In this document: positions 1 through 64,000 of the stretch, piece by piece | How the letters are laid out: each line of letters opens with the position of its first letter | How positions within the stretch are numbered: the stretch's first letter is position 1 | NCBI GenBank assembly: GCA_037176845.1 | Contig: JAYKXP010000184.1 | Coordinates: forward strand, 19,175-83,174 | DNA from: Paramarasmius palmivorus | Lineage: Eukaryota; Basidiomycota; Agaricomycetes; Agaricales; Marasmiaceae | DNA: 64,000 nucleotides | Direction of reading: 5' to 3' | Made by a program: the position numbers and the translations under genes | Notes under the pieces: model-generated | The model's input: the letters and a program-made list of their open reading frames with translations, nothing else | What the model was told of the DNA's origin: nothing | Database searches by the model: none

Positions 1-153
1 GGAAAGACAAGAAGTGAAACTGCACAAAGACACCACTGACGGGCATGACATCATCACTCCACATCTACTCGAATCCTGATATTGTGCCTGTACACACATG
101 ATACATAGTCCGCAATACACACAATGTTACACTGGAACATAATCCGACAGAAA

Positions 154-3100
154 TTAAGTTTTAATGATCCTAACCGGGGAAGAAACATTCTTGTTTGCTA
201 ACACCCGCCTACGCTTAACGCCCCCTTGACCCGATAAAACATACCCACATCGAACCTCGCTTGAGCAAAGACCTCGTTTCAGTGCCTCCGGGGCTACCTT
301 CATGGTATAACCCGATTTAAGATCGTCCACGAGGCACCAAGCGAACGACGAACAATCCTCGAGGGTCAAACTCCACTCGGTGTTCTTATCGAACACGAAT
401 TTGGAGCCCTCAAGAATGGAGTCAACAGCTTCTAACACACCATCTTCGTCCCCGAGGTCAAGGCGAAAGCTGGCCTTTACAGCCTCGAGGAGCGATTCGC
501 CATGCCTAAGCTTCCCAACTAAAGCTAAGAACGCTCCACATTGTTGAATGATGTAGAAGTTCCACAGATCTGCAACGCCGAACAGCGAACGACGATCACC
601 CTTCCAGAAAGCGACATTGACATCCAGCGTAGAAAAGATCTCCTGGAAAGCGCTGCGACATCGGCTGTAAAGGTCATGAAGTCTTCTCCATTCACTATCA
701 GATGCACGGCGCTCTCGTGTGAAGACACCTGCAATCAAAACGAACGCGGACAGTGAAAAGAGCTGAATGACGCCGTCGACGGAAAGGATGTTCGGCACAT
801 GATGAACTATCCCTCTCTGCTCTCTGCAGCCTCGGAGATATTCAGTTGGGAAGCGAACAATAGCATCGTGCCAGTGTAGGACTATCCTACATATCATGTC
901 ATGATCTTGATCAACGAATGAAGAATTGTTGAAGTCCGCAGCGAGGAAGTGGTGAATGACAGACCAATAGGATCGCTCCATCGTGGCCGTTGTATAGAAG
1001 TGGGATCCGTGGCATATCGAAGGTTCAACTGTAAGAAGGTAATATGGAACCCCAGGCCCGAATACTCTGTGTTGGGAGGAATGCATATCAATTTCGCCAA
1101 GAACGTTAACCAATACACTTACATCTTTTCGCCGGCAAATACAAGAACACCTTGTACACGTGAGAAGTCATGCAGCTCCGCACGGGAAGAGGTAAAGCTG
1201 TCGTGATGCGCCAAAAACAATGCGTCCTCGCACTGTCCAAAGAACGCCAATACAACGCCAGCCTCGACATGAATTTCTGTGTTGAATCCGTTAGGCGATA
1301 CGTCGCCGTGGTGTAAAACGTTCGCCGGTGCAACAAAGTGCCAGTTAGATCGAGAAGGAGACGTGTCCTCGCTAATCTCGTATCCAGGAAAACCGGCGGT
1401 ATAACGATGAGAGAACACGTTTGTGGACAAAGAAGGCGTGGTGTATTTCTCGTTACGTCGAGGAATGGCCGGAAAATAAAACGAGTAGCCCTTTCGACCT
1501 CGCTCTATCTGAGCCAATAGGTCAAGAAAGGAGGCGGATGCAGGTACGTCTTTAACGGCTGGGTCTGTCCATCTGAAGGATAGGTCTATAGTCATTGGTT
1601 TAAGCAAAAGAACGCCGAACAGTCGAAGCGACTCACCTATACACTCTCTAACCGTAGAGCAAGATCCTATCTCATTTAATAGCTCCCTTGTTACCGATAC
1701 GTTGCCAGTCGAACTCCTCATCAAAATGATCTTCGAGTCCAGCAGCAACGAGAGCCCATTTTCCAAGTCGAGTTTACAGTATTCGCTCCTGTCGAGTACA
1801 CATAAACCCTGAACAGGCGATCCGCCTGCAGAACGTAAGAGCTCTTCGTCGCTTAAAGCTTTGTCGAAAGACAGGGTCACTTTCAAAAACAAACTTTGGT
1901 TTCCAGACAAGTGCTGATACGAATTAGACCGAGATAGAAGCTGGCTGATCAGGGCCAGCTCTCGCGTATGCTGGCAAATCAATCAGATCGAACATGTGAG
2001 ACGACATAGCTGCACACGCACATAAGAACGAGGCCAGTAAGCAGTTTGAACGCCCATCGGTGATACCAGAATGTAACCGTCACCCACAAGATGCTAAACG
2101 GTGTACTTTAAGCAAGATATCCAGAAGTATATCAAAGCTTACTTCTCTCCAGTCTTCAAAAACGATTCTATTCCCTTTAGCTCTACGAAAAACGGCTCCC
2201 TTCTTCTTGGCCTTTGAATTGGCTGGCTTCCCAAGAACATCAACAGCGTCTAACCCTTTGTTACAGCTACCCGGCGCGTCTGAAAAGGCGTAAATACAGC
2301 GAACGTCACATAACCTGTCGTATACAGAAGTAAAGGGACACGCACGAACAAGGACTGGCTCCGCCGGAGGTTCAGGATGCGAAGGCTCGTTGTCCTCAGG
2401 AACCTGAGCTACGCTGACAGACGAAGCCGATCCTGACCACAAGTTAGATGGCGTGACTGAGGCAGGCCCAATAGTCTGAAAATCTGGAAAACCAGCAGTA
2501 CCAATATGGACGCCTGTCGATGCAGATAAGACGTGACCGAGAGTCAAGATAGAGCTAACATCCATATCTCCACCACCTAGAGCACGCTGAAGGGATGCAT
2601 TCGAAACAACACTATCCTGATAAAATCCTTCTGTCCCGAACATATCGCGGGAATCAACTACAGGCAATGCCCATTGTCGAAAAGTATCACAATCAAGCGA
2701 CGAGCCAACATTGATCGCACTGGACAACAACAAGGCGCCTTCCATAGAACTGCCGGTGGACAATATATCTGCAGATCATCGGTAAAACAGCTAAAACCGA
2801 GAAAGAGTACAGATCACAACCAACCTTCATCCGTGTCTTCACCGGATACGTATGACTCGTTTGACACGAGCTCCTCTATACGCGCGTGTTGTTGTAGGGG
2901 GGATGTTCGGTCAAGTGGATCCAGTGGAGACTCTGTTGAGACATACGAGAGTCCTACGGGCATAGTAGCCGGAATCCCGTGCCCTGAATACGAGCGTAGT
3001 TATACCTAAACACATCTCGAAGAAAAAGGGTGACTCACGAGGATTGAAAAAGTCTTGTTCAGAACGCGCTAAAGACACCAACGGAAGTGCATGACCCATA

Positions 3101-4499
3101 AAAGTCTGTAGTGCCACCGCAGACGTCACTTCGCCTCGAGCCATGCGAAATAATTCCCTCCATAGCATACCCTCTACTTTCCTCAGTACTGCAGGACGAT
3201 CATTACCATAATGATACCAAGCCTAACGAGAGGCTGAGTGATCATGCACACAACGCTGATGAAGCTGAACACCTACCCTTAGCATATGGAGTCTTGTCAA
3301 ATTTGTAGACATCGGGGTAATATCACACAGTAAAATCAATGGTGACACGGCCAACGCCAAGAAAAGAGGCTGACGAAGACGAGTGATAGGGGGGAGATTA
3401 CTTGCGATCTGACAAGGCACACCTTCTGTATTAGCAGCACTATTATTAAAGTTAGCAAAGGTAGGACATTACATGGACCGACACACCTTTTCAGCTCATT
3501 CACCAGAGTTTTCCATAGATGAGGGAAATCAAAATGCCCCTGATACCGAAACAGAATAAGACACGTAGCAGACATAACGGTAAACACACCGACCTGCAAC
3601 ATGTAATTTATGAAGAAAGCCGTCGATTCCATGTTGTGAAGCGCCTTAACGAGCATAAGATTCGTGTCCCTTTGAGAGATAGAGTCTAATTGCCGAAATG
3701 CTGTAATCAACAGTTGGCGTTTAGAAGATCCCGCCATCTCGTCTGGATGGAGCGTAGGGTCAGCCACTGGCCCGGATGACAACATATGAGTATGGATGTC
3801 GCTGAGCACCCTGGGCCAGCCTTGGTTTTCACAGAGTGAAGCTATGCCCCTCTCCAGATAACGATTCAAAAGGCGTTACACAAAGCCATAGGACGACTCA
3901 CCAGCTTCCCCGTCTGCCCTTCAAACACCGTCCTCGGAATCGACGGCCTCTCGAAGGCCAGATCCAGCGGATCCTCGCATCCACGAGTTTCGAGGCCGTT
4001 TACTATAGACGCAACGTCTAGGAAGCGAAGACCGAATAGGATGGAGACAAGGGAACCGGCAGACTTCTGATTTGGAGTAAGGGTTGCTTGATTCATAATA
4101 ATATCTCTGCAAGGGGCTCTGTTGTGAGTTTCCCGAAACTGAGTTAACAATGAAGTAGCCATAGCCTGTTCAACACCGTCAGCGAAAGATTAAAGCAGAG
4201 CCAAAAAAAACTGAACACACGTGTAAATCTCTCGGAAGCATGGAAAGCCGGTCTCTCCCGCTCGTAACAATATCCGTAAACCAAGGCATTTGCATCAGCA
4301 AAGGCACTCTGAACGGATCCACAAGCTCTTCCCCAGCACCCAATGGAATATGACACTCTCTTTCGACATCAGTGCTGCCGGATAGCGCTCCAATTTCGGT
4401 CTCGACCAACCCAACTCGACCAGGCCCGACAAAACGCTCGCCAGCAGCAGGAGAAGAACTGTTGGAGGAGTTTCTAGACAGACTAAGTGGTTCTCGCAT
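154..4499 (-). CDS. Gene A1: JmjC-fold protein with degenerate iron site
   Basis: This is a multi-exon gene of roughly 1,000-1,200 codons, aligned exon by exon with A2 (32,815-36,954). Shared blocks include FRFLDVAS/LRFLDVAS, an all-helical middle and a C-terminal JmjC-like cupin fold. The cupin shows as NGFNTEIHVEAG at about 1,280 and PSICHGSHFY at about 1,000. A JmjC dioxygenase uses an HxD...H triad for Fe(II). Here the HxD position reads DVS and the distal His is Tyr (GVPYYLLTVE), so catalysis is unlikely. The C-terminus has a basic KRRR patch that could be a nuclear signal. The start was chosen at the Met before a Ser-rich leader; minor exon edges are uncertain. The target of the protein is unknown. 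Confidence 0.7.
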
Positions 4500-4599
4500 G
4501 AGAGTCGGAGAGAAGATGAACGACACCACAAAGACCACGCTCGCTAGATTACATAACCTAAGCACGAAAGTACCTACACTAGACAGCACGTAAAGGGCC

Positions 4600-5687
4600 C
4601 TATATGACATCCCTGCCAACGTCTTGCCTCGCATCGACTTGTAAGTTCCCGACAAGCTTGCAAAGTAAATCTTGGACGAAGGAAGGTAACCGATCCAACT
4701 GGAAAACGGTCGGCGACGAAAGTTGACTTATGGCGCCGTCGAAAGACACGTTCGACCCATTCCATCCGATAGGCTCATAACGAACGTATCGGTCCGTACG
4801 CCGATCAGCTCCTCCATCCAACACTATCTCGTCGCCGTGGAACTGTAATGTAAACTGAAAAGCTGTAAGCTAGCATTAGCTTACTATAACCCGGGCCACG
4901 GGCCACGTCTCTCGTATACAAGACTTACCAGAAACCGATGCAGCAGCAAAAGACCCAACTTCTAACGAGCAAAGCGCAATATACTCCACCGTCCCGCCCA
5001 CATGTTCCTTCCTGGCTTCCACGTTGGCAATCTTGATTCCTGACATAGCTGAAAGCATAGACAGAACCACCTGCGTGTATTTATCTAGCTGGCTTTCCCA
5101 ATCTACGAGGAAGAAGACGGAACAGACATCAATCCGCATTGTCATCACTAGCAAAAATAAATGGACACCCACCTCGCCCATTAACAAAATTCGGACAGAA
5201 ACCATGCTTTCCTGCTTCTATGGTGTGAATGAGACGCTCGAATTCAACTCTCCTAACAACACTAAGCTCATTAACGGAACTGTGAATCCAGCGTAAAAGC
5301 GTACCCGCTCCCAATGACGGCAGGCCGACAGACAGAAGCTGCATTCATCGAAGACAATAAAGATCTCAAACTGCGGATAGTTTCGTCTCTCACTGCGTAC
5401 ATTAAGCAGCTTAACTGAACATATGGTTAAGCAGGATACTCACCTTCGAGTTGCTTTTCATAAAACAATCGCAGGTCAGAGGCCTCTTTGGATGCAGACG
5501 GCTCGCCCTCCAGCTTTCTACCAAAATGCCTGGCCAGCAAGTCAAGAGCGTTTTGAACCTATCCATCGAGCAGAAAGCTTGAACCCTGAAAAAGCGAGAC
5601 TCGAGAGAGAGCGCGTACTGATTGATCTTTCTCGGAAGAGGAACCTGAGGCTGGATCTTGGTCCATGTCAAACCGGAGTAAAGACAT
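4600..5687 (-). CDS. Gene B1: conserved element protein, coiled coil plus alpha/beta domain
   Basis: Reading minus from 5,687: MSLLRFDMDQ leads to a helical segment ending YEKQLEG, reached by a 60-nt GT-AG intron that removes an apparent in-frame TAG. After more introns come VDWESQLDKYTQ, then FTLQFHGDEI and a final ...DVGRDVI stop. It aligns throughout with B2 (37,040-38,197), for example DWESQLDKYTQVVLS against DWAKKLDKHAELVLS. A short coiled coil followed by a compact alpha/beta domain is vaguely like kinetochore RWD proteins, but that is only an impression. It lies on the same strand as A1 and just upstream of it, whereas B2 is inverted relative to A2. It lacks the acidic tail of B2. Function unknown. 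Confidence 0.55.
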
Positions 5688-6095
5688 GTGAACGTGGCCA
5701 ACTGTAGTCAAGATACGTTGACGTCATATTAGCCACCGCATGGCAGCCAGCTTATCAAAGCACCAATTTGTGCGGACACTTTGAAAAGGCTGACGATTTA
5801 ACTCAGCTCTGAACTATTCCCGTTACATCTACAAAGGATATTAGACAAGCGGAACAGTACAGCTCGCTGCTGGAGAATGGAAGATGAATCTCTGGATCGG
5901 GGTGCCCTCATTCAGGAAGGCGAACGTTACTAATAGCCTATAAAGAACCGGCGAATCGACAGGAAAGAAGCCAACCACAACTCCCCTGCTACTGTTACAA
6001 CTGCCTCGCACTCTTCGTACTCAGCCTCTAATATGGATCGCATCAGCAACGCGTAAGCAGCCCATCTTCGAAGACACTCCCATTCGTCATCGCTA
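5688..6095. other. Intergenic, B1-F1 divergent region
   Basis: About 400 bases between the divergent starts of B1 and F1. No convincing coding exon, repeat or RNA gene is visible; it probably holds both promoters. Confidence 0.4.
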
Positions 6096-7986
6096 ATGTA
6101 CATCAACCACAGCCCATACACCACCCAGGAACCCTTGTTTCATAATCTACCAACCAGGGACCTCCTTCGAATGCGCGAAGTGTCTGTATCTACTAATGAA
6201 CAAATCAATCAGTACTACAGGACAGCTATAGGACCACAGAAGATATACGGAGAGTTTTTCTCCTCTTTACAGGACATCACATCCTTTCGCGAACAGATGG
6301 CTAAGAACAAGGCTATCGTCATCGGAGACGCCTTGATCCACGTCCTCGCCCGCGACGACGCCTCTCCCGACACTCTAGAAGTGTGCCTGCCAGCAAGCCA
6401 GGTCATGTCCATGGGCGAACGGATTGTCAAGCTCGGAGCTACTTTTACGCCCCTTCCAGCCATGAAGTATAACGGAAAAGTCGTCTCTACGCCGCAGCTT
6501 CCAGAGTTCCGTGAAGCAGTATTTGCAGAGTACAGAAAGATATTTCCGAACATCAGCGACTTGGCGGAACGCTACGACGTCAACTGCATCGCCGGGCTGT
6601 TCGTGTTCAAAACGGAGAAGACGAAGAAGGAGATACATCTCATTGCAACCTCTTCAGCCCCGATTGAAGTGCCTCTCGGAGCCTATTCTAGTAAGTTCAC
6701 TTCAACACGTGTTATCTAGACTCGTACTAATGCTGTAAAAGCCCTAGCTATGAACATAGCTACGGCTTATCAAGTTATCTCTCTGTACCCAGCAACCTCC
6801 TTCATCGACAAGAGAGCGCTATACCTCATGGACGATACTCCTACCATCCAGAGTCTCAAACGTGGGTTCGAACAGGGAGGCTGGACTTCGGCAGGAGCGC
6901 TCTCTGGAGAAGAAGTGTTGCATCCAGAGCACAAATTATCCATCAAAACGAGATGGTTCGGCGACAGTCATTGTTGGATTATTGACCATCCTGAACTGCA
7001 ACTCGATTTCAACGACGGCGATCCTTACCTGTGGCTACAGACCTGTTCGTGGTACCTGTGCTGTCCTTCAGCCGACACCGTGCGACTGGTCAGGAACAGG
7101 ATGGAGAACGAGAACTTTAAGAATGCTCATGTTGTAACGTGGGAGACGGAAAAGGCTGTCTGGTCACACCCTTGCTTCTGGTTCTTAGAAGGCGAACTTT
7201 TGTTTCGACAAATAGCCGAAGCTGCGAGGAATGCACAGAAGGAGGAAGAGGTCACCGCAACCGATAGCTCCGAGATCTTAGACGTCGGTCGACCCCGAAG
7301 AGGCAGTACATCGTCCATTGAGTACGTACCGAAGTTTTCAACATACCTGATATTAACACAAGACAACCTGTAGGACGGAACGAAGCTCTGAGGTGGAGAG
7401 TGCGCTGTCGGATCTAGCCGAATGGAAGTATGTTCGAGAGCGAGCAAACTGCACCCACAGGTGAGCATACTGTACTCAGAGATAGCTTACACTAAGCAAC
7501 AACTAGGAGCGTCAAGTCTGTAGACGACCTAGAACTGGCAGTGGTCGAGTTTATGAAAGGTCTCTACAAGAAAGTCAACGAGAACCACCAGAAGAACCAC
7601 AACTTGAAGATGATTCGGAGCGACATTATCAGAATCCGGAAGCTATACAGCAGTTTATCTAGCGCTATTCAACAGCCCACTGGTTATGCCGTTTGCATCG
7701 TCCTCCAGTGTATCGAAGACGTACGGAACACAGGACTCTGTGACACAGTTCAGGTACTACTCAACAGCTTTATGAAGACTTTTACTCACATGCCCTTCAG
7801 TTCCAGCTCGAATTTTCGTTGTCGCCTCCCAATACGAAACTACACATGACCTGCAGCATCATAATCCCAGCGGACAAGGTCACCGCCGTTCAGTCCGAGT
7901 TGGCCGATATAACTACCTGGGATCAAGAGGAATTCAAACGAGCCGGAGTCTCCGTTAGGCTGGCTACTCTACCGGACCGGGATTAA
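6096..7986 (+). CDS. Gene F1: nucleotidyltransferase-like protein, catalytic motif lost
   Basis: The first exon (MYINHSPY...) has an F-box-like LPTRDLLRMREVS segment followed by YGEFFSSLQDITSFREQ. An intron at about 6,691-6,741 leads to AMNIATAYQVISLYP. A further exon from 6,742 and two short introns give a helical C-terminus (SVKSVDDLELAVVEF) and an end at LATLPDRD. The middle aligns with F2 (47,215-48,208), which keeps the nucleotidyltransferase signature SGST...DLD. F1 has IGDA and TLE at those positions, so the metal-binding acidic pair is gone. It is longer than F2 by the C-terminal part. It lies between B1 and CD1, whereas F2 sits at the far right of copy 2. Role unknown; a binding-only derivative is plausible. 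Confidence 0.6.
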
Positions 7987-8673
7987 GTTAGTGAGGTCCG
8001 GAGTTGAGGTATCGGCGGACACGGAGCTGTAGCCAGTGACTGAATGCTCAACCAGTAGTTCCCGCATGTCGTTCGAATTGTGCGCATTTGAATGCGAAAT
8101 GTACGTTATATATGCACCAGTAATAAACGAGGTCCAGCCATCACGCGAGTCAAGCAGGGAAACTCCGAAAGTGCCAACCTGCATCACCTCAACATCTAAC
8201 TATATACATTCAAGCCCGAAACATATCATGATAGAGCTAAACACCCGACCTACAGGAGAGCCTTTTTCTCTTCAACAGCAGTCACATGAGGCGAGAACCT
8301 CTGGGGCGCGAACGAAAAACAGGTGGACTTTATCAAGAGAAACGCGAAGCTGGTGCGACGTTGCTATATCAATAGGCGGCCATTCCATCAGCATACAGGC
8401 CAAAGAAATTCTGACATTCACACACATAAAGGACCGTTACAAGCGTATTTCGCCAAGGCAAAGGCACGAAGGCCCTAGGCCAAATGCATATCTCACAAAC
8501 CCACTGCTATCCCAACCACTAGGATGAGATCAAAATTTCGAAAAAAAAATAAAATAAAATAAAAAAAAAAGAAATATATATATTATTGGATACGTAATCG
8601 AGGCTATTGACCACGAGATAAAACAGGAGCGCCAATCACATCGTCAACCAAGCCAGCAACAATCGAGCAAGAT
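7987..8673. other. Intergenic with A-rich tract
   Basis: The region lies between the convergent ends of F1 and CD1. It contains an A/T tract at 8,540-8,585 (runs of A with TAAAA units and a short TA repeat). A 163-codon plus-strand ORF at 8,036-8,527 has no recognisable features and no counterpart in copy 2, so I do not call it a gene. Confidence 0.4.
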
Positions 8674-11600
8674 CTATAGCTTCACCTTTCCGAGCACGAT
8701 GGCGAACAAGGCGTTGAAGTGGACGGTATAATGAGCAGCGTTCCCAATCCGAAACCCAGACAAAGTAAACACTATCGTCACCAACGACTGATTCTCAACT
8801 TCTGCCAGGGGGTACGCCGGCAACTCCGTATAAGAATCCCAGTCACCGGGTCCGAATCGAAATCCTTTGACGCCAGGCTTTGTGCGACCATCGTAAACGG
8901 GAACTACAAATCCAAAGATCAGCCAAAACAAGTACTATTGGAGACCATTTCTACTAACCGCCTTCATCAAATGTCCTGTAAGGAGGCGCACCTTTGTGCA
9001 GTATATTGACGGTCGCGACATCTCCAGCTTCTTCTTCGTTGGACACTGAACTGGCAGCCACAGCACTAGAAGAACTCTGCAGGCCAGAGGGCGTGTACGG
9101 GGTCGACCCAAGAGGATCTTGCTCGCGGTCAGCGCCTGCAAATATCATCAGGTCGACGAAACGAAAGCAAGTAAACATCGAACACACTACGAGCAGTCCA
9201 TCCTTGGCGCTTCGTTTGAAAAATCAAGGCATTGTTCCTTCCGGGGGCATGCATTTCGTCGTCGTTGAGGAAGGTACCGATGTTGCACTGCAAGATAAGC
9301 CAATCGTTTTCCAAAGGCCTGACGTGGAGCTGTTTCACAAACGACTGCCCAACCTCTCGACCAACAGAGAGGTGGCTAGAGGTAGACACTCCTGTGAGCA
9401 CGAATGCAGCGCTCCTCGAGCCCTCTACTCGCGGCAACCGTACACATTCCCAGTTTCGAGAAAAGCCCATCAAGGGAAGGCGAACTGGACTCTTGAAATC
9501 TTTATACTGAACAAACCCAATGGACCTAGCGAGCTTGCTAAGGAACAGTAAAACGAACCATCAGCCAGTCATACAAATCAGAAGCTACACCTGCCCTACC
9601 TCATAACCCGAGGATCCACGGCATCCAGCAAGCGAGCATAGGAGACAGGAGTGAAATCACCGAAAATGCCTTCGGTGTTCAAATAACCGATAAATTTGGC
9701 CCTTTTCAAACTAGAACAGCAACACGTTTTATTCGAAAGGAAAGAAAAAGAAAGCCCATTATCACTCGAACCTTCAGTACGAGAACACGAATACGCACCC
9801 GTTGATCCAAGGCAAGCTCTTGTACAGCTCAAGCAGAGTAGGGTGAATACACTCGGTATCCAATAAAAACGATCCAGTAGGTTGAACATCCTCCTCGAGG
9901 TCGGTCTCGTCATCATCTTCAGGGAGAGAAAGTGCACTCGAGAAGACGGCCGGAGCACTTCGAGCGACGTCAGCAGAAGAAACTCTCTACAGATATAGGA
10001 CCCACAGCGCATTAGCGGAAGCACTACTACGAATAATCAATAAAGGACAAGGCAACACAAACAATAACTGACCTTCCACTCGCAGTCAGAGCATGAGCCG
10101 ACACTGCGGACTTCTTACTACAGAAACAAACAACGGAAAAAAATGTAAGCAGGCTACAGCCGCAAAGAACACTGGAAAAGGAAAACAAGACCTAACGGAC
10201 GTCCCAACAACCAAACGTCTTCCAGTAGGCCTCTCCTCTACATCATTGGCCGCGGATCCGTCGACATCCATATCCTCGCTAAAAGAATGACGTGGATGAG
10301 AGCCTAATACAACCACAAGAAAGATACAATAACACTCACATATCCCAAACCGGAGAACTGATTCGAACTTCTCCTTTGCGCCTTCCAGGTCCAGGTCCAG
10401 ATTTTTCCCCAGATACCGTCTTGCTGAGATACCCAATGGCAAGATATTCAGGCGAGCAGTACGGGCAACAACAAACGAAAGCCTACCCTGCTCGGCCGCA
10501 CCGACAATAAATGCACGAAGAAAATACAGCTCCATCAGCAACCACCAACAAAGGAGCAAAGGAACGAAAAACTGACCCGAAGAAGCAGTTGAAAAAGGAA
10601 CCTTCGTCCTCGATGCGAACACCGAAGTCGGCGAAGGCAAAGTGTCCTCACTATCGCTATCAGCTCTAGACCAACGTCATATCAGCTCGCTCACTCAGCG
10701 AATACGAAAACACACCTATCGGGTACGCGTTCAACACCCTTACCTTTCCCTTTTCCTTTTCCTACTATATTCGGAATCCTTGATAAACTAATAAGCGAGC
10801 GCATCCTGCAAGAAACAGGATCCTTACGGGCTAGGCGCACGAGAAACGGTAGGGGAATGCATTGACGTGTCGCTATCGGGCACAACCTCCACATCGCTAA
10901 TCTTAACCTCTTTACCAGACTTGCTTCGAGCAAGACTCTTCTTCTGGCGCACACGAGCTGCTGGTGCATAAGCATCATCGGAAACGCCGCTAAGTTTAAA
11001 ACCAATGAGTAAGAAACAAGCTCGACCTCAAAGAAAGCCTCACATATCCAGAAGAGACTGATCATCGTCTCCATCTGCCAGAGCGTCGAGTCTGGTGGTC
11101 GACCAGGAATCAAAGCAAAGAATCAAGAAAAAGAACCAGCCATCAGCAACAGATCCAACGAAAAAAGAAACCCTAACCTAGCCAGCAACACAGAACCGAC
11201 CCCACCTTTGCTTTTGGACTTGGATCCGGCTGCGCGACTAATAAAAAGGGTCAAACGGAATAGGAGCGGGGTACAGAAATACTCACCGCTTAACACCACT
11301 TCGCCCGTCAGCAATATCTCTAGAACTATCCCTGAAGAAAGCATATGACACTAGTAAACTAAACACAGACCACCACTCACTGAACAGCCTTTCGTGGAGA
11401 CAGAGTCAAGTCCTTAACTCTAATCTTAGACGGCGATAAACTACCATAGGAATTATTGTCAGATGGAATCGACTGAGACGAGCGCAAACATCACCTATCT
11501 TCATCCGAGCCACGACGGCGTTTCTCGGGAGTAGAAGGGACCCTACGAATCACCAGCTCAATCCTGTGCCTCCCGATTCGGTAATTCTAAGCCACTCACA

Positions 11601-14600
11601 CTGCAGACGGCTCCGAAGTTGTCCCAACAGTCAGGGCAGAAGAAACCACACCCTTCTGCACAGCTTGACCGGAGCCCTTCCTAAAGCAAAGCAAACAAAC
11701 AGAATTACGGTCACACAGCAACACACGGTAAAAAGAAAAACGGAGCTCACCTGGACACATCCTCCAAGTCGCTTCCAACAGAAGAAAGAGACGAAAGCGA
11801 AGACGTCCTTTTTCTGAGCGGAATTAACCTCCCAACAATGAATCAAGCATGCAATATCACCTGGGCCCAGAGCGCCGAGCCAGCACCCGCACTTCGCTAC
11901 AAAGATTTAAGCACAGCTTCAAAACAAATAGAACACCGCGCACTCTTCAGTGTCAGAGTTTTAGATTGAACTCTGTTAGCAGCGATAGCGCAGGTAAGCG
12001 CGAATAAACGATAGCTGATGACCAGAGGGGTTGAGATAACACAAGATGATTATTGTAGGGTTTTCTGTCTAGGTTTTATACATGAGTGAGGGATAAAAGA
12101 TAAACCTAATAGTACAAGTATAGACGCGATAGAAATAACTGTGGCTTTGTGTGGCTTTCTGTAAGTAAGTGGGTTAGACAAAATGATACGAGCGGGTCAA
12201 GAGATATTCTAAGATGTGGTATGCATATGTAAATATAAACGTTCTATATTTCCAACACTCCCCCTCAAACCTTGGATTATGGAATGATCTGAGGTTTGAC
12301 TCTAATCCAGATTGTCGAAGTATTCTCCGCGGAGGTTGCGATGTTTGACTCGGCGGAGTCTGGACTCGTTGCGATTCTTCTTGATGTTCCTGTAGTTGCG
12401 AGTGTTGTCGTTGTTGGTGTGATTGGATACCCGCGGTTTCTTTACTGTCCTGGTGCCTGATGATTGTCCTGCGATAATGTCCTTCTTTCCAGTTCGAATA
12501 GCCTCCTGGAATCTGACTCTTCTATGTCCACTTCTAGCCGATGTATCTCCGTTGTCGATCTGCATCTCATCAATCTTCGTAATGATCTCGTTGATTTTCC
12601 GATTGATTGTGCCTAAACCTTTTCCATCTAGATCCATCTCGTCGATTCCTTGGGTGACGTTGTTGATATCAGCTTCGAATTTGGATTTTTGCTCCCCCTC
12701 GACGAGTGGGATCTGATCCGGTTCTGGTGTGGTAGGAAGTGATATGAGTGCTGGCATTTCGGGTGAATCAGCTTCGACTAGGCTTGGGAAAGGATCTCCT
12801 GGCTTGTGTTCTATGGCCTCCACTGCATAGATACCATCCTTCTTCGGTATATCCAAAATGCATTCCCAACCTTTGTGAATCCTGATGTTGTCGCCACTGA
12901 AAATGACTTCGTAACCATCCTCGGTAAGTTTACTGATAGATATCAACGTGTGTCTGAACTTGGGAACGAGTAGACAGTCGGCGAGTACGATGGTGTGCCA
13001 TTGGAAATTGTTGGTGGTGTACACAGTACAGTTGCCTTTCTCGACGGCAAATGTGGTTCCTTCAGGTGTTCCAATGGGTCGGTGAGTGATGGCCTGGCGT
13101 TCGGTGATACCGTTTCGGTAGGGAGTCATGTGTGAGGATGCGGCGCTGTCGAATACGAATTTTACGACTCCTTCCTCCTCCTCGAACTTCTCTGTAGCCA
13201 TCTGTGCACTATCCCTCTCTTCCTTTGCCTGTGCCCAAATATCATTGTAGGCGGCGGCCACGTCTACGTGTTCCTTCTTGCCTGGCTCTTCGATCAACCA
13301 TCTGCTAACAACTTTCTCCCCCATAAAGGTACGATTGGCGCTGTTGTAACACAATCGGCATACCCTATGATCAATGGTGACGTGCTCGAATCCTTCGTCT
13401 AAGAAGTCGCTGACGGTCTGGACTACTCCAATGACGGTGCGGTCACCTGTCTTGGGTGTGTGGCAAGTACCGGCTTCGCAGTTGGGGTCATAGGTCTGAT
13501 ACCCGACAAAATAGTCATTAACAAGTTCGCCTTTGAGGGTTCGGTTGACGACAGGGGGACATGGCCAGCTTTCGCTTTCGTAGTAGCCTTTCCAGCTGTT
13601 CTCGTTGTTGTACATGTCGGTGGTAAGAGATGAGGATGAGTTTAGAGATGAGGTTGCTTTGACAGCGGTAGATGGGATGAGTACTGGTGATGCTGGTTCT
13701 CGATATTCCTCTTTGTTTTTATAGGAGTTTTGCTGGCAGTCTTGGAACTGTTCTGCTTCGTCTTGTTGAGAATCCACTCGATCTTCTCTGCATATGATCG
13801 CTTTGCTATCAATCGGGGTCTGTAAATCGACCATTGTGGCCATCGTGGTGTGCATTTCCACGGCCATGTATGCTGTTTCCTCGGATTTCTCTTCAGTTTC
13901 CTTGGTGTTTCCGAATTCTTCATCGTAAAACCATTCTTTTGGTGGATTAAACTGTTCCACTGCTCGGATTTCCCTGGCTAACCATGTGCCTTCTTCCCAT
14001 ATTTCTTCTTCCATGGCTTTAACAGCACTTTCCTTGGTACTGCTGGCCTTCTCTTTTCCTTTTCGCCATGATTGGCTATCTTTAGCTTGCTTGGACTTCT
14101 CTTTATCCTCGGATTCATCATCCGATTTCCTGGATTTCGGCTTTGTAGCACATTTTGCGGCGATATGCCCTTTTCCTTGACATCTGAAACATGTGATCTC
14201 CTTGCGATCTCTATCTCCGCCCTGTCGATCATTAAATTTCCGGCCTCTTCCTCGGCTATTAAATCCTCGGCCTCTATTATTGGAATGATCTCGGGAATAG
14301 TTGGCTTCCTCCTTCTTGACTTTTCCTCGGCGCATTGCCTGTCCATTTGCTTCAGCTCGAATGGCAGCAATCAGCTTGTCAACAGTTAAATCTTTGTTCG
14401 ATTCACTGTATACGGTCATGACAGCTGTGATTGTTGAATTCAATGATTGGGGAACTGATGCAATTAATGCATTCTTGAACTGATCATCCGAAATAGTAAT
14501 GTTTCGTGATGTGAGTTCGTTTCGGATATTGAGGAGTTCGTCAATATGTTCATTGACTTTGCCAACGTCGTTGCAAGATAGATTGTATAGCTTGCGTTCC

Positions 14601-16552
14601 AGGTGTGCTTCTGTCAAAGGATTCTTTGTGTCGTAATCCTTCTTTGTGTCGTAATCCTTCTTTAATCCTGTCCATAATGCTTGTGATGTCTTCGCATTTC
14701 GATATCTTCGAAGTATGGTGTCCGGCAATTTTCCAACAATTGCGTTCATAAGATCGGCATCTGCGTCTCCTTCTTCTGCAGTAGTCAGGTACTTCCCATA
14801 CCCTATCGACTTTGCTGCAAGTTCTACACGCATTGCCCACATGCCCCAATTTGAGCCATCGTCCTTTAACTTGGTACAGTCGTTAAATGCTTTGACTGCT
14901 TTAGACGCCATATTGTCTTCTTCTTCGTCTGAATCAAATGATTCTTCCTTTGGTGGTCTCTTGGGAGATGGTGTTCTCGGTTTGGGTTTGGGACCTATGC
15001 TGGGCGATTCTGGTGTATCGTCCTTCTCTTCGTCGGCAGGTGTTCCTTTGTCTTCGTCAGATACAGGTTTATCAGTATCAGCTGCTGATTCCTGTTCTGA
15101 GTCTTCTTTATCCTGCTCTTGTTCCCTTTCTAGGTCCTGTTCTTCTTTATCGGATTCTTCAGCAAATCCTGATCCTTTTCCGAACTCTTCAGCAAGTTCG
15201 ATTTCTTCTTCAACAGTTTCTTCCTGTGAAGCTGATGTTCCCAAATGCTGGGAATAATCTGTTGCTGTCCCGATGGACTGCCTGTTCTTCTTCCTACTGG
15301 TGTAGGTGTCCTGCTAGGATTCCTGCTGGGGTTCCTAGATCCTCGTAATATTTGTTCTGGGTCGAACGTTCCTGATACTGGGGTACCGCTTCTGGATTGA
15401 TAACGGCTACCTCTATCGGACATACACTAGTCCAATAGTCCTTTGCTTTGGGTAGGGGATATTCCGGCGTCCCTGCTCGCCAATCGATATACGATCTTGG
15501 TTCTTTGTTCCTTGGGGATATTACGGCGTCCCAAACTCGCCACTATACCAATATGAAATCGGTATTACTCTGGTTCGGCTAAGGTTTATAGACCGGGGCC
15601 CATAACCTGTCAGAGTTTTAGATTGAACTCTGTTAGCAGCGATAGCGCAGGTAAGCGCGAATAAACGATAGCTGATGACCAGAGGGGTTGAGATAACACA
15701 AGATGATTATTGTAGGGTTTTCTGTCTAGGTTTTATACATGAGTGAGGGATAAAAGATAAACCTAATAGTACAAGTATAGACGCGATAGAAATAACTGTG
15801 GCTTTGTGTGGCTTTCTGTAAGTAAGTGGGTTAGACAAAATGATACGAGCGGGTCAAGAGATATTCTAAGATGTGGTATGCATATGTAAATATAAACGTT
15901 CTATATTTCCAACATTCAGACTCTACGGTCCCGAACCGTTTAACAGTACCGATAGTAGGAATGCTCTTCGAAGTCCTACGTCTACACAACGCAATTCAGT
16001 ATCAATCGCAAAAGAAAGGAAAAGACACGCACGACACCGACACCGCCGAGGCATCCGAATCCCCATCATCATCCAGCACAATAACCTTAGTAGAGCTACC
16101 AACAACCAGGTCAGAGACGAACTTTCCGGAAAACGTCTACCACAGACCCGCTCTTTCCTGATCCAGCTCCATCACCACGACCACCACGCTCCGTTGGCTG
16201 CTCCACTCCCTTCACTCTGCATACTGGCATATCAACAAGGCAAATAACAACGAGTGACTGACAAACCTGGCTTTACCGCCCCGGCCGCGACGAGTGGAGG
16301 CCCTACCGGGCAAAATGCACGTCAACGAACACAGTCAATGGAACCAAACGAACGCAAACCGTACGAGGACCCAGCAGCGACCTGATCGACAACAACACCT
16401 TCGCCAGCATCGATAGGAATTTGGTCTTGAGAAGACTTAGCAGCACCTTTCGTACTTGACCTACTTTCGATGAAGGACGTCAGCTATACGAAGTGACCAA
16501 AGCTAGACGAAAACATAATCAACACCTACGTAGCTTTCTTTGCGGTAGGCAT
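8674..16552 (-). CDS. Gene CD1: Ser/Asp-rich protein with PC4-like C-terminal domain, split by a retrotransposon
   Basis: The start is MPTAKKAT at 16,552. Many tiny exons encode a disordered Ser/Asp/Lys-rich leader, for example VIVLDDDGDSDAS near 16,070, SPSKIRVKDLTLSPRK near 11,420 and GKGKGKGKG near 10,750. The C-terminal exons (9,473-8,674) encode a folded part with VPVYDGRTKPGVKGF and WDSYTELP. The pattern YDGR-PG-KGF-F-P-W resembles the PC4/p15 ssDNA-binding fold, which also follows a Ser-rich acidic leader in PC4; this is inference. CD2 (42,119-45,105) has the same architecture. The Copia element lies inside one short intron (11,897-15,926 now) and has the same transcriptional direction, so splicing might still remove it. 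Confidence 0.55.
11951..12257 (-). repeat. 3' LTR of the Copia element
   Basis: 307 bp starting TGTCAGAGTT and ending TTTCCAACA on the plus strand. It matches 15,608-15,914 base for base as far as I can read. The element is on the minus strand, so this is the 3' LTR. Confidence 0.93.
12258..12266 (-). other. Polypurine tract of the Copia element
   Basis: On the minus strand the bases next to the 3' LTR read GAGGGGGAG, a purine run in the place where plus-strand DNA synthesis is primed in LTR elements. Confidence 0.75.
12302..15423 (-). CDS. Copia Gag-protease polyprotein
   Basis: The main frame (15,244-12,302, about 980 codons) has an acidic leader and a Copia-type Gag region (MASKAVKAFND, then FKNALIASVPQSLNS). 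These are followed by a CCHC zinc knuckle (CFRCQGKGHIAAKC, about residue 353). Next come an aspartic protease site FVFDSAASSHMT (about residue 700; DSA rather than the usual DSG) and a pre-integrase segment ending near KKDGIYAVEAI. The tail is basic and there is no integrase. An overlapping frame from 15,423 (MSDRGSRYQS...) gives a plausible N-terminus. It joins the main frame only by a -1 shift within about 15,320-15,133, so either a frameshift (programmed or mutational) or internal initiation is needed; the 980-codon frame has no early ATG. Confidence 0.85.
15590..15607 (-). other. Primer-binding site matching the initiator tRNA-Met anticodon arm
   Basis: Directly after the 5' LTR the minus strand reads GGTTATGGGCCCC. 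This is complementary to the anticodon stem-loop of initiator tRNA-Met (GGGCCCATAACC), not to a tRNA 3' end. Drosophila copia uses such a half-tRNA primer, cut in the anticodon loop; the same priming is inferred here. Confidence 0.75.
15608..15914 (-). repeat. 5' LTR of the Copia element
   Basis: 307 bp, same sequence as 11,951-12,257. In minus orientation it precedes the primer-binding site, so it is the 5' LTR and should hold the promoter. Confidence 0.93.
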
Positions 16553-17158
16553 AGCAAAAGACAGAAAAAGCGATGAAATCAGAAAGTAGTGATACGTTCA
16601 CTGAACGAAAACCGTGGCCAGACTAGGCACTATATAGTGCCACTGACGAGCACCAGAGATCCTTCTATACTCGTGTTAGACCGCGCAGTCCAATACACCA
16701 CATGAAAATGACAGAACCAACCCCAACGCCCAACGTGCAAAAACAACCCCTATCATTCCAGTGGAGGCATGGGAAGTCGACCCATACAGCGAAAAATGGA
16801 AGAAAGCAGCACTAAATGCAAAGAGGAGGTAAAAATCCCGAGGACTCGATGATAGACGACAAGAAAGAGACAGCTCAGGCACCACGTGTGATTAGAACGC
16901 GTCATTAAACCACGTGCAGATGGAACAGCCCAACGTCAATCACTCCCACCGTCAAACCAACCACCAGCTCAGCAATATCGACCGCAAGGACCACCATAAC
17001 CCAAAGGACATGCATTACAAGACACGGGAAGCTAGTCCAGCGCAAAACGGAGCCTAGTTACAGGATACTCCACGCCCAATGAACTCCACTTTCAAAAGCC
17101 AGCGTGATTAAAATGCAGCTAGATATCAAATCCCGCCAGAGCACGCTCTCCGACAACA
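16553..17158. other. Intergenic, CD1-E1 divergent promoter region
   Basis: About 600 bases between the divergent starts of CD1 and E1. The same arrangement, about 460 bases long, separates CD2 and E2. No coding exon or repeat is evident. Confidence 0.45.
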
Positions 17159-18329
17159 ATGCTAGGTACTGGATATCCGCAGAACGAAGCAGGTGAGCGG
17201 CCAATCTTTAGACACCACTTTCAGCCCACCAAATCCACCAGCAAAGCGACTAGAACAACTGGCGTCGGACAGGATAACAACGGGATACATAGCATACCCC
17301 CTTTCACGATATGCAGAGGTGAGAACCGAACAATAAACCTCAACCAAAATCTAATCAACACAAGACTTGCCCAAGCGAACATCTCCTCGCGTCCATGATC
17401 GACACTGGGTGTGGGTCAACTTGGAGACTGACATCGCCGAAACAACCAGGAGAAGACCAAGAAGAAGCGGTTTTTACGATACAAGGAATCATCCTCCAGG
17501 GTGACTTGCCACCAATCATCCGACCTTTCGCAAGGTTAGCCATATCTCACTTCCGCACAAGCTTCACTCACCTAACCAGCCAAAAGGACAGCTTCACCCC
17601 GACATATCAAACAGAGAGTACTACTGACGGGGTTCAACACACCAACGTTCACCGCTGCCTTAGCCGGCCTTAGCCGTATTAACGACCTACTTTGACTTAA
17701 CATACGAGACGAGCAACCGCAGCATCTGACTACGCTTTCGTCGAGTCACCAAGCCATAGAGATAGCCAATCGGTACTTTACAAGCAAACGCCTGGCTTCT
17801 CCAGAAGAGCAGATAAACATACCAACACATATCGACCCGAAGGGCATCCTCCAATCCATCAAAGGCGACACCTTATTCCACACAGCAGAAAACCAAGTCG
17901 AATACTATCAACGTGTTACGAGCAATAGCGGGGAACATCGGTACGATTATCAGCTGGATAGGAAAATAATATCTAACTCGGTATCTAGATTCGTAACCAC
18001 CAACCCTGCGAAGATCAACGAAGGGGACATCGTTGAGATACAGTTCACAATCGTCTTAGTGGAATCAACCGTTACCAGACACGCAGATACGAAGCTCGTA
18101 TTCACAACGAAACCCATACTCCGGTCAATAACACTTCTGGACGGCACCTACTCCGAGGTATGTGGAAACAACGACCCCACTGCGATCTAACATCGCCTAG
18201 GCCTACCGAAAGCTAGCATTTAATCAGCAACGAAAGCCGTGTCTCAAACGGAAAGTAGGTCACAGCGAGGAAGAGTCAACCGAAGCACAAGAGAGACTCA
18301 AAAGAATGGCTATAGATAGCAACAAGTAA
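17159..18329 (+). CDS. Gene E1: conserved element protein with GDIVE motif
   Basis: Spliced gene aligned with E2 (45,563-46,783). The first exon is MLGTGYPQNEA, then AKRLEQLAS, then a core with TWRL and FTIQGIILQGDLPPIIRPF. The next block is NRYFTSKRLAS...HIDPKG...HTAENQVEYY, followed by a C-terminal beta-rich block NEGDIVEIQFTIVLVES and PILRSITLLDGTYSE. It ends in a basic tail (LKRKVGH...RLKRMAID). The GDIVE-QF-...-LRS-LLD block looks like an OB-type barrel and I recall it as common in mushroom genomes, but no function is known to me. It is divergent from CD1. Exons around 17,540-17,740 are unclear. Confidence 0.6.
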
Positions 18330-18560
18330 CGCACCTGTATCAATTAAAGCCAGTTGTCAATAAACCTGTGAAACGACCTGTGTAGCAGGGTATGTAAAAC
18401 AAACAAGTACCTCAAGCAACACCCACTGCACATGTCATTCAAGAACAGCGGCCCATGTCACCTAAAAAAATCTTATATTACCACAAATTGCTCGATACAA
18501 GCAACACGACATTGTACAAACATCCCGAAAAATCAACTCTGCCACCCATTCGGAACACAC

Positions 18561-19393
18561 CTATCCCAACAAAGCCTGAACGTCCCCTCGATAAAGCGAG
18601 AAAAACTCGCTCGGAGTAACAGCAGTCACACTCGTGTCCATTGGAAGAGCGTCATAAACAACAAGCGGATCTCTGTGCAAGCGATCATAGATGGTATGGA
18701 GATGACTATAAAACCAAATGAAATCAGTCGACAACACGAAGAAAAAGACAATGTACTCACCGAAGCACACACACGGCTTCCTCTTTCATATTATCGACCG
18801 TAAATGCATTCTCCCGCTTGTATTCAACAAGCAATGGCCCATACCAAGGGCGCTTCTTTCCGGCGCCAACCAGAACCTCCAGCATATGAGTAACGAAACC
18901 GTTCTTCAACGGCTGGAAAGCAGCAACCTGCTCAAGATAGGCGATGAGGTAGTGGTCGGGCGGAGAAGTCAACATGAACGTGACACAGACGGCGCCGCGA
19001 CCATAACCGTCGACATAGGGACGATACTGGCGGCAACGAAGAGACGAACGAGGAACATCGACAAGCCTAGGAACGCCTTTGATAGGGAAATAGAGCAAAG
19101 TCTGTTAAAGACAAACAAGCCACAGTCAGTCCCATCTAGACAACACCAAAACACCGTACTCGCCTTCACGCCTTCGACTAAAGCAGACCCTTCAACCGAA
19201 GCCGCATAAGAAGGCAGCTGATCAGCAGGCTACAGATTTTTAAAACGACTCCAGTTCCGTCCACAAAGCAACGAAAAAACAAAAACGGACCTCCTCCTCA
19301 ACACTAGCTTCACTTCCGCCTTCAACAACGGCAGCCTCAACAACGTCCGACTGAAACTGTGATTTACCAGCTGAGTGCCGAGTAGATGGCATC
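18561..19393 (-). CDS. Gene H1: unknown protein, only in copy 1
   Basis: The start is MPSTRHSAGKS at 19,393, a short acidic leader. Two introns lead to YFPIKGVPRLVDVPRS and a compact domain containing GRGAVCVTFMLTSPPDHYL, NGFVTHMLEVLVG and WYGPLLVEYK. A last intron joins HLHTIYDRLH...SLYRGDVQALLG. The total is about 230-250 aa. I do not recognise the family. It has no membrane segment or signal peptide. It lies antisense to and downstream of E1, and I see no counterpart at that place in copy 2. Confidence 0.5.
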
Positions 19394-20154
19394 TACACGA
19401 GCGAGAAATTAGCCATCGATCACATAAACGACCAGAACACCTGCCTCGTCAACGAAAATGCAGAAAGGAGGGCAAACAGAAGAACAACTCTTACAAGAAC
19501 TAGCAGGGGAAGGAACAGAAGTGAAAGTCCCAACGACGAACACCGCCTGGCCGTCCAAGCAAAATCAAACAGGACAAAACCACAGATCCATGACCTCAGG
19601 GAACACGTACTACGTACTTGCCACATCGAAACCATAAGCCAACACCCGCTCAGGACCCGAAGGACGTCCACAGCCCCGCAACAAGCTAAAACATGATCCC
19701 CAAAAGATGCTCCCGAAAGCCACTCCAGGGGGTCTAGCCCTTTCGACCAGCCCCACCTACGAGTAAACAAGGCATCAGAAAATCTTCTCGAGCAAAAAGC
19801 CCGAATCCATCGCCAACGGAATACTTTCTGACCAAATACCGACGTCAATGATAAAAGAGAACTTGTACTAACCACAAAACAACAAACCCACGTTCACCGA
19901 GCTCTGCATTCAGCGACCTTTAGCCCCACCCCTTCCCCTGATATCTCACGAATCAATCCAATACGTTCAGGCCAACAACAAACCCACAGCCTCCACCTAC
20001 CAAGAGATATACCACGACGACAAAGATGCCGACCGAACGCAGGAATCAACCAGGACCAACGAGAGCCATGCAGACAGGCAAGTACATCTGACCAGTTCAA
20101 TATCAGTCGAACAAAAACGAGACTCATTCGAAACTTCCAACAGAAGCGACAAAC
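19394..20154. other. Unassigned stretch between H1 and G1
   Basis: Several ORFs overlap here on both strands, but none has a splice pattern, motif or counterpart in copy 2. It may hold upstream exons of G1. No RNA gene or repeat was seen. Confidence 0.3.
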
Positions 20155-20443
20155 ATGGCTTGCCTTCTCAACATGATGAGTCACCGACAACAAGCGGCGG
20201 TGAGATACATCGTAGAAAACCTGCTGACCGCGGGTGAGCATTCATAAGACCAGAAAACAAGGAAAGCACTAACAGAACATCAAAGGCCCCATAGCACCTG
20301 TCATCGATATTCTGTCCCAAACGTCCTTCATGTCGGATTTGGCTTCCATCCCGGACGTCAGTGACGTAGAAGACACTTCGAGCGACGACGGATCGTATTT
20401 CAAAGAGAAAGACAACAACGAACCTAAGGGAAAATTAACCTAG
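20155..20443 (+). CDS. Gene G1: small acidic protein
   Basis: Two exons (20,155-20,233 and 20,286-20,443) give 78 aa. The N-terminus has a helix (HRQQAAVRYIVENLL) and the C-terminus is acidic and Ser-rich (VSDVEDTSSDDGS). The layout parallels G2 (48,440-48,868): EDQQQAVMDLLRLIL, an intron after the helix, then a FVERISQHVPFLAPL block matching DILSQTSFMSDLA. Homology is likely but rests on short segments. An upstream exon as in G2 may be missed. Function unknown. Confidence 0.45.
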
Positions 20444-20727
20444 ATAAATTTGTACAAACCAGTAGACGATTCGAAACACGCTGTAACACAAGCAATAGCC
20501 GTACACGTCACACACCTAAAGCTATACCCTCTCCCAACGAAACCGTCAACAACGATTCAAAAAAAAAAACGCTCCACATTTCAAACAAACGACCAACAAA
20601 CCCTTCCACCCTCAGTCGCAATTACTAATACACAAAAAAGCTCATATTGAAAAAAATAAAACAACCGCCTACACTCTCCAGCAGCGACATCCACTCAAAC
20701 CAGACTCTCCAGCACTAACGAATCGAG

Positions 20728-21400
20728 TCACGGATCAATCGAGATCAGAAGGAAAACAAAACGCTCACCTAAGCCAGCCCGCTGCAACATCGCAGCCTCA
20801 CTAAGGGGTGTGACACCCAGAAACTGCGCCAAACCACCACGAAGCCACTCGTAAGTGCAAGCATCGTAACGCCTCAAGGAGAAAGGCAGGCGAGCCTGCC
20901 GTTGGCTCCTCGTATAAGACACAAGCCTAGCACCCTCCACAGCCCACAAATCCGTGAAACCCAGCTCCGAAAGGTCCTCCTCGGCTGCGTTCTCTCCAGC
21001 CGGTGCTTGCATCAAAGGCACTACAATGCCACGAGTAAAATCGTCGGTGATCGACTTGGATATCGTATCAACGACCAATTGTATACACATGCGAAAGCGC
21101 GCCGTGAGAAGAGCCCTGCTGCAAAAAGACCGCTGGTATTGGACAGGAAATTCCTACGCAGATTCAGATCGAGAAAGGAAGGACTGCCATAAAATAAACA
21201 AAACGCACGGCAAGGTTACGCAACATAAACATCTCTAGCTGTAAAGCTCGAGGTTCGGTAGCACCGGAAAGGGTTGCTAAAGTGCCGTCTTCGTGACGAG
21301 GATAGCTTTCGACAACACGGCAAAAGAACTCCTGATGAGAAGGCAGCGAAGCCTTGAACAGAATCTCTCTGTCCTCGGCAGTAAGATACGGTTCAGCCAT
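20728..21400 (-). CDS. Gene I1: unknown protein, only in copy 1
   Basis: The start is MAEPYLTAEDREILFKAS at 21,400. A helical first exon ends ...EMFMLRNLA. An intron leads to RALLTARFRMCIQLVVDTISKSITDD and a second helical block with FTDLWAVEGARLVSYTRS and LRRYDACTYEWLRGGL. A donor (GTGAGC) at about 20,768 suggests one more short 3' exon, so the true end may lie at 20.5-20.7 kb. It is the gene nearest the right (5') end of copy 1, where copy 2 has none. Family not recognised. Confidence 0.45.
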
Positions 21401-21780
21401 TAGAAAGAAAGAAACGATGATAACGCACCTCGCACATCACAACAATATATAGGCCCAATTTCCACCCCACCAAACAACGGATCAAACAAGGTTGACACCA
21501 TACAGCCATATGCATCGAAAACAATCCGAGAGAAATCCCAAAAACAGCATAGGCCAAAGCATACTGAAAAGAAAGGAGCGGATCCCAAAAAGCCCATAGA
21601 GGATCCAAGTGCGAAAGCAATATTCACAATCAAAAAATGACCTCATGGACCAAAGTCCCACAAAAAAGACCTCGTGAACCCAAAAACCAAAATCGGTAAA
21701 AGGTATACGAGAACCCACCGAGAATCACATGCAATACCGTGGGTAAATTCGCACAGTAACGGGCTTCAAAAAGCTCCCCC

Positions 21781-21818
21781 ATAAAGAACGAATTCTCCAT
21801 TTCATTCCGAACTCGTAA
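21781..21818 (-). repeat. Right (5') terminal sequence of element copy 1
   Basis: On the minus strand it reads TTACGAGTTCGGAATG... and continues to TTCGTTCTTTAT. The right end of copy 2 (49,056-49,091) has the same order and near-identical sequence with small gaps. This is the clearest nucleotide-level match between the two elements that I noticed. Confidence 0.6.
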
Positions 21819-21848
21819 CAATTTCAACGGTTTGCTCCCTATTCTCGA
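21819..21848 (+). other. 30-bp spacer between the two elements, possibly host intron
   Basis: It lies between the end of copy 1 and the CTAG of copy 2. Joined to 49,092 onward it gives a pyrimidine-rich stretch ending CCACCAG before a DUF6534 exon, a normal-looking intron 3' end, and restores the AT target dinucleotide expected for Helitrons. The alternative is that it is the first 30 bases of copy 1 (it starts TC on the minus strand), giving a head-to-tail CTAG/TC junction. Confidence 0.45.
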
Positions 21849-21893
21849 CTAGCTTGTATGGGTCGGCGAACGCCGACATGTACTCGTTCGGAT
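21849..21893 (-). repeat. Helitron 3' terminus (hairpin plus CTAG) of element copy 2
   Basis: In element (minus) orientation a perfect 7-bp stem hairpin GTCGGCGTTCGCCGAC (21,862-21,877) is followed nine bases later by terminal CTAG (21,849-21,852), with T next in the flank. This is the canonical Helitron 3' end. Just before the hairpin lies ATCCGAACGAGTAC (21,880-21,893). It matches the inverse of the 5' terminal sequence at 49,078-49,091 in 11 of 14 bases, the asymmetric inverted repeat described for Helitron2/Helentron elements. Confidence 0.8.
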
Positions 21894-22120
21894 CTCTTAC
21901 GGAAGATATACCGGGGCAGGATATATTGTGGGGAAATGAAAGAGGTTTGGGTGACTATGTAATCTAGGTATCATACAAAGCCGAGACGCTGTTTTGAGAG
22001 CGTCTTTTTTGGGATTTCTTTTGGGCTGCCAACGCATCCCACTCGTAACCCCCTTCAAATTGTTGCAGCCGTGAATTAGCGATTCCATGAGCTGATGCAC
22101 AGCGATGCGTCTTCTTCTCC

Positions 22121-23047
22121 CTAACGAGCCGTTATCCTGATGAACTGTCGCCACGCGGGACAATCAATCCAAGCGCTACCGGGTCCATTAGGACCAAGAG
22201 CCAACCGCCGTTGCACCATGTGAGGAGTGTTTGTAGAGGCACAGGGGTGTATTGCCGCGATCCGACTCAATGGCCAGGTACTGGAAGATACTGGGTCTCC
22301 TGAAGTGGAGGGCAGAGCCTCGACAATGGTAGAGTCGGCGGTGTCCCAAAATCCAAAAATTGCCTGCTGAAGGCACTTCATGGCACGGGAATGTCGAAGA
22401 GACGCATGGAACGGCATTGAAGATGAAGAAGGAAAACGATAGTTTAATCCTTTCTGCTTCGGGAATGGAGTGAAGGGATGGGGGGTACAGGCCATTTCAG
22501 CGGGCACTTCGACGAAAGGTGGCAAGACTGAACGTCAGGCGGATACATGCTCGACAACCGGAAAAAAGCGGGTCGACACGGAATGGATGGTGAGGGTCTT
22601 GACGTAAGGTGCAGCCAGGCTGAGAAGTGTGATGAGGTTTATCGTGGTCGTGAATGCCGATGTGACCACAAGTACGGGGCTATAGTCTCGTATGTCGATG
22701 CCGCAGTCCTGGAGTGCCTGAGGAACGCTCAGAGAGCATCGAGGGACAACTGCTGGTGTGCATACGGTCTGTATATGAGGGTGGAGATATTTTTCTGGCG
22801 CTTTTTCGTATCTGAGAGGAGTGAGAAAACTGCTGCTGCAAGGCAGAAAGTTTTCGACACAAAGATGGTACCCTATAAGGTGATAGCGAAGGCTTCGCAC
22901 GGTTAATTGGCTGTAAAGGAACACAGTGAACTGAACGCACTCTTCATAGAATCCTCTATCTATGAGGACAAGACTGAGACGGTTTGGAAAGTTGGGGTCC
23001 TCTATTAGGGCGGTGAACAGGTCGATGAGGATGTCTCTCACCAACAT
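22121..23047 (-). pseudogene. F-box-like protein gene, interrupted by a stop codon
   Basis: A single frame runs from 23,047 (MLVRDILIDLF) through an in-frame TGA at about 22,535 to a second stop at 22,121. The first part has F-box-like helices (LSLVLIDRGFYEE) and then DYSPVLVVTSAFTTTINLITLLSLAAPYVKTLTIHSVS, split here across strands and loops typical of fungal leucine-rich F-box proteins. Protein-like composition continues after the TGA (LPPFVEVPAEM). The break may be a real mutation or a missed intron. It resembles the F-box array at 38.3-41.9 kb in style but not closely in sequence. Confidence 0.4.
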
Positions 23048-23396
23048 GATGGACGAGGGGATTCCTGGTTGCGTGTCGAAGTCACATCGATTGAGTTTTT
23101 ATGCGAGGTCCTTCTGAAGTAACACCGGAGATACGTTGACAGCAGACGGCAGCCAGTCACAACAAATTTTGCCATTCACGGTAAATATCAATTGGATTCT
23201 CATCCGTGTCAAAGAAGGTCAATTACCGTTGCTGACCTGTTGTGAACGACGCGTCGACACGTAAGTATTCCTGTTAATGAGAATCGCAAAACGCGCTAGA
23301 ACCACGGGGACTTCAACGGTTTTACGTCGCAACGCACCTCGAAGGAACTCACAGTTTGCACTTATAGGCAGAAAACTGCCTGTGTGTGTGTGCACT

Positions 23397-24174
23397 ATGT
23401 CCCTCTGTAGTGGGTGCGGTAATTGGCTTCGGCCATATCGGTGGAGCAGCTGCAAGAAGTGCCACAGCAGCTTTTACTGCGTGAGTTTCAGGTTTGTATC
23501 GCATACACCCTGCACTAATACGGTTTAAAGGATGATAAGTGCCGCAAAGCAGACACGTACCACAAGACAATTGGATGTGAACCTAGACCGCGGGCGATTA
23601 CCTGCCACGGTTGTGGAGTGCCATCGACGCCTACGGAGATGATAAAATGCACTACATGTTACTATGTGGCGTACTGCGTACGTACCTGGCTTGTTTTGTT
23701 TCCTTTGACCGAGCTGACTGGCGCATCTTGCAGAACGAGGCGTGCAAGCAAAACGACCAAGTGCACCACAATTCCGAGTGTCGTCCACCGTCGTCGGACA
23801 AGGGTATCGCTACCCGCAGTTACATTATGAAGCACGAACAACAGCTATGGAAACATGCGCGGGACACCGTCGATGAAGCACACCGAGAATACCAGGAAGG
23901 ATGCGTTGGACATTTCTTGGCGAAGCACGCCGTCACCTTGCGCATGCGTTACTTCCCGTCCAACGGAAAAAAGAAGTCCAGGTCGATCGTGCCTCTGAAG
24001 GAAACGACTCATTGTTTCGAGAAGGATTTCACTTGCGAGGAGTTGGTGTGGATGATAGAGGTTACCTCTCGGTTTTCAGGCTGTGCAGGGGTGATATTTT
24101 CGAACTATGTGGTCGAAGACGTGGATGGGAACGTAGTCTATACCGTAACAAAACTCTGGCCCTATCTGGTGTAA
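23397..24174 (+). CDS. Double MYND-type zinc-finger protein
   Basis: Three exons: 23,397-23,481, about 23,531-23,660 and 23,724-24,174. The first finger is CSGCGNW...CKKCHSSFYC, continued after an intron as DKCRKADTYHKTIGC. The second is CHGCGVP...CTTCYYVAYC, continued after an intron as NEACKQNDQVHHNSEC. In each finger the intron falls at the same place, so the pair probably arose by tandem duplication of one MYND exon set. MYND fingers bind zinc and mediate protein contacts. The remaining 140 residues (KHEQQLWKHARDT...) have no known domain. It lies in copy 2 between its 3' end and the Rep-helicase, converging on the latter; no counterpart is visible in copy 1. Confidence 0.8.
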
Positions 24175-24191
24175 CAAAATCAAATTGAAAT

Positions 24192-24224
24192 CATGTGACG
24201 ATCCCCGCGGGGGATCGTCACATG
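24192..24224. repeat. Near-perfect palindrome (hairpin family member 1)
   Basis: A 33-bp inverted repeat with arms CATGTGACGATC and GATCGTCACATG around a GC-rich centre. It lies between the convergent ends of the MYND and Rep-helicase genes. Related copies occur at 38,226 and 48,248. Confidence 0.85.
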
Positions 24225-24238
24225 ACCCCCACCCAAAA

Positions 24239-27200
24239 TTAGTATTGTCTGCTATACAGAGCTACCAGAGCTGTGTATCCGCGGGTCTCCTTCAAATTCA
24301 GTGATCGATTCTCAATATTCCCGTTCCAAACATAGGCCCCTCTTTGCCTACCTTCTGACATTCCGTCGTGATACCACACGTCTTTGTCGAGGTCAATGGA
24401 TCGACTTACAAAGTGAGCGTTGGCGAAATAAACTACACCTCTAAGTGTATACCGCTGCATCGTACCGTTCACAGGAACCTGCAACTCCGTGTCAATGTAG
24501 GGCACCTCCCGGTTCACCCCAGTCTGTCTCAAATGAATGCCTAATAACGGCGGTTGCTTGGCATAAAGTATCTGAGTGCTCAGACGTGTCTGACAGGGTA
24601 TACACGAATGAGGGGACCGAGTGAATGACGCTGAAGAAGTCAAGTCTCTCATGAGGTTAGCAGTTGAGGACGAAGGGACCGTTCCCTGGTCAATGAAGGA
24701 CGAGGACGGCGCTTCCATGTCGGTACGTTGGAAATCGCAGTTATCGCAGGTATGAACTCGAACAGATTCCTCCAACTCTGTCTGAATAGTGTATTTCATG
24801 ACATCACCCGCACTAGCAAAGGCTCCTACCTGAAAGTCTAAGGGGAACTGTTCTGCCAAAAGTTCTCTATACATGTCACGGGCCTCAGTCACACTGCGCC
24901 TGCGCTCAAGGCAGTCTTTAAACAAACCAGCTAACGATGTAAGTATAATGTTACCACTGCTACGAAATTCTTCTGTCCACCTCGGCACATCTGAAGACCA
25001 CACCGCATAGACAATTGAGAAACAGGCATCGTAAGCGCAACTATTATTACTCCAAATTGGACCATCCAGTTGACGGGGTGTTTGGGACGATGAAACTGTA
25101 CGTGAAACAAACCTGCTTCGTTTAGGATCCAGTGCAAGAGCTGACGGGGTGAGCTCGCGTTTCTTAGATTTTGAAGCGAGAACAGATGGATTTCGGGTAG
25201 GTAAGGTCCCATATTTGGCCTCTTGTTGTTCAGCAGAACACGATGGGGGGAGGATGGGGTCAGTCGACTTGGTATCAGACGACTTGGTATCAGACGACTT
25301 GGTAACAGTCACCGATCGTTTGTCTCGCTGCAATCGATCCTTTTTGCCATCCTTGCCCTCGTTCTGGCGAGCAACAATTTGCCAGGCAACGTCCTCGATG
25401 TCTATCTCTTCCAAGGGATCGCGTGCTGACCATCTGATTGTCTTGTACACGGTAGCAGGCACATAATCACGGCCCATCAATTCTCGGAAGGAGCGAATCA
25501 AAGTGTTTCGAGTGGTCCCATGCACTTTAGAAGACAAAGTCCCCTCATAACGTCTTTTGGTTATGTCGTCCAGCAGCTCCAATTCCCTGTACTCCTGCTT
25601 CAACGCGCTCCCGCGAAGACCTCCTGTGATTTTGGTCGTATCAAATCCTTGCAAGATCAAAGTACCTGCTGCAGTTGAGCTGCGGGACAACGCGGTGTAA
25701 TACGCGTGAAAATCATTGCAGTTGTTTAAATGTACGACATTAAAGTTCCTCGTTTTTCCTTGCGAAGCGTAATCAGTCATAGAGAAGCATGGAAGAATGT
25801 CGATCTGCGTACGAACAATTTCAACAAAATTACCATTCGGAAACGTTACTCTTACTTTTTCGGAAGACGGAGTTAAAGGGACGACGTTTGTGGGTAGACC
25901 AGGTACGCACACGTCACTGGGTGGGTTCGTTAACTTGACAAACAGAGTATCCAAATGTGGTCTTTTTGGGTTGCCTCGGGATATCCAACCGACAACCGTG
26001 GCTTCCTGCCCACGAGTAATGTTCAGTTCTGTAGCAAGATTCTTTCTAATCATAACGGGCATTCCACGACAGAGACTAAGCTTGGCCGGAGTCAAAGAAT
26101 CACAGGCCGTGGGTGGCATTGACCAGATACATTCCCTCCACTCATCAGTGAGCTTGTCAAGCACAATCTGCTTGGCATTGACAGGCACACGCTTTGTTGA
26201 CCGTGAATTGGATTTGGCTTCGTCATCACTATAAAACTCAGCTAACGGTTGGTTTGTTTCGGCCGCATAACGACGACAGCCAACGTCATTTATTAGATCC
26301 TTTTGGATGTTACGAGCAGTTATAATCGCAACATTTCTGAATTCCTTATCAGTGACACAGGGAGCTCCAGGGACCAAAGAGCTTACCCTTGAGTTCAAGA
26401 ACGCTATATCAGCGGGTGTACAATTTTTATAGCGCATATTTTCAAGCGCTGTCCTGAAGCGCGTGTCATCAGGGCTTTGGTTCTTTTGACGCATGTTTTT
26501 TCTCAGTATAACCACTGTGGTTACGTGATGCCATAAAGACTTACCAATCGCTTCCTCTTGTTGTCGCACCGTATTCCTGAATGCCCCTATACGACGACCG
26601 AACAGCGAAACACTGTCTTTTCCCATAGGTGGCGGTAACTGAGCGAAATCACCCGCAAAGATCATGTTAAGCCCTCCAAAGGGTTTCACCTCTTCCAATA
26701 ATGCCAAACATAGTTGACGCGAAATTCGATACAGATCCCACGAAGACAGCATGGACACTTCGTCAAAGAAAACATATTGCACACCCATTAGCTGTTCTCG
26801 AACATTGGGAAGCGTCGTGGATTCCGAAGTACGATCGTTGATCCCAAAGGCCGAGTGATAGGTGGATCCTCCAAGTAAAGCAGCGGCGCTGCCAGTTGGG
26901 GCAACAACAAGTAGACGGTAATGTTCCTTGCGCAAGGCGAAGTAATGAATCAATGCCTTCAATACGGTGGATTTTCCAGTTCCTCCCATTCCCCCGACGT
27001 ACATTTTCAGCTGGTCTGGTATAGGTGATGCAGCATGGTTAGCTATTATGCGGAACGCCCTTTCTTGCTCTTCGTTGAGGTCGAACAACTTTAACGTTTG
27101 ATCTATGTAGGCTTGATTGTTTGCAGCATTGAAGGTACGTTCCAAGTATCGTCTGTCGATGATCTGCACCTGACCCTTCATGTCTATGGTGGATTTTCTT

Positions 27201-30200
27201 TCGAAAAACGTCGATCTTACGCTCTGCGGTACGGCATTGGTACGTCGCTTGATAACTTCGTCCCTTTGTTCCATAAGGGCAGTCTTCCAGTGGTCTCTAG
27301 ACAACACAGGCAGAGCACTCAGATCAGGAACATCCACAGAGGTAGTCACGCCAGAGGTGCCAAGAGCACTCAGCCCTGTAGTCGCCAGTACACGGGCGAT
27401 TTCAAAACGGAGCCTCTCGTCGGCCTTGGCTTTGCCGTCCATTACCATAATGTCATCAAAGGCCTCATCAACGTTGTTGACTTCCATATCATCACCCGGT
27501 TGGTGTGTACCATCGTCGTTATCATTGACATCTGTCCCGTCGTCGTCACCGAACAATGGATCCCAGCTGGATGACAACTGGGCTCCCTTCTTCATTTGAG
27601 CCCTGAAATCGTCTCGTGCGTCCAGACATTCGTACCTGATCATCATATTATCCATCAGCTGTTTTTGCCTGTCAGTGAACTTGTGTGAACCGAAGGCTTG
27701 GGACCAAGTCTCTTTGTCACTCTTGAGATCAGTTCCCGTCCGCCATGGCTTAAAGAGGGTCAACATAGTGCAACAGTAATAGTCATAGTCTCCACGATCA
27801 CGCCGTGGCAAGTTACCCCCGACGAAGTTCACTACCACTTTTTCGTTTTCTGCATTAAGATGAGCCACATGGGTATCAACCAGGTCGTGTCCTGGCCGGA
27901 ACTTGTATTGGTTCTTCCTCAATGCTGCAGGCTCTCGCGGAGCATCCTCAACATCGCTCAGCTGACCCATGTCATTCAGACTGTCTCCTGCAACTGGGTC
28001 CCCGACGGTAGCATTAGCTGCTGCAGTTTTGCGGGCATGCTGCGATCTACGCTTTTTAGGTATCGCCACACGTTTTGCTAGACGTATCCAATCATATAGG
28101 CTCATACCCGATGTTTCGTTGGGCCTGTCAACATAATCAGCAACAGGCGACAAGCCAATGATTCTCTTTCCGCGTTTAAGCAGCGCCACCTTCTGAGGTA
28201 CATCTGGTTTCTCGTCAGGATGACAAGCTGCGCGTACGTGTGTGACATATTGTTGCCAATAGAAAGGTATGTAGGAATGATCGGTATAATGATCAGGGAA
28301 ACCGAGTAAGTACGAGCAAATAAGAGGCGCACCAAATTCCATCTTCGTGCTGAGTACGTTGACGACCTTGGTGAGCAACTGACGTGCTCTTTCTTGGCTA
28401 TCGAGATTTCCAGTGACCAGGGTTTTATTCTTCGAAAACACGGAAACAATGGCATCAAAAACGACATGCATTTTCAAGGAAGCTTTGGTGATGTAGTCAG
28501 TCACATACATGACCACGGCTTTAATAGCGGTTCCCGAACCAAGGAATGTAACATCGGTATTGCAACGCAGTAGATAAGTTAAAGGGTAAGAAAACGTGTT
28601 GAAATCAGGCTCCGATTTACGCATGGTGACCGCACCGGTCTGTCTATCAATGGTCGTTCTAGGGTAAAGCGGCCTGGGAAACCGTGCACGACATTTACCC
28701 CACCTGTTGTCACGACAGCCCTTGTACAAGTGCTTCTTTTTCACTGTTCCGTCCTTCTTCAAATTGCGACGACAGTCGTGGAAGTTACACCGTAGCAGGA
28801 GATCGTTGATGGTGCGGTTGTATGACTTCTTCCAACGCACATACGCTGAACACCTTTTGCATTGCATATCTGGATGAATCGCCGGATGCACGTCACAACG
28901 CCGAGGGGGTGATTCCGGGAGAGTTTGAGTAGGGACCATATATGTTTTTTTGTCCTCTTCTTGATCAACCTCAGCTTGGACATCCTTGTGCGAGGAACCG
29001 ACAAAGTCGCCAGAGAAAACACTTTCCAAGTACTCGATGAGTCGACGTTCAAATTCCTTTTCTCCGTCCATGATTTTTTTACGCACTTGCTCAGGAGACA
29101 TGGAGTGTTTAATCCATAACAACAGATGCAAGTGCAAGGTCAAACGTCCTTGCTGCTCGACGACCCCATAATGAGCATCGTGTTCGCCATAGATCCCACG
29201 ACGACCAGATCCACATCCTAGTATATCTTCAACAAGGATGTTCACCATGTGGTTGAAGAATCTCGCCGATGCGACTGGGTTGTCACAAATCAACTTAACT
29301 CTTTCTTTATATTCCCGGAGGTCTGGTTTGAGGCTACTGTCATGAAGATCAGCATAGTATAATGCGATAGGATGCAATTCATCAGCCGGGGCAATAGTGA
29401 TGTACCAGGACGGTGCGCCTTTGTGAGTGATTAATGACCATATCTCGTTACGCATGAACTTTTTCGATGTAGTGGAACCGGGAACTTTGCCGGCGACTCT
29501 GTCCAGGTCTGACAGGACTTTAAAACAATCCGTTTCTGCAGGGGTCTGTGGAACCACCTTCTCGCCTTTCTGCATTCGAGTAGCTATGTTCTGAAGCACC
29601 TGGTAGTCCAACTGTTGGATTCTCGATGCGACAGTCGAAAACGAACGCTTGTCTGCTAGCAGCCAACCTGACTGGGTTGCTGCCTTAACCTGCTGGTGAC
29701 TGAACGCCACGATAGGAAAGTTCTTATCGATCTGAAACCGCTTGTCATGATACATTAACAACCACTTTTTGTGTTCAGTTTCCGACAGTTGAGCAGTTCC
29801 GAGCCCTCCGAAACCGTAAGGGAAAAGCCACGGGAACATCTTAGGATACAAGGCTGGATTCTTCCAGATAGACTCTGCTTTAGAACCATGTCCCACAGCC
29901 AATACTTTGCCACCTGCTGCAAAGTAATTTGCAGCATAGCCTGTGAGCTGGTCTTTTGTCAAACTGGTAACTCGCTCCTCAGTCATTCCGTGTACCGTGA
30001 AAGAACATCCGTCTTCGATTCCATCCTCTTCAGCCATGTCATTCACCGCAACAGATTCCGGGGTTTTGTTACTATCGGCAGGCTTATACACGACACTACA
30101 AGGGGGTGCCTTTTCGTCGTATTGCAAGAGGTTCTCATTTGAGATGGCGACATCTGCGTAATCAGGATGGTTTAAGATCAGCCAATCCAATGCTTTCCTT

Positions 30201-32593
30201 ACAGCATTCCTTCGAATCAGGAACGGGGTTCGAGCAAAATCGGCCTCTGTCGGGGCTGATGCTCCCGTAAACAAGATCGCTAAGATCTCTTCAATGTCGG
30301 CACGAGGAGGAGGAAGCTTGCTATACATCCGTGGTGTCGGTACTTCAAATGCCATAGCGTTGGCCTTCATCTTACGACCTCCAGTGGCTATCTTGATATA
30401 CACAGCTGTATGTCGCACTCTGGCGACTACCAGCTTTTCCACGTAGCGAAGGTTGCGCAGTACTTCTGGAACTTCGCCAAGCCAGAGACCAGTTGCCAGT
30501 GCGTTCTTTGGTACATTGCCTTTGCTCAAGGATGCACGACACTGCTTACACAATTTGTGCAAGGAGGGGATGACGACAGGACCACTGATAGGAAGCACTG
30601 GATCGGTTGGTGAGAGTCTTTCTTTCCTTGTGACACCCTCAGAGTCGAGTACTCGAAGAAGTCTGCCTTTTCTCAAGGTCGACATCTCAGATTTGAGACG
30701 CAATTGACCGCAGACTGCGCAGCCTTCCTCTTCAATGCGAGCTTTGTCTTGCTTGGCACACGCTGAGGCGATGATATCTGCGACAACACTGTCATTCAAC
30801 GGGGCCGGAGGGTAGACGTATTCAGGATTTGCAATTGAGCCAGGAGAAGTGGAACCCAAATCTGCTGTTGGTGCGGGAACTAGTAGAGGCTCACGCTCTG
30901 GGTCGTTGTCTTTTGGTTTGTTAGACAAGACAATGGGTTCGATAGGAACAGTGGACATGCGATCAGATGTCGATGCGGATGGTGCCAGAGGCCTGTTGAT
31001 GGAAGGAGGTTGAATCACAAGAGGGTCGTCAACAGCAAACAGAGTTAGTGCTCCAGTACAATTTGGGCAATAGTGGTTCGCGAACTGTTGCATGAGCTGA
31101 GGCAAGGTCATTTTCGAAGCGCCCTTGATGTTGTGAATAAGGGCGACCTTTCGAGCGTCGGTCAAGGTAATATTCGGGAGAAGTACTGGGACAGGAATGT
31201 CAGTCAAAAGCGTATCTGGAGTGACTTGACACAACACATTACGAGGTACGCCATGAGAAAGGAAACGATACCGCGAATGAGAGTAAACTGTAGGAAGAGA
31301 GGCAGGGTGGGGGACAAAAAAAGGTTCTAGGATATCGGCGGGGACCAAATGTCTGGCACGCCCTCCACCGACAATCTTAGGAGGAGAAAGGGGTATACTG
31401 TTATCCAATGACTTGAACACAGAAACAGTCGTTGCACAAATGGTACAGTCATGGGTGTCGAAAAATTGTTCCAACAAACAAGGAGCAAGAGCAACATCTG
31501 TCGGTGCTCCGTGCGCTACAGCAATAGAGCGAGCTTCCCACAACGTCAAAGCCGGCCACAGGACGCGCAACGGAGCCCGAACAAGCATATATTCGTTGCT
31601 ACGAAAGGGTGTTGCAGCTTGGGGGGGGCCGTGCATGACAAATTGGAGCGATTGCAGGCCGTCAGCAACAGTATCAAAGCGATTGATTGCATATGGTTCC
31701 ATGCTCGATGGCGGCACCAAAAGTAAAGGGTTGACGATGGTCTCTGAGTAGACAACAGGAAAGACGGACTCCGGATTGTAACAACACACCATACTCAACA
31801 GGTATTCAAACGGATATCCAACACCATAGATAACTCTTTCCAAAGAACTGTTCAGAGAGCATATGAATCGGATAGAAACATAATATATTCGCAAATTGAG
31901 GTAGCATAAAAAGGTGATTCTCAGTCGACGTGCGTGAGACTGGTCAAAGGAAAGCATTTGGACTGCGTAATCGTGTTTAAGCACGCAATTACGGAGGACT
32001 GACATTCGCGAATAGCGTGCCAGGTCATGCGGCGTTGCAGGGTAACACGGGCAAGCATAAATATACACCATCATCTGAAGTAGGGACCGCTGAAGCAAGA
32101 AGAATAGGTACCAAAGGTCCTCTATAACAGAGTGGGGCGTCGACAATACAGTTGAAGCCGAGCGTTGAGCAATCGTGGATGTCACCAGCGCTAGCATAGG
32201 ACGACGGAATAGGTACGAGAATTGGAAGACAACAACACGATCACTTGAGTTGACGAGCACGTACGGACAGTGATTGATGGGTGCAGAAAACATAGGCGGG
32301 TTACCCGATGTAGTTGGTACTGAAGGGAATTGGATAGACGCGTTATGAGGTGTTGTATACACCTCTGGAGAAGATGCCATCGTAATGGCATGCCCGCGAT
32401 TGACTATTCGTTCACGATGAACAAATAAGTCGCGCTGGGCATTGGTAGAAGCGGTAGGAAACCAAGGTCTGGACGCGACATCAGACAAATTAACGGCTAC
32501 AGTCCCAGAATATAAGTAGCGTTCCGTGAAAGAGACATTCAAAACCCACCGAGTATGAAAATCATCACCAACATCTGCAAGCGCAGAGTCCAT
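24239..32593 (-). CDS. Helitron Rep-helicase with C-terminal USP-like peptidase domain
   Basis: An uninterrupted 2,784-codon ORF. Order: an N-terminal region with Cys pairs (CAVCGQ...CKQC, about 620-690), then the Helitron-like N region (AVGHGSKAESIW...FPWLFPYG, about 900-960). The HUH nuclease motif LHLHLLLW is at about 1,154, with the Rep tyrosines YVTDYITK at about 1,365. A PIF1-type helicase follows, with Walker A GGMGGTGKST (about 1,868) and Walker B FFDEVSML. The last 300 residues add NNSCAYDACFSI (Cys about 2,519), a CxxC pair and GVVYFANAHFVSRS (His about 2,727), the Cys and His boxes of a ubiquitin-specific-protease fold. Rep nicks and joins ssDNA in rolling-circle transposition, and the helicase unwinds it. 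All motifs look intact. It is the only transposase in the window. Confidence 0.92.
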   Translation of the reverse strand: MDSALADVGDDFHTRWVLNVSFTERYLYSGTVAVNLSDVASRPWFPTASTNAQRDLFVHRERIVNRGHAITMASSPEVYTTPHNASIQFPSVPTTSGNPPMFSAPINHCPYVLVNSSDRVVVFQFSYLFRRPMLALVTSTIAQRSASTVLSTPHSVIEDLWYLFFLLQRSLLQMMVYIYACPCYPATPHDLARYSRMSVLRNCVLKHDYAVQMLSFDQSHARRLRITFLCYLNLRIYYVSIRFICSLNSSLERVIYGVGYPFEYLLSMVCCYNPESVFPVVYSETIVNPLLLVPPSSMEPYAINRFDTVADGLQSLQFVMHGPPQAATPFRSNEYMLVRAPLRVLWPALTLWEARSIAVAHGAPTDVALAPCLLEQFFDTHDCTICATTVSVFKSLDNSIPLSPPKIVGGGRARHLVPADILEPFFVPHPASLPTVYSHSRYRFLSHGVPRNVLCQVTPDTLLTDIPVPVLLPNITLTDARKVALIHNIKGASKMTLPQLMQQFANHYCPNCTGALTLFAVDDPLVIQPPSINRPLAPSASTSDRMSTVPIEPIVLSNKPKDNDPEREPLLVPAPTADLGSTSPGSIANPEYVYPPAPLNDSVVADIIASACAKQDKARIEEEGCAVCGQLRLKSEMSTLRKGRLLRVLDSEGVTRKERLSPTDPVLPISGPVVIPSLHKLCKQCRASLSKGNVPKNALATGLWLGEVPEVLRNLRYVEKLVVARVRHTAVYIKIATGGRKMKANAMAFEVPTPRMYSKLPPPRADIEEILAILFTGASAPTEADFARTPFLIRRNAVRKALDWLILNHPDYADVAISNENLLQYDEKAPPCSVVYKPADSNKTPESVAVNDMAEEDGIEDGCSFTVHGMTEERVTSLTKDQLTGYAANYFAAGGKVLAVGHGSKAESIWKNPALYPKMFPWLFPYGFGGLGTAQLSETEHKKWLLMYHDKRFQIDKNFPIVAFSHQQVKAATQSGWLLADKRSFSTVASRIQQLDYQVLQNIATRMQKGEKVVPQTPAETDCFKVLSDLDRVAGKVPGSTTSKKFMRNEIWSLITHKGAPSWYITIAPADELHPIALYYADLHDSSLKPDLREYKERVKLICDNPVASARFFNHMVNILVEDILGCGSGRRGIYGEHDAHYGVVEQQGRLTLHLHLLLWIKHSMSPEQVRKKIMDGEKEFERRLIEYLESVFSGDFVGSSHKDVQAEVDQEEDKKTYMVPTQTLPESPPRRCDVHPAIHPDMQCKRCSAYVRWKKSYNRTINDLLLRCNFHDCRRNLKKDGTVKKKHLYKGCRDNRWGKCRARFPRPLYPRTTIDRQTGAVTMRKSEPDFNTFSYPLTYLLRCNTDVTFLGSGTAIKAVVMYVTDYITKASLKMHVVFDAIVSVFSKNKTLVTGNLDSQERARQLLTKVVNVLSTKMEFGAPLICSYLLGFPDHYTDHSYIPFYWQQYVTHVRAACHPDEKPDVPQKVALLKRGKRIIGLSPVADYVDRPNETSGMSLYDWIRLAKRVAIPKKRRSQHARKTAAANATVGDPVAGDSLNDMGQLSDVEDAPREPAALRKNQYKFRPGHDLVDTHVAHLNAENEKVVVNFVGGNLPRRDRGDYDYYCCTMLTLFKPWRTGTDLKSDKETWSQAFGSHKFTDRQKQLMDNMMIRYECLDARDDFRAQMKKGAQLSSSWDPLFGDDDGTDVNDNDDGTHQPGDDMEVNNVDEAFDDIMVMDGKAKADERLRFEIARVLATTGLSALGTSGVTTSVDVPDLSALPVLSRDHWKTALMEQRDEVIKRRTNAVPQSVRSTFFERKSTIDMKGQVQIIDRRYLERTFNAANNQAYIDQTLKLFDLNEEQERAFRIIANHAASPIPDQLKMYVGGMGGTGKSTVLKALIHYFALRKEHYRLLVVAPTGSAAALLGGSTYHSAFGINDRTSESTTLPNVREQLMGVQYVFFDEVSMLSSWDLYRISRQLCLALLEEVKPFGGLNMIFAGDFAQLPPPMGKDSVSLFGRRIGAFRNTVRQQEEAIGKSLWHHVTTVVILRKNMRQKNQSPDDTRFRTALENMRYKNCTPADIAFLNSRVSSLVPGAPCVTDKEFRNVAIITARNIQKDLINDVGCRRYAAETNQPLAEFYSDDEAKSNSRSTKRVPVNAKQIVLDKLTDEWRECIWSMPPTACDSLTPAKLSLCRGMPVMIRKNLATELNITRGQEATVVGWISRGNPKRPHLDTLFVKLTNPPSDVCVPGLPTNVVPLTPSSEKVRVTFPNGNFVEIVRTQIDILPCFSMTDYASQGKTRNFNVVHLNNCNDFHAYYTALSRSSTAAGTLILQGFDTTKITGGLRGSALKQEYRELELLDDITKRRYEGTLSSKVHGTTRNTLIRSFRELMGRDYVPATVYKTIRWSARDPLEEIDIEDVAWQIVARQNEGKDGKKDRLQRDKRSVTVTKSSDTKSSDTKSTDPILPPSCSAEQQEAKYGTLPTRNPSVLASKSKKRELTPSALALDPKRSRFVSRTVSSSQTPRQLDGPIWSNNSCAYDACFSIVYAVWSSDVPRWTEEFRSSGNIILTSLAGLFKDCLERRRSVTEARDMYRELLAEQFPLDFQVGAFASAGDVMKYTIQTELEESVRVHTCDNCDFQRTDMEAPSSSFIDQGTVPSSSTANLMRDLTSSASFTRSPHSCIPCQTRLSTQILYAKQPPLLGIHLRQTGVNREVPYIDTELQVPVNGTMQRYTLRGVVYFANAHFVSRSIDLDKDVWYHDGMSEGRQRGAYVWNGNIENRSLNLKETRGYTALVALYSRQY

Positions 32594-32814
32594 GCTCGAG
32601 ACAAAGACACAGGTTTAAGGGTGTCTATGGTAGACCGTTCAACCAACATTCCGAGAGACGGAAAAAGATAAAACTACTCACAGCAGAACTGCATTATAAG
32701 GGGAAGCATATCGAGACCGTCGAAGGAAAACGAAGGGACTGTCAAAAACAAAATCAACCAACTGATATTCGAACGGCACGTGATACAGGAAATATAGAGT
32801 ACGTAAGTGTCATG

Positions 32815-35800
32815 TTACGGCGAGGACTCTACTTCGACCGCGGAAACAACACGGCGTCGTTTAGGGGGAGGAGGAATTTCCACTGAGTCGCGATCATCAA
32901 ACACCCAATGTTCTTCCACAACACATTCAAAAGCCCACCGAAAGCGTTCACAATCTGCCAATGTAAGATCCAGCCCTTGTCCATACTTGACCTTCTTGCC
33001 TGCACGAATTTTAAGAATTTCTGCCAACACTACCGGGTCTCTCTCCATGTCGGCAAGAAGAAAAGATTCCACTCTCGTAGGTGTCTTCAAGGAGTGCTTT
33101 GCTATTGATGCTGTTTTGACCAAGGCCACCGACTGCTGGACTAGAAATGCTCGAGCGAGGGTGGAAATAGAGACGACTGCAGAGCCCCTTCTGCGAGTGA
33201 CGCTAACAAGCTCGTCAAGACGCTCGATGCACTCGCGACATAGCACACGCATCTCGGCAAACGTTTCCTCCATTTCGGTGAGGAACGCGGATCCCTTTCG
33301 TTCGTATCGGTCAGCAACGAGAATTGTGCCAAATTCCATTAGACTGAACATAGAAAACCACTGTATAAAGCCCTCCATGCACGCGATGCTGGGAACGTGA
33401 TCCACTGCAATAGGCTCGGTGTCGGACTGGCATCTTTCCAGAAACCTTGGACCGGTCTGGGTAATCACGTCGTGCCAATGAACCAGCATCCTCACCAAGA
33501 GGTCATGGAACACAGGGTGGTCCTGGTTGGTGATCTGAAAGTCCCGAAAGAAGGTGTGAATGATGCCCCAAGATGACCTCTCGATACATGTCGCGGAGTA
33601 GAAGTGCGAACCATGACACAGCGAAGGTTCGAGGGTGAACACAATGTGCGGCGTACACGGCAACATGAATCTATAAAGGCAGAATATTAGTGTATTACAA
33701 ACACGAAGTTCAGCGGCACATACAGTCGATCGCCGGACAACAGTAGAACAGCTTTCACGTTTTGCGAGTCAGCACTACTCATGTCAAATTCGAAATGCTC
33801 GAAAGCATTAGCTTGAGACATGAAATCGATATCCGTGTTATCGGGTGACCCAAGAAACACAAGCTTTGCTCCGGACTCCACGTACAATTCCGTGGCGAAA
33901 CCGTTGGCATCGACATGTGAAGGGTGGTGAGCATCGGCAGTGGCCAGCAAATGCCAGTAAATATCACACGCAGGCACATGATTTGGCAAAGACTTGAACC
34001 TCGTGAAGCCAAGGGTATAACGGTGAGAATACAAGTTGCTGGAAACGAGAGGGGTGACAAAGCGGTCGTCCGTGCCAGGTATGTCCAACATGTTCAATAC
34101 TTTGCCATTGCGACCAGCGTGAAATTGAGCGACAACATCCAGGAAAGAGGCGGAAACAACGTGGTCGCTGGGACCTTCTGTATCACCGCGAATTGATAGA
34201 TCTAGTAGATAGCTGACGTGAATAACCAAAAGATCGAACAGGGAAGGGACGGACCATGAACAGCACGTTGACAAGTTGTCGAGCCTAGACGAGATAGGAA
34301 AGCAGCATCGATAGCCACGGGGGTGCCGGCCTTATGAACCACAATATGGTTGTACCTGAGCATCGACGACAGGAGACCTCGATCTGCCGTTAAACGGAAA
34401 CCAGCCTCCGTATACTCCAACACCCCCCCAATCCTAAAAGCCTCTTTCGCAGAACGTTCTATGTGTTCTGTCGCAAGAGCCTCATACCGAAAGTTGGTGA
34501 GCCTGTGCACGTGAGGATGCATGCCACATTGACGTTGGTACAGAGCGGCACGTTCAACCAGTGTATCGAACAAAACGACAGTTTCTCTGGCCTAAGAAAC
34601 CAATTAGGTCACGTACGGCAATACCTGTTGATGCACATACATAAAACGCTGGTTGGTAAACGATGATCGAACCGCTTTGGTTGGCGAACAAGTAGTGTTG
34701 CCCGAGTATACGCTGATAAGGACTAATGAGGGATGCACATATATCACAAAATAAGCACTGACCTTTTTGGTAGTAACAGGAACCAGCGGGCGTGGCACAT
34801 GTTCAGTGAAATCATTTTTAGTAACACCTTCACTTGAAGTTGAAGAGGTCTGCGCTTCGCAAGGATCCACATTGATGGCATCTTCTGTATAAGAGACGAC
34901 AGTACGATCGCGGAGTTTACGATCCGTCTGTGAAGGAGGAGGCGGGGTCTTCTTCTTCCTCTTGCGACTATTTTCCACCGTCACCTCCACACATGGTTCA
35001 TTCTTGTCGACGCATGGCTCGGTTACCACCGGGTCTTGATCTGTCACCACCGCTTGTGGTTCAGTCACCGTGATTGGGTCAGTCATGACCGCGTCTGGGT
35101 CGGTCACCACCACCTCTGGACCAGTGACCACTGCCTCTGGTTCGGTCACCGTGTTTGGATCAATCACTGCCGCATCTGGGTCAGTCACCACTGTGTTTGG
35201 TTCAGTCACCACCACGCTTGGTTCAGTCACCTCGACGCACGGCTCAACCATAGCTAGGACAGGTTCGGGGTCAGTCACCACTGTGTTTGGTTCAGTCACC
35301 ACCACGCTTGGTTCAGTCACCTCGACGCACGGCTCAACCATAGCTAGGACAGGTTCGCCGGGCTCCGGATCGCCGCTTGCATAAGAAATCATTTGTTGAG
35401 AATAGGCATGAATGTCATCAGCGAGCTTGGCCCAATCGAAATCGGGGGGAAACAACAACGGAGCTGACTGCTCTGGGGGAAGAGTATCTGTTGAACAAGT
35501 CTGATTTGACGTCCGACAGCGACAAATTCCTTACTCACCTTGTGCTTCAACAGTGCCCCCGATTCCGGTTGGCAGATCGCTATCGGAAAGAGCAGGAGGT
35601 GGAGAAGACGCAATACCCGCACCTGTAACCGGTGAAAGCGAGTAATCAGAATAGGTGCTATGTTCGAGGCAGAAGGAAAACTCACGAGGGAGGAAGAACG
35701 CTGATTCGCTGCCTGCCCCGTCGAGCAAGGGAAGTGACGCGGTCAAAAATGCCGCCAGGGACTGACTGGACGTTGATACGCCACGCGCCATATGAAACAA

Positions 35801-36954
35801 TTCATTCCACAGAAAAGACTCCACCCTTTTGAGTACTGGTGGACGAATGTTACCAAAATGAAACCAAGCCTAACAATACAAGAAATACAGCAAAAATTTC
35901 TGGTGGGAGTACGTAAAATCCCACCTTCACAAGGCTCAGTCGGCCTGTTTTACACGATGTGGCTGTGAAGTCGCAGAGAAGAATTAGCGGAGATATCGCA
36001 AGGGCGATGAACAAGGGTTGGCGCAGCTGGTATACATCGAGGTCGTCCACGGACTGGAACGCTTGGGTAAAGTCAAGGCATAGCTTTGCATTTTTCGCAT
36101 TCCTAGACAGAGATTTACTGCGAGTGAAGACAACACAAAGCAGGAAACACTTACGAGGTAAGACAATTGTACAGATCCTTGCTGCTGTCAGGAAAGTCCT
36201 TGTTGCCCTGTAAGAGCCAATTCATATAAAAGGCAGCTGCCTCGAAATTGTGGAGTTGCTTGTTGAGGGTAATGGTATCCCTTCTGTCATGCAACGTGTG
36301 CAATTGCCGGAAAGCGGCGTGTAACAGACGACAACCTGGCGTTGTTGCAGCCTCGTCTACGCTCAGGAGGGGAGCAATCACGCCCTGGGGCCTCCGTAAC
36401 TGTTCAGCAACATTCCGTATCATAGCGGGCCAACCACCCTTCTCGTAGAGTGCCGAAATACCAGACTAGGGAGATGTTTACACCAGCTGAACCGAACGCA
36501 AATGCCACTCACCAGCTTCAGTGACTGTTTATCAAAAGAAGACCGAGAAACGGTGGGGTGATCAACCAAAACAAGGTCAGGTCGCAGATGCTGTCCCTCA
36601 ACGGTATCGTCCTCCGAGTGAATCATGGATGCCACATCAAGGAAACGAAACCCAAAAAGCAACGCCATGACGGGACCCGCTGATTTCTGTCGATTCCGGA
36701 CCGAAGACTCGTTGTGAAAGACTGCATTGAACTGGGGATTTGCGCAAGATTCTTGGTAATGCGAGAGAAGAAGCTTCGCCGTGTTCTGACAAAAACGTTA
36801 GAACAATTAGGGAGTATATCAAGCCTCGCACCTTCAGGTCATCAGGCAACATACTCAACCGATGTTTCTCGTCAGCAATAAAAGACGTATACCAAGGCAT
36901 AGATTTCATGAAAGGAGCGGCAGACGGGTCGCGATCTCCATGAAAAGAAGCCAT
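32815..36954 (-). CDS. Gene A2: JmjC-domain protein, iron site intact
   Basis: A multi-exon gene starting MASFHGDRDPSA. Helical N-terminal exons (FGFRFLDVASMIHSE, NWLLQGNKDF, ELFHMARGVSTS) are followed by a disordered linker with VVTEP/VVTDP repeats (about 35,000-35,360). The C-terminal JmjC fold has SHVDANGFATEL (HxD ligands, about 33,920) and, after an intron, MLPCTPHIVFTLEPS and CHGSHFY (distal His). JmjC proteins are Fe(II)/2-oxoglutarate dioxygenases, often histone or RNA/protein demethylases or hydroxylases. A PPPPKRRRV patch near the C-terminus suggests nuclear import. It lies just upstream of the Rep-helicase start on the same strand. The substrate is not known. Confidence 0.75.
35178..35357 (-). 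repeat. 90-bp tandem duplication in A2 linker
   Basis: Two adjacent 90-bp units containing GTGTTTGGTTCAGTCACC (starting at about 35,194 and 35,284) look identical and keep the frame. They encode the VVTEP/VVTDP/AMVEP repeats. Identity suggests a recent slippage or unequal exchange. Confidence 0.85.
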
Positions 36955-37039
36955 GTTGGTACTGGATCAAAAGTGAGGGCCTGAGTGATTGAACAAGACG
37001 GAAGTCACAGCGTGACTTCCGTCACAACGGCTCTTTACC

Positions 37040-38197
37040 ATGATGAACCAGCAAGCAACATCGGATGAGGCACTGCTCCAAGCATTAGAGTTGGTCGTAA
37101 AGAATGTGGACAAGATACAAACGATTCGACGCAACGTCGCTCAAGCAGACGGCACTTTCAGGATCCAACAGCTTGAAGCGGAGATCCAGAGTAAGTCATA
37201 TTCTACCCCAACTGAAAGGACGTTCAATCCGTTATCCTTTATACCAGGATTGAGGAAGGTCAATAGGACCTTGCACGAGACATTGTCCACTATTACCACC
37301 GCAACACCTCAGACCACCGTACCCAGGTACACCAGCAATTGTCAAGCGAGAGCTAGCCGTTGACCGATTGACGCAGCGACTCTTTGGTCTTGACGGTGGA
37401 TGAACGCTATCCCGATGGTTCAGTCCCCTGCACTAGCATGTTCGTGGAAGGAGGTGCGTCCCACGAGGAATAGACGGCACGCAGCTGACCATCATGCGTC
37501 TAGACTGGGCTAAAAAACTGGACAAGCATGCAGAGCTGGTGCTGTCGGTACAAACAGAGGTTACAGGGTTCAGGGTGAGAAGTATCGAGGCGGTAGAGGA
37601 CGAGGGTACAGGAATACTTCGGTACATCGCCGACTGTGTTATGTCCAACGGGATAGACGACCAGATACGCGGTAAGTCCCAAATGGTCCATGAACAAAGA
37701 GACGCACTGAGTCTGGTAGTACTTCCATTCTCACTGACATTCGTAATGGAACACGACGAGGAAAGCGGTGGTCAACATAGTGCTGTCCAATACACACCCG
37801 GAGACCATTCCCACCTGAGCAAAGATCAAAGGCAAAGGCTGAAACAATTCGCAAGCAGTTATACTATCACTCGCCACCAGCTGCCTCTTTTCTATCCATT
37901 CATTCTAGACGTCTTGAGAGACATTGATCATACATCAGAAGTGAGTATCAACTACCAGTCATACATCGTCCCATCTGATCCTGAAATTCATTCAGCCAGA
38001 TTCGCTAGATGCACCGTCACCCATGGTCCAAGAGAACGACGGCGACAAGGAAACGGGAGAAATAAAAAAGTTGACGAAGGTAAAATACTGCCCAACGGTC
38101 CAGAACATATTACTGAACAAAGGCACAGCTAGAATCCCCAGAGTCACCGCCTGACATGGCAGATGAGGAGGATGAGGAGGCAATGGATGAAAACTAG
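37040..38197 (+). CDS. Gene B2: conserved element protein with acidic tail
   Basis: The start is MMNQQATSDEALLQALEL, a short coiled coil. Introns lead to VLTVDERYPDGSVPC and, across the acceptor at 37,506, DWAKKLDKHAELVLS. The next block is SLTFVMEHDEESGG...LPLFYPFILDVL. A final intron (about 38,080-38,137) joins an acidic tail, SPESPPDMADEEDEEAM. It aligns with B1 (4,600-5,687) throughout except the tail. An acidic C-terminal tail is common in ssDNA-binding and chaperone proteins, but that is no proof of role. It is divergent from A2 with only 85 bases between starts, so they probably share a promoter. Hairpin member 2 lies 28 bases past its stop. Confidence 0.6.
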
Positions 38198-38225
38198 ATA
38201 GAGCGATGTAAAGCAGCTTTTTTGA

Positions 38226-38286
38226 CACGTGACGATCACCGGAGGAGATCGTCACATGATGATCTCCTGTGGAGATCGTCACATGA
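38226..38286. repeat. Double palindrome (hairpin family member 2)
   Basis: Two overlapping inverted repeats share the arm GATCGTCACATGA, the first opening CACGTGACGATC. They sit between the end of B2 and the first F-box gene, at the edge of the segment that copy 2 has and copy 1 lacks. Confidence 0.85.
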
Positions 38287-38322
38287 CCTTCAAGTTCAAC
38301 TTACCCACTTCCATCCAACAGA

Positions 38323-39463
38323 ATGCTGGACACCAATGCCGCAAATGTCCAAAAAGAGGTGCACCATCCCGGGAAAACCAGTGTATTAGACGACGATTCA
38401 CTCCTGGCGGTATTGAAAACATCGATATCCCTATTTATCGATAAAGGACAGTCAGTCACACCGTTACTCCTAATGAAAAAAGGCTTCGAGACAGCGTAAG
38501 TCCACCAAATGAGAAGGTCGACGAATAAAGGGGACGCTCATGAGCTTCAGTCTACAGCAGATTCTGTACCGGAGAGTAAAGTTGAGGAACGTAGAACAAC
38601 TGTACCTCTTTGAGGACAGCCTGCGCCAAAAGGATTTCCTCGCAGGATATGTACGACAACTCCGCGTATGTTCTGCTTGCACCCCAGGAGATGTCGATAA
38701 CCCAGCATACACCAATCCATATTATACCAGGATCCCAGGTGCTGTCGCCTTTGTCGTCACCTCAACATCCTCGACAGTGAGGTTCCTCTCTCTAGAGGTT
38801 TCTCAGCATCCTGTTATCATCCACGCATTCAGGACCACTATCTTCCCTCAGCTGACGGTCCTAGAGGTGAACCACTATATGTTGTTGGCGCCTGACGCCA
38901 TTGCAGGGTTCAACCAGGCGCTCATTCGTGGAGTACGTGAAATGGATCCCTCGAGCGAGATACACAGGACATCACAACTGAGTGTTGGCATTCTGCCAGT
39001 ACTACCATGGCCCACCCTCGAGCGTTTAGTTTTGCTATGTGAAGTCACTATCCCAGACTATGCAACCCCCCCGTTCGACTATCGCTACATTACAAAGCCA
39101 ATAGACATTGCGATTGTGCAGGACGGCGGGTTCGACGGCATGTTCAACTACGACCATTTCCTTCGACATCTCAAACTACCACTCAATGTCCAAAGCGCAG
39201 TCCTTGTAGACGAGACATCTCCAGAGTACCTTCGGCAGCACCCAGAGAACCAATGGCATCCCAAAACTCTCATTGTGCCTTACCCGTGGCTACAAGCCAG
39301 CCCCAACAGCACACCACACGCGATGCCTTTGATCTCGAACACCATAGGCTCCGATATCTACAATGAAGAATTCTGGACGAGAGCAAGAGAAGTGGTTATG
39401 AATCGAACGGGCGGTCCGACGTTCCACAATAGCTTAGAAAACTCGTTAGTAATTCAAATGTAA
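38323..39463 (+). CDS. F-box-like protein 1 of array
   Basis: Two exons (38,323-38,495 and 38,551-39,463), about 361 aa, starting MLDTNAANVQKE. The N-terminus has an F-box-like pattern across the intron (LLLMKKGFETA then LQQILYRRVKL). The rest is a leucine-rich alpha/beta region with TVRFLSLEV, FPQLTVLEVNHYMLL and WPTLERLVLL spaced as in fungal F-box proteins that recruit substrates to SCF ubiquitin ligases. It is paralogous to the next two genes (shared VCSACTP/VSSSCMP and YATPPFDYR/TTVPAYDFR). The array occupies the place between B and CD; copy 1 has no F-box gene there. Confidence 0.65.
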
Positions 39464-39657
39464 CATGTCAGTAGTTGACGTACCTTCAGTTCCCAATTTG
39501 GCTTCACCTCGGAATGACACCCGCGAAGAGAAGGTCGCAAACGCCGTCCCATCAGAGATTCGCATAATTTAAATTAGAAGTGACTGAGCTGTCCGAAAGC
39601 TGTCCTGGACGTTAGCGATTTAAAAAGGACAACGGCCAATAGCCCGGGGAATCAACC

Positions 39658-40747
39658 ATGCCGAAAGCAAAGAAAGCAAACCCTCACCGGCCTTCCCCAA
39701 AAACGGCACCGCTGAACTACGACACCACATTGGAAGTATTGAAATGGGCAGTCGAAATGAGGAGACAGGAGAAAAAGCCGTTCATAGGGTTTTTGCTTAT
39801 GCGCGGGGACTATACAAGAGGGTAAGGACATTCGAGCAACGATATAGAACGCAGACTCACCACAAAGTAGGCTGTTGCCAGAGTTATACAAAACCATCAA
39901 GGTCACTACCTCAACGAAAATAGCCAAGCTTCGCAACACACTCGTTGGCAACGCGCTGGTAGCAAGCATGGTCCAGAACATGTTCATCGCGTGCGAGGAC
40001 CGGGCAAATTTGGGTGACGATGAAAACGGTGGTCGTGTAGCAACCCATGTGGGTGATGTTGTTCATGCGATTGCCCCCACAGTCGTCCGACTCACAATCC
40101 GTCTCGAGACCCTGCCGGACGTACTGTACACGCTCAGGGCGATACCTTTTCCTGAGCTCCGGGAAATCCAAGCATCATACTATTACTTCCTCGATATCTC
40201 CACATCCATCAAACTTCATTCGCGTTTGAAGCAGTACTTCCGCGAAGGTCACAGAAACGATCCACCCAAGACGAAGCGACTCACTATCGCCTCTGACCAA
40301 GGAAAATTTCCTCAACTCGAGCGCGTATTCGCAATTTGTGGCCGCGAAGATCTGGAATACCGTGGCACAATCTTCGACATGTCACACTTGAATTCTGTAA
40401 AGGAACTGGTCTTTCTTATGGAATCCCGATCCGGATTCGCCTTCGATGTCAAGTACTACCTGAAGCGACTTGTACCTCCAGCTGATGTGGAGGTGATAGT
40501 GCTCACCAGCTTTCGAGGACCGGCTGTAAAAGTGGTAGAGACGGAGAGGAAGAAATTCGATAGGAGAATTGTGATACCAAGGGTGGGGCCAGACGGGGAA
40601 ATAGCATCTCCCCTGTACTATTATCTCAATGCCAGTCCCCTAGACGACGTATACTGGACACAGCTGAAACGATATGTGCAGAACCGCAAATACACAGTCA
40701 GCCTGTTCCATGCGGAAACGTTCAAGCCCCTTGTACTTGATGTTTAA
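39658..40747 (+). CDS. F-box-like protein 2 of array
   Basis: Two exons (39,658-39,821 and 39,871-40,747), about 346 aa, start MPKAKKANPHRP. The basic leader could be a nuclear signal. The segment GFLLMRGDYTRG then LLPELYKTIKVTTS fits the end of an F-box. The remaining part (VVRLTIRLETLPDVLYTL, FPELREIQASYYYFL) parallels F-box proteins 1 and 3 over its length. The substrate is unknown. It lies in tandem with gene 1 on the plus strand, 195 bases downstream, and converges with gene 3. Confidence 0.6.
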
Positions 40748-40784
40748 ATTACCCGTTCTTCATACAAAGTGTTACACTACAACA

Positions 40785-41872
40785 TTACACGCGCGACTGT
40801 AACAACACGTCTGGACGATTGGGATATAAAGACTTCTCCGAGACCCTTGTCGCTAGAAAGCTTTTCAACTCGACCCAAAACCTCGCCACTCGGGGGGTAA
40901 GACCTGAAGGGAGCACCAGCTCCTCTATACCAACAGCGTCCGGCGAACAGACTCGAAGTAGCTTCCCGTCGGAGACTACTACCAATCGGGCGTGCCAAGC
41001 CCACGGAGCAAGAGACGGTATGTCGAAACGTCCCAAAGAATGCATTAAAGCGAATGCCGCAGCATCAGTGGGCAACTTGACGTGGATAAGGAAGTCGTAT
41101 ACATTGCTATGCCAGCTGGCACCGCTAAGGCGAACGCAAAGGCCATCGAGCCCCCGAAAATGGCGGAAATCGTAGGCTGGCACGGTTGTGCGAGGGAGCC
41201 TGACGTCGTGATGGACTGTGAGGCGACGCAACTTGGGCCAGGGGCGAGACGGCATGTCACCAAGCGATAGGGGAACGCTGCGATGTGTATATTCCAAAGC
41301 ACCTATTTCTGTGTAGTAACGCCTAAGGCTACTGTCCAACTCAACACAGGTATGGGGGTCTAGGAGCAAATGGTGGCTAGCGTCAAGAACAAAGAGCGTC
41401 GGGAACGACAAGGTGCGGAAGGTAGACATAATTCCCAGGTGAAGCCGAGTCTTCAGCACAAGCATCTGCACGGTTGGAGCTGTTGCAGCAATAATGTCAG
41501 AAATGCATGTCGGGATATGACGGTCCTGAGGCAACGTGTAGGCGGGATGCGCTGGATTGAACGGCATGCAACTGCTGCTGACGCCCAAAATTCTGACGAA
41601 TGATCCCAGGGCAGGATTTGAAGCCAGTGTGGAATGAACCTGCGACAACATCAGGACAGAGCCGATCTCGATCTTCTTGTAAAGAACTCGCTGGACACTG
41701 GAAGGCGTTAACACAGACCAAAGGTTCTGGCTGTAAACACTTACAGTAATGTCCAAGCTTTACAAACTCTCGCCAATCCAACGACGAAGGAACCCCTCCT
41801 CCCAACGGACTCTGCAACAAGGGAGAGTATTCGAGCCCATATCGAGTCTTCTATCTTGGCAACGGAAGTCAT
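40785..41872 (-). CDS. F-box protein 3 of array
   Basis: Two exons (41,872-41,745 and 41,697-40,785) with a 47-nt intron, about 346 aa, start MTSVAKIEDS. The F-box is clearest here: ILSLVAESV...LARVCKAWTLL then VQRVLYKKIEIGS. The leucine-rich part includes VQMLVLKTRLHLG, FPTLFVLDASHHLLL and WPKLRRLTVHHDV, matching gene 1. F-box proteins normally act as SCF substrate adaptors. It converges with gene 2, whose end is 37 bases away. It could equally be a passenger captured from the host as element machinery. Confidence 0.7.
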
Positions 41873-42118
41873 AGAGACTCACAGACCGCTGAACGAGCGA
41901 TTTTTATATGGCATCGTATAGGAAGTCCAAGTCATCAGAGAAGCACACAGAGATCAAAATGAGAAGCACGGCGGCAACGCCGTGGCGGGCAACGTTATTG
42001 ACGATCAGGAACCGGACTAAGATCTATTTATCGATGCACACCCAACTAGAACGTCGCTGCAGAATTATATTATATTGCACAGAACACAGATCACCACCAA
42101 AAATCTACACAAACTACA

Positions 42119-45105
42119 CTACTTGGCCTTCTGAACGGGGTCGCTCAAAACGATGGCGAACAACGGGTTAAGCAACAAAGTATGATACTTGGTAGGCGCG
42201 AGTTTGCCAACAAAACCATGAATAGTATGAGCAACAACCACCAAAGAGTTGCGAGGAACTTCAGAAAGCGGAAAAACAGGGAGGTCCATGTAGTTGTCCC
42301 ACTCGGCTGGAGTGAACGTGAAACCCTTCGATCCCGGGGTAGTGCGACCGTCGTAAATGGGAACTGCATATGTTAGTTCCGAAATACAAACTTCAGAAAG
42401 GCGACAAAACTTACTCCCATCATCGAACATACGACAAGCAGGTGCGCCTGGAGCAAAAACGCTGCCCAAGGCACGGCGGATGGGGACTTTCGAGGGCTTA
42501 GCACGAGGCTTAGCACGAAGGTCATCGTCGTCGTCGTCCGGTTCCTCATCCTTTGGGACTGGGAAGGAAATGAGCAAATCAAAGCCGAAAGGGAAGAACA
42601 CACACACCTTTAGGCTCTTTCCTGGTCGAAAACACCAGGGCGTGTTTACGGCACGAGGTATGGAGCATATCAGAAGCAAAATAATCGCCTATATTAGTCT
42701 GGAGAATCTCAAAATCGTTCTCGAAGGGAACGACGTGGAGCTGGCGAGACGGGCCATCCTGAGAAGGAACACCTGACTGCAAATGACTGGCTTTGACCAG
42801 TCCAACAGTGGTGAAGATGGCATTAGACGCTCCTTCGGACGGAGGCAATAGCAAGCAAAACCTCCCAGGTATAAACCCAGTCTTTCGAAGGGGTACTCGG
42901 ACAGGGCTGTACACAGGGGGCGCGGACATGAAGCCTAAGGCCCGGACAAGTTTCCTATAAATCAGTCGTAAAAACAGTTCTATCCGTGAAAGTTACGAGA
43001 ACACTCACTTCTTGCCACCTGCATCCAGGCGTTCCCTGACAGTCGAGTAATTCATAGGCATGAAGCCGTGGAACTCCCCCATATTCAAGGGATGACCAAC
43101 AAAATAGTGACGTTTCATGCTTAGAGAGGCACGGTTTCAGCACAGAGCGCACGAGAGGAGAGTTTGAACTCGCAACACTCACGGAGGCAACCAATCCATG
43201 TCGGCGTACATAGCGCGAAACTTGTCCGGTATACTCTCTTCATCCAACAGACCCGCGTATGGCGCTACAAGGGAAACAGTTACCAAAAGACGCAAACTAT
43301 CATACAAGGAAACACCTACGGGGCTGACCATCTTGAACGTCCACAGGTACCAACGGGAGTTCCTTGTCGATGTTGCGGGATGACACGCGGGCAGGCAGCT
43401 CAGTGGCCTTCCTGAGGAAGTGATAAACAAGGTTAGACCTACATACACTCCAAATCATCGATACATCCTACCCTTTCCCTTTCTTCGGAGTGATTTCAAC
43501 GGGTGGTGACAACGCCTGCAAAGCGTCTCTGTACATTCGCAGTAAGTATTTTCGCTCGAAGAACATAAGACAAGAACGTACTCATCCCATTCAGGGGACA
43601 AACACCTTTTCGAAGAAACGTTGTCCTTGACAGGCGAGCTAGCCAGAACATGAACTCCAATGCACAAGGAAAAAACACAAACAAATGCACCTATGAGAAA
43701 CCGGCAAGGCGTTGTCTACGTCATCTTCGTCATGACAAGGAGACGAAGGTACAGGAGTATCGGACCTCCTAGCAGAAACCAGGTAAGTACAACAAAAGAA
43801 ATAAACGAGAACCAAAAAGACGCACTTTGCCCGAGACCGTGTAGCCGTAACAGGGGAAGGAAGGTCATCATCCTGCGAGCTTAACTCCCTGCATCCGAAA
43901 AAAAATTCATCAAGACCAAAACACACCGGGAAGCAGACCCTACTAACCTCAATGTTAAAGTAGGGGACTCCATCTTGACATCGGGTTTGACGTTAGCAGC
44001 AGCACTATATGAAACAGGACATCAGTCAGTAATCCCGAGCAATGCTACACACAACATACACTTTCTTCTTGCCTTTTCGACGGGCAGCCGAACAGGCAGG
44101 ACGACGGGGCTTGTACGACTCATCAGAATCACTGAAATCAAGAAGGTTAGCTTCCCAATGGAAAAAAAAAGGGAAAAAACACACGATCTAGGCGAAGGAA
44201 CCGGAGTCAGAGTCTCAGCGGCATGCAGAGCATCAAGTCTAAAAGGGTTGCTAAGCATACCGAAGCAAGGCCCTTACTGAAACACATACTTTTTGATAAG
44301 AGAACCGGAAGGGGTGTCGTCGGCGTTGTACCTAGCTTTCTCGGTGGGCTTTGGGCTAGCACCAGACTGTCAGAAACTGAAATGAAGACCAGGACGTAAA
44401 CAAACTCACGTGCGTTGAGGACGAGAAGTCGAAGAGCTGGGGACAACAACGGTCTTGCGCGTCAACGGTGTACGAGGCCTGCCGAATACGTTCAACACTG
44501 ACAAAAGAAAGGCCAAAGCACCGATCACTCACTCGTGGTCAGACTCATTGTCAGACGGTAGAATTTCACCAAACACAAATCCAGGCCGCGATGACACCGA
44601 AACTCGATTCGATCTTTCAGGGAAGAATTCAGCAGGCAGCAAGGAAGGGATAGAAAAGCATATTTACTTCTCGGGAGATGCCGAAGAAGAGACCATCTTA
44701 GTACTCTGGCTTCCCCTTGGCCCAGTATCAAGACGCGCGACTTTCGTCGGGGAAGACCTGGAGGGAATCAAAGGTGAGTCCAAGGCCAAGAAGTAGAAAA
44801 GAAAGAGTATCACTCACTCATTCATAGGACTGGCACTAGGCCTCCGTTTACGCTCATCAAGTGAAACATCGTCGTCAGAGTCTATACCTCCAAACTTCTT
44901 GACGGTGCTAGACCTCTCCTTTGGCGCGATTCCGGAGCTACAGGAATCAGGACACGACATCAAACGACAACAGAAACACGAACCGAACAAACACGACAGA
45001 CCCTTCACTGTCGCTATCAGAAACTGCAAACGCGGAGGATCTGAAGGAACGCATGAGACAACACGGACTGCAAGATGCAAGCGAACAGACGGACTTTTGG
45101 GGCAT
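42119..45105 (-). CDS. Gene CD2: Ser/Asp-rich protein with PC4-like C-terminal domain
   Basis: The start is MPQKSVCSLA at 45,105. Many short exons encode a charged disordered leader (AFAVSDSDSEG, GGIDSDDDVSLDERKRR, SSPCHDEDDVDNA). Folded C-terminal exons follow: LHVVPFENDFEILQTNIGDY, a linker with DDDDDDLRAKPRAKP, then AVPIYDGRTTPGSKGF and WDNYMDLP. The last block resembles the PC4 ssDNA-binding fold (P-KKG-L--W pattern); this is my inference. The gene aligns with CD1 in order, strand and neighbours, being divergent from E. It is not split by a retroelement. In the cell it would be nuclear if the PC4 reading holds. Exon limits in the leader are approximate. Confidence 0.55.
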
Positions 45106-45562
45106 TATGAGGTGAAGAAAGAATGGGCGAGAACACTAGATCAAAGGCGATAGCTTTCATCCAACAGGAGCCCGCCCTTTATAGTTCTCGAGACATAGCT
45201 GTAGAGGAGGAGCTCCGAGGATATTACCGTCAGGAAGGCTACACTGTCTCTCATTCCACCTAAAGAAACGTAACTGAAACAGAATCTGACGTTCTAGTCT
45301 GACAGCACTGACAACACGAATCCTCAAAGTCTTCAGAGTACGTGAAGACAGCGGCGACTCCCGCTATTTTTTTATCTTTTCTTTTTCTTTTTGGCGTCCC
45401 TTCATTTACCAAGCCCTAGGCTTGCAGCCAGATGGAGAATGCGAAGGAATCCACAAGGGGAAAGAAGTTCTACAGTGATGGCAGAGCTGCAATATCACTG
45501 AAGGCGTCAAGACACCCACCGACTCTCAAGCAGGGACCCGCCCTCGCGAAAGCAGCGCTAAG
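45106..45562. other. Intergenic, CD2-E2 divergent promoter region
   Basis: About 460 bases between the divergent starts, with a T-rich tract at 45,367-45,392. The same arrangement occurs in copy 1. No exon or RNA gene was seen. Confidence 0.4.
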
Positions 45563-46783
45563 AAAATGGTCAAACCCGACTACAATGTCAACGACGCCGG
45601 TAAGAGAGAGCTTGTAACATTACAAGCAGACAACGTTAATACGTTTGACAGCCAAGCGACTTGAAGAAATAGCTTCAGAACGCAACAACTCCGGAGTAGT
45701 CATGAATCCAGTATCTGACTTCGAGAAGGCAAGTGAAAACCGACACTCCCTATGCGCGGGGACTCATAGTACATGCACAGGACCTGAAACGGGAAGAGAC
45801 AGGACCGAAGGTAATACAAACGGGCTCAACAGAATCCCTGTGTTGGCGACTTTCCATCGCGGGCGAAGACGACCAGGACGAGGAACCAGTATTCTCCATT
45901 CAGGGTATCCTCGCGGTGTGCGACCTGCCGCCAATCATGAAGCCATTCGGAATGTAAGCAAAGATTCCACATCATATTGACCCGAGCTAATGCATTTGCA
46001 GCAACGCAACCGCACGGAACTTAAACCAACGAGTGGTACTAGTAGGATACGACCAACCGACATTTCAGCTCGCCCTGGACGGACTCGATAGACTGAACAC
46101 GTATATCCGAGGCAACATCCGCGAAGACTCCATTCCAACTCCATTTCAAAAGCACGGCGACCAAGTCGCAGTGAACATAAGCAACCGGTACTTTTCCAGC
46201 GCACGGCTCGCCCAAGGACAACCACATATCGACTTCAAGGACGACGTGGACCCCAAAGGCTATCTTGAGCATCTCCGGGGTGCTTTCCTTCACACTGCAG
46301 AGAACCAAGTCCACTACTTCGAGAGATCGGTCTCCGAAGACGGAAAAACAAACAGGTGAGCACAGAAACGCCAGGCTGTGCGGTGGAAATGTAACTCCGT
46401 CAACAGATTCCACGACATCAAACCGTCCAAGCTTCGTGTGGGGGACATAGTGGAGGTGCAATTCACGCTAAGCGTCGTTGAAGTAGGGGGGCGGAAAGAT
46501 GCCAGCCGCGCTGTCGAGCAAGACAACGAGAGATTCAAGACCAAACTGATACTACGTGCAGTCACGCTCCTGGACAACAAATACTCCGAGGTAAGACGAG
46601 CAACTGTACACACAAGGCCACCCTAACCACGACGAACAGGGAACCCGTGCAACCCCCACGACCAATACTCAACGCGTCAGTTCATTGAAACGAAAGATCG
46701 GTCATCAAGTGGAAGAAGCCAACGAGGCACGAGAAAGGATGAAGCGAATGGCGATAGACATTACATTGCCTAGGCCTCAGTAG
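45563..46783 (+). CDS. Gene E2: conserved element protein with GDIVE motif
   Basis: The first exon is MVKPDYNVNDA, then AKRLEEIASERNN up to SDFEK. The next intron (45,730-45,781) appears to be GC-AG (gcaagt...gcacag); it restores frame to DLKREETGPKV. The core continues SLCWRLSIAG, FSIQGILAVCDLPPIMKPFG, NRYFSSARLAQG, DPKGYLEHLRG and HTAENQVHYF. After another intron comes LRVGDIVEVQFTLSVVEV and LRAVTLLDNKYSE, then a basic tail LKRKIGH...MKRMAID. It aligns with E1 over its full length. The beta-rich GDIVE block looks OB-like and could bind nucleic acid (inference). It lies upstream of F2 on the same strand. The family is not named to my knowledge. Confidence 0.65.
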
Positions 46784-47214
46784 ATTGTAGCACGACTACG
46801 TAAAAGCGACTCGATCGAGAAAAGACCGTACAACATTTATAGACACCTGTTGACCGAAAACCGAACTAAGAACCGAAATTAAAAAGGTAAAAGAACAGTG
46901 TCGTTGTCCCCAATAACAATGCTCGTGCAACGACGAGACACCAGCCAAAGTCCTGGAAAAACGCAGAGGACCAAAGACAGATCTGAAAGCAATGAGTGTA
47001 GCACCACATGCCAAACGGGACAGGAAGAAGCGCGAGATGCGGATTCGCAGAAGCAAACGGCGTTTAGGAAGGCAAATGGGAAGGGAGGAAGCACGTCCTT
47101 TGACCGACTTGACGCTTGTGCCGATTTTTTTTCACCGATCCGCGGAGAAAGGCAAGAGACAGCCTAATTTTCAATACATCATTCAGGCAATCAAGCGACA
47201 TCCAGCACCTCGAG
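46784..47214. other. Intergenic between E2 and F2
   Basis: About 430 bases with no convincing exon. It may include a 5' exon of F2. A lysine/arginine-rich ORF here (RDRKKREMRIRRSKRR) has no counterpart in copy 1. Confidence 0.3.
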
Positions 47215-48208
47215 ATGGCACTCGACGCGTATATACGGTGAGACCACATATTCCACTTCAACGAACAACAGGGCTTACACCACCGCAGAAAGACCACCAG
47301 CAACGAGTATCTCTACCAGCTATATGGAAAATTCTTCACCAGGAAGGAACAGGAGAGCTTCCGGAGTGTCCAGGCAAAGACGAATGCTCTCGTCTCGGGG
47401 TCCACCGTATTGGCGGCATTAACAGGCGGAAGTTTCGAACCAAATGACCTGGATATACTAGTCAACAAAAGATGGGCGACCGTCATAGGAGAATTTCTGG
47501 AAGAAGCGACCTTTGCATTCGAGCCCCTCAGAGACGTAAAAGTCGGCGAGAAGTACGCCAGCAGGGCGCAACCAGTTTCGTTTAGACAAGCTCTGGAGGA
47601 GGAACTAAAAGCCTGGACGCCAAACACGGGGTCAAGCGTCGACCGGTACAGGAACCGCACCATTGCAGGAGTCTTCAACTTCGAAAGGAAGGGGCGTAGA
47701 GTGCAGATTATATGCGTGCATGCACACCCTTTGGCAACAATCTTACATTTCCATTCAAGTGAGTGCATACCAACAACCGAGAATGAAGAAAGACTCACGG
47801 ACCGAACCAACAGCGGCAGTCATGAATTTCGCCACGGACAAGGAAATATTCGCACTCTATCCCTTCAAAACCATCATCCAACGGAAGTCTCTGGTGCTGC
47901 AATCGTCGGAGAGAGACGACATAATAAACGCAATTCAGAAGTACAAGGAGCGGGGTTGGGAACCTATCGAGGCGGTAGGGGCGGGTGAAGCCTTGAACTC
48001 GCAGAGAGAAGCATCGATCGTGAGGAGACGAGCGAAAGATAGCCACAGTATACGCATACCACTACCAGAGGAAGATGTGAGGCGCGTGGACAGTGAGGAT
48101 GCGGGGCTAGATCTCGAATGGGTAATCGAGTACAGAGAAGCAGGACACGCACGCATTCGCATTATTAGAGAAGGGGAGGAGATAAACTGTCCCGTTTGCA
48201 CTATGTAG
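47215..48208 (+). CDS. Gene F2: nucleotidyltransferase-fold protein, motif intact
   Basis: Exons 47,215-47,237, 47,289-47,758 and 47,820-48,208 give 293 aa in frame, starting MALDAYIR. The signature NALVSGSTVLAALTGG...NDLDILV (about residues 38-66) is the GS...DxD motif of the polymerase-beta-like nucleotidyltransferase superfamily, which transfers NMP or shapes a nucleotide-binding fold. After the second intron, MNFATDKEIFALYPFKT and IQKYKERGWEPIE match MNIATAYQVISLYPATS and a similar block in F1. The C-terminus ends EEINCPVCTM. Activity is not proven; many mushroom proteins of this kind are uncharacterised. It is shorter than F1. Hairpin member 3 lies 39 bases past the stop. Confidence 0.65.
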
Positions 48209-48247
48209 GCTCAGAACGTGGAAGCAACTGGAGAGAACACAAAATGC

Positions 48248-48284
48248 GTCACATGACGATCACCGCCGGAGATCGTCACATGAC
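48248..48284. repeat. Palindrome (hairpin family member 3)
   Basis: An inverted repeat with arms around ACGATCACC and GGAGATCGTCACATGACC, just 3' of F2. It has the same arm sequence as members 1 and 2. Confidence 0.85.
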
Positions 48285-48439
48285 CAAACGAATCAAACGC
48301 AGAAGCAACTTGAACGTAATTAGTTCAGAGCGAGAGCATATAAAGCAACGATGAGCACGACGCAACGACCGTTAAAAGAAGACAGGCCCCGATAAAGCAG
48401 GCGTAAAATACAGCCAGCAAATTAGAAAAGAAGTAGAAG

Positions 48440-48868
48440 ATGGCAACAAGATCCGAGCACACAGAGAGGCCCAACGGCCTGGCAACCAAAGACGCACAAA
48501 CTTTTGGTAAAGTCGCAATGATACACTAAAAATACAGACACTGACGACAACATACCCCAGTGGACACACTGAACGACCTGAATGAAGACCAACAACAAGC
48601 AGTGATGGACCTGCTGCGTCTGATACTAGACGGTAAGTGGCTGCAACAGCGAACCACGAAAGAAAAAAAAATGACATGGTGGCTAGACGGTAGTGATTTT
48701 GTGGAAAGGATAAGCCAACACGTACCCTTCTTGGCTCCGCTACTCACAGAGGAAGACGAACCTGAATGGCAAGTCAGGGACATGAGCAACAGATGGGAAC
48801 GCAGGGACATACTGGAGGTTATATCGATTTCACGCAGGTCAGAAAAGAAAGAGGACCAGGTACCATAG
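48440..48868 (+). CDS. Gene G2: small acidic helical protein
   Basis: Exons 48,440-48,506, 48,561-48,632 and 48,687-48,868 give 106 aa in frame, starting MATRSEHTERPNG. The helix NEDQQQAVMDLLRLILD is followed after an intron by DFVERISQHVPFLAPLLTEEDEPEW, then a charged tail. The intron after the helix is at the same place as in G1 (20,155-20,443). It has no membrane segment or signal. It is the cargo gene closest to the right (5') end of copy 2, 220 bases from the boundary. Function unknown. Confidence 0.55.
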
Positions 48869-49055
48869 AAAGAGGTACATACAAAGAATCGCGTGAGCGA
48901 CGCGGGGAAAACGCGGGCAATGAATTAATGACGTGAAAGATCAAAAGGGCCTTAAAAGCGACATGTTGACAACCGTGGGTACGCATCGAGAAAAAACAAC
49001 CAATGAGAGAGCGTACTCGGGCGTGGGAAATTTCCCAAAAAATTAAGGCCTCACC

Positions 49056-49091
49056 GATAAAGAACGACTCCGGATAAATCCGAACTCGTAA
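49056..49091 (-). repeat. Right (5') terminus of element copy 2
   Basis: On the minus strand it starts TTACGAGTTCGGAT and continues to GTCGTTCTTTAT, matching copy 1 at 21,781-21,818. The first 14 bases recur inverted (11 of 14) beside the 3' hairpin at 21,880-21,893. It contains a small CGGAT-AA-ATCCG hairpin. The flank on the host side is TTAAATCCACCAG, so the base next to the element is A on the minus strand, as expected for an A-T insertion. Confidence 0.6.
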
Positions 49092-49104
49092 TTAAATCCA
49101 CCAG

Positions 49105-50407
49105 TCTATGTCCTCTTCTTCCTGGAGTTTGCGCAGACGTTCATATGCACCCAATTTGCCTGGCACTACGCAGTGGACATATGGAATGAGCCCGCAGAGC
49201 TGAATGGCATTATCCCTTGGACTGCGGGGGTAATACCAATTGTCGGAGGATTCGGTGGGTCTACCCTATATGGCTAAAATTCGGATTCATTTACTAACGT
49301 ATATATGCAAAACAGTATCGATGTCTGTTCAGTTCTTCTATGCCTGGTAAGCCTATCCCTGTACTCACCATGTACATCGTTCAAGCTGCTACCTGCAGGA
49401 GAATATGGGCTCTTGGGAACAATCAGTTCTTGAAGGGCTTGGCCTGCGTGATCACTTTTGTGAGCACTAGAAAACGTTCCAGGTTGCTAGTCAGTTGATA
49501 CGACGATTGTTTTAGGTTGCCTTTGCACAAGGAACGTCAGCTATTGTCGCTGGATTCATCGTAAGTCTTGACATTAGCCGACCCCCTGATCCGACATTGA
49601 ACACATCTTCTTTGGTCAGGGATCTCCAAACACCACACAGCAGACTTTACTCCGTCTGCATCCTGCTTTCCAGGTAAGTATCTTGATGTTATCAGTGACG
49701 GTATATCCGAAGCACACGGCGGAAAATAATAATATTAAGATTTGGTCGTCGGGAAGCTTCGTCGCCGATGTCCTCATCACTGGGTCAATGTTTTGGATTG
49801 TAAGTTGCAGGCATTGATTCCGTGTGTCCTTTGTATACTTAGGCTTCGCAGCTACATACAGCCAAGGCCAATAGTTCCTTTGCACAATCGGACGTCTTCA
49901 TAAACCGCCTCATATTAAACACGGTACAGACGGGTGCTTTGACCGTGGTTGCTGCGACCGTCGACCTTGCATTGTTCGTGCGTTTCACAGATGCTACTTA
50001 TCATTTTGTTCCGTGAGTCTTCATTATTCAATTGCCAAGACCAAAGACGGCGTGGTGCTCACCGTGACGGTTAACCCATATAGTGCATATATCTTTGGAA
50101 AATTGCAAGTCGACTTTAGATGTTGGTTGGACAAAGTAAATCTGACTCTTTGACAAACAGATATATCAACAGTTTGATGGCGACGCTCAACGCACGGAAA
50201 TTGACAAGTTCTGGCAATCGGACTGGCTCATCGGGCGTTAGCAGTGGGGCAGCCACAGCTTCCTATGGAATGACGGACTTGCGTTCCTATCCCAACATAA
50301 GGGCCCCAAAACAAGCGACACCACCTAATGTCATAGTCTCGCATAGTTCACATACATTTGTTGACCCGGTGAGTAAGGGCCTGCTGATTGACTGCCTGAC
50401 GTACTGA
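49105..50407 (+). pseudogene. DUF6534-type integral membrane protein, 5' exon(s) missing
   Basis: Eight or more exons encode a multi-pass protein of the mushroom DUF6534 family: YVLFFLEFAQTFICTQFAWHY, then PWTAGVIPIVGGFG, VQFFYAWRIWALG, VAFAQGTSAIVAGFI, FVADVLITGSMFWI and INRLILNTVQTGALTV, the longer ones broken by introns. After FIFGKL-type sequence the exon FGKL joins YINSLMATLNAR through an intron that starts GC (gcaagt). Family members begin with one more transmembrane segment before YVLFF, which is absent. The first visible exon starts right after an acceptor (CCACCAG) next to the element end at 49,091. The missing exon(s) presumably lie left of copy 1. Confidence 0.75.
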
Positions 50408-51180
50408 GTAATATTGGAAGCGCCCCGTTCAGTCGATTCACCGACCTGAAAAAGTAATCGACTTCAGTTCCTCTCCGAGTGATTTTGACGACAATCATGA
50501 CTCGGTTAACCAGTATAAACGAGGGGATATTGAGTCGGGAAGGTAGTCGCTCTATACTTGTACTTTGTGCATTTGGACAGTCTTTTGAATCTAACGTTAT
50601 TGTTGTTGTATCACCCTTCAGTCTTTCGGTGGCAGGTCTTGCGACGGAGATCCTCAGGCCAAACTTCAAGCGCTGGTAGTCAGTACATACGTTTGCGAGT
50701 TGCTTGAAAGACAAGGACAATACCTCATTTTTTGTTACCTTTGCACCACTTACAATTAAGACTTGTAAAGCTATACAAAGGCCGCACACGATCCTCCCGC
50801 GAAGCGGAATTAGCACGAATTCAAGTTGTAGTAGAGCAATGACGGGGTCCCAAGTCAGGACTACAGGACAAAAGTAGATGGGATCTGACGTTCAAGTTGG
50901 CCGACCAACAGGACCGAAATTTATTTCGCGATCAATCAATCTAATGTACATATGAACCTCATACAGATATCACCTTCAAGTTGCACCGCTGACACTGTGC
51001 ATCAGACCCTCTTTGTATACTGTTCCTTTCTCCACTTTTTTGTTCGGGACGACTAGTGTTTCACTCTATTACTGATACCCATCACATACTGAAGAAGTTT
51101 CTACGACAGATTCCATTTCATCAGTTGTATGGACCAGAAATCAATCATCTACCAGGGCGACCAGCCATTTAGAACCCTTC
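50408..51180. other. Intergenic, nothing assigned
   Basis: About 770 bases downstream of the DUF6534 gene. ORFs on both strands lack family features or splice patterns. No repeat or RNA gene was seen. Confidence 0.4.
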
Positions 51181-51830
51181 TCAGTCTCCGTTATACATAC
51201 TATCTGCTGACCACTGGGCTTGAAGAACGGCAATGCACTGCTGTCTCGAGAATACATTGATCGGGAGAAGGACCAAATTGCTGTTGGCCGTAATTGATGA
51301 GCGTTGAACGTTGAACTTCCAAGTCTCCAATTGCACTGTTTGCAACATACTTCGCTGAGATGATTCCGAGCAGCTGACCTCCGGCAGTGTCCATCTCTTG
51401 GTTATACCTCGAAATGGCAAGCTGAATTTGGGGAAACAAAGTGGCGTTTGCAAACTGATTGCGAATAATGGTGCTGGTCGTACCGACAAAAGTCGTAGTA
51501 CGAGATGTTTAGTTACAAGTCCAAGGTCGTGAAACGCCTAGAAAGGATTAGGGACTCACACTGTGCGAGGTGCTGAGCTATTTGGGTTGGTATATCCTCA
51601 AGAAGTTCATAGCCAGCACCGGTGAGCGAGGACAACACGGAGGGAGTCAAGTAATAGTTTGCGAGAATGTTCCTCCATTGAAGCTTGGAAGACGTTCGAA
51701 TGGCATCGATAATGAAGGAGGCCAACGTGTCGTTTCGAGAAAGTCGAAAAGGCCCCAGTGAGCCGGTCCGCATCACGTCAGGCATAATGCATTCATAACA
51801 ACTTGAACTGCAAGGTTGCGGGTATATCAC
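51181..51830 (-). pseudogene. Chimeric gene remnant with a copy of the RAD51-paralogue N-terminus
   Basis: Two coding-like blocks lie on the minus strand. The upstream block (51,830-51,513) contains LTPSVLSSLTGAGYELLEDI, almost the same as the N-terminal helix-hairpin-helix region of the RAD51 paralogue at 62,646. The DNA match covers about 90 bases (51,559-51,648 against 62,682-62,770, opposite strands). The downstream block (IIRNQFANATLFPQIQLAI...) is unrelated to RAD51 and I cannot name it. The two may be one spliced chimera or unrelated debris. No ATPase core follows, so no recombinase can be made. Confidence 0.45.
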
Positions 51831-52614
51831 CTATAATAACGATTGGTACATTGCTTTTTTGACAGGAAGGAGAGTCCTTACCGTGGTGTGTCTGGTCACC
51901 GCGTACAGTAGAGCTCCTTGCCTATCTGATCAAGTTGCGCAACATGTCCGTGACGGCCAGTGAACAGGAGGGAGTGGAAGGAGAGCAAGGAGAATGTACT
52001 AGCACTTGCTGTCCACTTTGTCACGGCTGCTCGATGATTAGCATCGGTGTTTTTGTGGAGAGCTTTGGTCAACCTGTGGGGAACTGCACATAGTCACACT
52101 AGTTCATATCGCTAAGAATGCAAAACCAAGCTAAGCATGGAGTCTGAACTTTCAAGGAGATGACACGCACTATAATAGGTTCGGCCTGTACGGTATCAGG
52201 TTAAACTGATTCTGAGCCTGTTCTTCGAGTAGTGTAGTGCCAAAGGTTTGGAAGAATGGTGATGGTCAGAGTTCAAGTTGGCTCGACGCGTGCTCACCGG
52301 GTGCCGGTCGTGTGGCCGGCATTGGACTCGGAGCACTCAGCACGCTCCTTCAAGTTAACGTTGAACTCTTAGCGCTTAGCCTTTGTCCCTGTCCCCGCTC
52401 TCCGTTCGATAACCTACGTTCTTGTAATGCTATAAGCTATGTGTACACTAAGATGTATAAGAAAACGTTCGTCATTATGTCTGGCGCTTATGGATTTGGC
52501 CTACACCTGAGGTTTTTGCCCACGGGCCGACATGATTCCGAACGACGACATGAGTTGTCAGTGTCTCTATCAGATAACAGGCCTTCGTCTACACCCACAT
52601 CCTTCACCTTTACA
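51831..52614. other. Intergenic upstream of the alcohol dehydrogenase
   Basis: About 780 bases. A plus frame open from 52,237 runs into the dehydrogenase start but has no conserved features, so it is treated as leader sequence. No repeats were noticed. Confidence 0.4.
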
Positions 52615-54057
52615 ATGGAAGCAGTATACTACCACGGCGTACGCAACTTTGAAATCATCCAAACACCCATTCCTCAAATCACCGACGATCAAGTCTTGAT
52701 CAAAAGTTCGTTCCTTTCCTTTCACCCTCACTTTCTCACCAAACTAACCCGTAACGGCCCTCAGTCTCAGCCTGTGGAATCTGCGGAACAGACAGTCACA
52801 TCTCCGAAGGCGAATTTCTCACAAAATTTCCTCTCATCCCCGGACACGAACTCGTCGGTTCTATCGCTCAAGTCGGTAAAAACGTTCAAGGGTTCAAGGA
52901 AGGTGATCGTTGTGTTGCTGATCCTGGGATTACCGTACGTGTCTTTCAAACTCTCACCACACCAACTCATCAAAGTAACCCCCAGTGCGACCTCTGCTTC
53001 TACTGCCGACGCGGCCAACCCCTTCTCTGTACAAACTTTCAAGGCTTGGGCGTTACAGTTGCAGGCGGATTCGCAGGTTACGTCGCTGTTTCCCCAAAAA
53101 AAGTATTCAAAATCCACAAGTTGAGTGATGAAGAAGCAACTTTGGTAGAACCGGCTGCTTGTGCGGTTCATGGAGCTGATAAGTTGGCGTTGGGTGTTGG
53201 GAAGGATGTGTTGGTTTTGGGTGCTGGGCCGACCGGTATGCTATTTGGGCTTTGGGTATTTAGGTTTTGGGGGCTAATGACGCGGGATAGGCCTCATCCT
53301 CGCACAACTCCTCAAACTCAACGGAGCAGCCAAGGTCGTTATCGCCGCCAACAAAGGTATCAAAACACGTATCGCGCGAGATTTGGGTGCAGCGGATGAG
53401 TATATCGAGATTGATAGAGATGATCCTGAGCCTGCGTGGAAGAGATTGAAGGAGGAGTATCCGTATGGGTTTGATGCCGTTGTGAGTCTTAGTCTTGCTC
53501 TCTTTCTCGCATGTTCTGTGTTCTGGGTTGACTGACGACTCGGAAATCGTAGGTCGAAGCCACAGGCTCAGAAAAAGTCGCCAACGACGCTATCAACTAT
53601 GTCAGAAGAGGCGGTACGTTGATGGTTTATGGGGTGTATGAGAATAGTGCGTTGGTTCATTGGTATGTGTTGTTTCTCTTGTTGCGCTACTTTAGCTCAC
53701 CGCGACCTGTCACCTAGGCCTCCAAGTAAGATCTTTGGTGACGAAATCAGGGTGCGTCTCCTCTCTCTCTCTCTACCTCACCTATTCATCTCTAACGTTA
53801 CGCATATGTAGATCATCGGTTCATTCGCACAAACAAACTGCTTCCCCCGTGCTATCCAGTATTTGGAAACTGGGAAGGTTAAAGTCAAGGGTATGGTACG
53901 TCTGAGTCCTCTTCCTGTTTCCCGTTAGTGTCGGCGTTTATGAACCGTGAATCTTGGACAGATCACGGACAAATACGCTATCAAAGACTATCAAAAGGCT
54001 TTGGATAAACTGAAGAGTAGGGAGGCGTTGAAGGTTGTTGTTAAGCCCGAGTTATAG
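52615..54057 (+). CDS. Zinc-dependent alcohol/polyol dehydrogenase (MDR family)
   Basis: The start is [16 protein letters not shown]. Introns join [15 protein letters not shown] (catalytic zinc Cys), [14 protein letters not shown] (GHE motif), [15 protein letters not shown] (structural zinc cysteines) and [15 protein letters not shown]. Then come [11 protein letters not shown] (NAD(P)-binding), [31 protein letters not shown] and a C-terminal KVVVKPEL. About 350 aa, normal for the family. These enzymes oxidise alcohols or sugar alcohols with NAD(P)+ in the cytosol. The layout (GHE, second Cys set) is closest to sorbitol/arabinitol/threonine dehydrogenase relatives; the exact substrate cannot be read. 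No breaks were seen. Confidence 0.85.
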
Positions 54058-54724
54058 TCTATACGAGCAGTTACATAGAAATACATGTATAAGCGGCCAG
54101 GATCGTTTTCGCAATGACGTTACTGTAGTGACACAGACGCTCATTTCAACCATCATGGCCTCCCTCTTTAATTCCATACATCGCCTCAAGTCCAAAAGTC
54201 CAAAAGATGTAACGCGTCAATTCAACTTCAACACGGGGGCAGGATGTACGAGTAGTTTGGGCAATGGGCACTGCTAATGACTTGGATGTGCGTTGTCGCT
54301 GATCGATTCTCGGGCCATTCACGACTTACTCTGACTCAGGTCATAGCTCCGGCGGTTTCTTGACTCACTTGCCTGCCATTGCAGGTTTTTTCGACATTGC
54401 GACTTTTTACCATCCCTTAAAAGCCGGTTTAATGATTCACCCGCTCTCCAAACAACAGGAATTCAGGGGAATGGAGAAGTATCCCAGGATTGAATGTTTG
54501 AACCGCCGGTTTCAACAGGAACTTAGGGGAAAAGCGTCGATCCCGCTACTTCATCTACGGCTTTGAAAAATCCACTACCACTTCCCTCGATTTGAGTGCC
54601 TCAACTCTCTCAGGACTCAGGACTCAGGAGTATCTGACAACTTGCCACCGAATAAAAGGGATGCGTCTCTTGCTGGTTCTTTGGATTCCTAGTAACTCTT
54701 TCCCCACGCGTCGAATCATTAGGT
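54058..54724. other. Intergenic, possible small ORFs
   Basis: About 670 bases. A short ORF at 54,157 (MASLFNSIHRLKS) and another near 54,360 have no family features, so neither is called a gene. Confidence 0.35.
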
Positions 54725-55960
54725 ATGCTGCCTGAGCCAACTCTACCCCAACTTCGAGGTATGTAGTTTCCACGCTGAAAAGTACTTAGTACTTACTCTA
54801 CCCATCTAGCTGCGGCGATCGCAGGTGCCACTATCGCCATTTTAGCCACTTCGTTCCGTCTTTACCTTCGTATTCGGAGACGAAACCTATGGTGGGACGA
54901 TGCTTGGGCTTTCATGTCCATGTTGGCCATAATCGTTATGTTGACAGGAATGATGATATTCACTTCGCCTCCTGGTCAGTTTCCGTTACCTCATTTCCCA
55001 TACCCCCATTCCTCAATTCCTCACTCACCTAGATGCCCATCCATACGGAACCAAAATCGCCGGATACTACATGTTCGACAACGGTTTCTACGGAGTCATC
55101 TGGTGTGCTCGCGTCTCCATCTTTTGCACCATCATTCGAATGGCCTACGGACGCCTCCGCGTGTTCTTAAAATGGTGTGTCGCCTCTGTCCTTTTCACAT
55201 GGGCCATCTTGTTCGCCCAGGTGTTTTGGACTTGCGAAGCGGAGACTACGTGGAAGTCGGAGCCTACACCGCAGTGTCAGTTGGGTAGGGATGTGGCTAT
55301 TGCTCAGTTGATCAGTAAGTTGGAGTTTGAAGTTTTGAATTTCGCATCGGCCTGGGATACTCACTGAATCGTGCTTTAGCGGATTGCCTGGTCGATCTCC
55401 TGCTCATCATCTGTCCTATCATGCTCTTGTCGAATATGAAGAATCGAAAGAGTCTCAAGATTCGACTGATTGCTATCTTTTCGTCTACGATTGCTACAAC
55501 AATCTTTAGCATTGTTCATTCGTATATGATCCTCGAGGGACTTGGGAAGATGGAGTTTATGTTTGCTGTTATTGAGGTGGGTAGAGTTCCCTGCGTATTA
55601 TGCTTCTGGTAGCTGACAACCCTTCTTCTCTTCTCTTCTCAGGACGTTGTCAGTCTTCTGGTAGTCAACTTGACCGTCATCGCGAGTTGGTTCTTCAAAC
55701 TATCCGAAGAAGGCGAGGAATCTAGTGGACCGTCGGCTCATATGAATACGTTCCTCAAAGGACGTCTTAGTGGTCGTGGGTCTCGTAGTACTGGCACGCG
55801 TGATGCGACCCATACTATTGGACTTGCTACCCTTGGTACTCATACCCGTATCGAGGCTGTGGATAGTCAACGGGTATTGGACAAGGCTGATGGGACTGTT
55901 ACTATTCTTCCTCCAATGTCGGACAATGAAAACAGGAGTGTAGAGAAATTTGCGTATTAG
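54725..55960 (+). CDS. Rhodopsin-like (PTH11/SAT4-type) integral membrane protein
   Basis: The start is MLPEPTLPQLR. Five or so introns join ATIAILATSFRLYLRIRRRN with WWDDAWAFMSMLAIIV, then YYMFDNGFYGVIWCARVSI, VASVLFTWAILFAQVFWTC, CLVDLLLIICPIMLLSNM, IRLIAIFSSTIATTIFSIVH and DVVSLLVVNLTVIASW. That makes seven membrane segments with the WWDDA motif after the first, typical of the fungal rhodopsin/PTH11-like family, followed by a Ser/Gly-rich cytosolic tail. Such proteins sit in the plasma or vacuolar membrane and may act as receptors; the ligand is unknown. A normal host gene, about 340 aa. Confidence 0.75.
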
Positions 55961-56451
55961 TTGTCGTTCGTTCATGTTACTGGTTGTCTATCTTTCATTG
56001 TTTAAGTTGATTCATTTAGCCTTGATGTAACACGCCCTCATACATGCAACCTTTCGCCGGTCGCAAACGCGATTCACATCTTGCACATCATGCTCCAACA
56101 CTCTTGCAGGCTCGTCGAAGAGGTTTGGCCCTATAGCCTGAGGCACCTTCGACCAAAGCCCGAAGAGTGTCCACAACGAGCAAGGTACATCATATGCCAG
56201 TTCTAACACGCTTTGTTATGTGGTATGGATAATGAAGATCCAGGATGGATTAGATTAACGGTTAACGTCGTCTACATGATCACCGGATGTAGCATATAGG
56301 TCTAATAATCACTCCGTAAGGACTGGTTCTACCTCTGTGTCGAGCAAGGGTATTAAGCTTTACTAATAGGGCGGGGCTTGGGTAGTCGGGCATCTATCCT
56401 GACGTCGTCGTCGAAATCAGTACAGACGTTTATCGACAGAACAGAACTCAC
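55961..56451. other. Intergenic
   Basis: About 490 bases between convergent host genes. No coding exon, RNA gene or repeat was seen. Confidence 0.4.
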
Positions 56452-56865
56452 TCACTTCAAATCCTCCTCCATCCTCTCGACATCGTCACGGAATTCTAAA
56501 GAACCACTCATCGGGCCTACCAAACACAAAAAGGCAACGCAGACACAAGAATACGCACAAAAAAGTTATCTCTGCATTAAGAAATTTGAGCCCTTTCCCC
56601 AAAACCAACAAAACCATCTCACCTGGGCCTTCTGCGCTCCAACCTCTAAACCGAGCACCTTCCTCTCAAGCTCCTCTATCCTCTTCAACTTTACTTCATG
56701 AAACTCTTTAAGCATAGCCGTCTGTTCGGCTTTTAGTCTGTGAAAGGCAGCGTCTAGTTCGTGGTGCCAAGGGTAGAGGACGGTGGTTTGGAAGGCGAGA
56801 GCGGCGCTGGCGATGGTGAAGTTGAGGTAAGGGAGGAGTTTGCGAGCGGTTGGGCCGAGGACCAT
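56452..56865 (-). CDS. Small single-pass membrane protein with coiled coil
   Basis: The start MVLGPTARKLLPYL is at 56,865. One membrane helix (NFTIASAALAFQTTVLYPW) is followed by an amphipathic helix (AAFHRLKAEQTAMLKEFHEV) and a Lys/Glu-rich coiled coil ending VGAQKAQ. One intron follows. The last exon is ambiguous: one frame gives an acidic end (DDVERMEEDLK) and another stops early. About 90-110 aa. The layout suits a small mitochondrial or ER membrane protein but I do not recognise the family. No signal peptide was evident. Confidence 0.5.
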
Positions 56866-57304
56866 GGTGAGTTGGGGGTGTGTTGGGTGAGGGGGAAGGG
56901 GTGTTGGGAGGGGGTGGTGGTGGTTAAAGAGCAAGAAATGAAAAATGCGGTGCGGTGCTACAAGCTCCGTTCAGCTATGTTTTTTTGCCATTGGGCGACG
57001 GCGACGGAACATTTTTCATGACTCATTCCGGTATCGATGCAGGTAATCTTTCACATGTACATGTGCCGATTCTGAAACGAGCGAGGAGGAAAGTCTGGAA
57101 CGGAGGTCGAGACGGTTCCAACTCTCGGCGCCAATCTAATCGTATCTTATGTCCGTGATGAGTTCGGACAATTCGGAGGTGCAGCTAAGTACTTCATAAC
57201 TTGGGACAACTACAAGTACATATTGTACAATCGGACTCCTTCACCACGGTGCTTGTCCATCATCCGACCAGAAAAGACCTAAGTTTCCATCTCAGTTCCA
57301 ACCG
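56866..57304. other. Intergenic between small membrane protein and SDR
   Basis: About 440 bases, G-rich near 56,880-56,925 (GGTGGGAGGGGG type). Probably the promoter of the small membrane protein. Nothing else was seen. Confidence 0.35.
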
Positions 57305-58167
57305 TTAGATATCGACGAACGCTGGCAGATACATACCCGTCTTTTCCTCACTCCCCGGCCCAAGCAAACACCAATCCACCATCAACCTCGCAGCCTCTTC
57401 CGGAGTCTTTCCTCCACGCATAAACCGATTCAATTTCGTCGTCGTATGTCCCGGACAAAAACAATTAACCCTAATCCCATCCTTCTTCAAGTTCAACTCC
57501 TTCGCCAACGCAATCGAATACATATTAACCGCGGATTTGCTAGCACAATACGCAGCATACTGGGGATTTTGACCTTTATCTGAAGCTTGGTAGGTCGCTG
57601 ATCCTCCACGAGAGGTAATTTGGAGGATGTTGCCATACCCGGGTTGGGAGAGGAAGGAAGGTGAGTGGTCTGGACGAGTCCGAAAAAGTTGGTTTCAAAG
57701 ACAGTTCGGAGGATGGTGAGGTCGATTGTGGAGGCTGATTGAGGTTCGTCGAGGTCGTCTACGGTGCCGAGAGTCGCTGGTGGAACGATTAACTTGGATT
57801 CAGGTCGGTAGAGGATGCCCGGGCCATACCTGCGTTGTTAACGAGTACGTCAAGTCTTCCTTCTTCCTTCTCGATGGTATCCTTTGCGGTTTCGATTGAT
57901 TTGATATCATGTAGATCTAGATGAACGAATTTGACTTCGAGCCCATGTTCGGTCTTGAGTTTCTGTCTAATGAAGATGTCAGTCTTACGGTCAAAGTGAA
58001 CTTGGAGCGCTGAGCACTCACTGTGCTTCCTTCCCCGCATCGGCTCTCCTAGCCGCTAGGTACACTGTATGACCCTTTGCAGCGAGCAACCTAACGAGTT
58101 GGAACCCGATGCCAGTGTTGGAGCCTGTGACGAGGATGACGCGGTTGTATTCAGATTCTTGGGACAT
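57305..58167 (-). CDS. Short-chain dehydrogenase/reductase (SDR)
   Basis: The start MSQESEYNRVILVTG is at 58,167. The Rossmann motif TGSNTGIGF is followed by YLAARRADA, an intron, VKFVHLDLHDIKSIE, and DVLVNNAGMARAS (NNAG). The catalytic region YAAYCASKSAVNMYS (Tyr-x3-Lys) follows, then IRVNCFCPGHTTTKLN and an end at MYLPAFVDI. Complete and intact, about 250-260 aa. SDRs reduce or oxidise carbonyls with NAD(P)H in the cytosol. The closest style is the carbonyl-reductase-like classical group; substrate unknown. Confidence 0.85.
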
Positions 58168-58488
58168 GTTGGATTGAAGGCAGGTGCTTTCAAGTTGAGA
58201 AGCCTTCTTATATTGATCAGAAACCGCCGAGTCACGGCTACGTTCCAGTACTGTTCAATACAGTCGGATGCCACCCGAAGGATCTGTAGCGTAAGAGATG
58301 GTTGAAGGGAAGACAAGTTTGGTAGTTATCTGTCGGATTCGGATAGCGTCCGAGGATAAACGGCAAAGTTGGATGTTTTGATTTGTTCGTGAGGTGTACA
58401 AGGGAAAAAGAGAATCAAAGGGCCTAAGCCTTCAACGGAACAGAATCACCTGGTACCTCAGGCTATTCACGTTGCCATGGTCGTAAAT

Positions 58489-58767
58489 CTAGAAGACGAT
58501 GCGGAAGAGTCGGGTACAAGAGGTAGGCTGAAGAACAGGGAAAAGCTTACTCGATGGCTTTGGTCCTGAAATCCAAGATCGTCTGTCCCTGAGACTCGAC
58601 CTATCTCCGTCAAGCAGCAACTCTATTCCCAAGGACTTGAAGTTGTCGCCAATAAAGAAGTGAAACGTCAGGCTTCTCCTTTTCGTTGTGCACGGGAAGG
58701 TCGTCGCGTTTGAAGAGGAGGAATGGTGCTGGTGAACCGCAATCAATATTAGCACGGTGGCGGACAT
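58489..58767 (-). pseudogene. Fragment of a Crinkler-type C-terminal nuclease domain
   Basis: The minus frame contains FFIGDNFKSLGIELLLDGD, matching FFIEEKRWGIELLRDGD in the intact gene just upstream (58,846-61,123). It then decays through stops and frame changes. It looks like a partial tandem duplicate of the nuclease-domain exon. No header or NTPase part is present. Confidence 0.55.
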
Positions 58768-58845
58768 GATTCACACCATGGATAGATTTAGTACAAATGC
58801 ATCATGTTCGCAAGAGTAGAGTACAGGTCGGAAACATGGAAAAGG

Positions 58846-61123
58846 TTAACGCCGCAATGCCAAGACAAAATCACCAACTGGGTTTCCCATATGGTCATAG
58901 ATCTGAAAACTGGTATAGTCCTCTTCGAAGATGATTTGGTATAGTCGTTCAACACCTAAATGGCAGTTAGCTGTGCAGAAGGTTCGCAGGCAAAGCTTAC
59001 CGGGATAAGTCCTGCAAACCCCCGAATTTTTGGTCCTAAAATCGAGGATGACATAGTCTTTCATCATATCCGTCTGGAACCAGCCATTATACTTCCCCCC
59101 AGGCTCGTAGCGTTGAGCGTCACCGTGTTCAATGATCCTATCCCCATCACGTAGCAACTCTATCCCCCAACGTTTCTCCTCAATGAAAAAGTCTATCCTC
59201 CCATAAGGCATTTGCGCAGACTCCGGAGATGGACAGAAGGCACCGTCTGTGAGTTCGTGTAGACACCTATAAAACTCATATGCATACCGCGCCTCCGGAA
59301 TAGTACCAGAACGACAAGGTTCTGCGAGTGCAGTGCTAGAAAACAGTGCCACGACTTGCCGCCAGAAGTCCTTCAATGATAGCTCTTTGAGGTGATCAGG
59401 TAAGCTCCGCTGGGCTAGCTGATACGAGAGCCAGAAAAGATGGAGTGGTGAAGCTGCGACCAGAACATGACGCTCCGGGTCATCGTGGGATTCGTATGAG
59501 TATAACCACCCACGCCGCCTTAGCACATCCACTGCGTCCTTGTAAGCGACATTTGATATAGGAAATGAGGTCGGAGAACTGGCTGGCATGCCTTGGTAGT
59601 CGTTCTTGACAATATCTTTCAGGATCTTGCGTTCCATTTCGTTGAGCTTTGTTAATTGATCCTTGCGTGGGAGGCCCCGACAAAAGCTACCGTTATTCGT
59701 TGATAGACCGTTGAAAAAAAGGCGTGGAGTATTCCAATAGTTGAAGAAATCCCTGAATGATACTTTCGAGGCGGCACCTTTCTGTTATTGCGAAAGAAGT
59801 AACAATAAATGCATGCGAAAGAACATGATACATACCTGCATGCTCCTAGCCATTGTCAGCAACGTGACAATGGCGCCGACATGACCGTTTGTAAGTGTGT
59901 AAATATGCTCTTTGAAGTCATCATCCACACTGCTCATACGAGTTTCTTGGTTGTTTTCGACCATCCTATCAATATGGTTGATGAGGTGCTGGTACTCCTC
60001 AGGATTGAATAGGATCTGTAGGGTGTTATACGGAGTAGGAAAGAGCCCCATGATGTGCGTAGAAGGGATAATCGGTGGCGCCGCGGAAATACTTGACTTC
60101 CGTTGTCTGGAACTGCCATATGACGCAAACATTACAAGGTGGAAACGCTCCTGCTTGAGTACGACAGATTTCAGGGTGTGGTTCCATAATGTGTGATCAC
60201 TATATGTGTCCTGAGCGTCGTCCATGAAGATGAAGATCTTTTCTCGCTCGGGGTGAGTAAGGGCTTCGTTAAGAGACAAGGTGCCGCTCCTTCCACGTCT
60301 TGAAAGTCGATCGGGAGCTGCAGAAAGTTACAACAAGACTTGAAGGAGGAACAAAAGATACGACGCACTCTGCTCCCAACCCATGAACACTTCAGTCAGC
60401 GCACCCTCTATGTGAGTTTCGATATATCGTTTTAGAAACCACATGAGGATTGTTTTGCCACTGCCCGATGTTCCTCTGACCTATTTACATATCTGAGTTC
60501 AAACACCGACTGGACTGGGATCGTTCAAGACATACCAGCATAAATCTATCTGTCAAAAGCTGGGACGCCATAGCCTTGATAGTATCTGATCTGTCATAAA
60601 ACTCAGCTTGGAGGAGGATTCCGATTAGCAACCTGATCAGACAGTACTTTCGCATGACATACCGAAGTTCGGGCCCGAGAGCTTACTTTTACTTCGATGG
60701 CTGTTGAATGCGATAGAGGTGTCTAATCGTCGTAGGGAAATCAGCGGAGCGACAAAAAGATCACAATTAACAACTACCGATACCAAGATGAATAGGGGCA
60801 GGAGCGGGTACCCGAACGAGTAGTATCTCCTGCTTGAGCTGCAACTCCGCTATCTCTGATTGCTCACCCAGATATTCAACCTGATCCTTGAAGAAGACCT
60901 CCTGGACATGAGCCCGGACGTCTTCTCTGACAAAACGCATCTCCTGGTTTTGGCATCTCCACACTTCGAGTTCCGAGGCAGGACGATCAAGTTGTTCCTT
61001 TTCCTTCACTTTCTCCTTCAAGTCAACAACATATTCTATGCCCAGACGAGACACACTAGAGGGCGGTCGAAGTGGCTGGTTCTTGCGGTCGACGAGGAGA
61101 TACCAAATGTTGGAGGTGGCCAT
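58846..61123 (-). CDS. Crinkler-type P-loop NTPase with C-terminal PD-(D/E)xK nuclease-like domain
   Basis: The start MATSNIWYLLVDRKN at 61,123 opens a ubiquitin-like Crinkler header (LGIEYVVDLKEKVK). After introns comes a P-loop RGTSGSGKTILMWFLKRY (about 60,450), then a Walker B-like region KIFIFMDDAQDTYSD, a GLFPTPYNT segment and a long winged-helix region (AYKDAVDVLRRRGWLYSY). Last is a nuclease-like fold with GRIDFFI..KRWGIELLRDG and a YVILDFR strand. This matches the class of Crinkler/RHS-type effectors defined in eukaryotes (NTPase plus restriction-like nuclease). In mushrooms they are large families of uncertain role, perhaps against other genomes or transposons. The gene looks complete, about 600 aa. 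Confidence 0.7.
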
Positions 61124-61502
61124 GGTGGTGTTGAACGACTTGTACAGCTTATGTAACCATGAGTGTCAAGCGCGCAAATCTATATACTCGGGTCCACCGA
61201 AAGTACCCCTCGTGACGTCACCCGGAAAATTGAGCATCAAAGATTTTGTTGTCCTCTGGACCACATAGTTTACGGATAGCAATCATAGTGGTAAATATTT
61301 ATTGTGATACTGCAGGTGAATCGATAGCTAATACATGAGTTCAAGGAATTCACTAGAAGAGTCAGAAAATGGTACATAAAAAGAAGGCTTGTGGTGGTGC
61401 CGGATGTCAAAGGGTATCAGGACTTTCGGTGGACCCGAGTATGTGCTCGATGCACGCACCCATACTGGAGTTCATGAACCTTCCAGCCCTGCATGTACAC
61501 CA
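61124..61502. other. Intergenic between Crinkler-type genes
   Basis: About 380 bases. It contains the promoter of the intact gene and possibly remains of the 3' end of the truncated gene. Nothing else was seen. Confidence 0.35.
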
Positions 61503-62230
61503 CTATGAGGCGCAACGGATACTTCTGCCACCTGTACCATCTGCTCGCGTGAGATGGAGATGCAGTGAGTATGATCCTTGGATGATTTCGGTTGCGTAGC
61601 AGAAAGCATTAGGTATTGGAAGTTGAGGTGATGGTCCGTCGAGTAAAAGCCGTGTATCCGGCGTGAAAGGATCGAGAGTAGTAAGATCGGTATGAACATC
61701 CTTGCCCAAGGATAGCACACCGCCTTCATGGAATAGATACAATGTGCTTTCGTCAAAATATAGGGTCGGTTTGCCTTCGAGACATCGCCGATATAGAGCA
61801 TAATCTCTGAAGATAGTTTTCCCTGTCAAATATTTAGCTTCAAAAGGAACCATTAAACGCTGAATCTCTGCAGCTTACCTATACCAGGATGTCCTGTTAT
61901 TGGGACAGCCGTTCGCCTGCCTCCCTTAGGTTGTGGATCTGGGCCAAGCGCACATAACCCATCATACATTCGACGGTATTCTTCCCGGAGGAGAGCTCGA
62001 GGGAGTTCATCGAGTGAGGTTGGAAATGTTTCGGCTTGATATGATGAGTCGGCCATAGGCTCTGCGAACTCGCTGGGACCAAGGCTTTTGGGGGGCTCTT
62101 TCTGATCCCATGCCCGTGTCCAAAACCGGTGCTTTTCATCGGTGTGCTCCATTTCCTTCCAACCAGTAGATTGAAGAGTTTGGAGGTAGTTGGACGGGTT
62201 TTGGAAATACGGAATTTTGCTGGAAGTCAT
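61503..62230 (-). pseudogene. Second Crinkler/RHS-type NTPase, truncated
   Basis: The start MTSSKIPYFQNPSNY is at 62,230 (no ubiquitin-like header). The first exon ends ITGHPGIG, and a 58-nt intron restores the P-loop GHPGIGKTIFRDYALYRR. Then come FDESTLYLFHEGGVLSL and a stop after RSIRCAS. The P-loop is intact, but nothing after about residue 220 follows, so the NTPase core and nuclease are missing. It could be a truncated pseudogene or a short stand-alone NTPase. It lies in tandem with the intact Crinkler-type gene on the same strand. Confidence 0.5.
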
Positions 62231-62645
62231 GGTGGTGTAGAGTCACAGTCACAAGTGCACAAACTGATACCAGTTGCCAGGAGCTCTTCTTATGTCGGAT
62301 ACCATCCGGGGGTACTTGGGTGACATACCACTACGAAGTACGCATCCAAAATCTGTGAGCAAACATGTCAAAGGTTGGGTGAAAATTTTGCGGATGAAGT
62401 GACGCACTATACACAAATCTGCTCCTCTTATTCTGGTCAAATATCCTCGAGGTAAAATCGGAAATCGAGTGCTAGCCTCTGTGACGGTTGTGAAAGACGA
62501 AGAGAGCTCACTGGCACCAGCGCTGCAGCTGAAGCGCTGACCACCCAACCGGCAGGCCAATTTCACACCCTCACATGCACAAGACGCGTCAAACAGCTTT
62601 GAACTGTAACCATCACCTTCCAGCCTTTTGAGATTCCTGTTGAAA
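62231..62645. other. Intergenic between Crinkler-type gene and RAD51 paralogue
   Basis: About 415 bases between divergent genes. It is probably the shared promoter region; no exon or RNA gene was seen. Confidence 0.4.
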
Positions 62646-63976
62646 ATGGCCGAATCAAGACCAATTCATCTACTCTCACTTCCCCCTTCCACGCTTTCCT
62701 CGCTCACAGGTGCTGGATACGAACTTCTCGAGGATATACCAACCCAAACCGCTCAGGACCTTGCACAGTGTTCGTTCTTACTCATTCCGGGTCCTAAATA
62801 CTTTCTGATTGGTGAATAGCCCTCAGAATTCCCCTTGAAGCATCGAAATCATTGATTTCTGCTTCACAGTCGAATCCTACACCTTCAATGCCACTTCTTC
62901 AGTCTGCCGCCGGGAGACTCGTGTCGAAGGGATCAGACAACAAGACACGGGTTTCTACGCGTTTCAAGCCCTTGGATAGCTTGTTGAACGGCGGATTGAT
63001 GCACGGAAACGTTCTGGAATTGTCTGGTGCACCAGGAACGCCAAAAGAGGGAATCATCCTCGATATAATGCGCTCCTTCCTTTCCGAGTCGGAGAACTCG
63101 GAAATTTTATTTGTCGGTTCGTGGTTTGTCTTGAGTCTGGGAAACTAAGATGAACGATTTACCAGACTGTCAAAATAATATCAGCCCAGCTACACTGGAG
63201 GAATCGTTTAAAGGTCAGCTACATCCCAAACCGCGAATGCTTCGAACTAAAAGCGTACCCAGATATACCTCATCACGGAACACGACTTTCTTATATCAAG
63301 AATTACACCCTATTCGATCTTGTGATGTTCTTCAACAACCTCAGCTCGTATCTATTATCACATCCACTGGTAAATAATTCCGTTCACTCAGCCTTGCCTC
63401 CACTCACGCCTCGATTCTAGGTATCGCTCTTGGTCATACACTCGATGTCCTTCCCCTTCCAGAACGCCACCGAACTAAAAGCCTATCAACGAAATGCGCT
63501 TTACGACCAAATTAAACAATCGTTGGCGCGGAATTGCGCAACATATAATTTGGCTGTAGGCCTGATCCCTTCTCCTTGCTTTTCTCCCAATTCTAATGTA
63601 GATCGTCTCTAGACCGTCATCACATCCCAACTCGCCACAAAACTCCTCAATGCAGACGGTTCGCCGGGGAATTTCGATACAGGTGCTACCGGTGTTTTAG
63701 TTCCTCATCTGGGTGCGCCTGCCTTCTTTCTGTTTGGCGCATCTGATTGATGTCGAATGTATCGGTGTAAAGGAAACGCGTACCTTCCCTCTGGACGATC
63801 GTACCGAGTGGTGATTGGACGTAAGACGGAACAAACTGGGTAATGGTTTACTTCACTTGTTGATTCATCCGCAGGGCTTATCTAAAATTAGGTTTTTGCG
63901 TCTGTTTTCTTCGCCTTCTATGAACGCTGAAGATGGCCCTCGGGTAGAGGAGTTTGACTTCAACGCGAGTAGCTGA
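62646..63976 (+). CDS. RAD51-family recombination mediator (RAD51C-like paralogue)
   Basis: The start is MAESRPIHLLSLPPSTL, followed by a helix-hairpin-helix (LSSLTGAGYELLEDIPTQ). Introns lead to TRFKPLDSLLNGGLMHGNVLEL (the PLD..L.GGL signature), the ATPase P-loop region SGAPGTPKEGII, FVMFF-type strands (NYTLFDLVMFFNNLSSYL), TYNLAV then VITSQLATKL, GVLVPHL, LPSGRSYRVVIGR and an end at FDFNASS. RAD51 paralogues help load RAD51 on ssDNA in homologous recombination in the nucleus. The P-loop is GAPGTPKE rather than the usual GxxxxGKT, so ATP use may be weak. The gene is complete within the window. RAD51C is the best fit but RAD57/XRCC2-type cannot be excluded. Confidence 0.7.
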
Positions 63977-64000
63977 TCAAACGTAAGCTCCCAATAGAGT

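Follow-up and report, generated by a model that had tools for sequence, protein, structure and literature searches.

A family of giant Helitron2-type transposons with an ordered multi-gene core in the mushroom Paramarasmius palmivorus

When the two ends of a rolling-circle transposon lie some 27 kb apart, with many genes between them, are those genes part of the element or bystanders? The question is raised by a 64,000-nucleotide stretch of Paramarasmius palmivorus DNA (contig JAYKXP010000184.1, positions 19,175 to 83,174), hereafter the window, in which an earlier note had proposed a giant Helitron with a complete multi-gene cargo. Our analysis covers the 68-Mb genome of this one fungus, from which all the evidence for the transposon family comes. 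The window shows two members, E1 and E2, of one giant Helitron2-type transposon family, and we consider it highly probable that this family consists of 27-36 kb units whose cargo core, in fixed order in 29 elements, has been conserved over the long term.

The ends proposed for E1 (21,849-49,091, minus strand, 27,243 bp) are authentic. In leftward reading its 5′ end is TTACGAGTTCGGA at 49,091, a terminal ATIR (49,079-49,091, minus strand) that folds into a hairpin together with the bases that follow. An ATIR-like copy of this 13-bp repeat lies subterminally on the 3′ side (21,880-21,892, minus strand), with three mismatches in E1 and exact in the related elements E3 and E4. The 3′ end comprises the hairpin GTCGGCGTTCGCCGAC (GTCGGC-GTTC-GCCGAC; 21,877-21,862, minus strand) and then CCATACAAGCTAG followed by T at 21,849, the terminus being CTAG (21,849-21,852, minus strand). 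This boundary is backed by a second copy of the 3′ part of E1 on contig C270 (99.2% identity over 8,352 columns), which stops at CTAG and the common T, with unrelated DNA beyond. The end motifs also recur across the genome: the 12-base 5′ motif occurs 78 times versus 15 for its reversed control, and the 3′ signature CCGACCCAN(4-8)CTAGT occurs 77 times versus 11 for its control. Under a strict pattern, the 5′ motif is joined to the GTTCTTTAT block in 18 of 30 fetched 5′-motif loci, and TTACGAGTTCGGA with this block also opens the sister element E2 at 21,818. A 3′ hairpin and a CTRR-type end are present, as the Helitron superfamily requires, and judged by its ends the E1 family is of the Helitron2 type.

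Between the ends lies a Rep-helicase reading frame of 2,791 aa (24,239-32,614, minus strand) with DUF6570, Helitron_like_N containing an HLH motif (Pfam E 4.9e-31) and a PIF1 helicase (E 9.5e-27). The union of a HUH Rep and a PIF1-type helicase in a single protein places the element in the Helitron superfamily, and the HLH motif is found in the Rep of 24 of 24 elements. One could still imagine a small Rep-only Helitron adjoining a conserved host cluster, with the far 5′ end contributed by another element, and small Helitrons with a 5′ end just 3.8 kb from the Rep domain do exist (3 of 94 Rep places). Such an arrangement in E1 would call for a separate 5′ end just right of 32,593, which the earlier note had named as evidence against a giant element. 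No further 5′ end was found inside E1: look-alikes with up to three mismatches lie at 46,345, 43,175 and 29,819, with none near 32,593, and a hidden end there is rejected. Moreover, the exact 5′ motif lies 17-44 kb upstream in 16 of 29 core elements (element sizes above 36 kb being based only on the nearest 3′ signature), and in uninterrupted insertion sites the distant 5′ flank runs straight into the 3′ one, those of E2 and E4 speaking against the small-Helitron reading for these two elements. We therefore find the small-Helitron reading scarcely credible.

Four elements, E1 to E4, were read end to end and measure 27.2-36.2 kb. E2 occupies window positions 1-21,818 (in full C184:4772-40992, 36.2 kb, minus strand) and includes a Copia retrotransposon reading frame (12,302-15,313, minus strand); its uninterrupted site is on contig C11, and such sites for E3 and E4 are also found elsewhere in the assembly. 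Compared with these sites, the insertions of E2 and E4 lack a target duplication, and the E3 junction differs from its relatives by 11 bp. The Rep frame of E4 is interrupted. E1 has no single insertion site: its left flank is a host gene whose paralogues lie on C53 and C50, whereas the right one is C11-like. Its flanks thus come from different loci, and the window copy is either rearranged or an assembly join, so that the 27-kb element of the earlier note stands as to its genuine ends and falls as one clean insertion. We see an even chance that the assembly joined near-identical copies into a chimeric E1, whose 27-kb unit would be partly artificial, since the mismatched flanks are accompanied by the near-identical 3′ part on C270 and by gene-C matches with identical scores on C253; on the other hand, both ends are genuine, and the reciprocal product, a C11-like left flank joined to a 5′ end, is absent among the assembly matches. 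A chimeric E1 is compatible with the giant-family explanation, which rests on E2-E4.

Across the genome, 29 of 94 Rep places carry the four genes J, N, C and B, with strands and order identical in all 29; gene A is also present in 25 of these, and the core is incomplete at seven further Rep places. Rep and cargo bracketed by paired ends therefore recur in this genome in fixed order and with uninterrupted sites, and the gene set enclosed in E1, once thought to be shared with a second diverged element, has homologues in three further elements, making four, with the ordered core in 29. Of 45 gene-C loci, 39 have a Rep place no more than 40 kb downstream of them (the other six are not upstream of one). 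The link to Rep does not hold for every cargo locus: 18 of 54 gene-N loci have no Rep downstream of them, and a nearby Rep is lacking for 13 of 56 B loci, 20 of 52 J loci and 39 of 85 A loci. Because of these 39, we regard gene A as a larger family, partly outside the elements. The existence of elements with Rep and B, and with Rep, C and B, suggests that the giant form arose in steps.

The wide occurrence of gene A would suit ordinary capture, in which a host gene block was picked up once and inherited as passive passengers, and capture by Helitrons is known, as in the Pleurotus elements of up to 13.7 kb with one to four cap genes described in a portion of PMC4289320. Passive cargo is expected to decay, however, and the dN/dS values of A, B and C are 0.05-0.10 at saturated dS (by NG86, which yielded no dS for J, N, Rep or the F-box-like and MYND genes of the 3′ side), so that these three genes look to be under purifying selection. 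The sequence divergence of B and J tracks that of Rep, indicating that cargo and Rep probably diverge together. Together with the gene order kept in 29 of 29 elements and the replication-type fold predicted for B, this leaves passive capture very unlikely. Low dN/dS does not tell benefit to the element from benefit to the host, and the cargo might instead be retained for the good of the fungus, in the manner of adaptive Starship cargo. Yet the presence of 29 diverged copies within a single genome, sequence change that follows that of Rep and a predicted fold of B that suits replication and not a host trait all argue against this, and we judge host benefit to be very unlikely.

Gene B (45,566-46,783, plus strand; 311 aa, five exons; a 249-aa model at 17,395-18,329, plus strand, in E2) is a putative T7/NCLDV-type single-stranded DNA-binding protein (SSB), judged by the predicted structure of its E3 homologue. 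Its predicted OB fold is nearer to T7 gp2.5 and Enc34 than to other OB folds, in fold searches whose results are only families ranked by Foldseek. A long helix directly after strand β2 is given as a hallmark of the T7-type SSB family in the relevant excerpt of PMC5686142, and the gene B model appears to have it, with a strand at 121-127 and then a helix at 132-150, which we take to be β2 and its helix. A further mark of the T7-type family is a long acidic C-terminal tail; the E3 model has eight acidic and three basic residues among its final 22. By predicted fold, B would be a virus-type SSB like those of phage T7 and giant viruses. TM-scores were low in the viral fold search (38 matches, 0.24-0.40, query-normalised), and Foldseek gave no match below E 0.09 in the PDB. 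Searched by sequence against the PDB, genes A and B gave no significant match, and 48 pattern matches to gene B in IMG/VR viral contigs included no confirmed one. Homologues of B occur in Armillaria, Amanita, Pluteus and Moniliophthora. A weak Pfam match to CENP-K (E 0.0015) was seen in 1 of 31 B family members.

The cargo had also been credited with a JmjC dioxygenase, encoded by gene J (32,815-35,086, minus strand; 665-aa model, five exons; 170-2,057, minus strand, in E2). The HxD and distal H are present in the E1 copy, so the motif holds there, but the assignment fails the Pfam cut-off, with the best curated JmjC profile match sub-threshold (JmjC_2, E 0.21, one of three sequences) and the E1 model giving no match at E≤0.1, and it does not extend to most elements. 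In pairwise alignments to E1, the HxD...H motif is complete at aligned positions in five of 24 elements (E1, E3, E4, C38 and C241); the other 19 are without one or both parts, E2 having a shifted HGD, and C160 and C52 keeping the distal H. This loss argues against a conserved demethylase role, and we reject the view that J generally acts as a catalytic JmjC. Gene J had no significant match by sequence in the PDB; a homology search limited to 8,000 candidates also returned no match to it, which carries no information on how widely J occurs. No TET/JBP domain was matched by Pfam in the cargo proteins scanned. Gene N (35,531-36,954, minus strand; 411-aa model; 2,911-4,499, minus strand, in E2) may form a single gene with J, of which it would be the first half; in E3 the two fall in one 11-exon model.

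Gene A (47,215-48,208, plus strand; 295 aa, three exons) has a putative nucleotidyltransferase-like fold and is identical letter for letter to the NCBI protein VNI00_017685; our gene models come from a homology-between-elements predictor, and gene A is the one that was compared with its NCBI model in this way. In E2 it occupies a different position within the element (6,171-7,215, plus strand), with a degenerate NTase motif. A homology search returned at least four proteins among the matches listed, all from P. palmivorus, and one relative bears the name "F-box domain-containing". Gene C is represented by a conserved C-terminal part of 279 aa (42,119-43,061, minus strand) with weak upstream exons at 44,026-44,960, and in E2 by two model pieces (8,674-10,012, minus strand). 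On the 3′ side, a MYND zinc-finger-type gene (23,397-24,174, plus strand; 223-aa model), named for a Pfam zf-MYND match on its E3 homologue, has 31 genome-wide matches and was left out of the core count. What had been called an F-box array does consist of three reading frames of about 300 aa (38,513-41,759), whereas the F-box family itself was not borne out by Pfam, no family of any kind exceeding the cut-off in the five reading frames or models scanned. A small reading frame (37,437-38,132, plus strand), partly conserved in E2-E4, matched no family, and no PC4-like match was found among the proteins scanned by Pfam.

Rolling-circle transposition needs a function that binds single-stranded DNA. 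In the mechanism we propose, Rep would nick at the 5′ end of the element and the helicase would peel one strand away; the B protein, whose predicted fold is that of a virus-type SSB, would keep this strand, of unusual length, coated until replication stopped at the 3′ hairpin, and the circle would insert at a G^TT (or T^T) site. Genes A (NTase-like), J/N (JmjC-like) and C and the MYND gene may be kept for the help they give the element; that they act against silencing, or through contact with host chromatin, seems most likely but is a guess. Taken further, these elements could be self-sufficient rolling-circle replicons with their own SSB of phage or giant-virus descent and a conserved helper set, assembled stepwise from Rep-and-SSB Helitrons across Agaricales as virus and Helitron gene pools mixed, a tentative proposal to which we give somewhat less than an even chance.

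The value of the family lies in its 29 diverged Helitrons in one mushroom with an ordered gene set apparently under selection. Should B be an SSB, it would show by what means such an element, moving by the rolling circle, copes with so long a single strand, and would connect Helitrons with the replication genes of viruses. Occupied sites and their uninterrupted counterparts are natural material for studying Helitron transposition, capture and cargo function.

Our search by title and start of abstract, in mostly open-access literature and with bioRxiv outside its scope, found no paper describing a T7-type SSB coded by a Helitron, or a giant Helitron whose cargo is fixed. Starships, the giant cargo-carrying transposons of Pezizomycotina, are classified by their tyrosine recombinase; the present elements, from a basidiomycete, instead use a HUH Rep and have rolling-circle ends, and a Pfam scan of the Rep and cargo proteins examined gave no tyrosine-recombinase (Starship captain) match. 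Polintons, which are cut-and-paste elements, resemble the proposed self-sufficient giant Helitrons in encoding their own replication accessory. Helitron2 or Helentron elements are described in part of Bao and Jurka (2013, PMC3627910) as having asymmetric inverted repeats of 8-15 bp, a 5′ hairpin, a 3′ repeat just upstream of the 3′ hairpin and a Rep-helicase, and the giant elements share such repeats, both hairpins and the Rep-helicase. The Helitron2-type elements of Fusarium are about 5-11 kb in the excerpt of PMC5148889, in contrast to 27-36 kb and a fixed multi-gene core here, and a 2019 review puts fungal Helitrons at up to about 14 kb in the passages available (PMC6431247).

According to the same passages, maize Helitrons reach a comparable 39 kb, so size alone is not new, but they carry up to nine captured gene fragments, and full-length host gene capture is exceptionally rare (PMC6431247); the genes here look complete and are conserved across diverged elements. 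Pleurotus HELPO1 (Castanera 2014, PMC4289320, in part) is likewise an Agaricomycete Helitron with whole genes of obscure origin, yet its cap genes lie downstream of Rep, whereas J, N, C and B lie upstream. The fungal Helitron1/2 elements with a TET/JBP dioxygenase (Kojima 2025, PMC12730594, in part) resemble ours in possibly epigenetic cargo but carry that domain, whereas J resembles JmjC proteins by a motif whose full catalytic form is missing from most copies. Finally, the RPA-encoding Helitrons of plants, cnidarians and fish, as excerpted from PMC6431247, are also transposons with their own single-strand-binding protein, from which the present family differs in that its putative SSB has a predicted T7/giant-virus fold and is encoded by a separate gene.

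Across the genome of Paramarasmius palmivorus (68.3 Mb in 393 contigs, here numbered with the prefix C), the Helitron Rep profile gave 96 matches; less two second pieces, these were counted as 94 places. When protein searches for the cargo genes J (JmjC-like), B (a T7/NCLDV-type SSB by predicted fold), A (nucleotidyltransferase-like), C and N were set against these places, J, N, C and B were all present on the expected strands at 29, and their order outward from the Rep-helicase gene was J-N-C-B in all 29 of these core elements; under uniform placement, J would be expected beside about 0.3 Reps. Gene A lies within 40 kb upstream in 25 of the 29, in varying position. The Rep frame is 2400 aa or longer in 26 of the 29, compared with 8 of 49 places without J, B or A matches, a rough comparison in that the latter set includes other Rep types. 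A-family genes also occur as same-strand pairs about 2.2-2.5 kb apart, just within 5' end motifs, at five loci (C15:322953/325350, C65:196367/198753, C43:65084/67326, C47:159791/162168 and C268:31685/34016).

Among the 65 remaining Rep places, 51 lack all five genes within range, seven have part of the core, and seven have B closer by. These last seven look related to the giants but smaller, with either B alone upstream of Rep (C36:104599, C47:51833, C102:1933, C246:43699) or C and B (C19:62026, C270:19648, C9:470124), and they may be intermediates.

The cargo diverges in step with Rep. Rep and J distances are correlated (r 0.68 in 24 of the 29 core elements; 0 of 5000 permutations), as are those of B with Rep (r 0.63) and with J (r 0.75; n 11 and 0 of 10000 permutations for both), showing the congruence expected of genes travelling together. 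Four elements were read end to end, their gene models coming from a script-made caller with a homology bonus: the candidate giant Helitron of the earlier note (E1, window 21849..49091, minus strand, 27,243 bp), its sister beside it (E2, C184:4772-40992, 36,221 bp), E3 (C39:402888-431466, 28,579 bp) and E4 on C9 (27,168 bp). The window itself covers 19,175-83,174 of C184. All four elements share Rep and homologous cargo, with Rep identity of about 51% between E1 and E2 and 59% between E1 and E3. E2 also contains an ORF of Copia gag/pol type (window 12302-15313). Between E3 and E4, dN/dS is 0.06 for A, 0.10 for B, 0.05 for C and 0.13 for a 5' F-box-like gene, values that are rough given saturated dS. 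The full HxD...H motif of J is found in 5 of 24 elements (L061-L080 and E1-E4), with one or both parts missing in the other 19, where J is nonetheless retained in place.

In element orientation, the 5' end reads TTACGAGTTCGGA, then its hairpin partner, then GTTCTTTAT, and the 3' end has TCCGAACTCGTAA, exact or nearly so, ahead of a hairpin, CC..CTAG and T. In 16 of the 29 core elements the Rep domain has the exact 5' motif 17-44 kb upstream, and 8 of the 29 have both exact end signatures, spanning roughly 27-46 kb, the larger spans resting on the nearest 3' signature, possibly another element's. The strict end pattern was found at 18 of 30 fetched 5'-motif loci, and no pair of outer flanks from the whole set of 30 matched at E<=1e-5 over at least 60 bp. 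Two non-autonomous elements of 1.18 kb each (L026 and L030) are 99.6% identical inside and differ in flank at both sides, which fixes both element boundaries. These two, like L036 and L037 (about 0.4 and 1.2 kb, also non-autonomous), have ends as in the giants.

Joined element flanks were used as queries against the same genome to find uninterrupted relatives of the insertion sites. For E4, such sites lie on C70 (98% identity through the junction) and C5 (96%); the junction reads GAGTCTTG^TTCTGC and shows no duplication. The E2 site on C11, also without duplication, matches one flank at 97.6% over 1,534 columns; on the opposite side, which adjoins E1, the match covers 36 bp. E3 has five such relatives; the two that were aligned show 91% identity along 1,410 columns and differ by 11 bp at the junction. 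Since four of the five lie 4.3-4.6 kb and the fifth 8.4 kb from a Rep domain, E3 seems to have inserted into another Helitron.

E1 itself is less simple. Its right flank fits the C11 site and its left flank does not; the latter, from window 49092 onwards, is a host gene holding the 5' end of E1, presumably for a membrane protein, with paralogues on C53 (87%) and C50 (81%), and its continuation is absent after the E1 3' end. The 3' part of E1 occurs again at C270:32182-40500 (99.2% over 8,352 columns); this second copy has its own different flank, which recurs beside non-element DNA at C59:243057 (100% over 251 bp), and C270 stops inside the element; this copy is likely a recent insertion. From the mismatched flanks and this near-identical copy with its element-free flank, E1 belongs to a recently active lineage, yet as assembled is a rearranged copy or a join of two copies. 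Gene-C matches at C253:41766-42585, with scores identical to those of E1 and no Rep upstream in range, are possibly a fragment of another copy.

The giant elements have the structural hallmarks of Helitron and Helitron2. Their ends are laid out as asymmetric inverted repeats, the defining trait of Helitron2 (PMC3627910). The nearest published fungal case found, the HELPO1 elements, reaches 13.7 kb with one to four cap genes. What is new in the giants is a fixed, ordered gene core at such size, together with a predicted virus-type SSB as companion gene, and there is a fair chance that they deserve a separate class.
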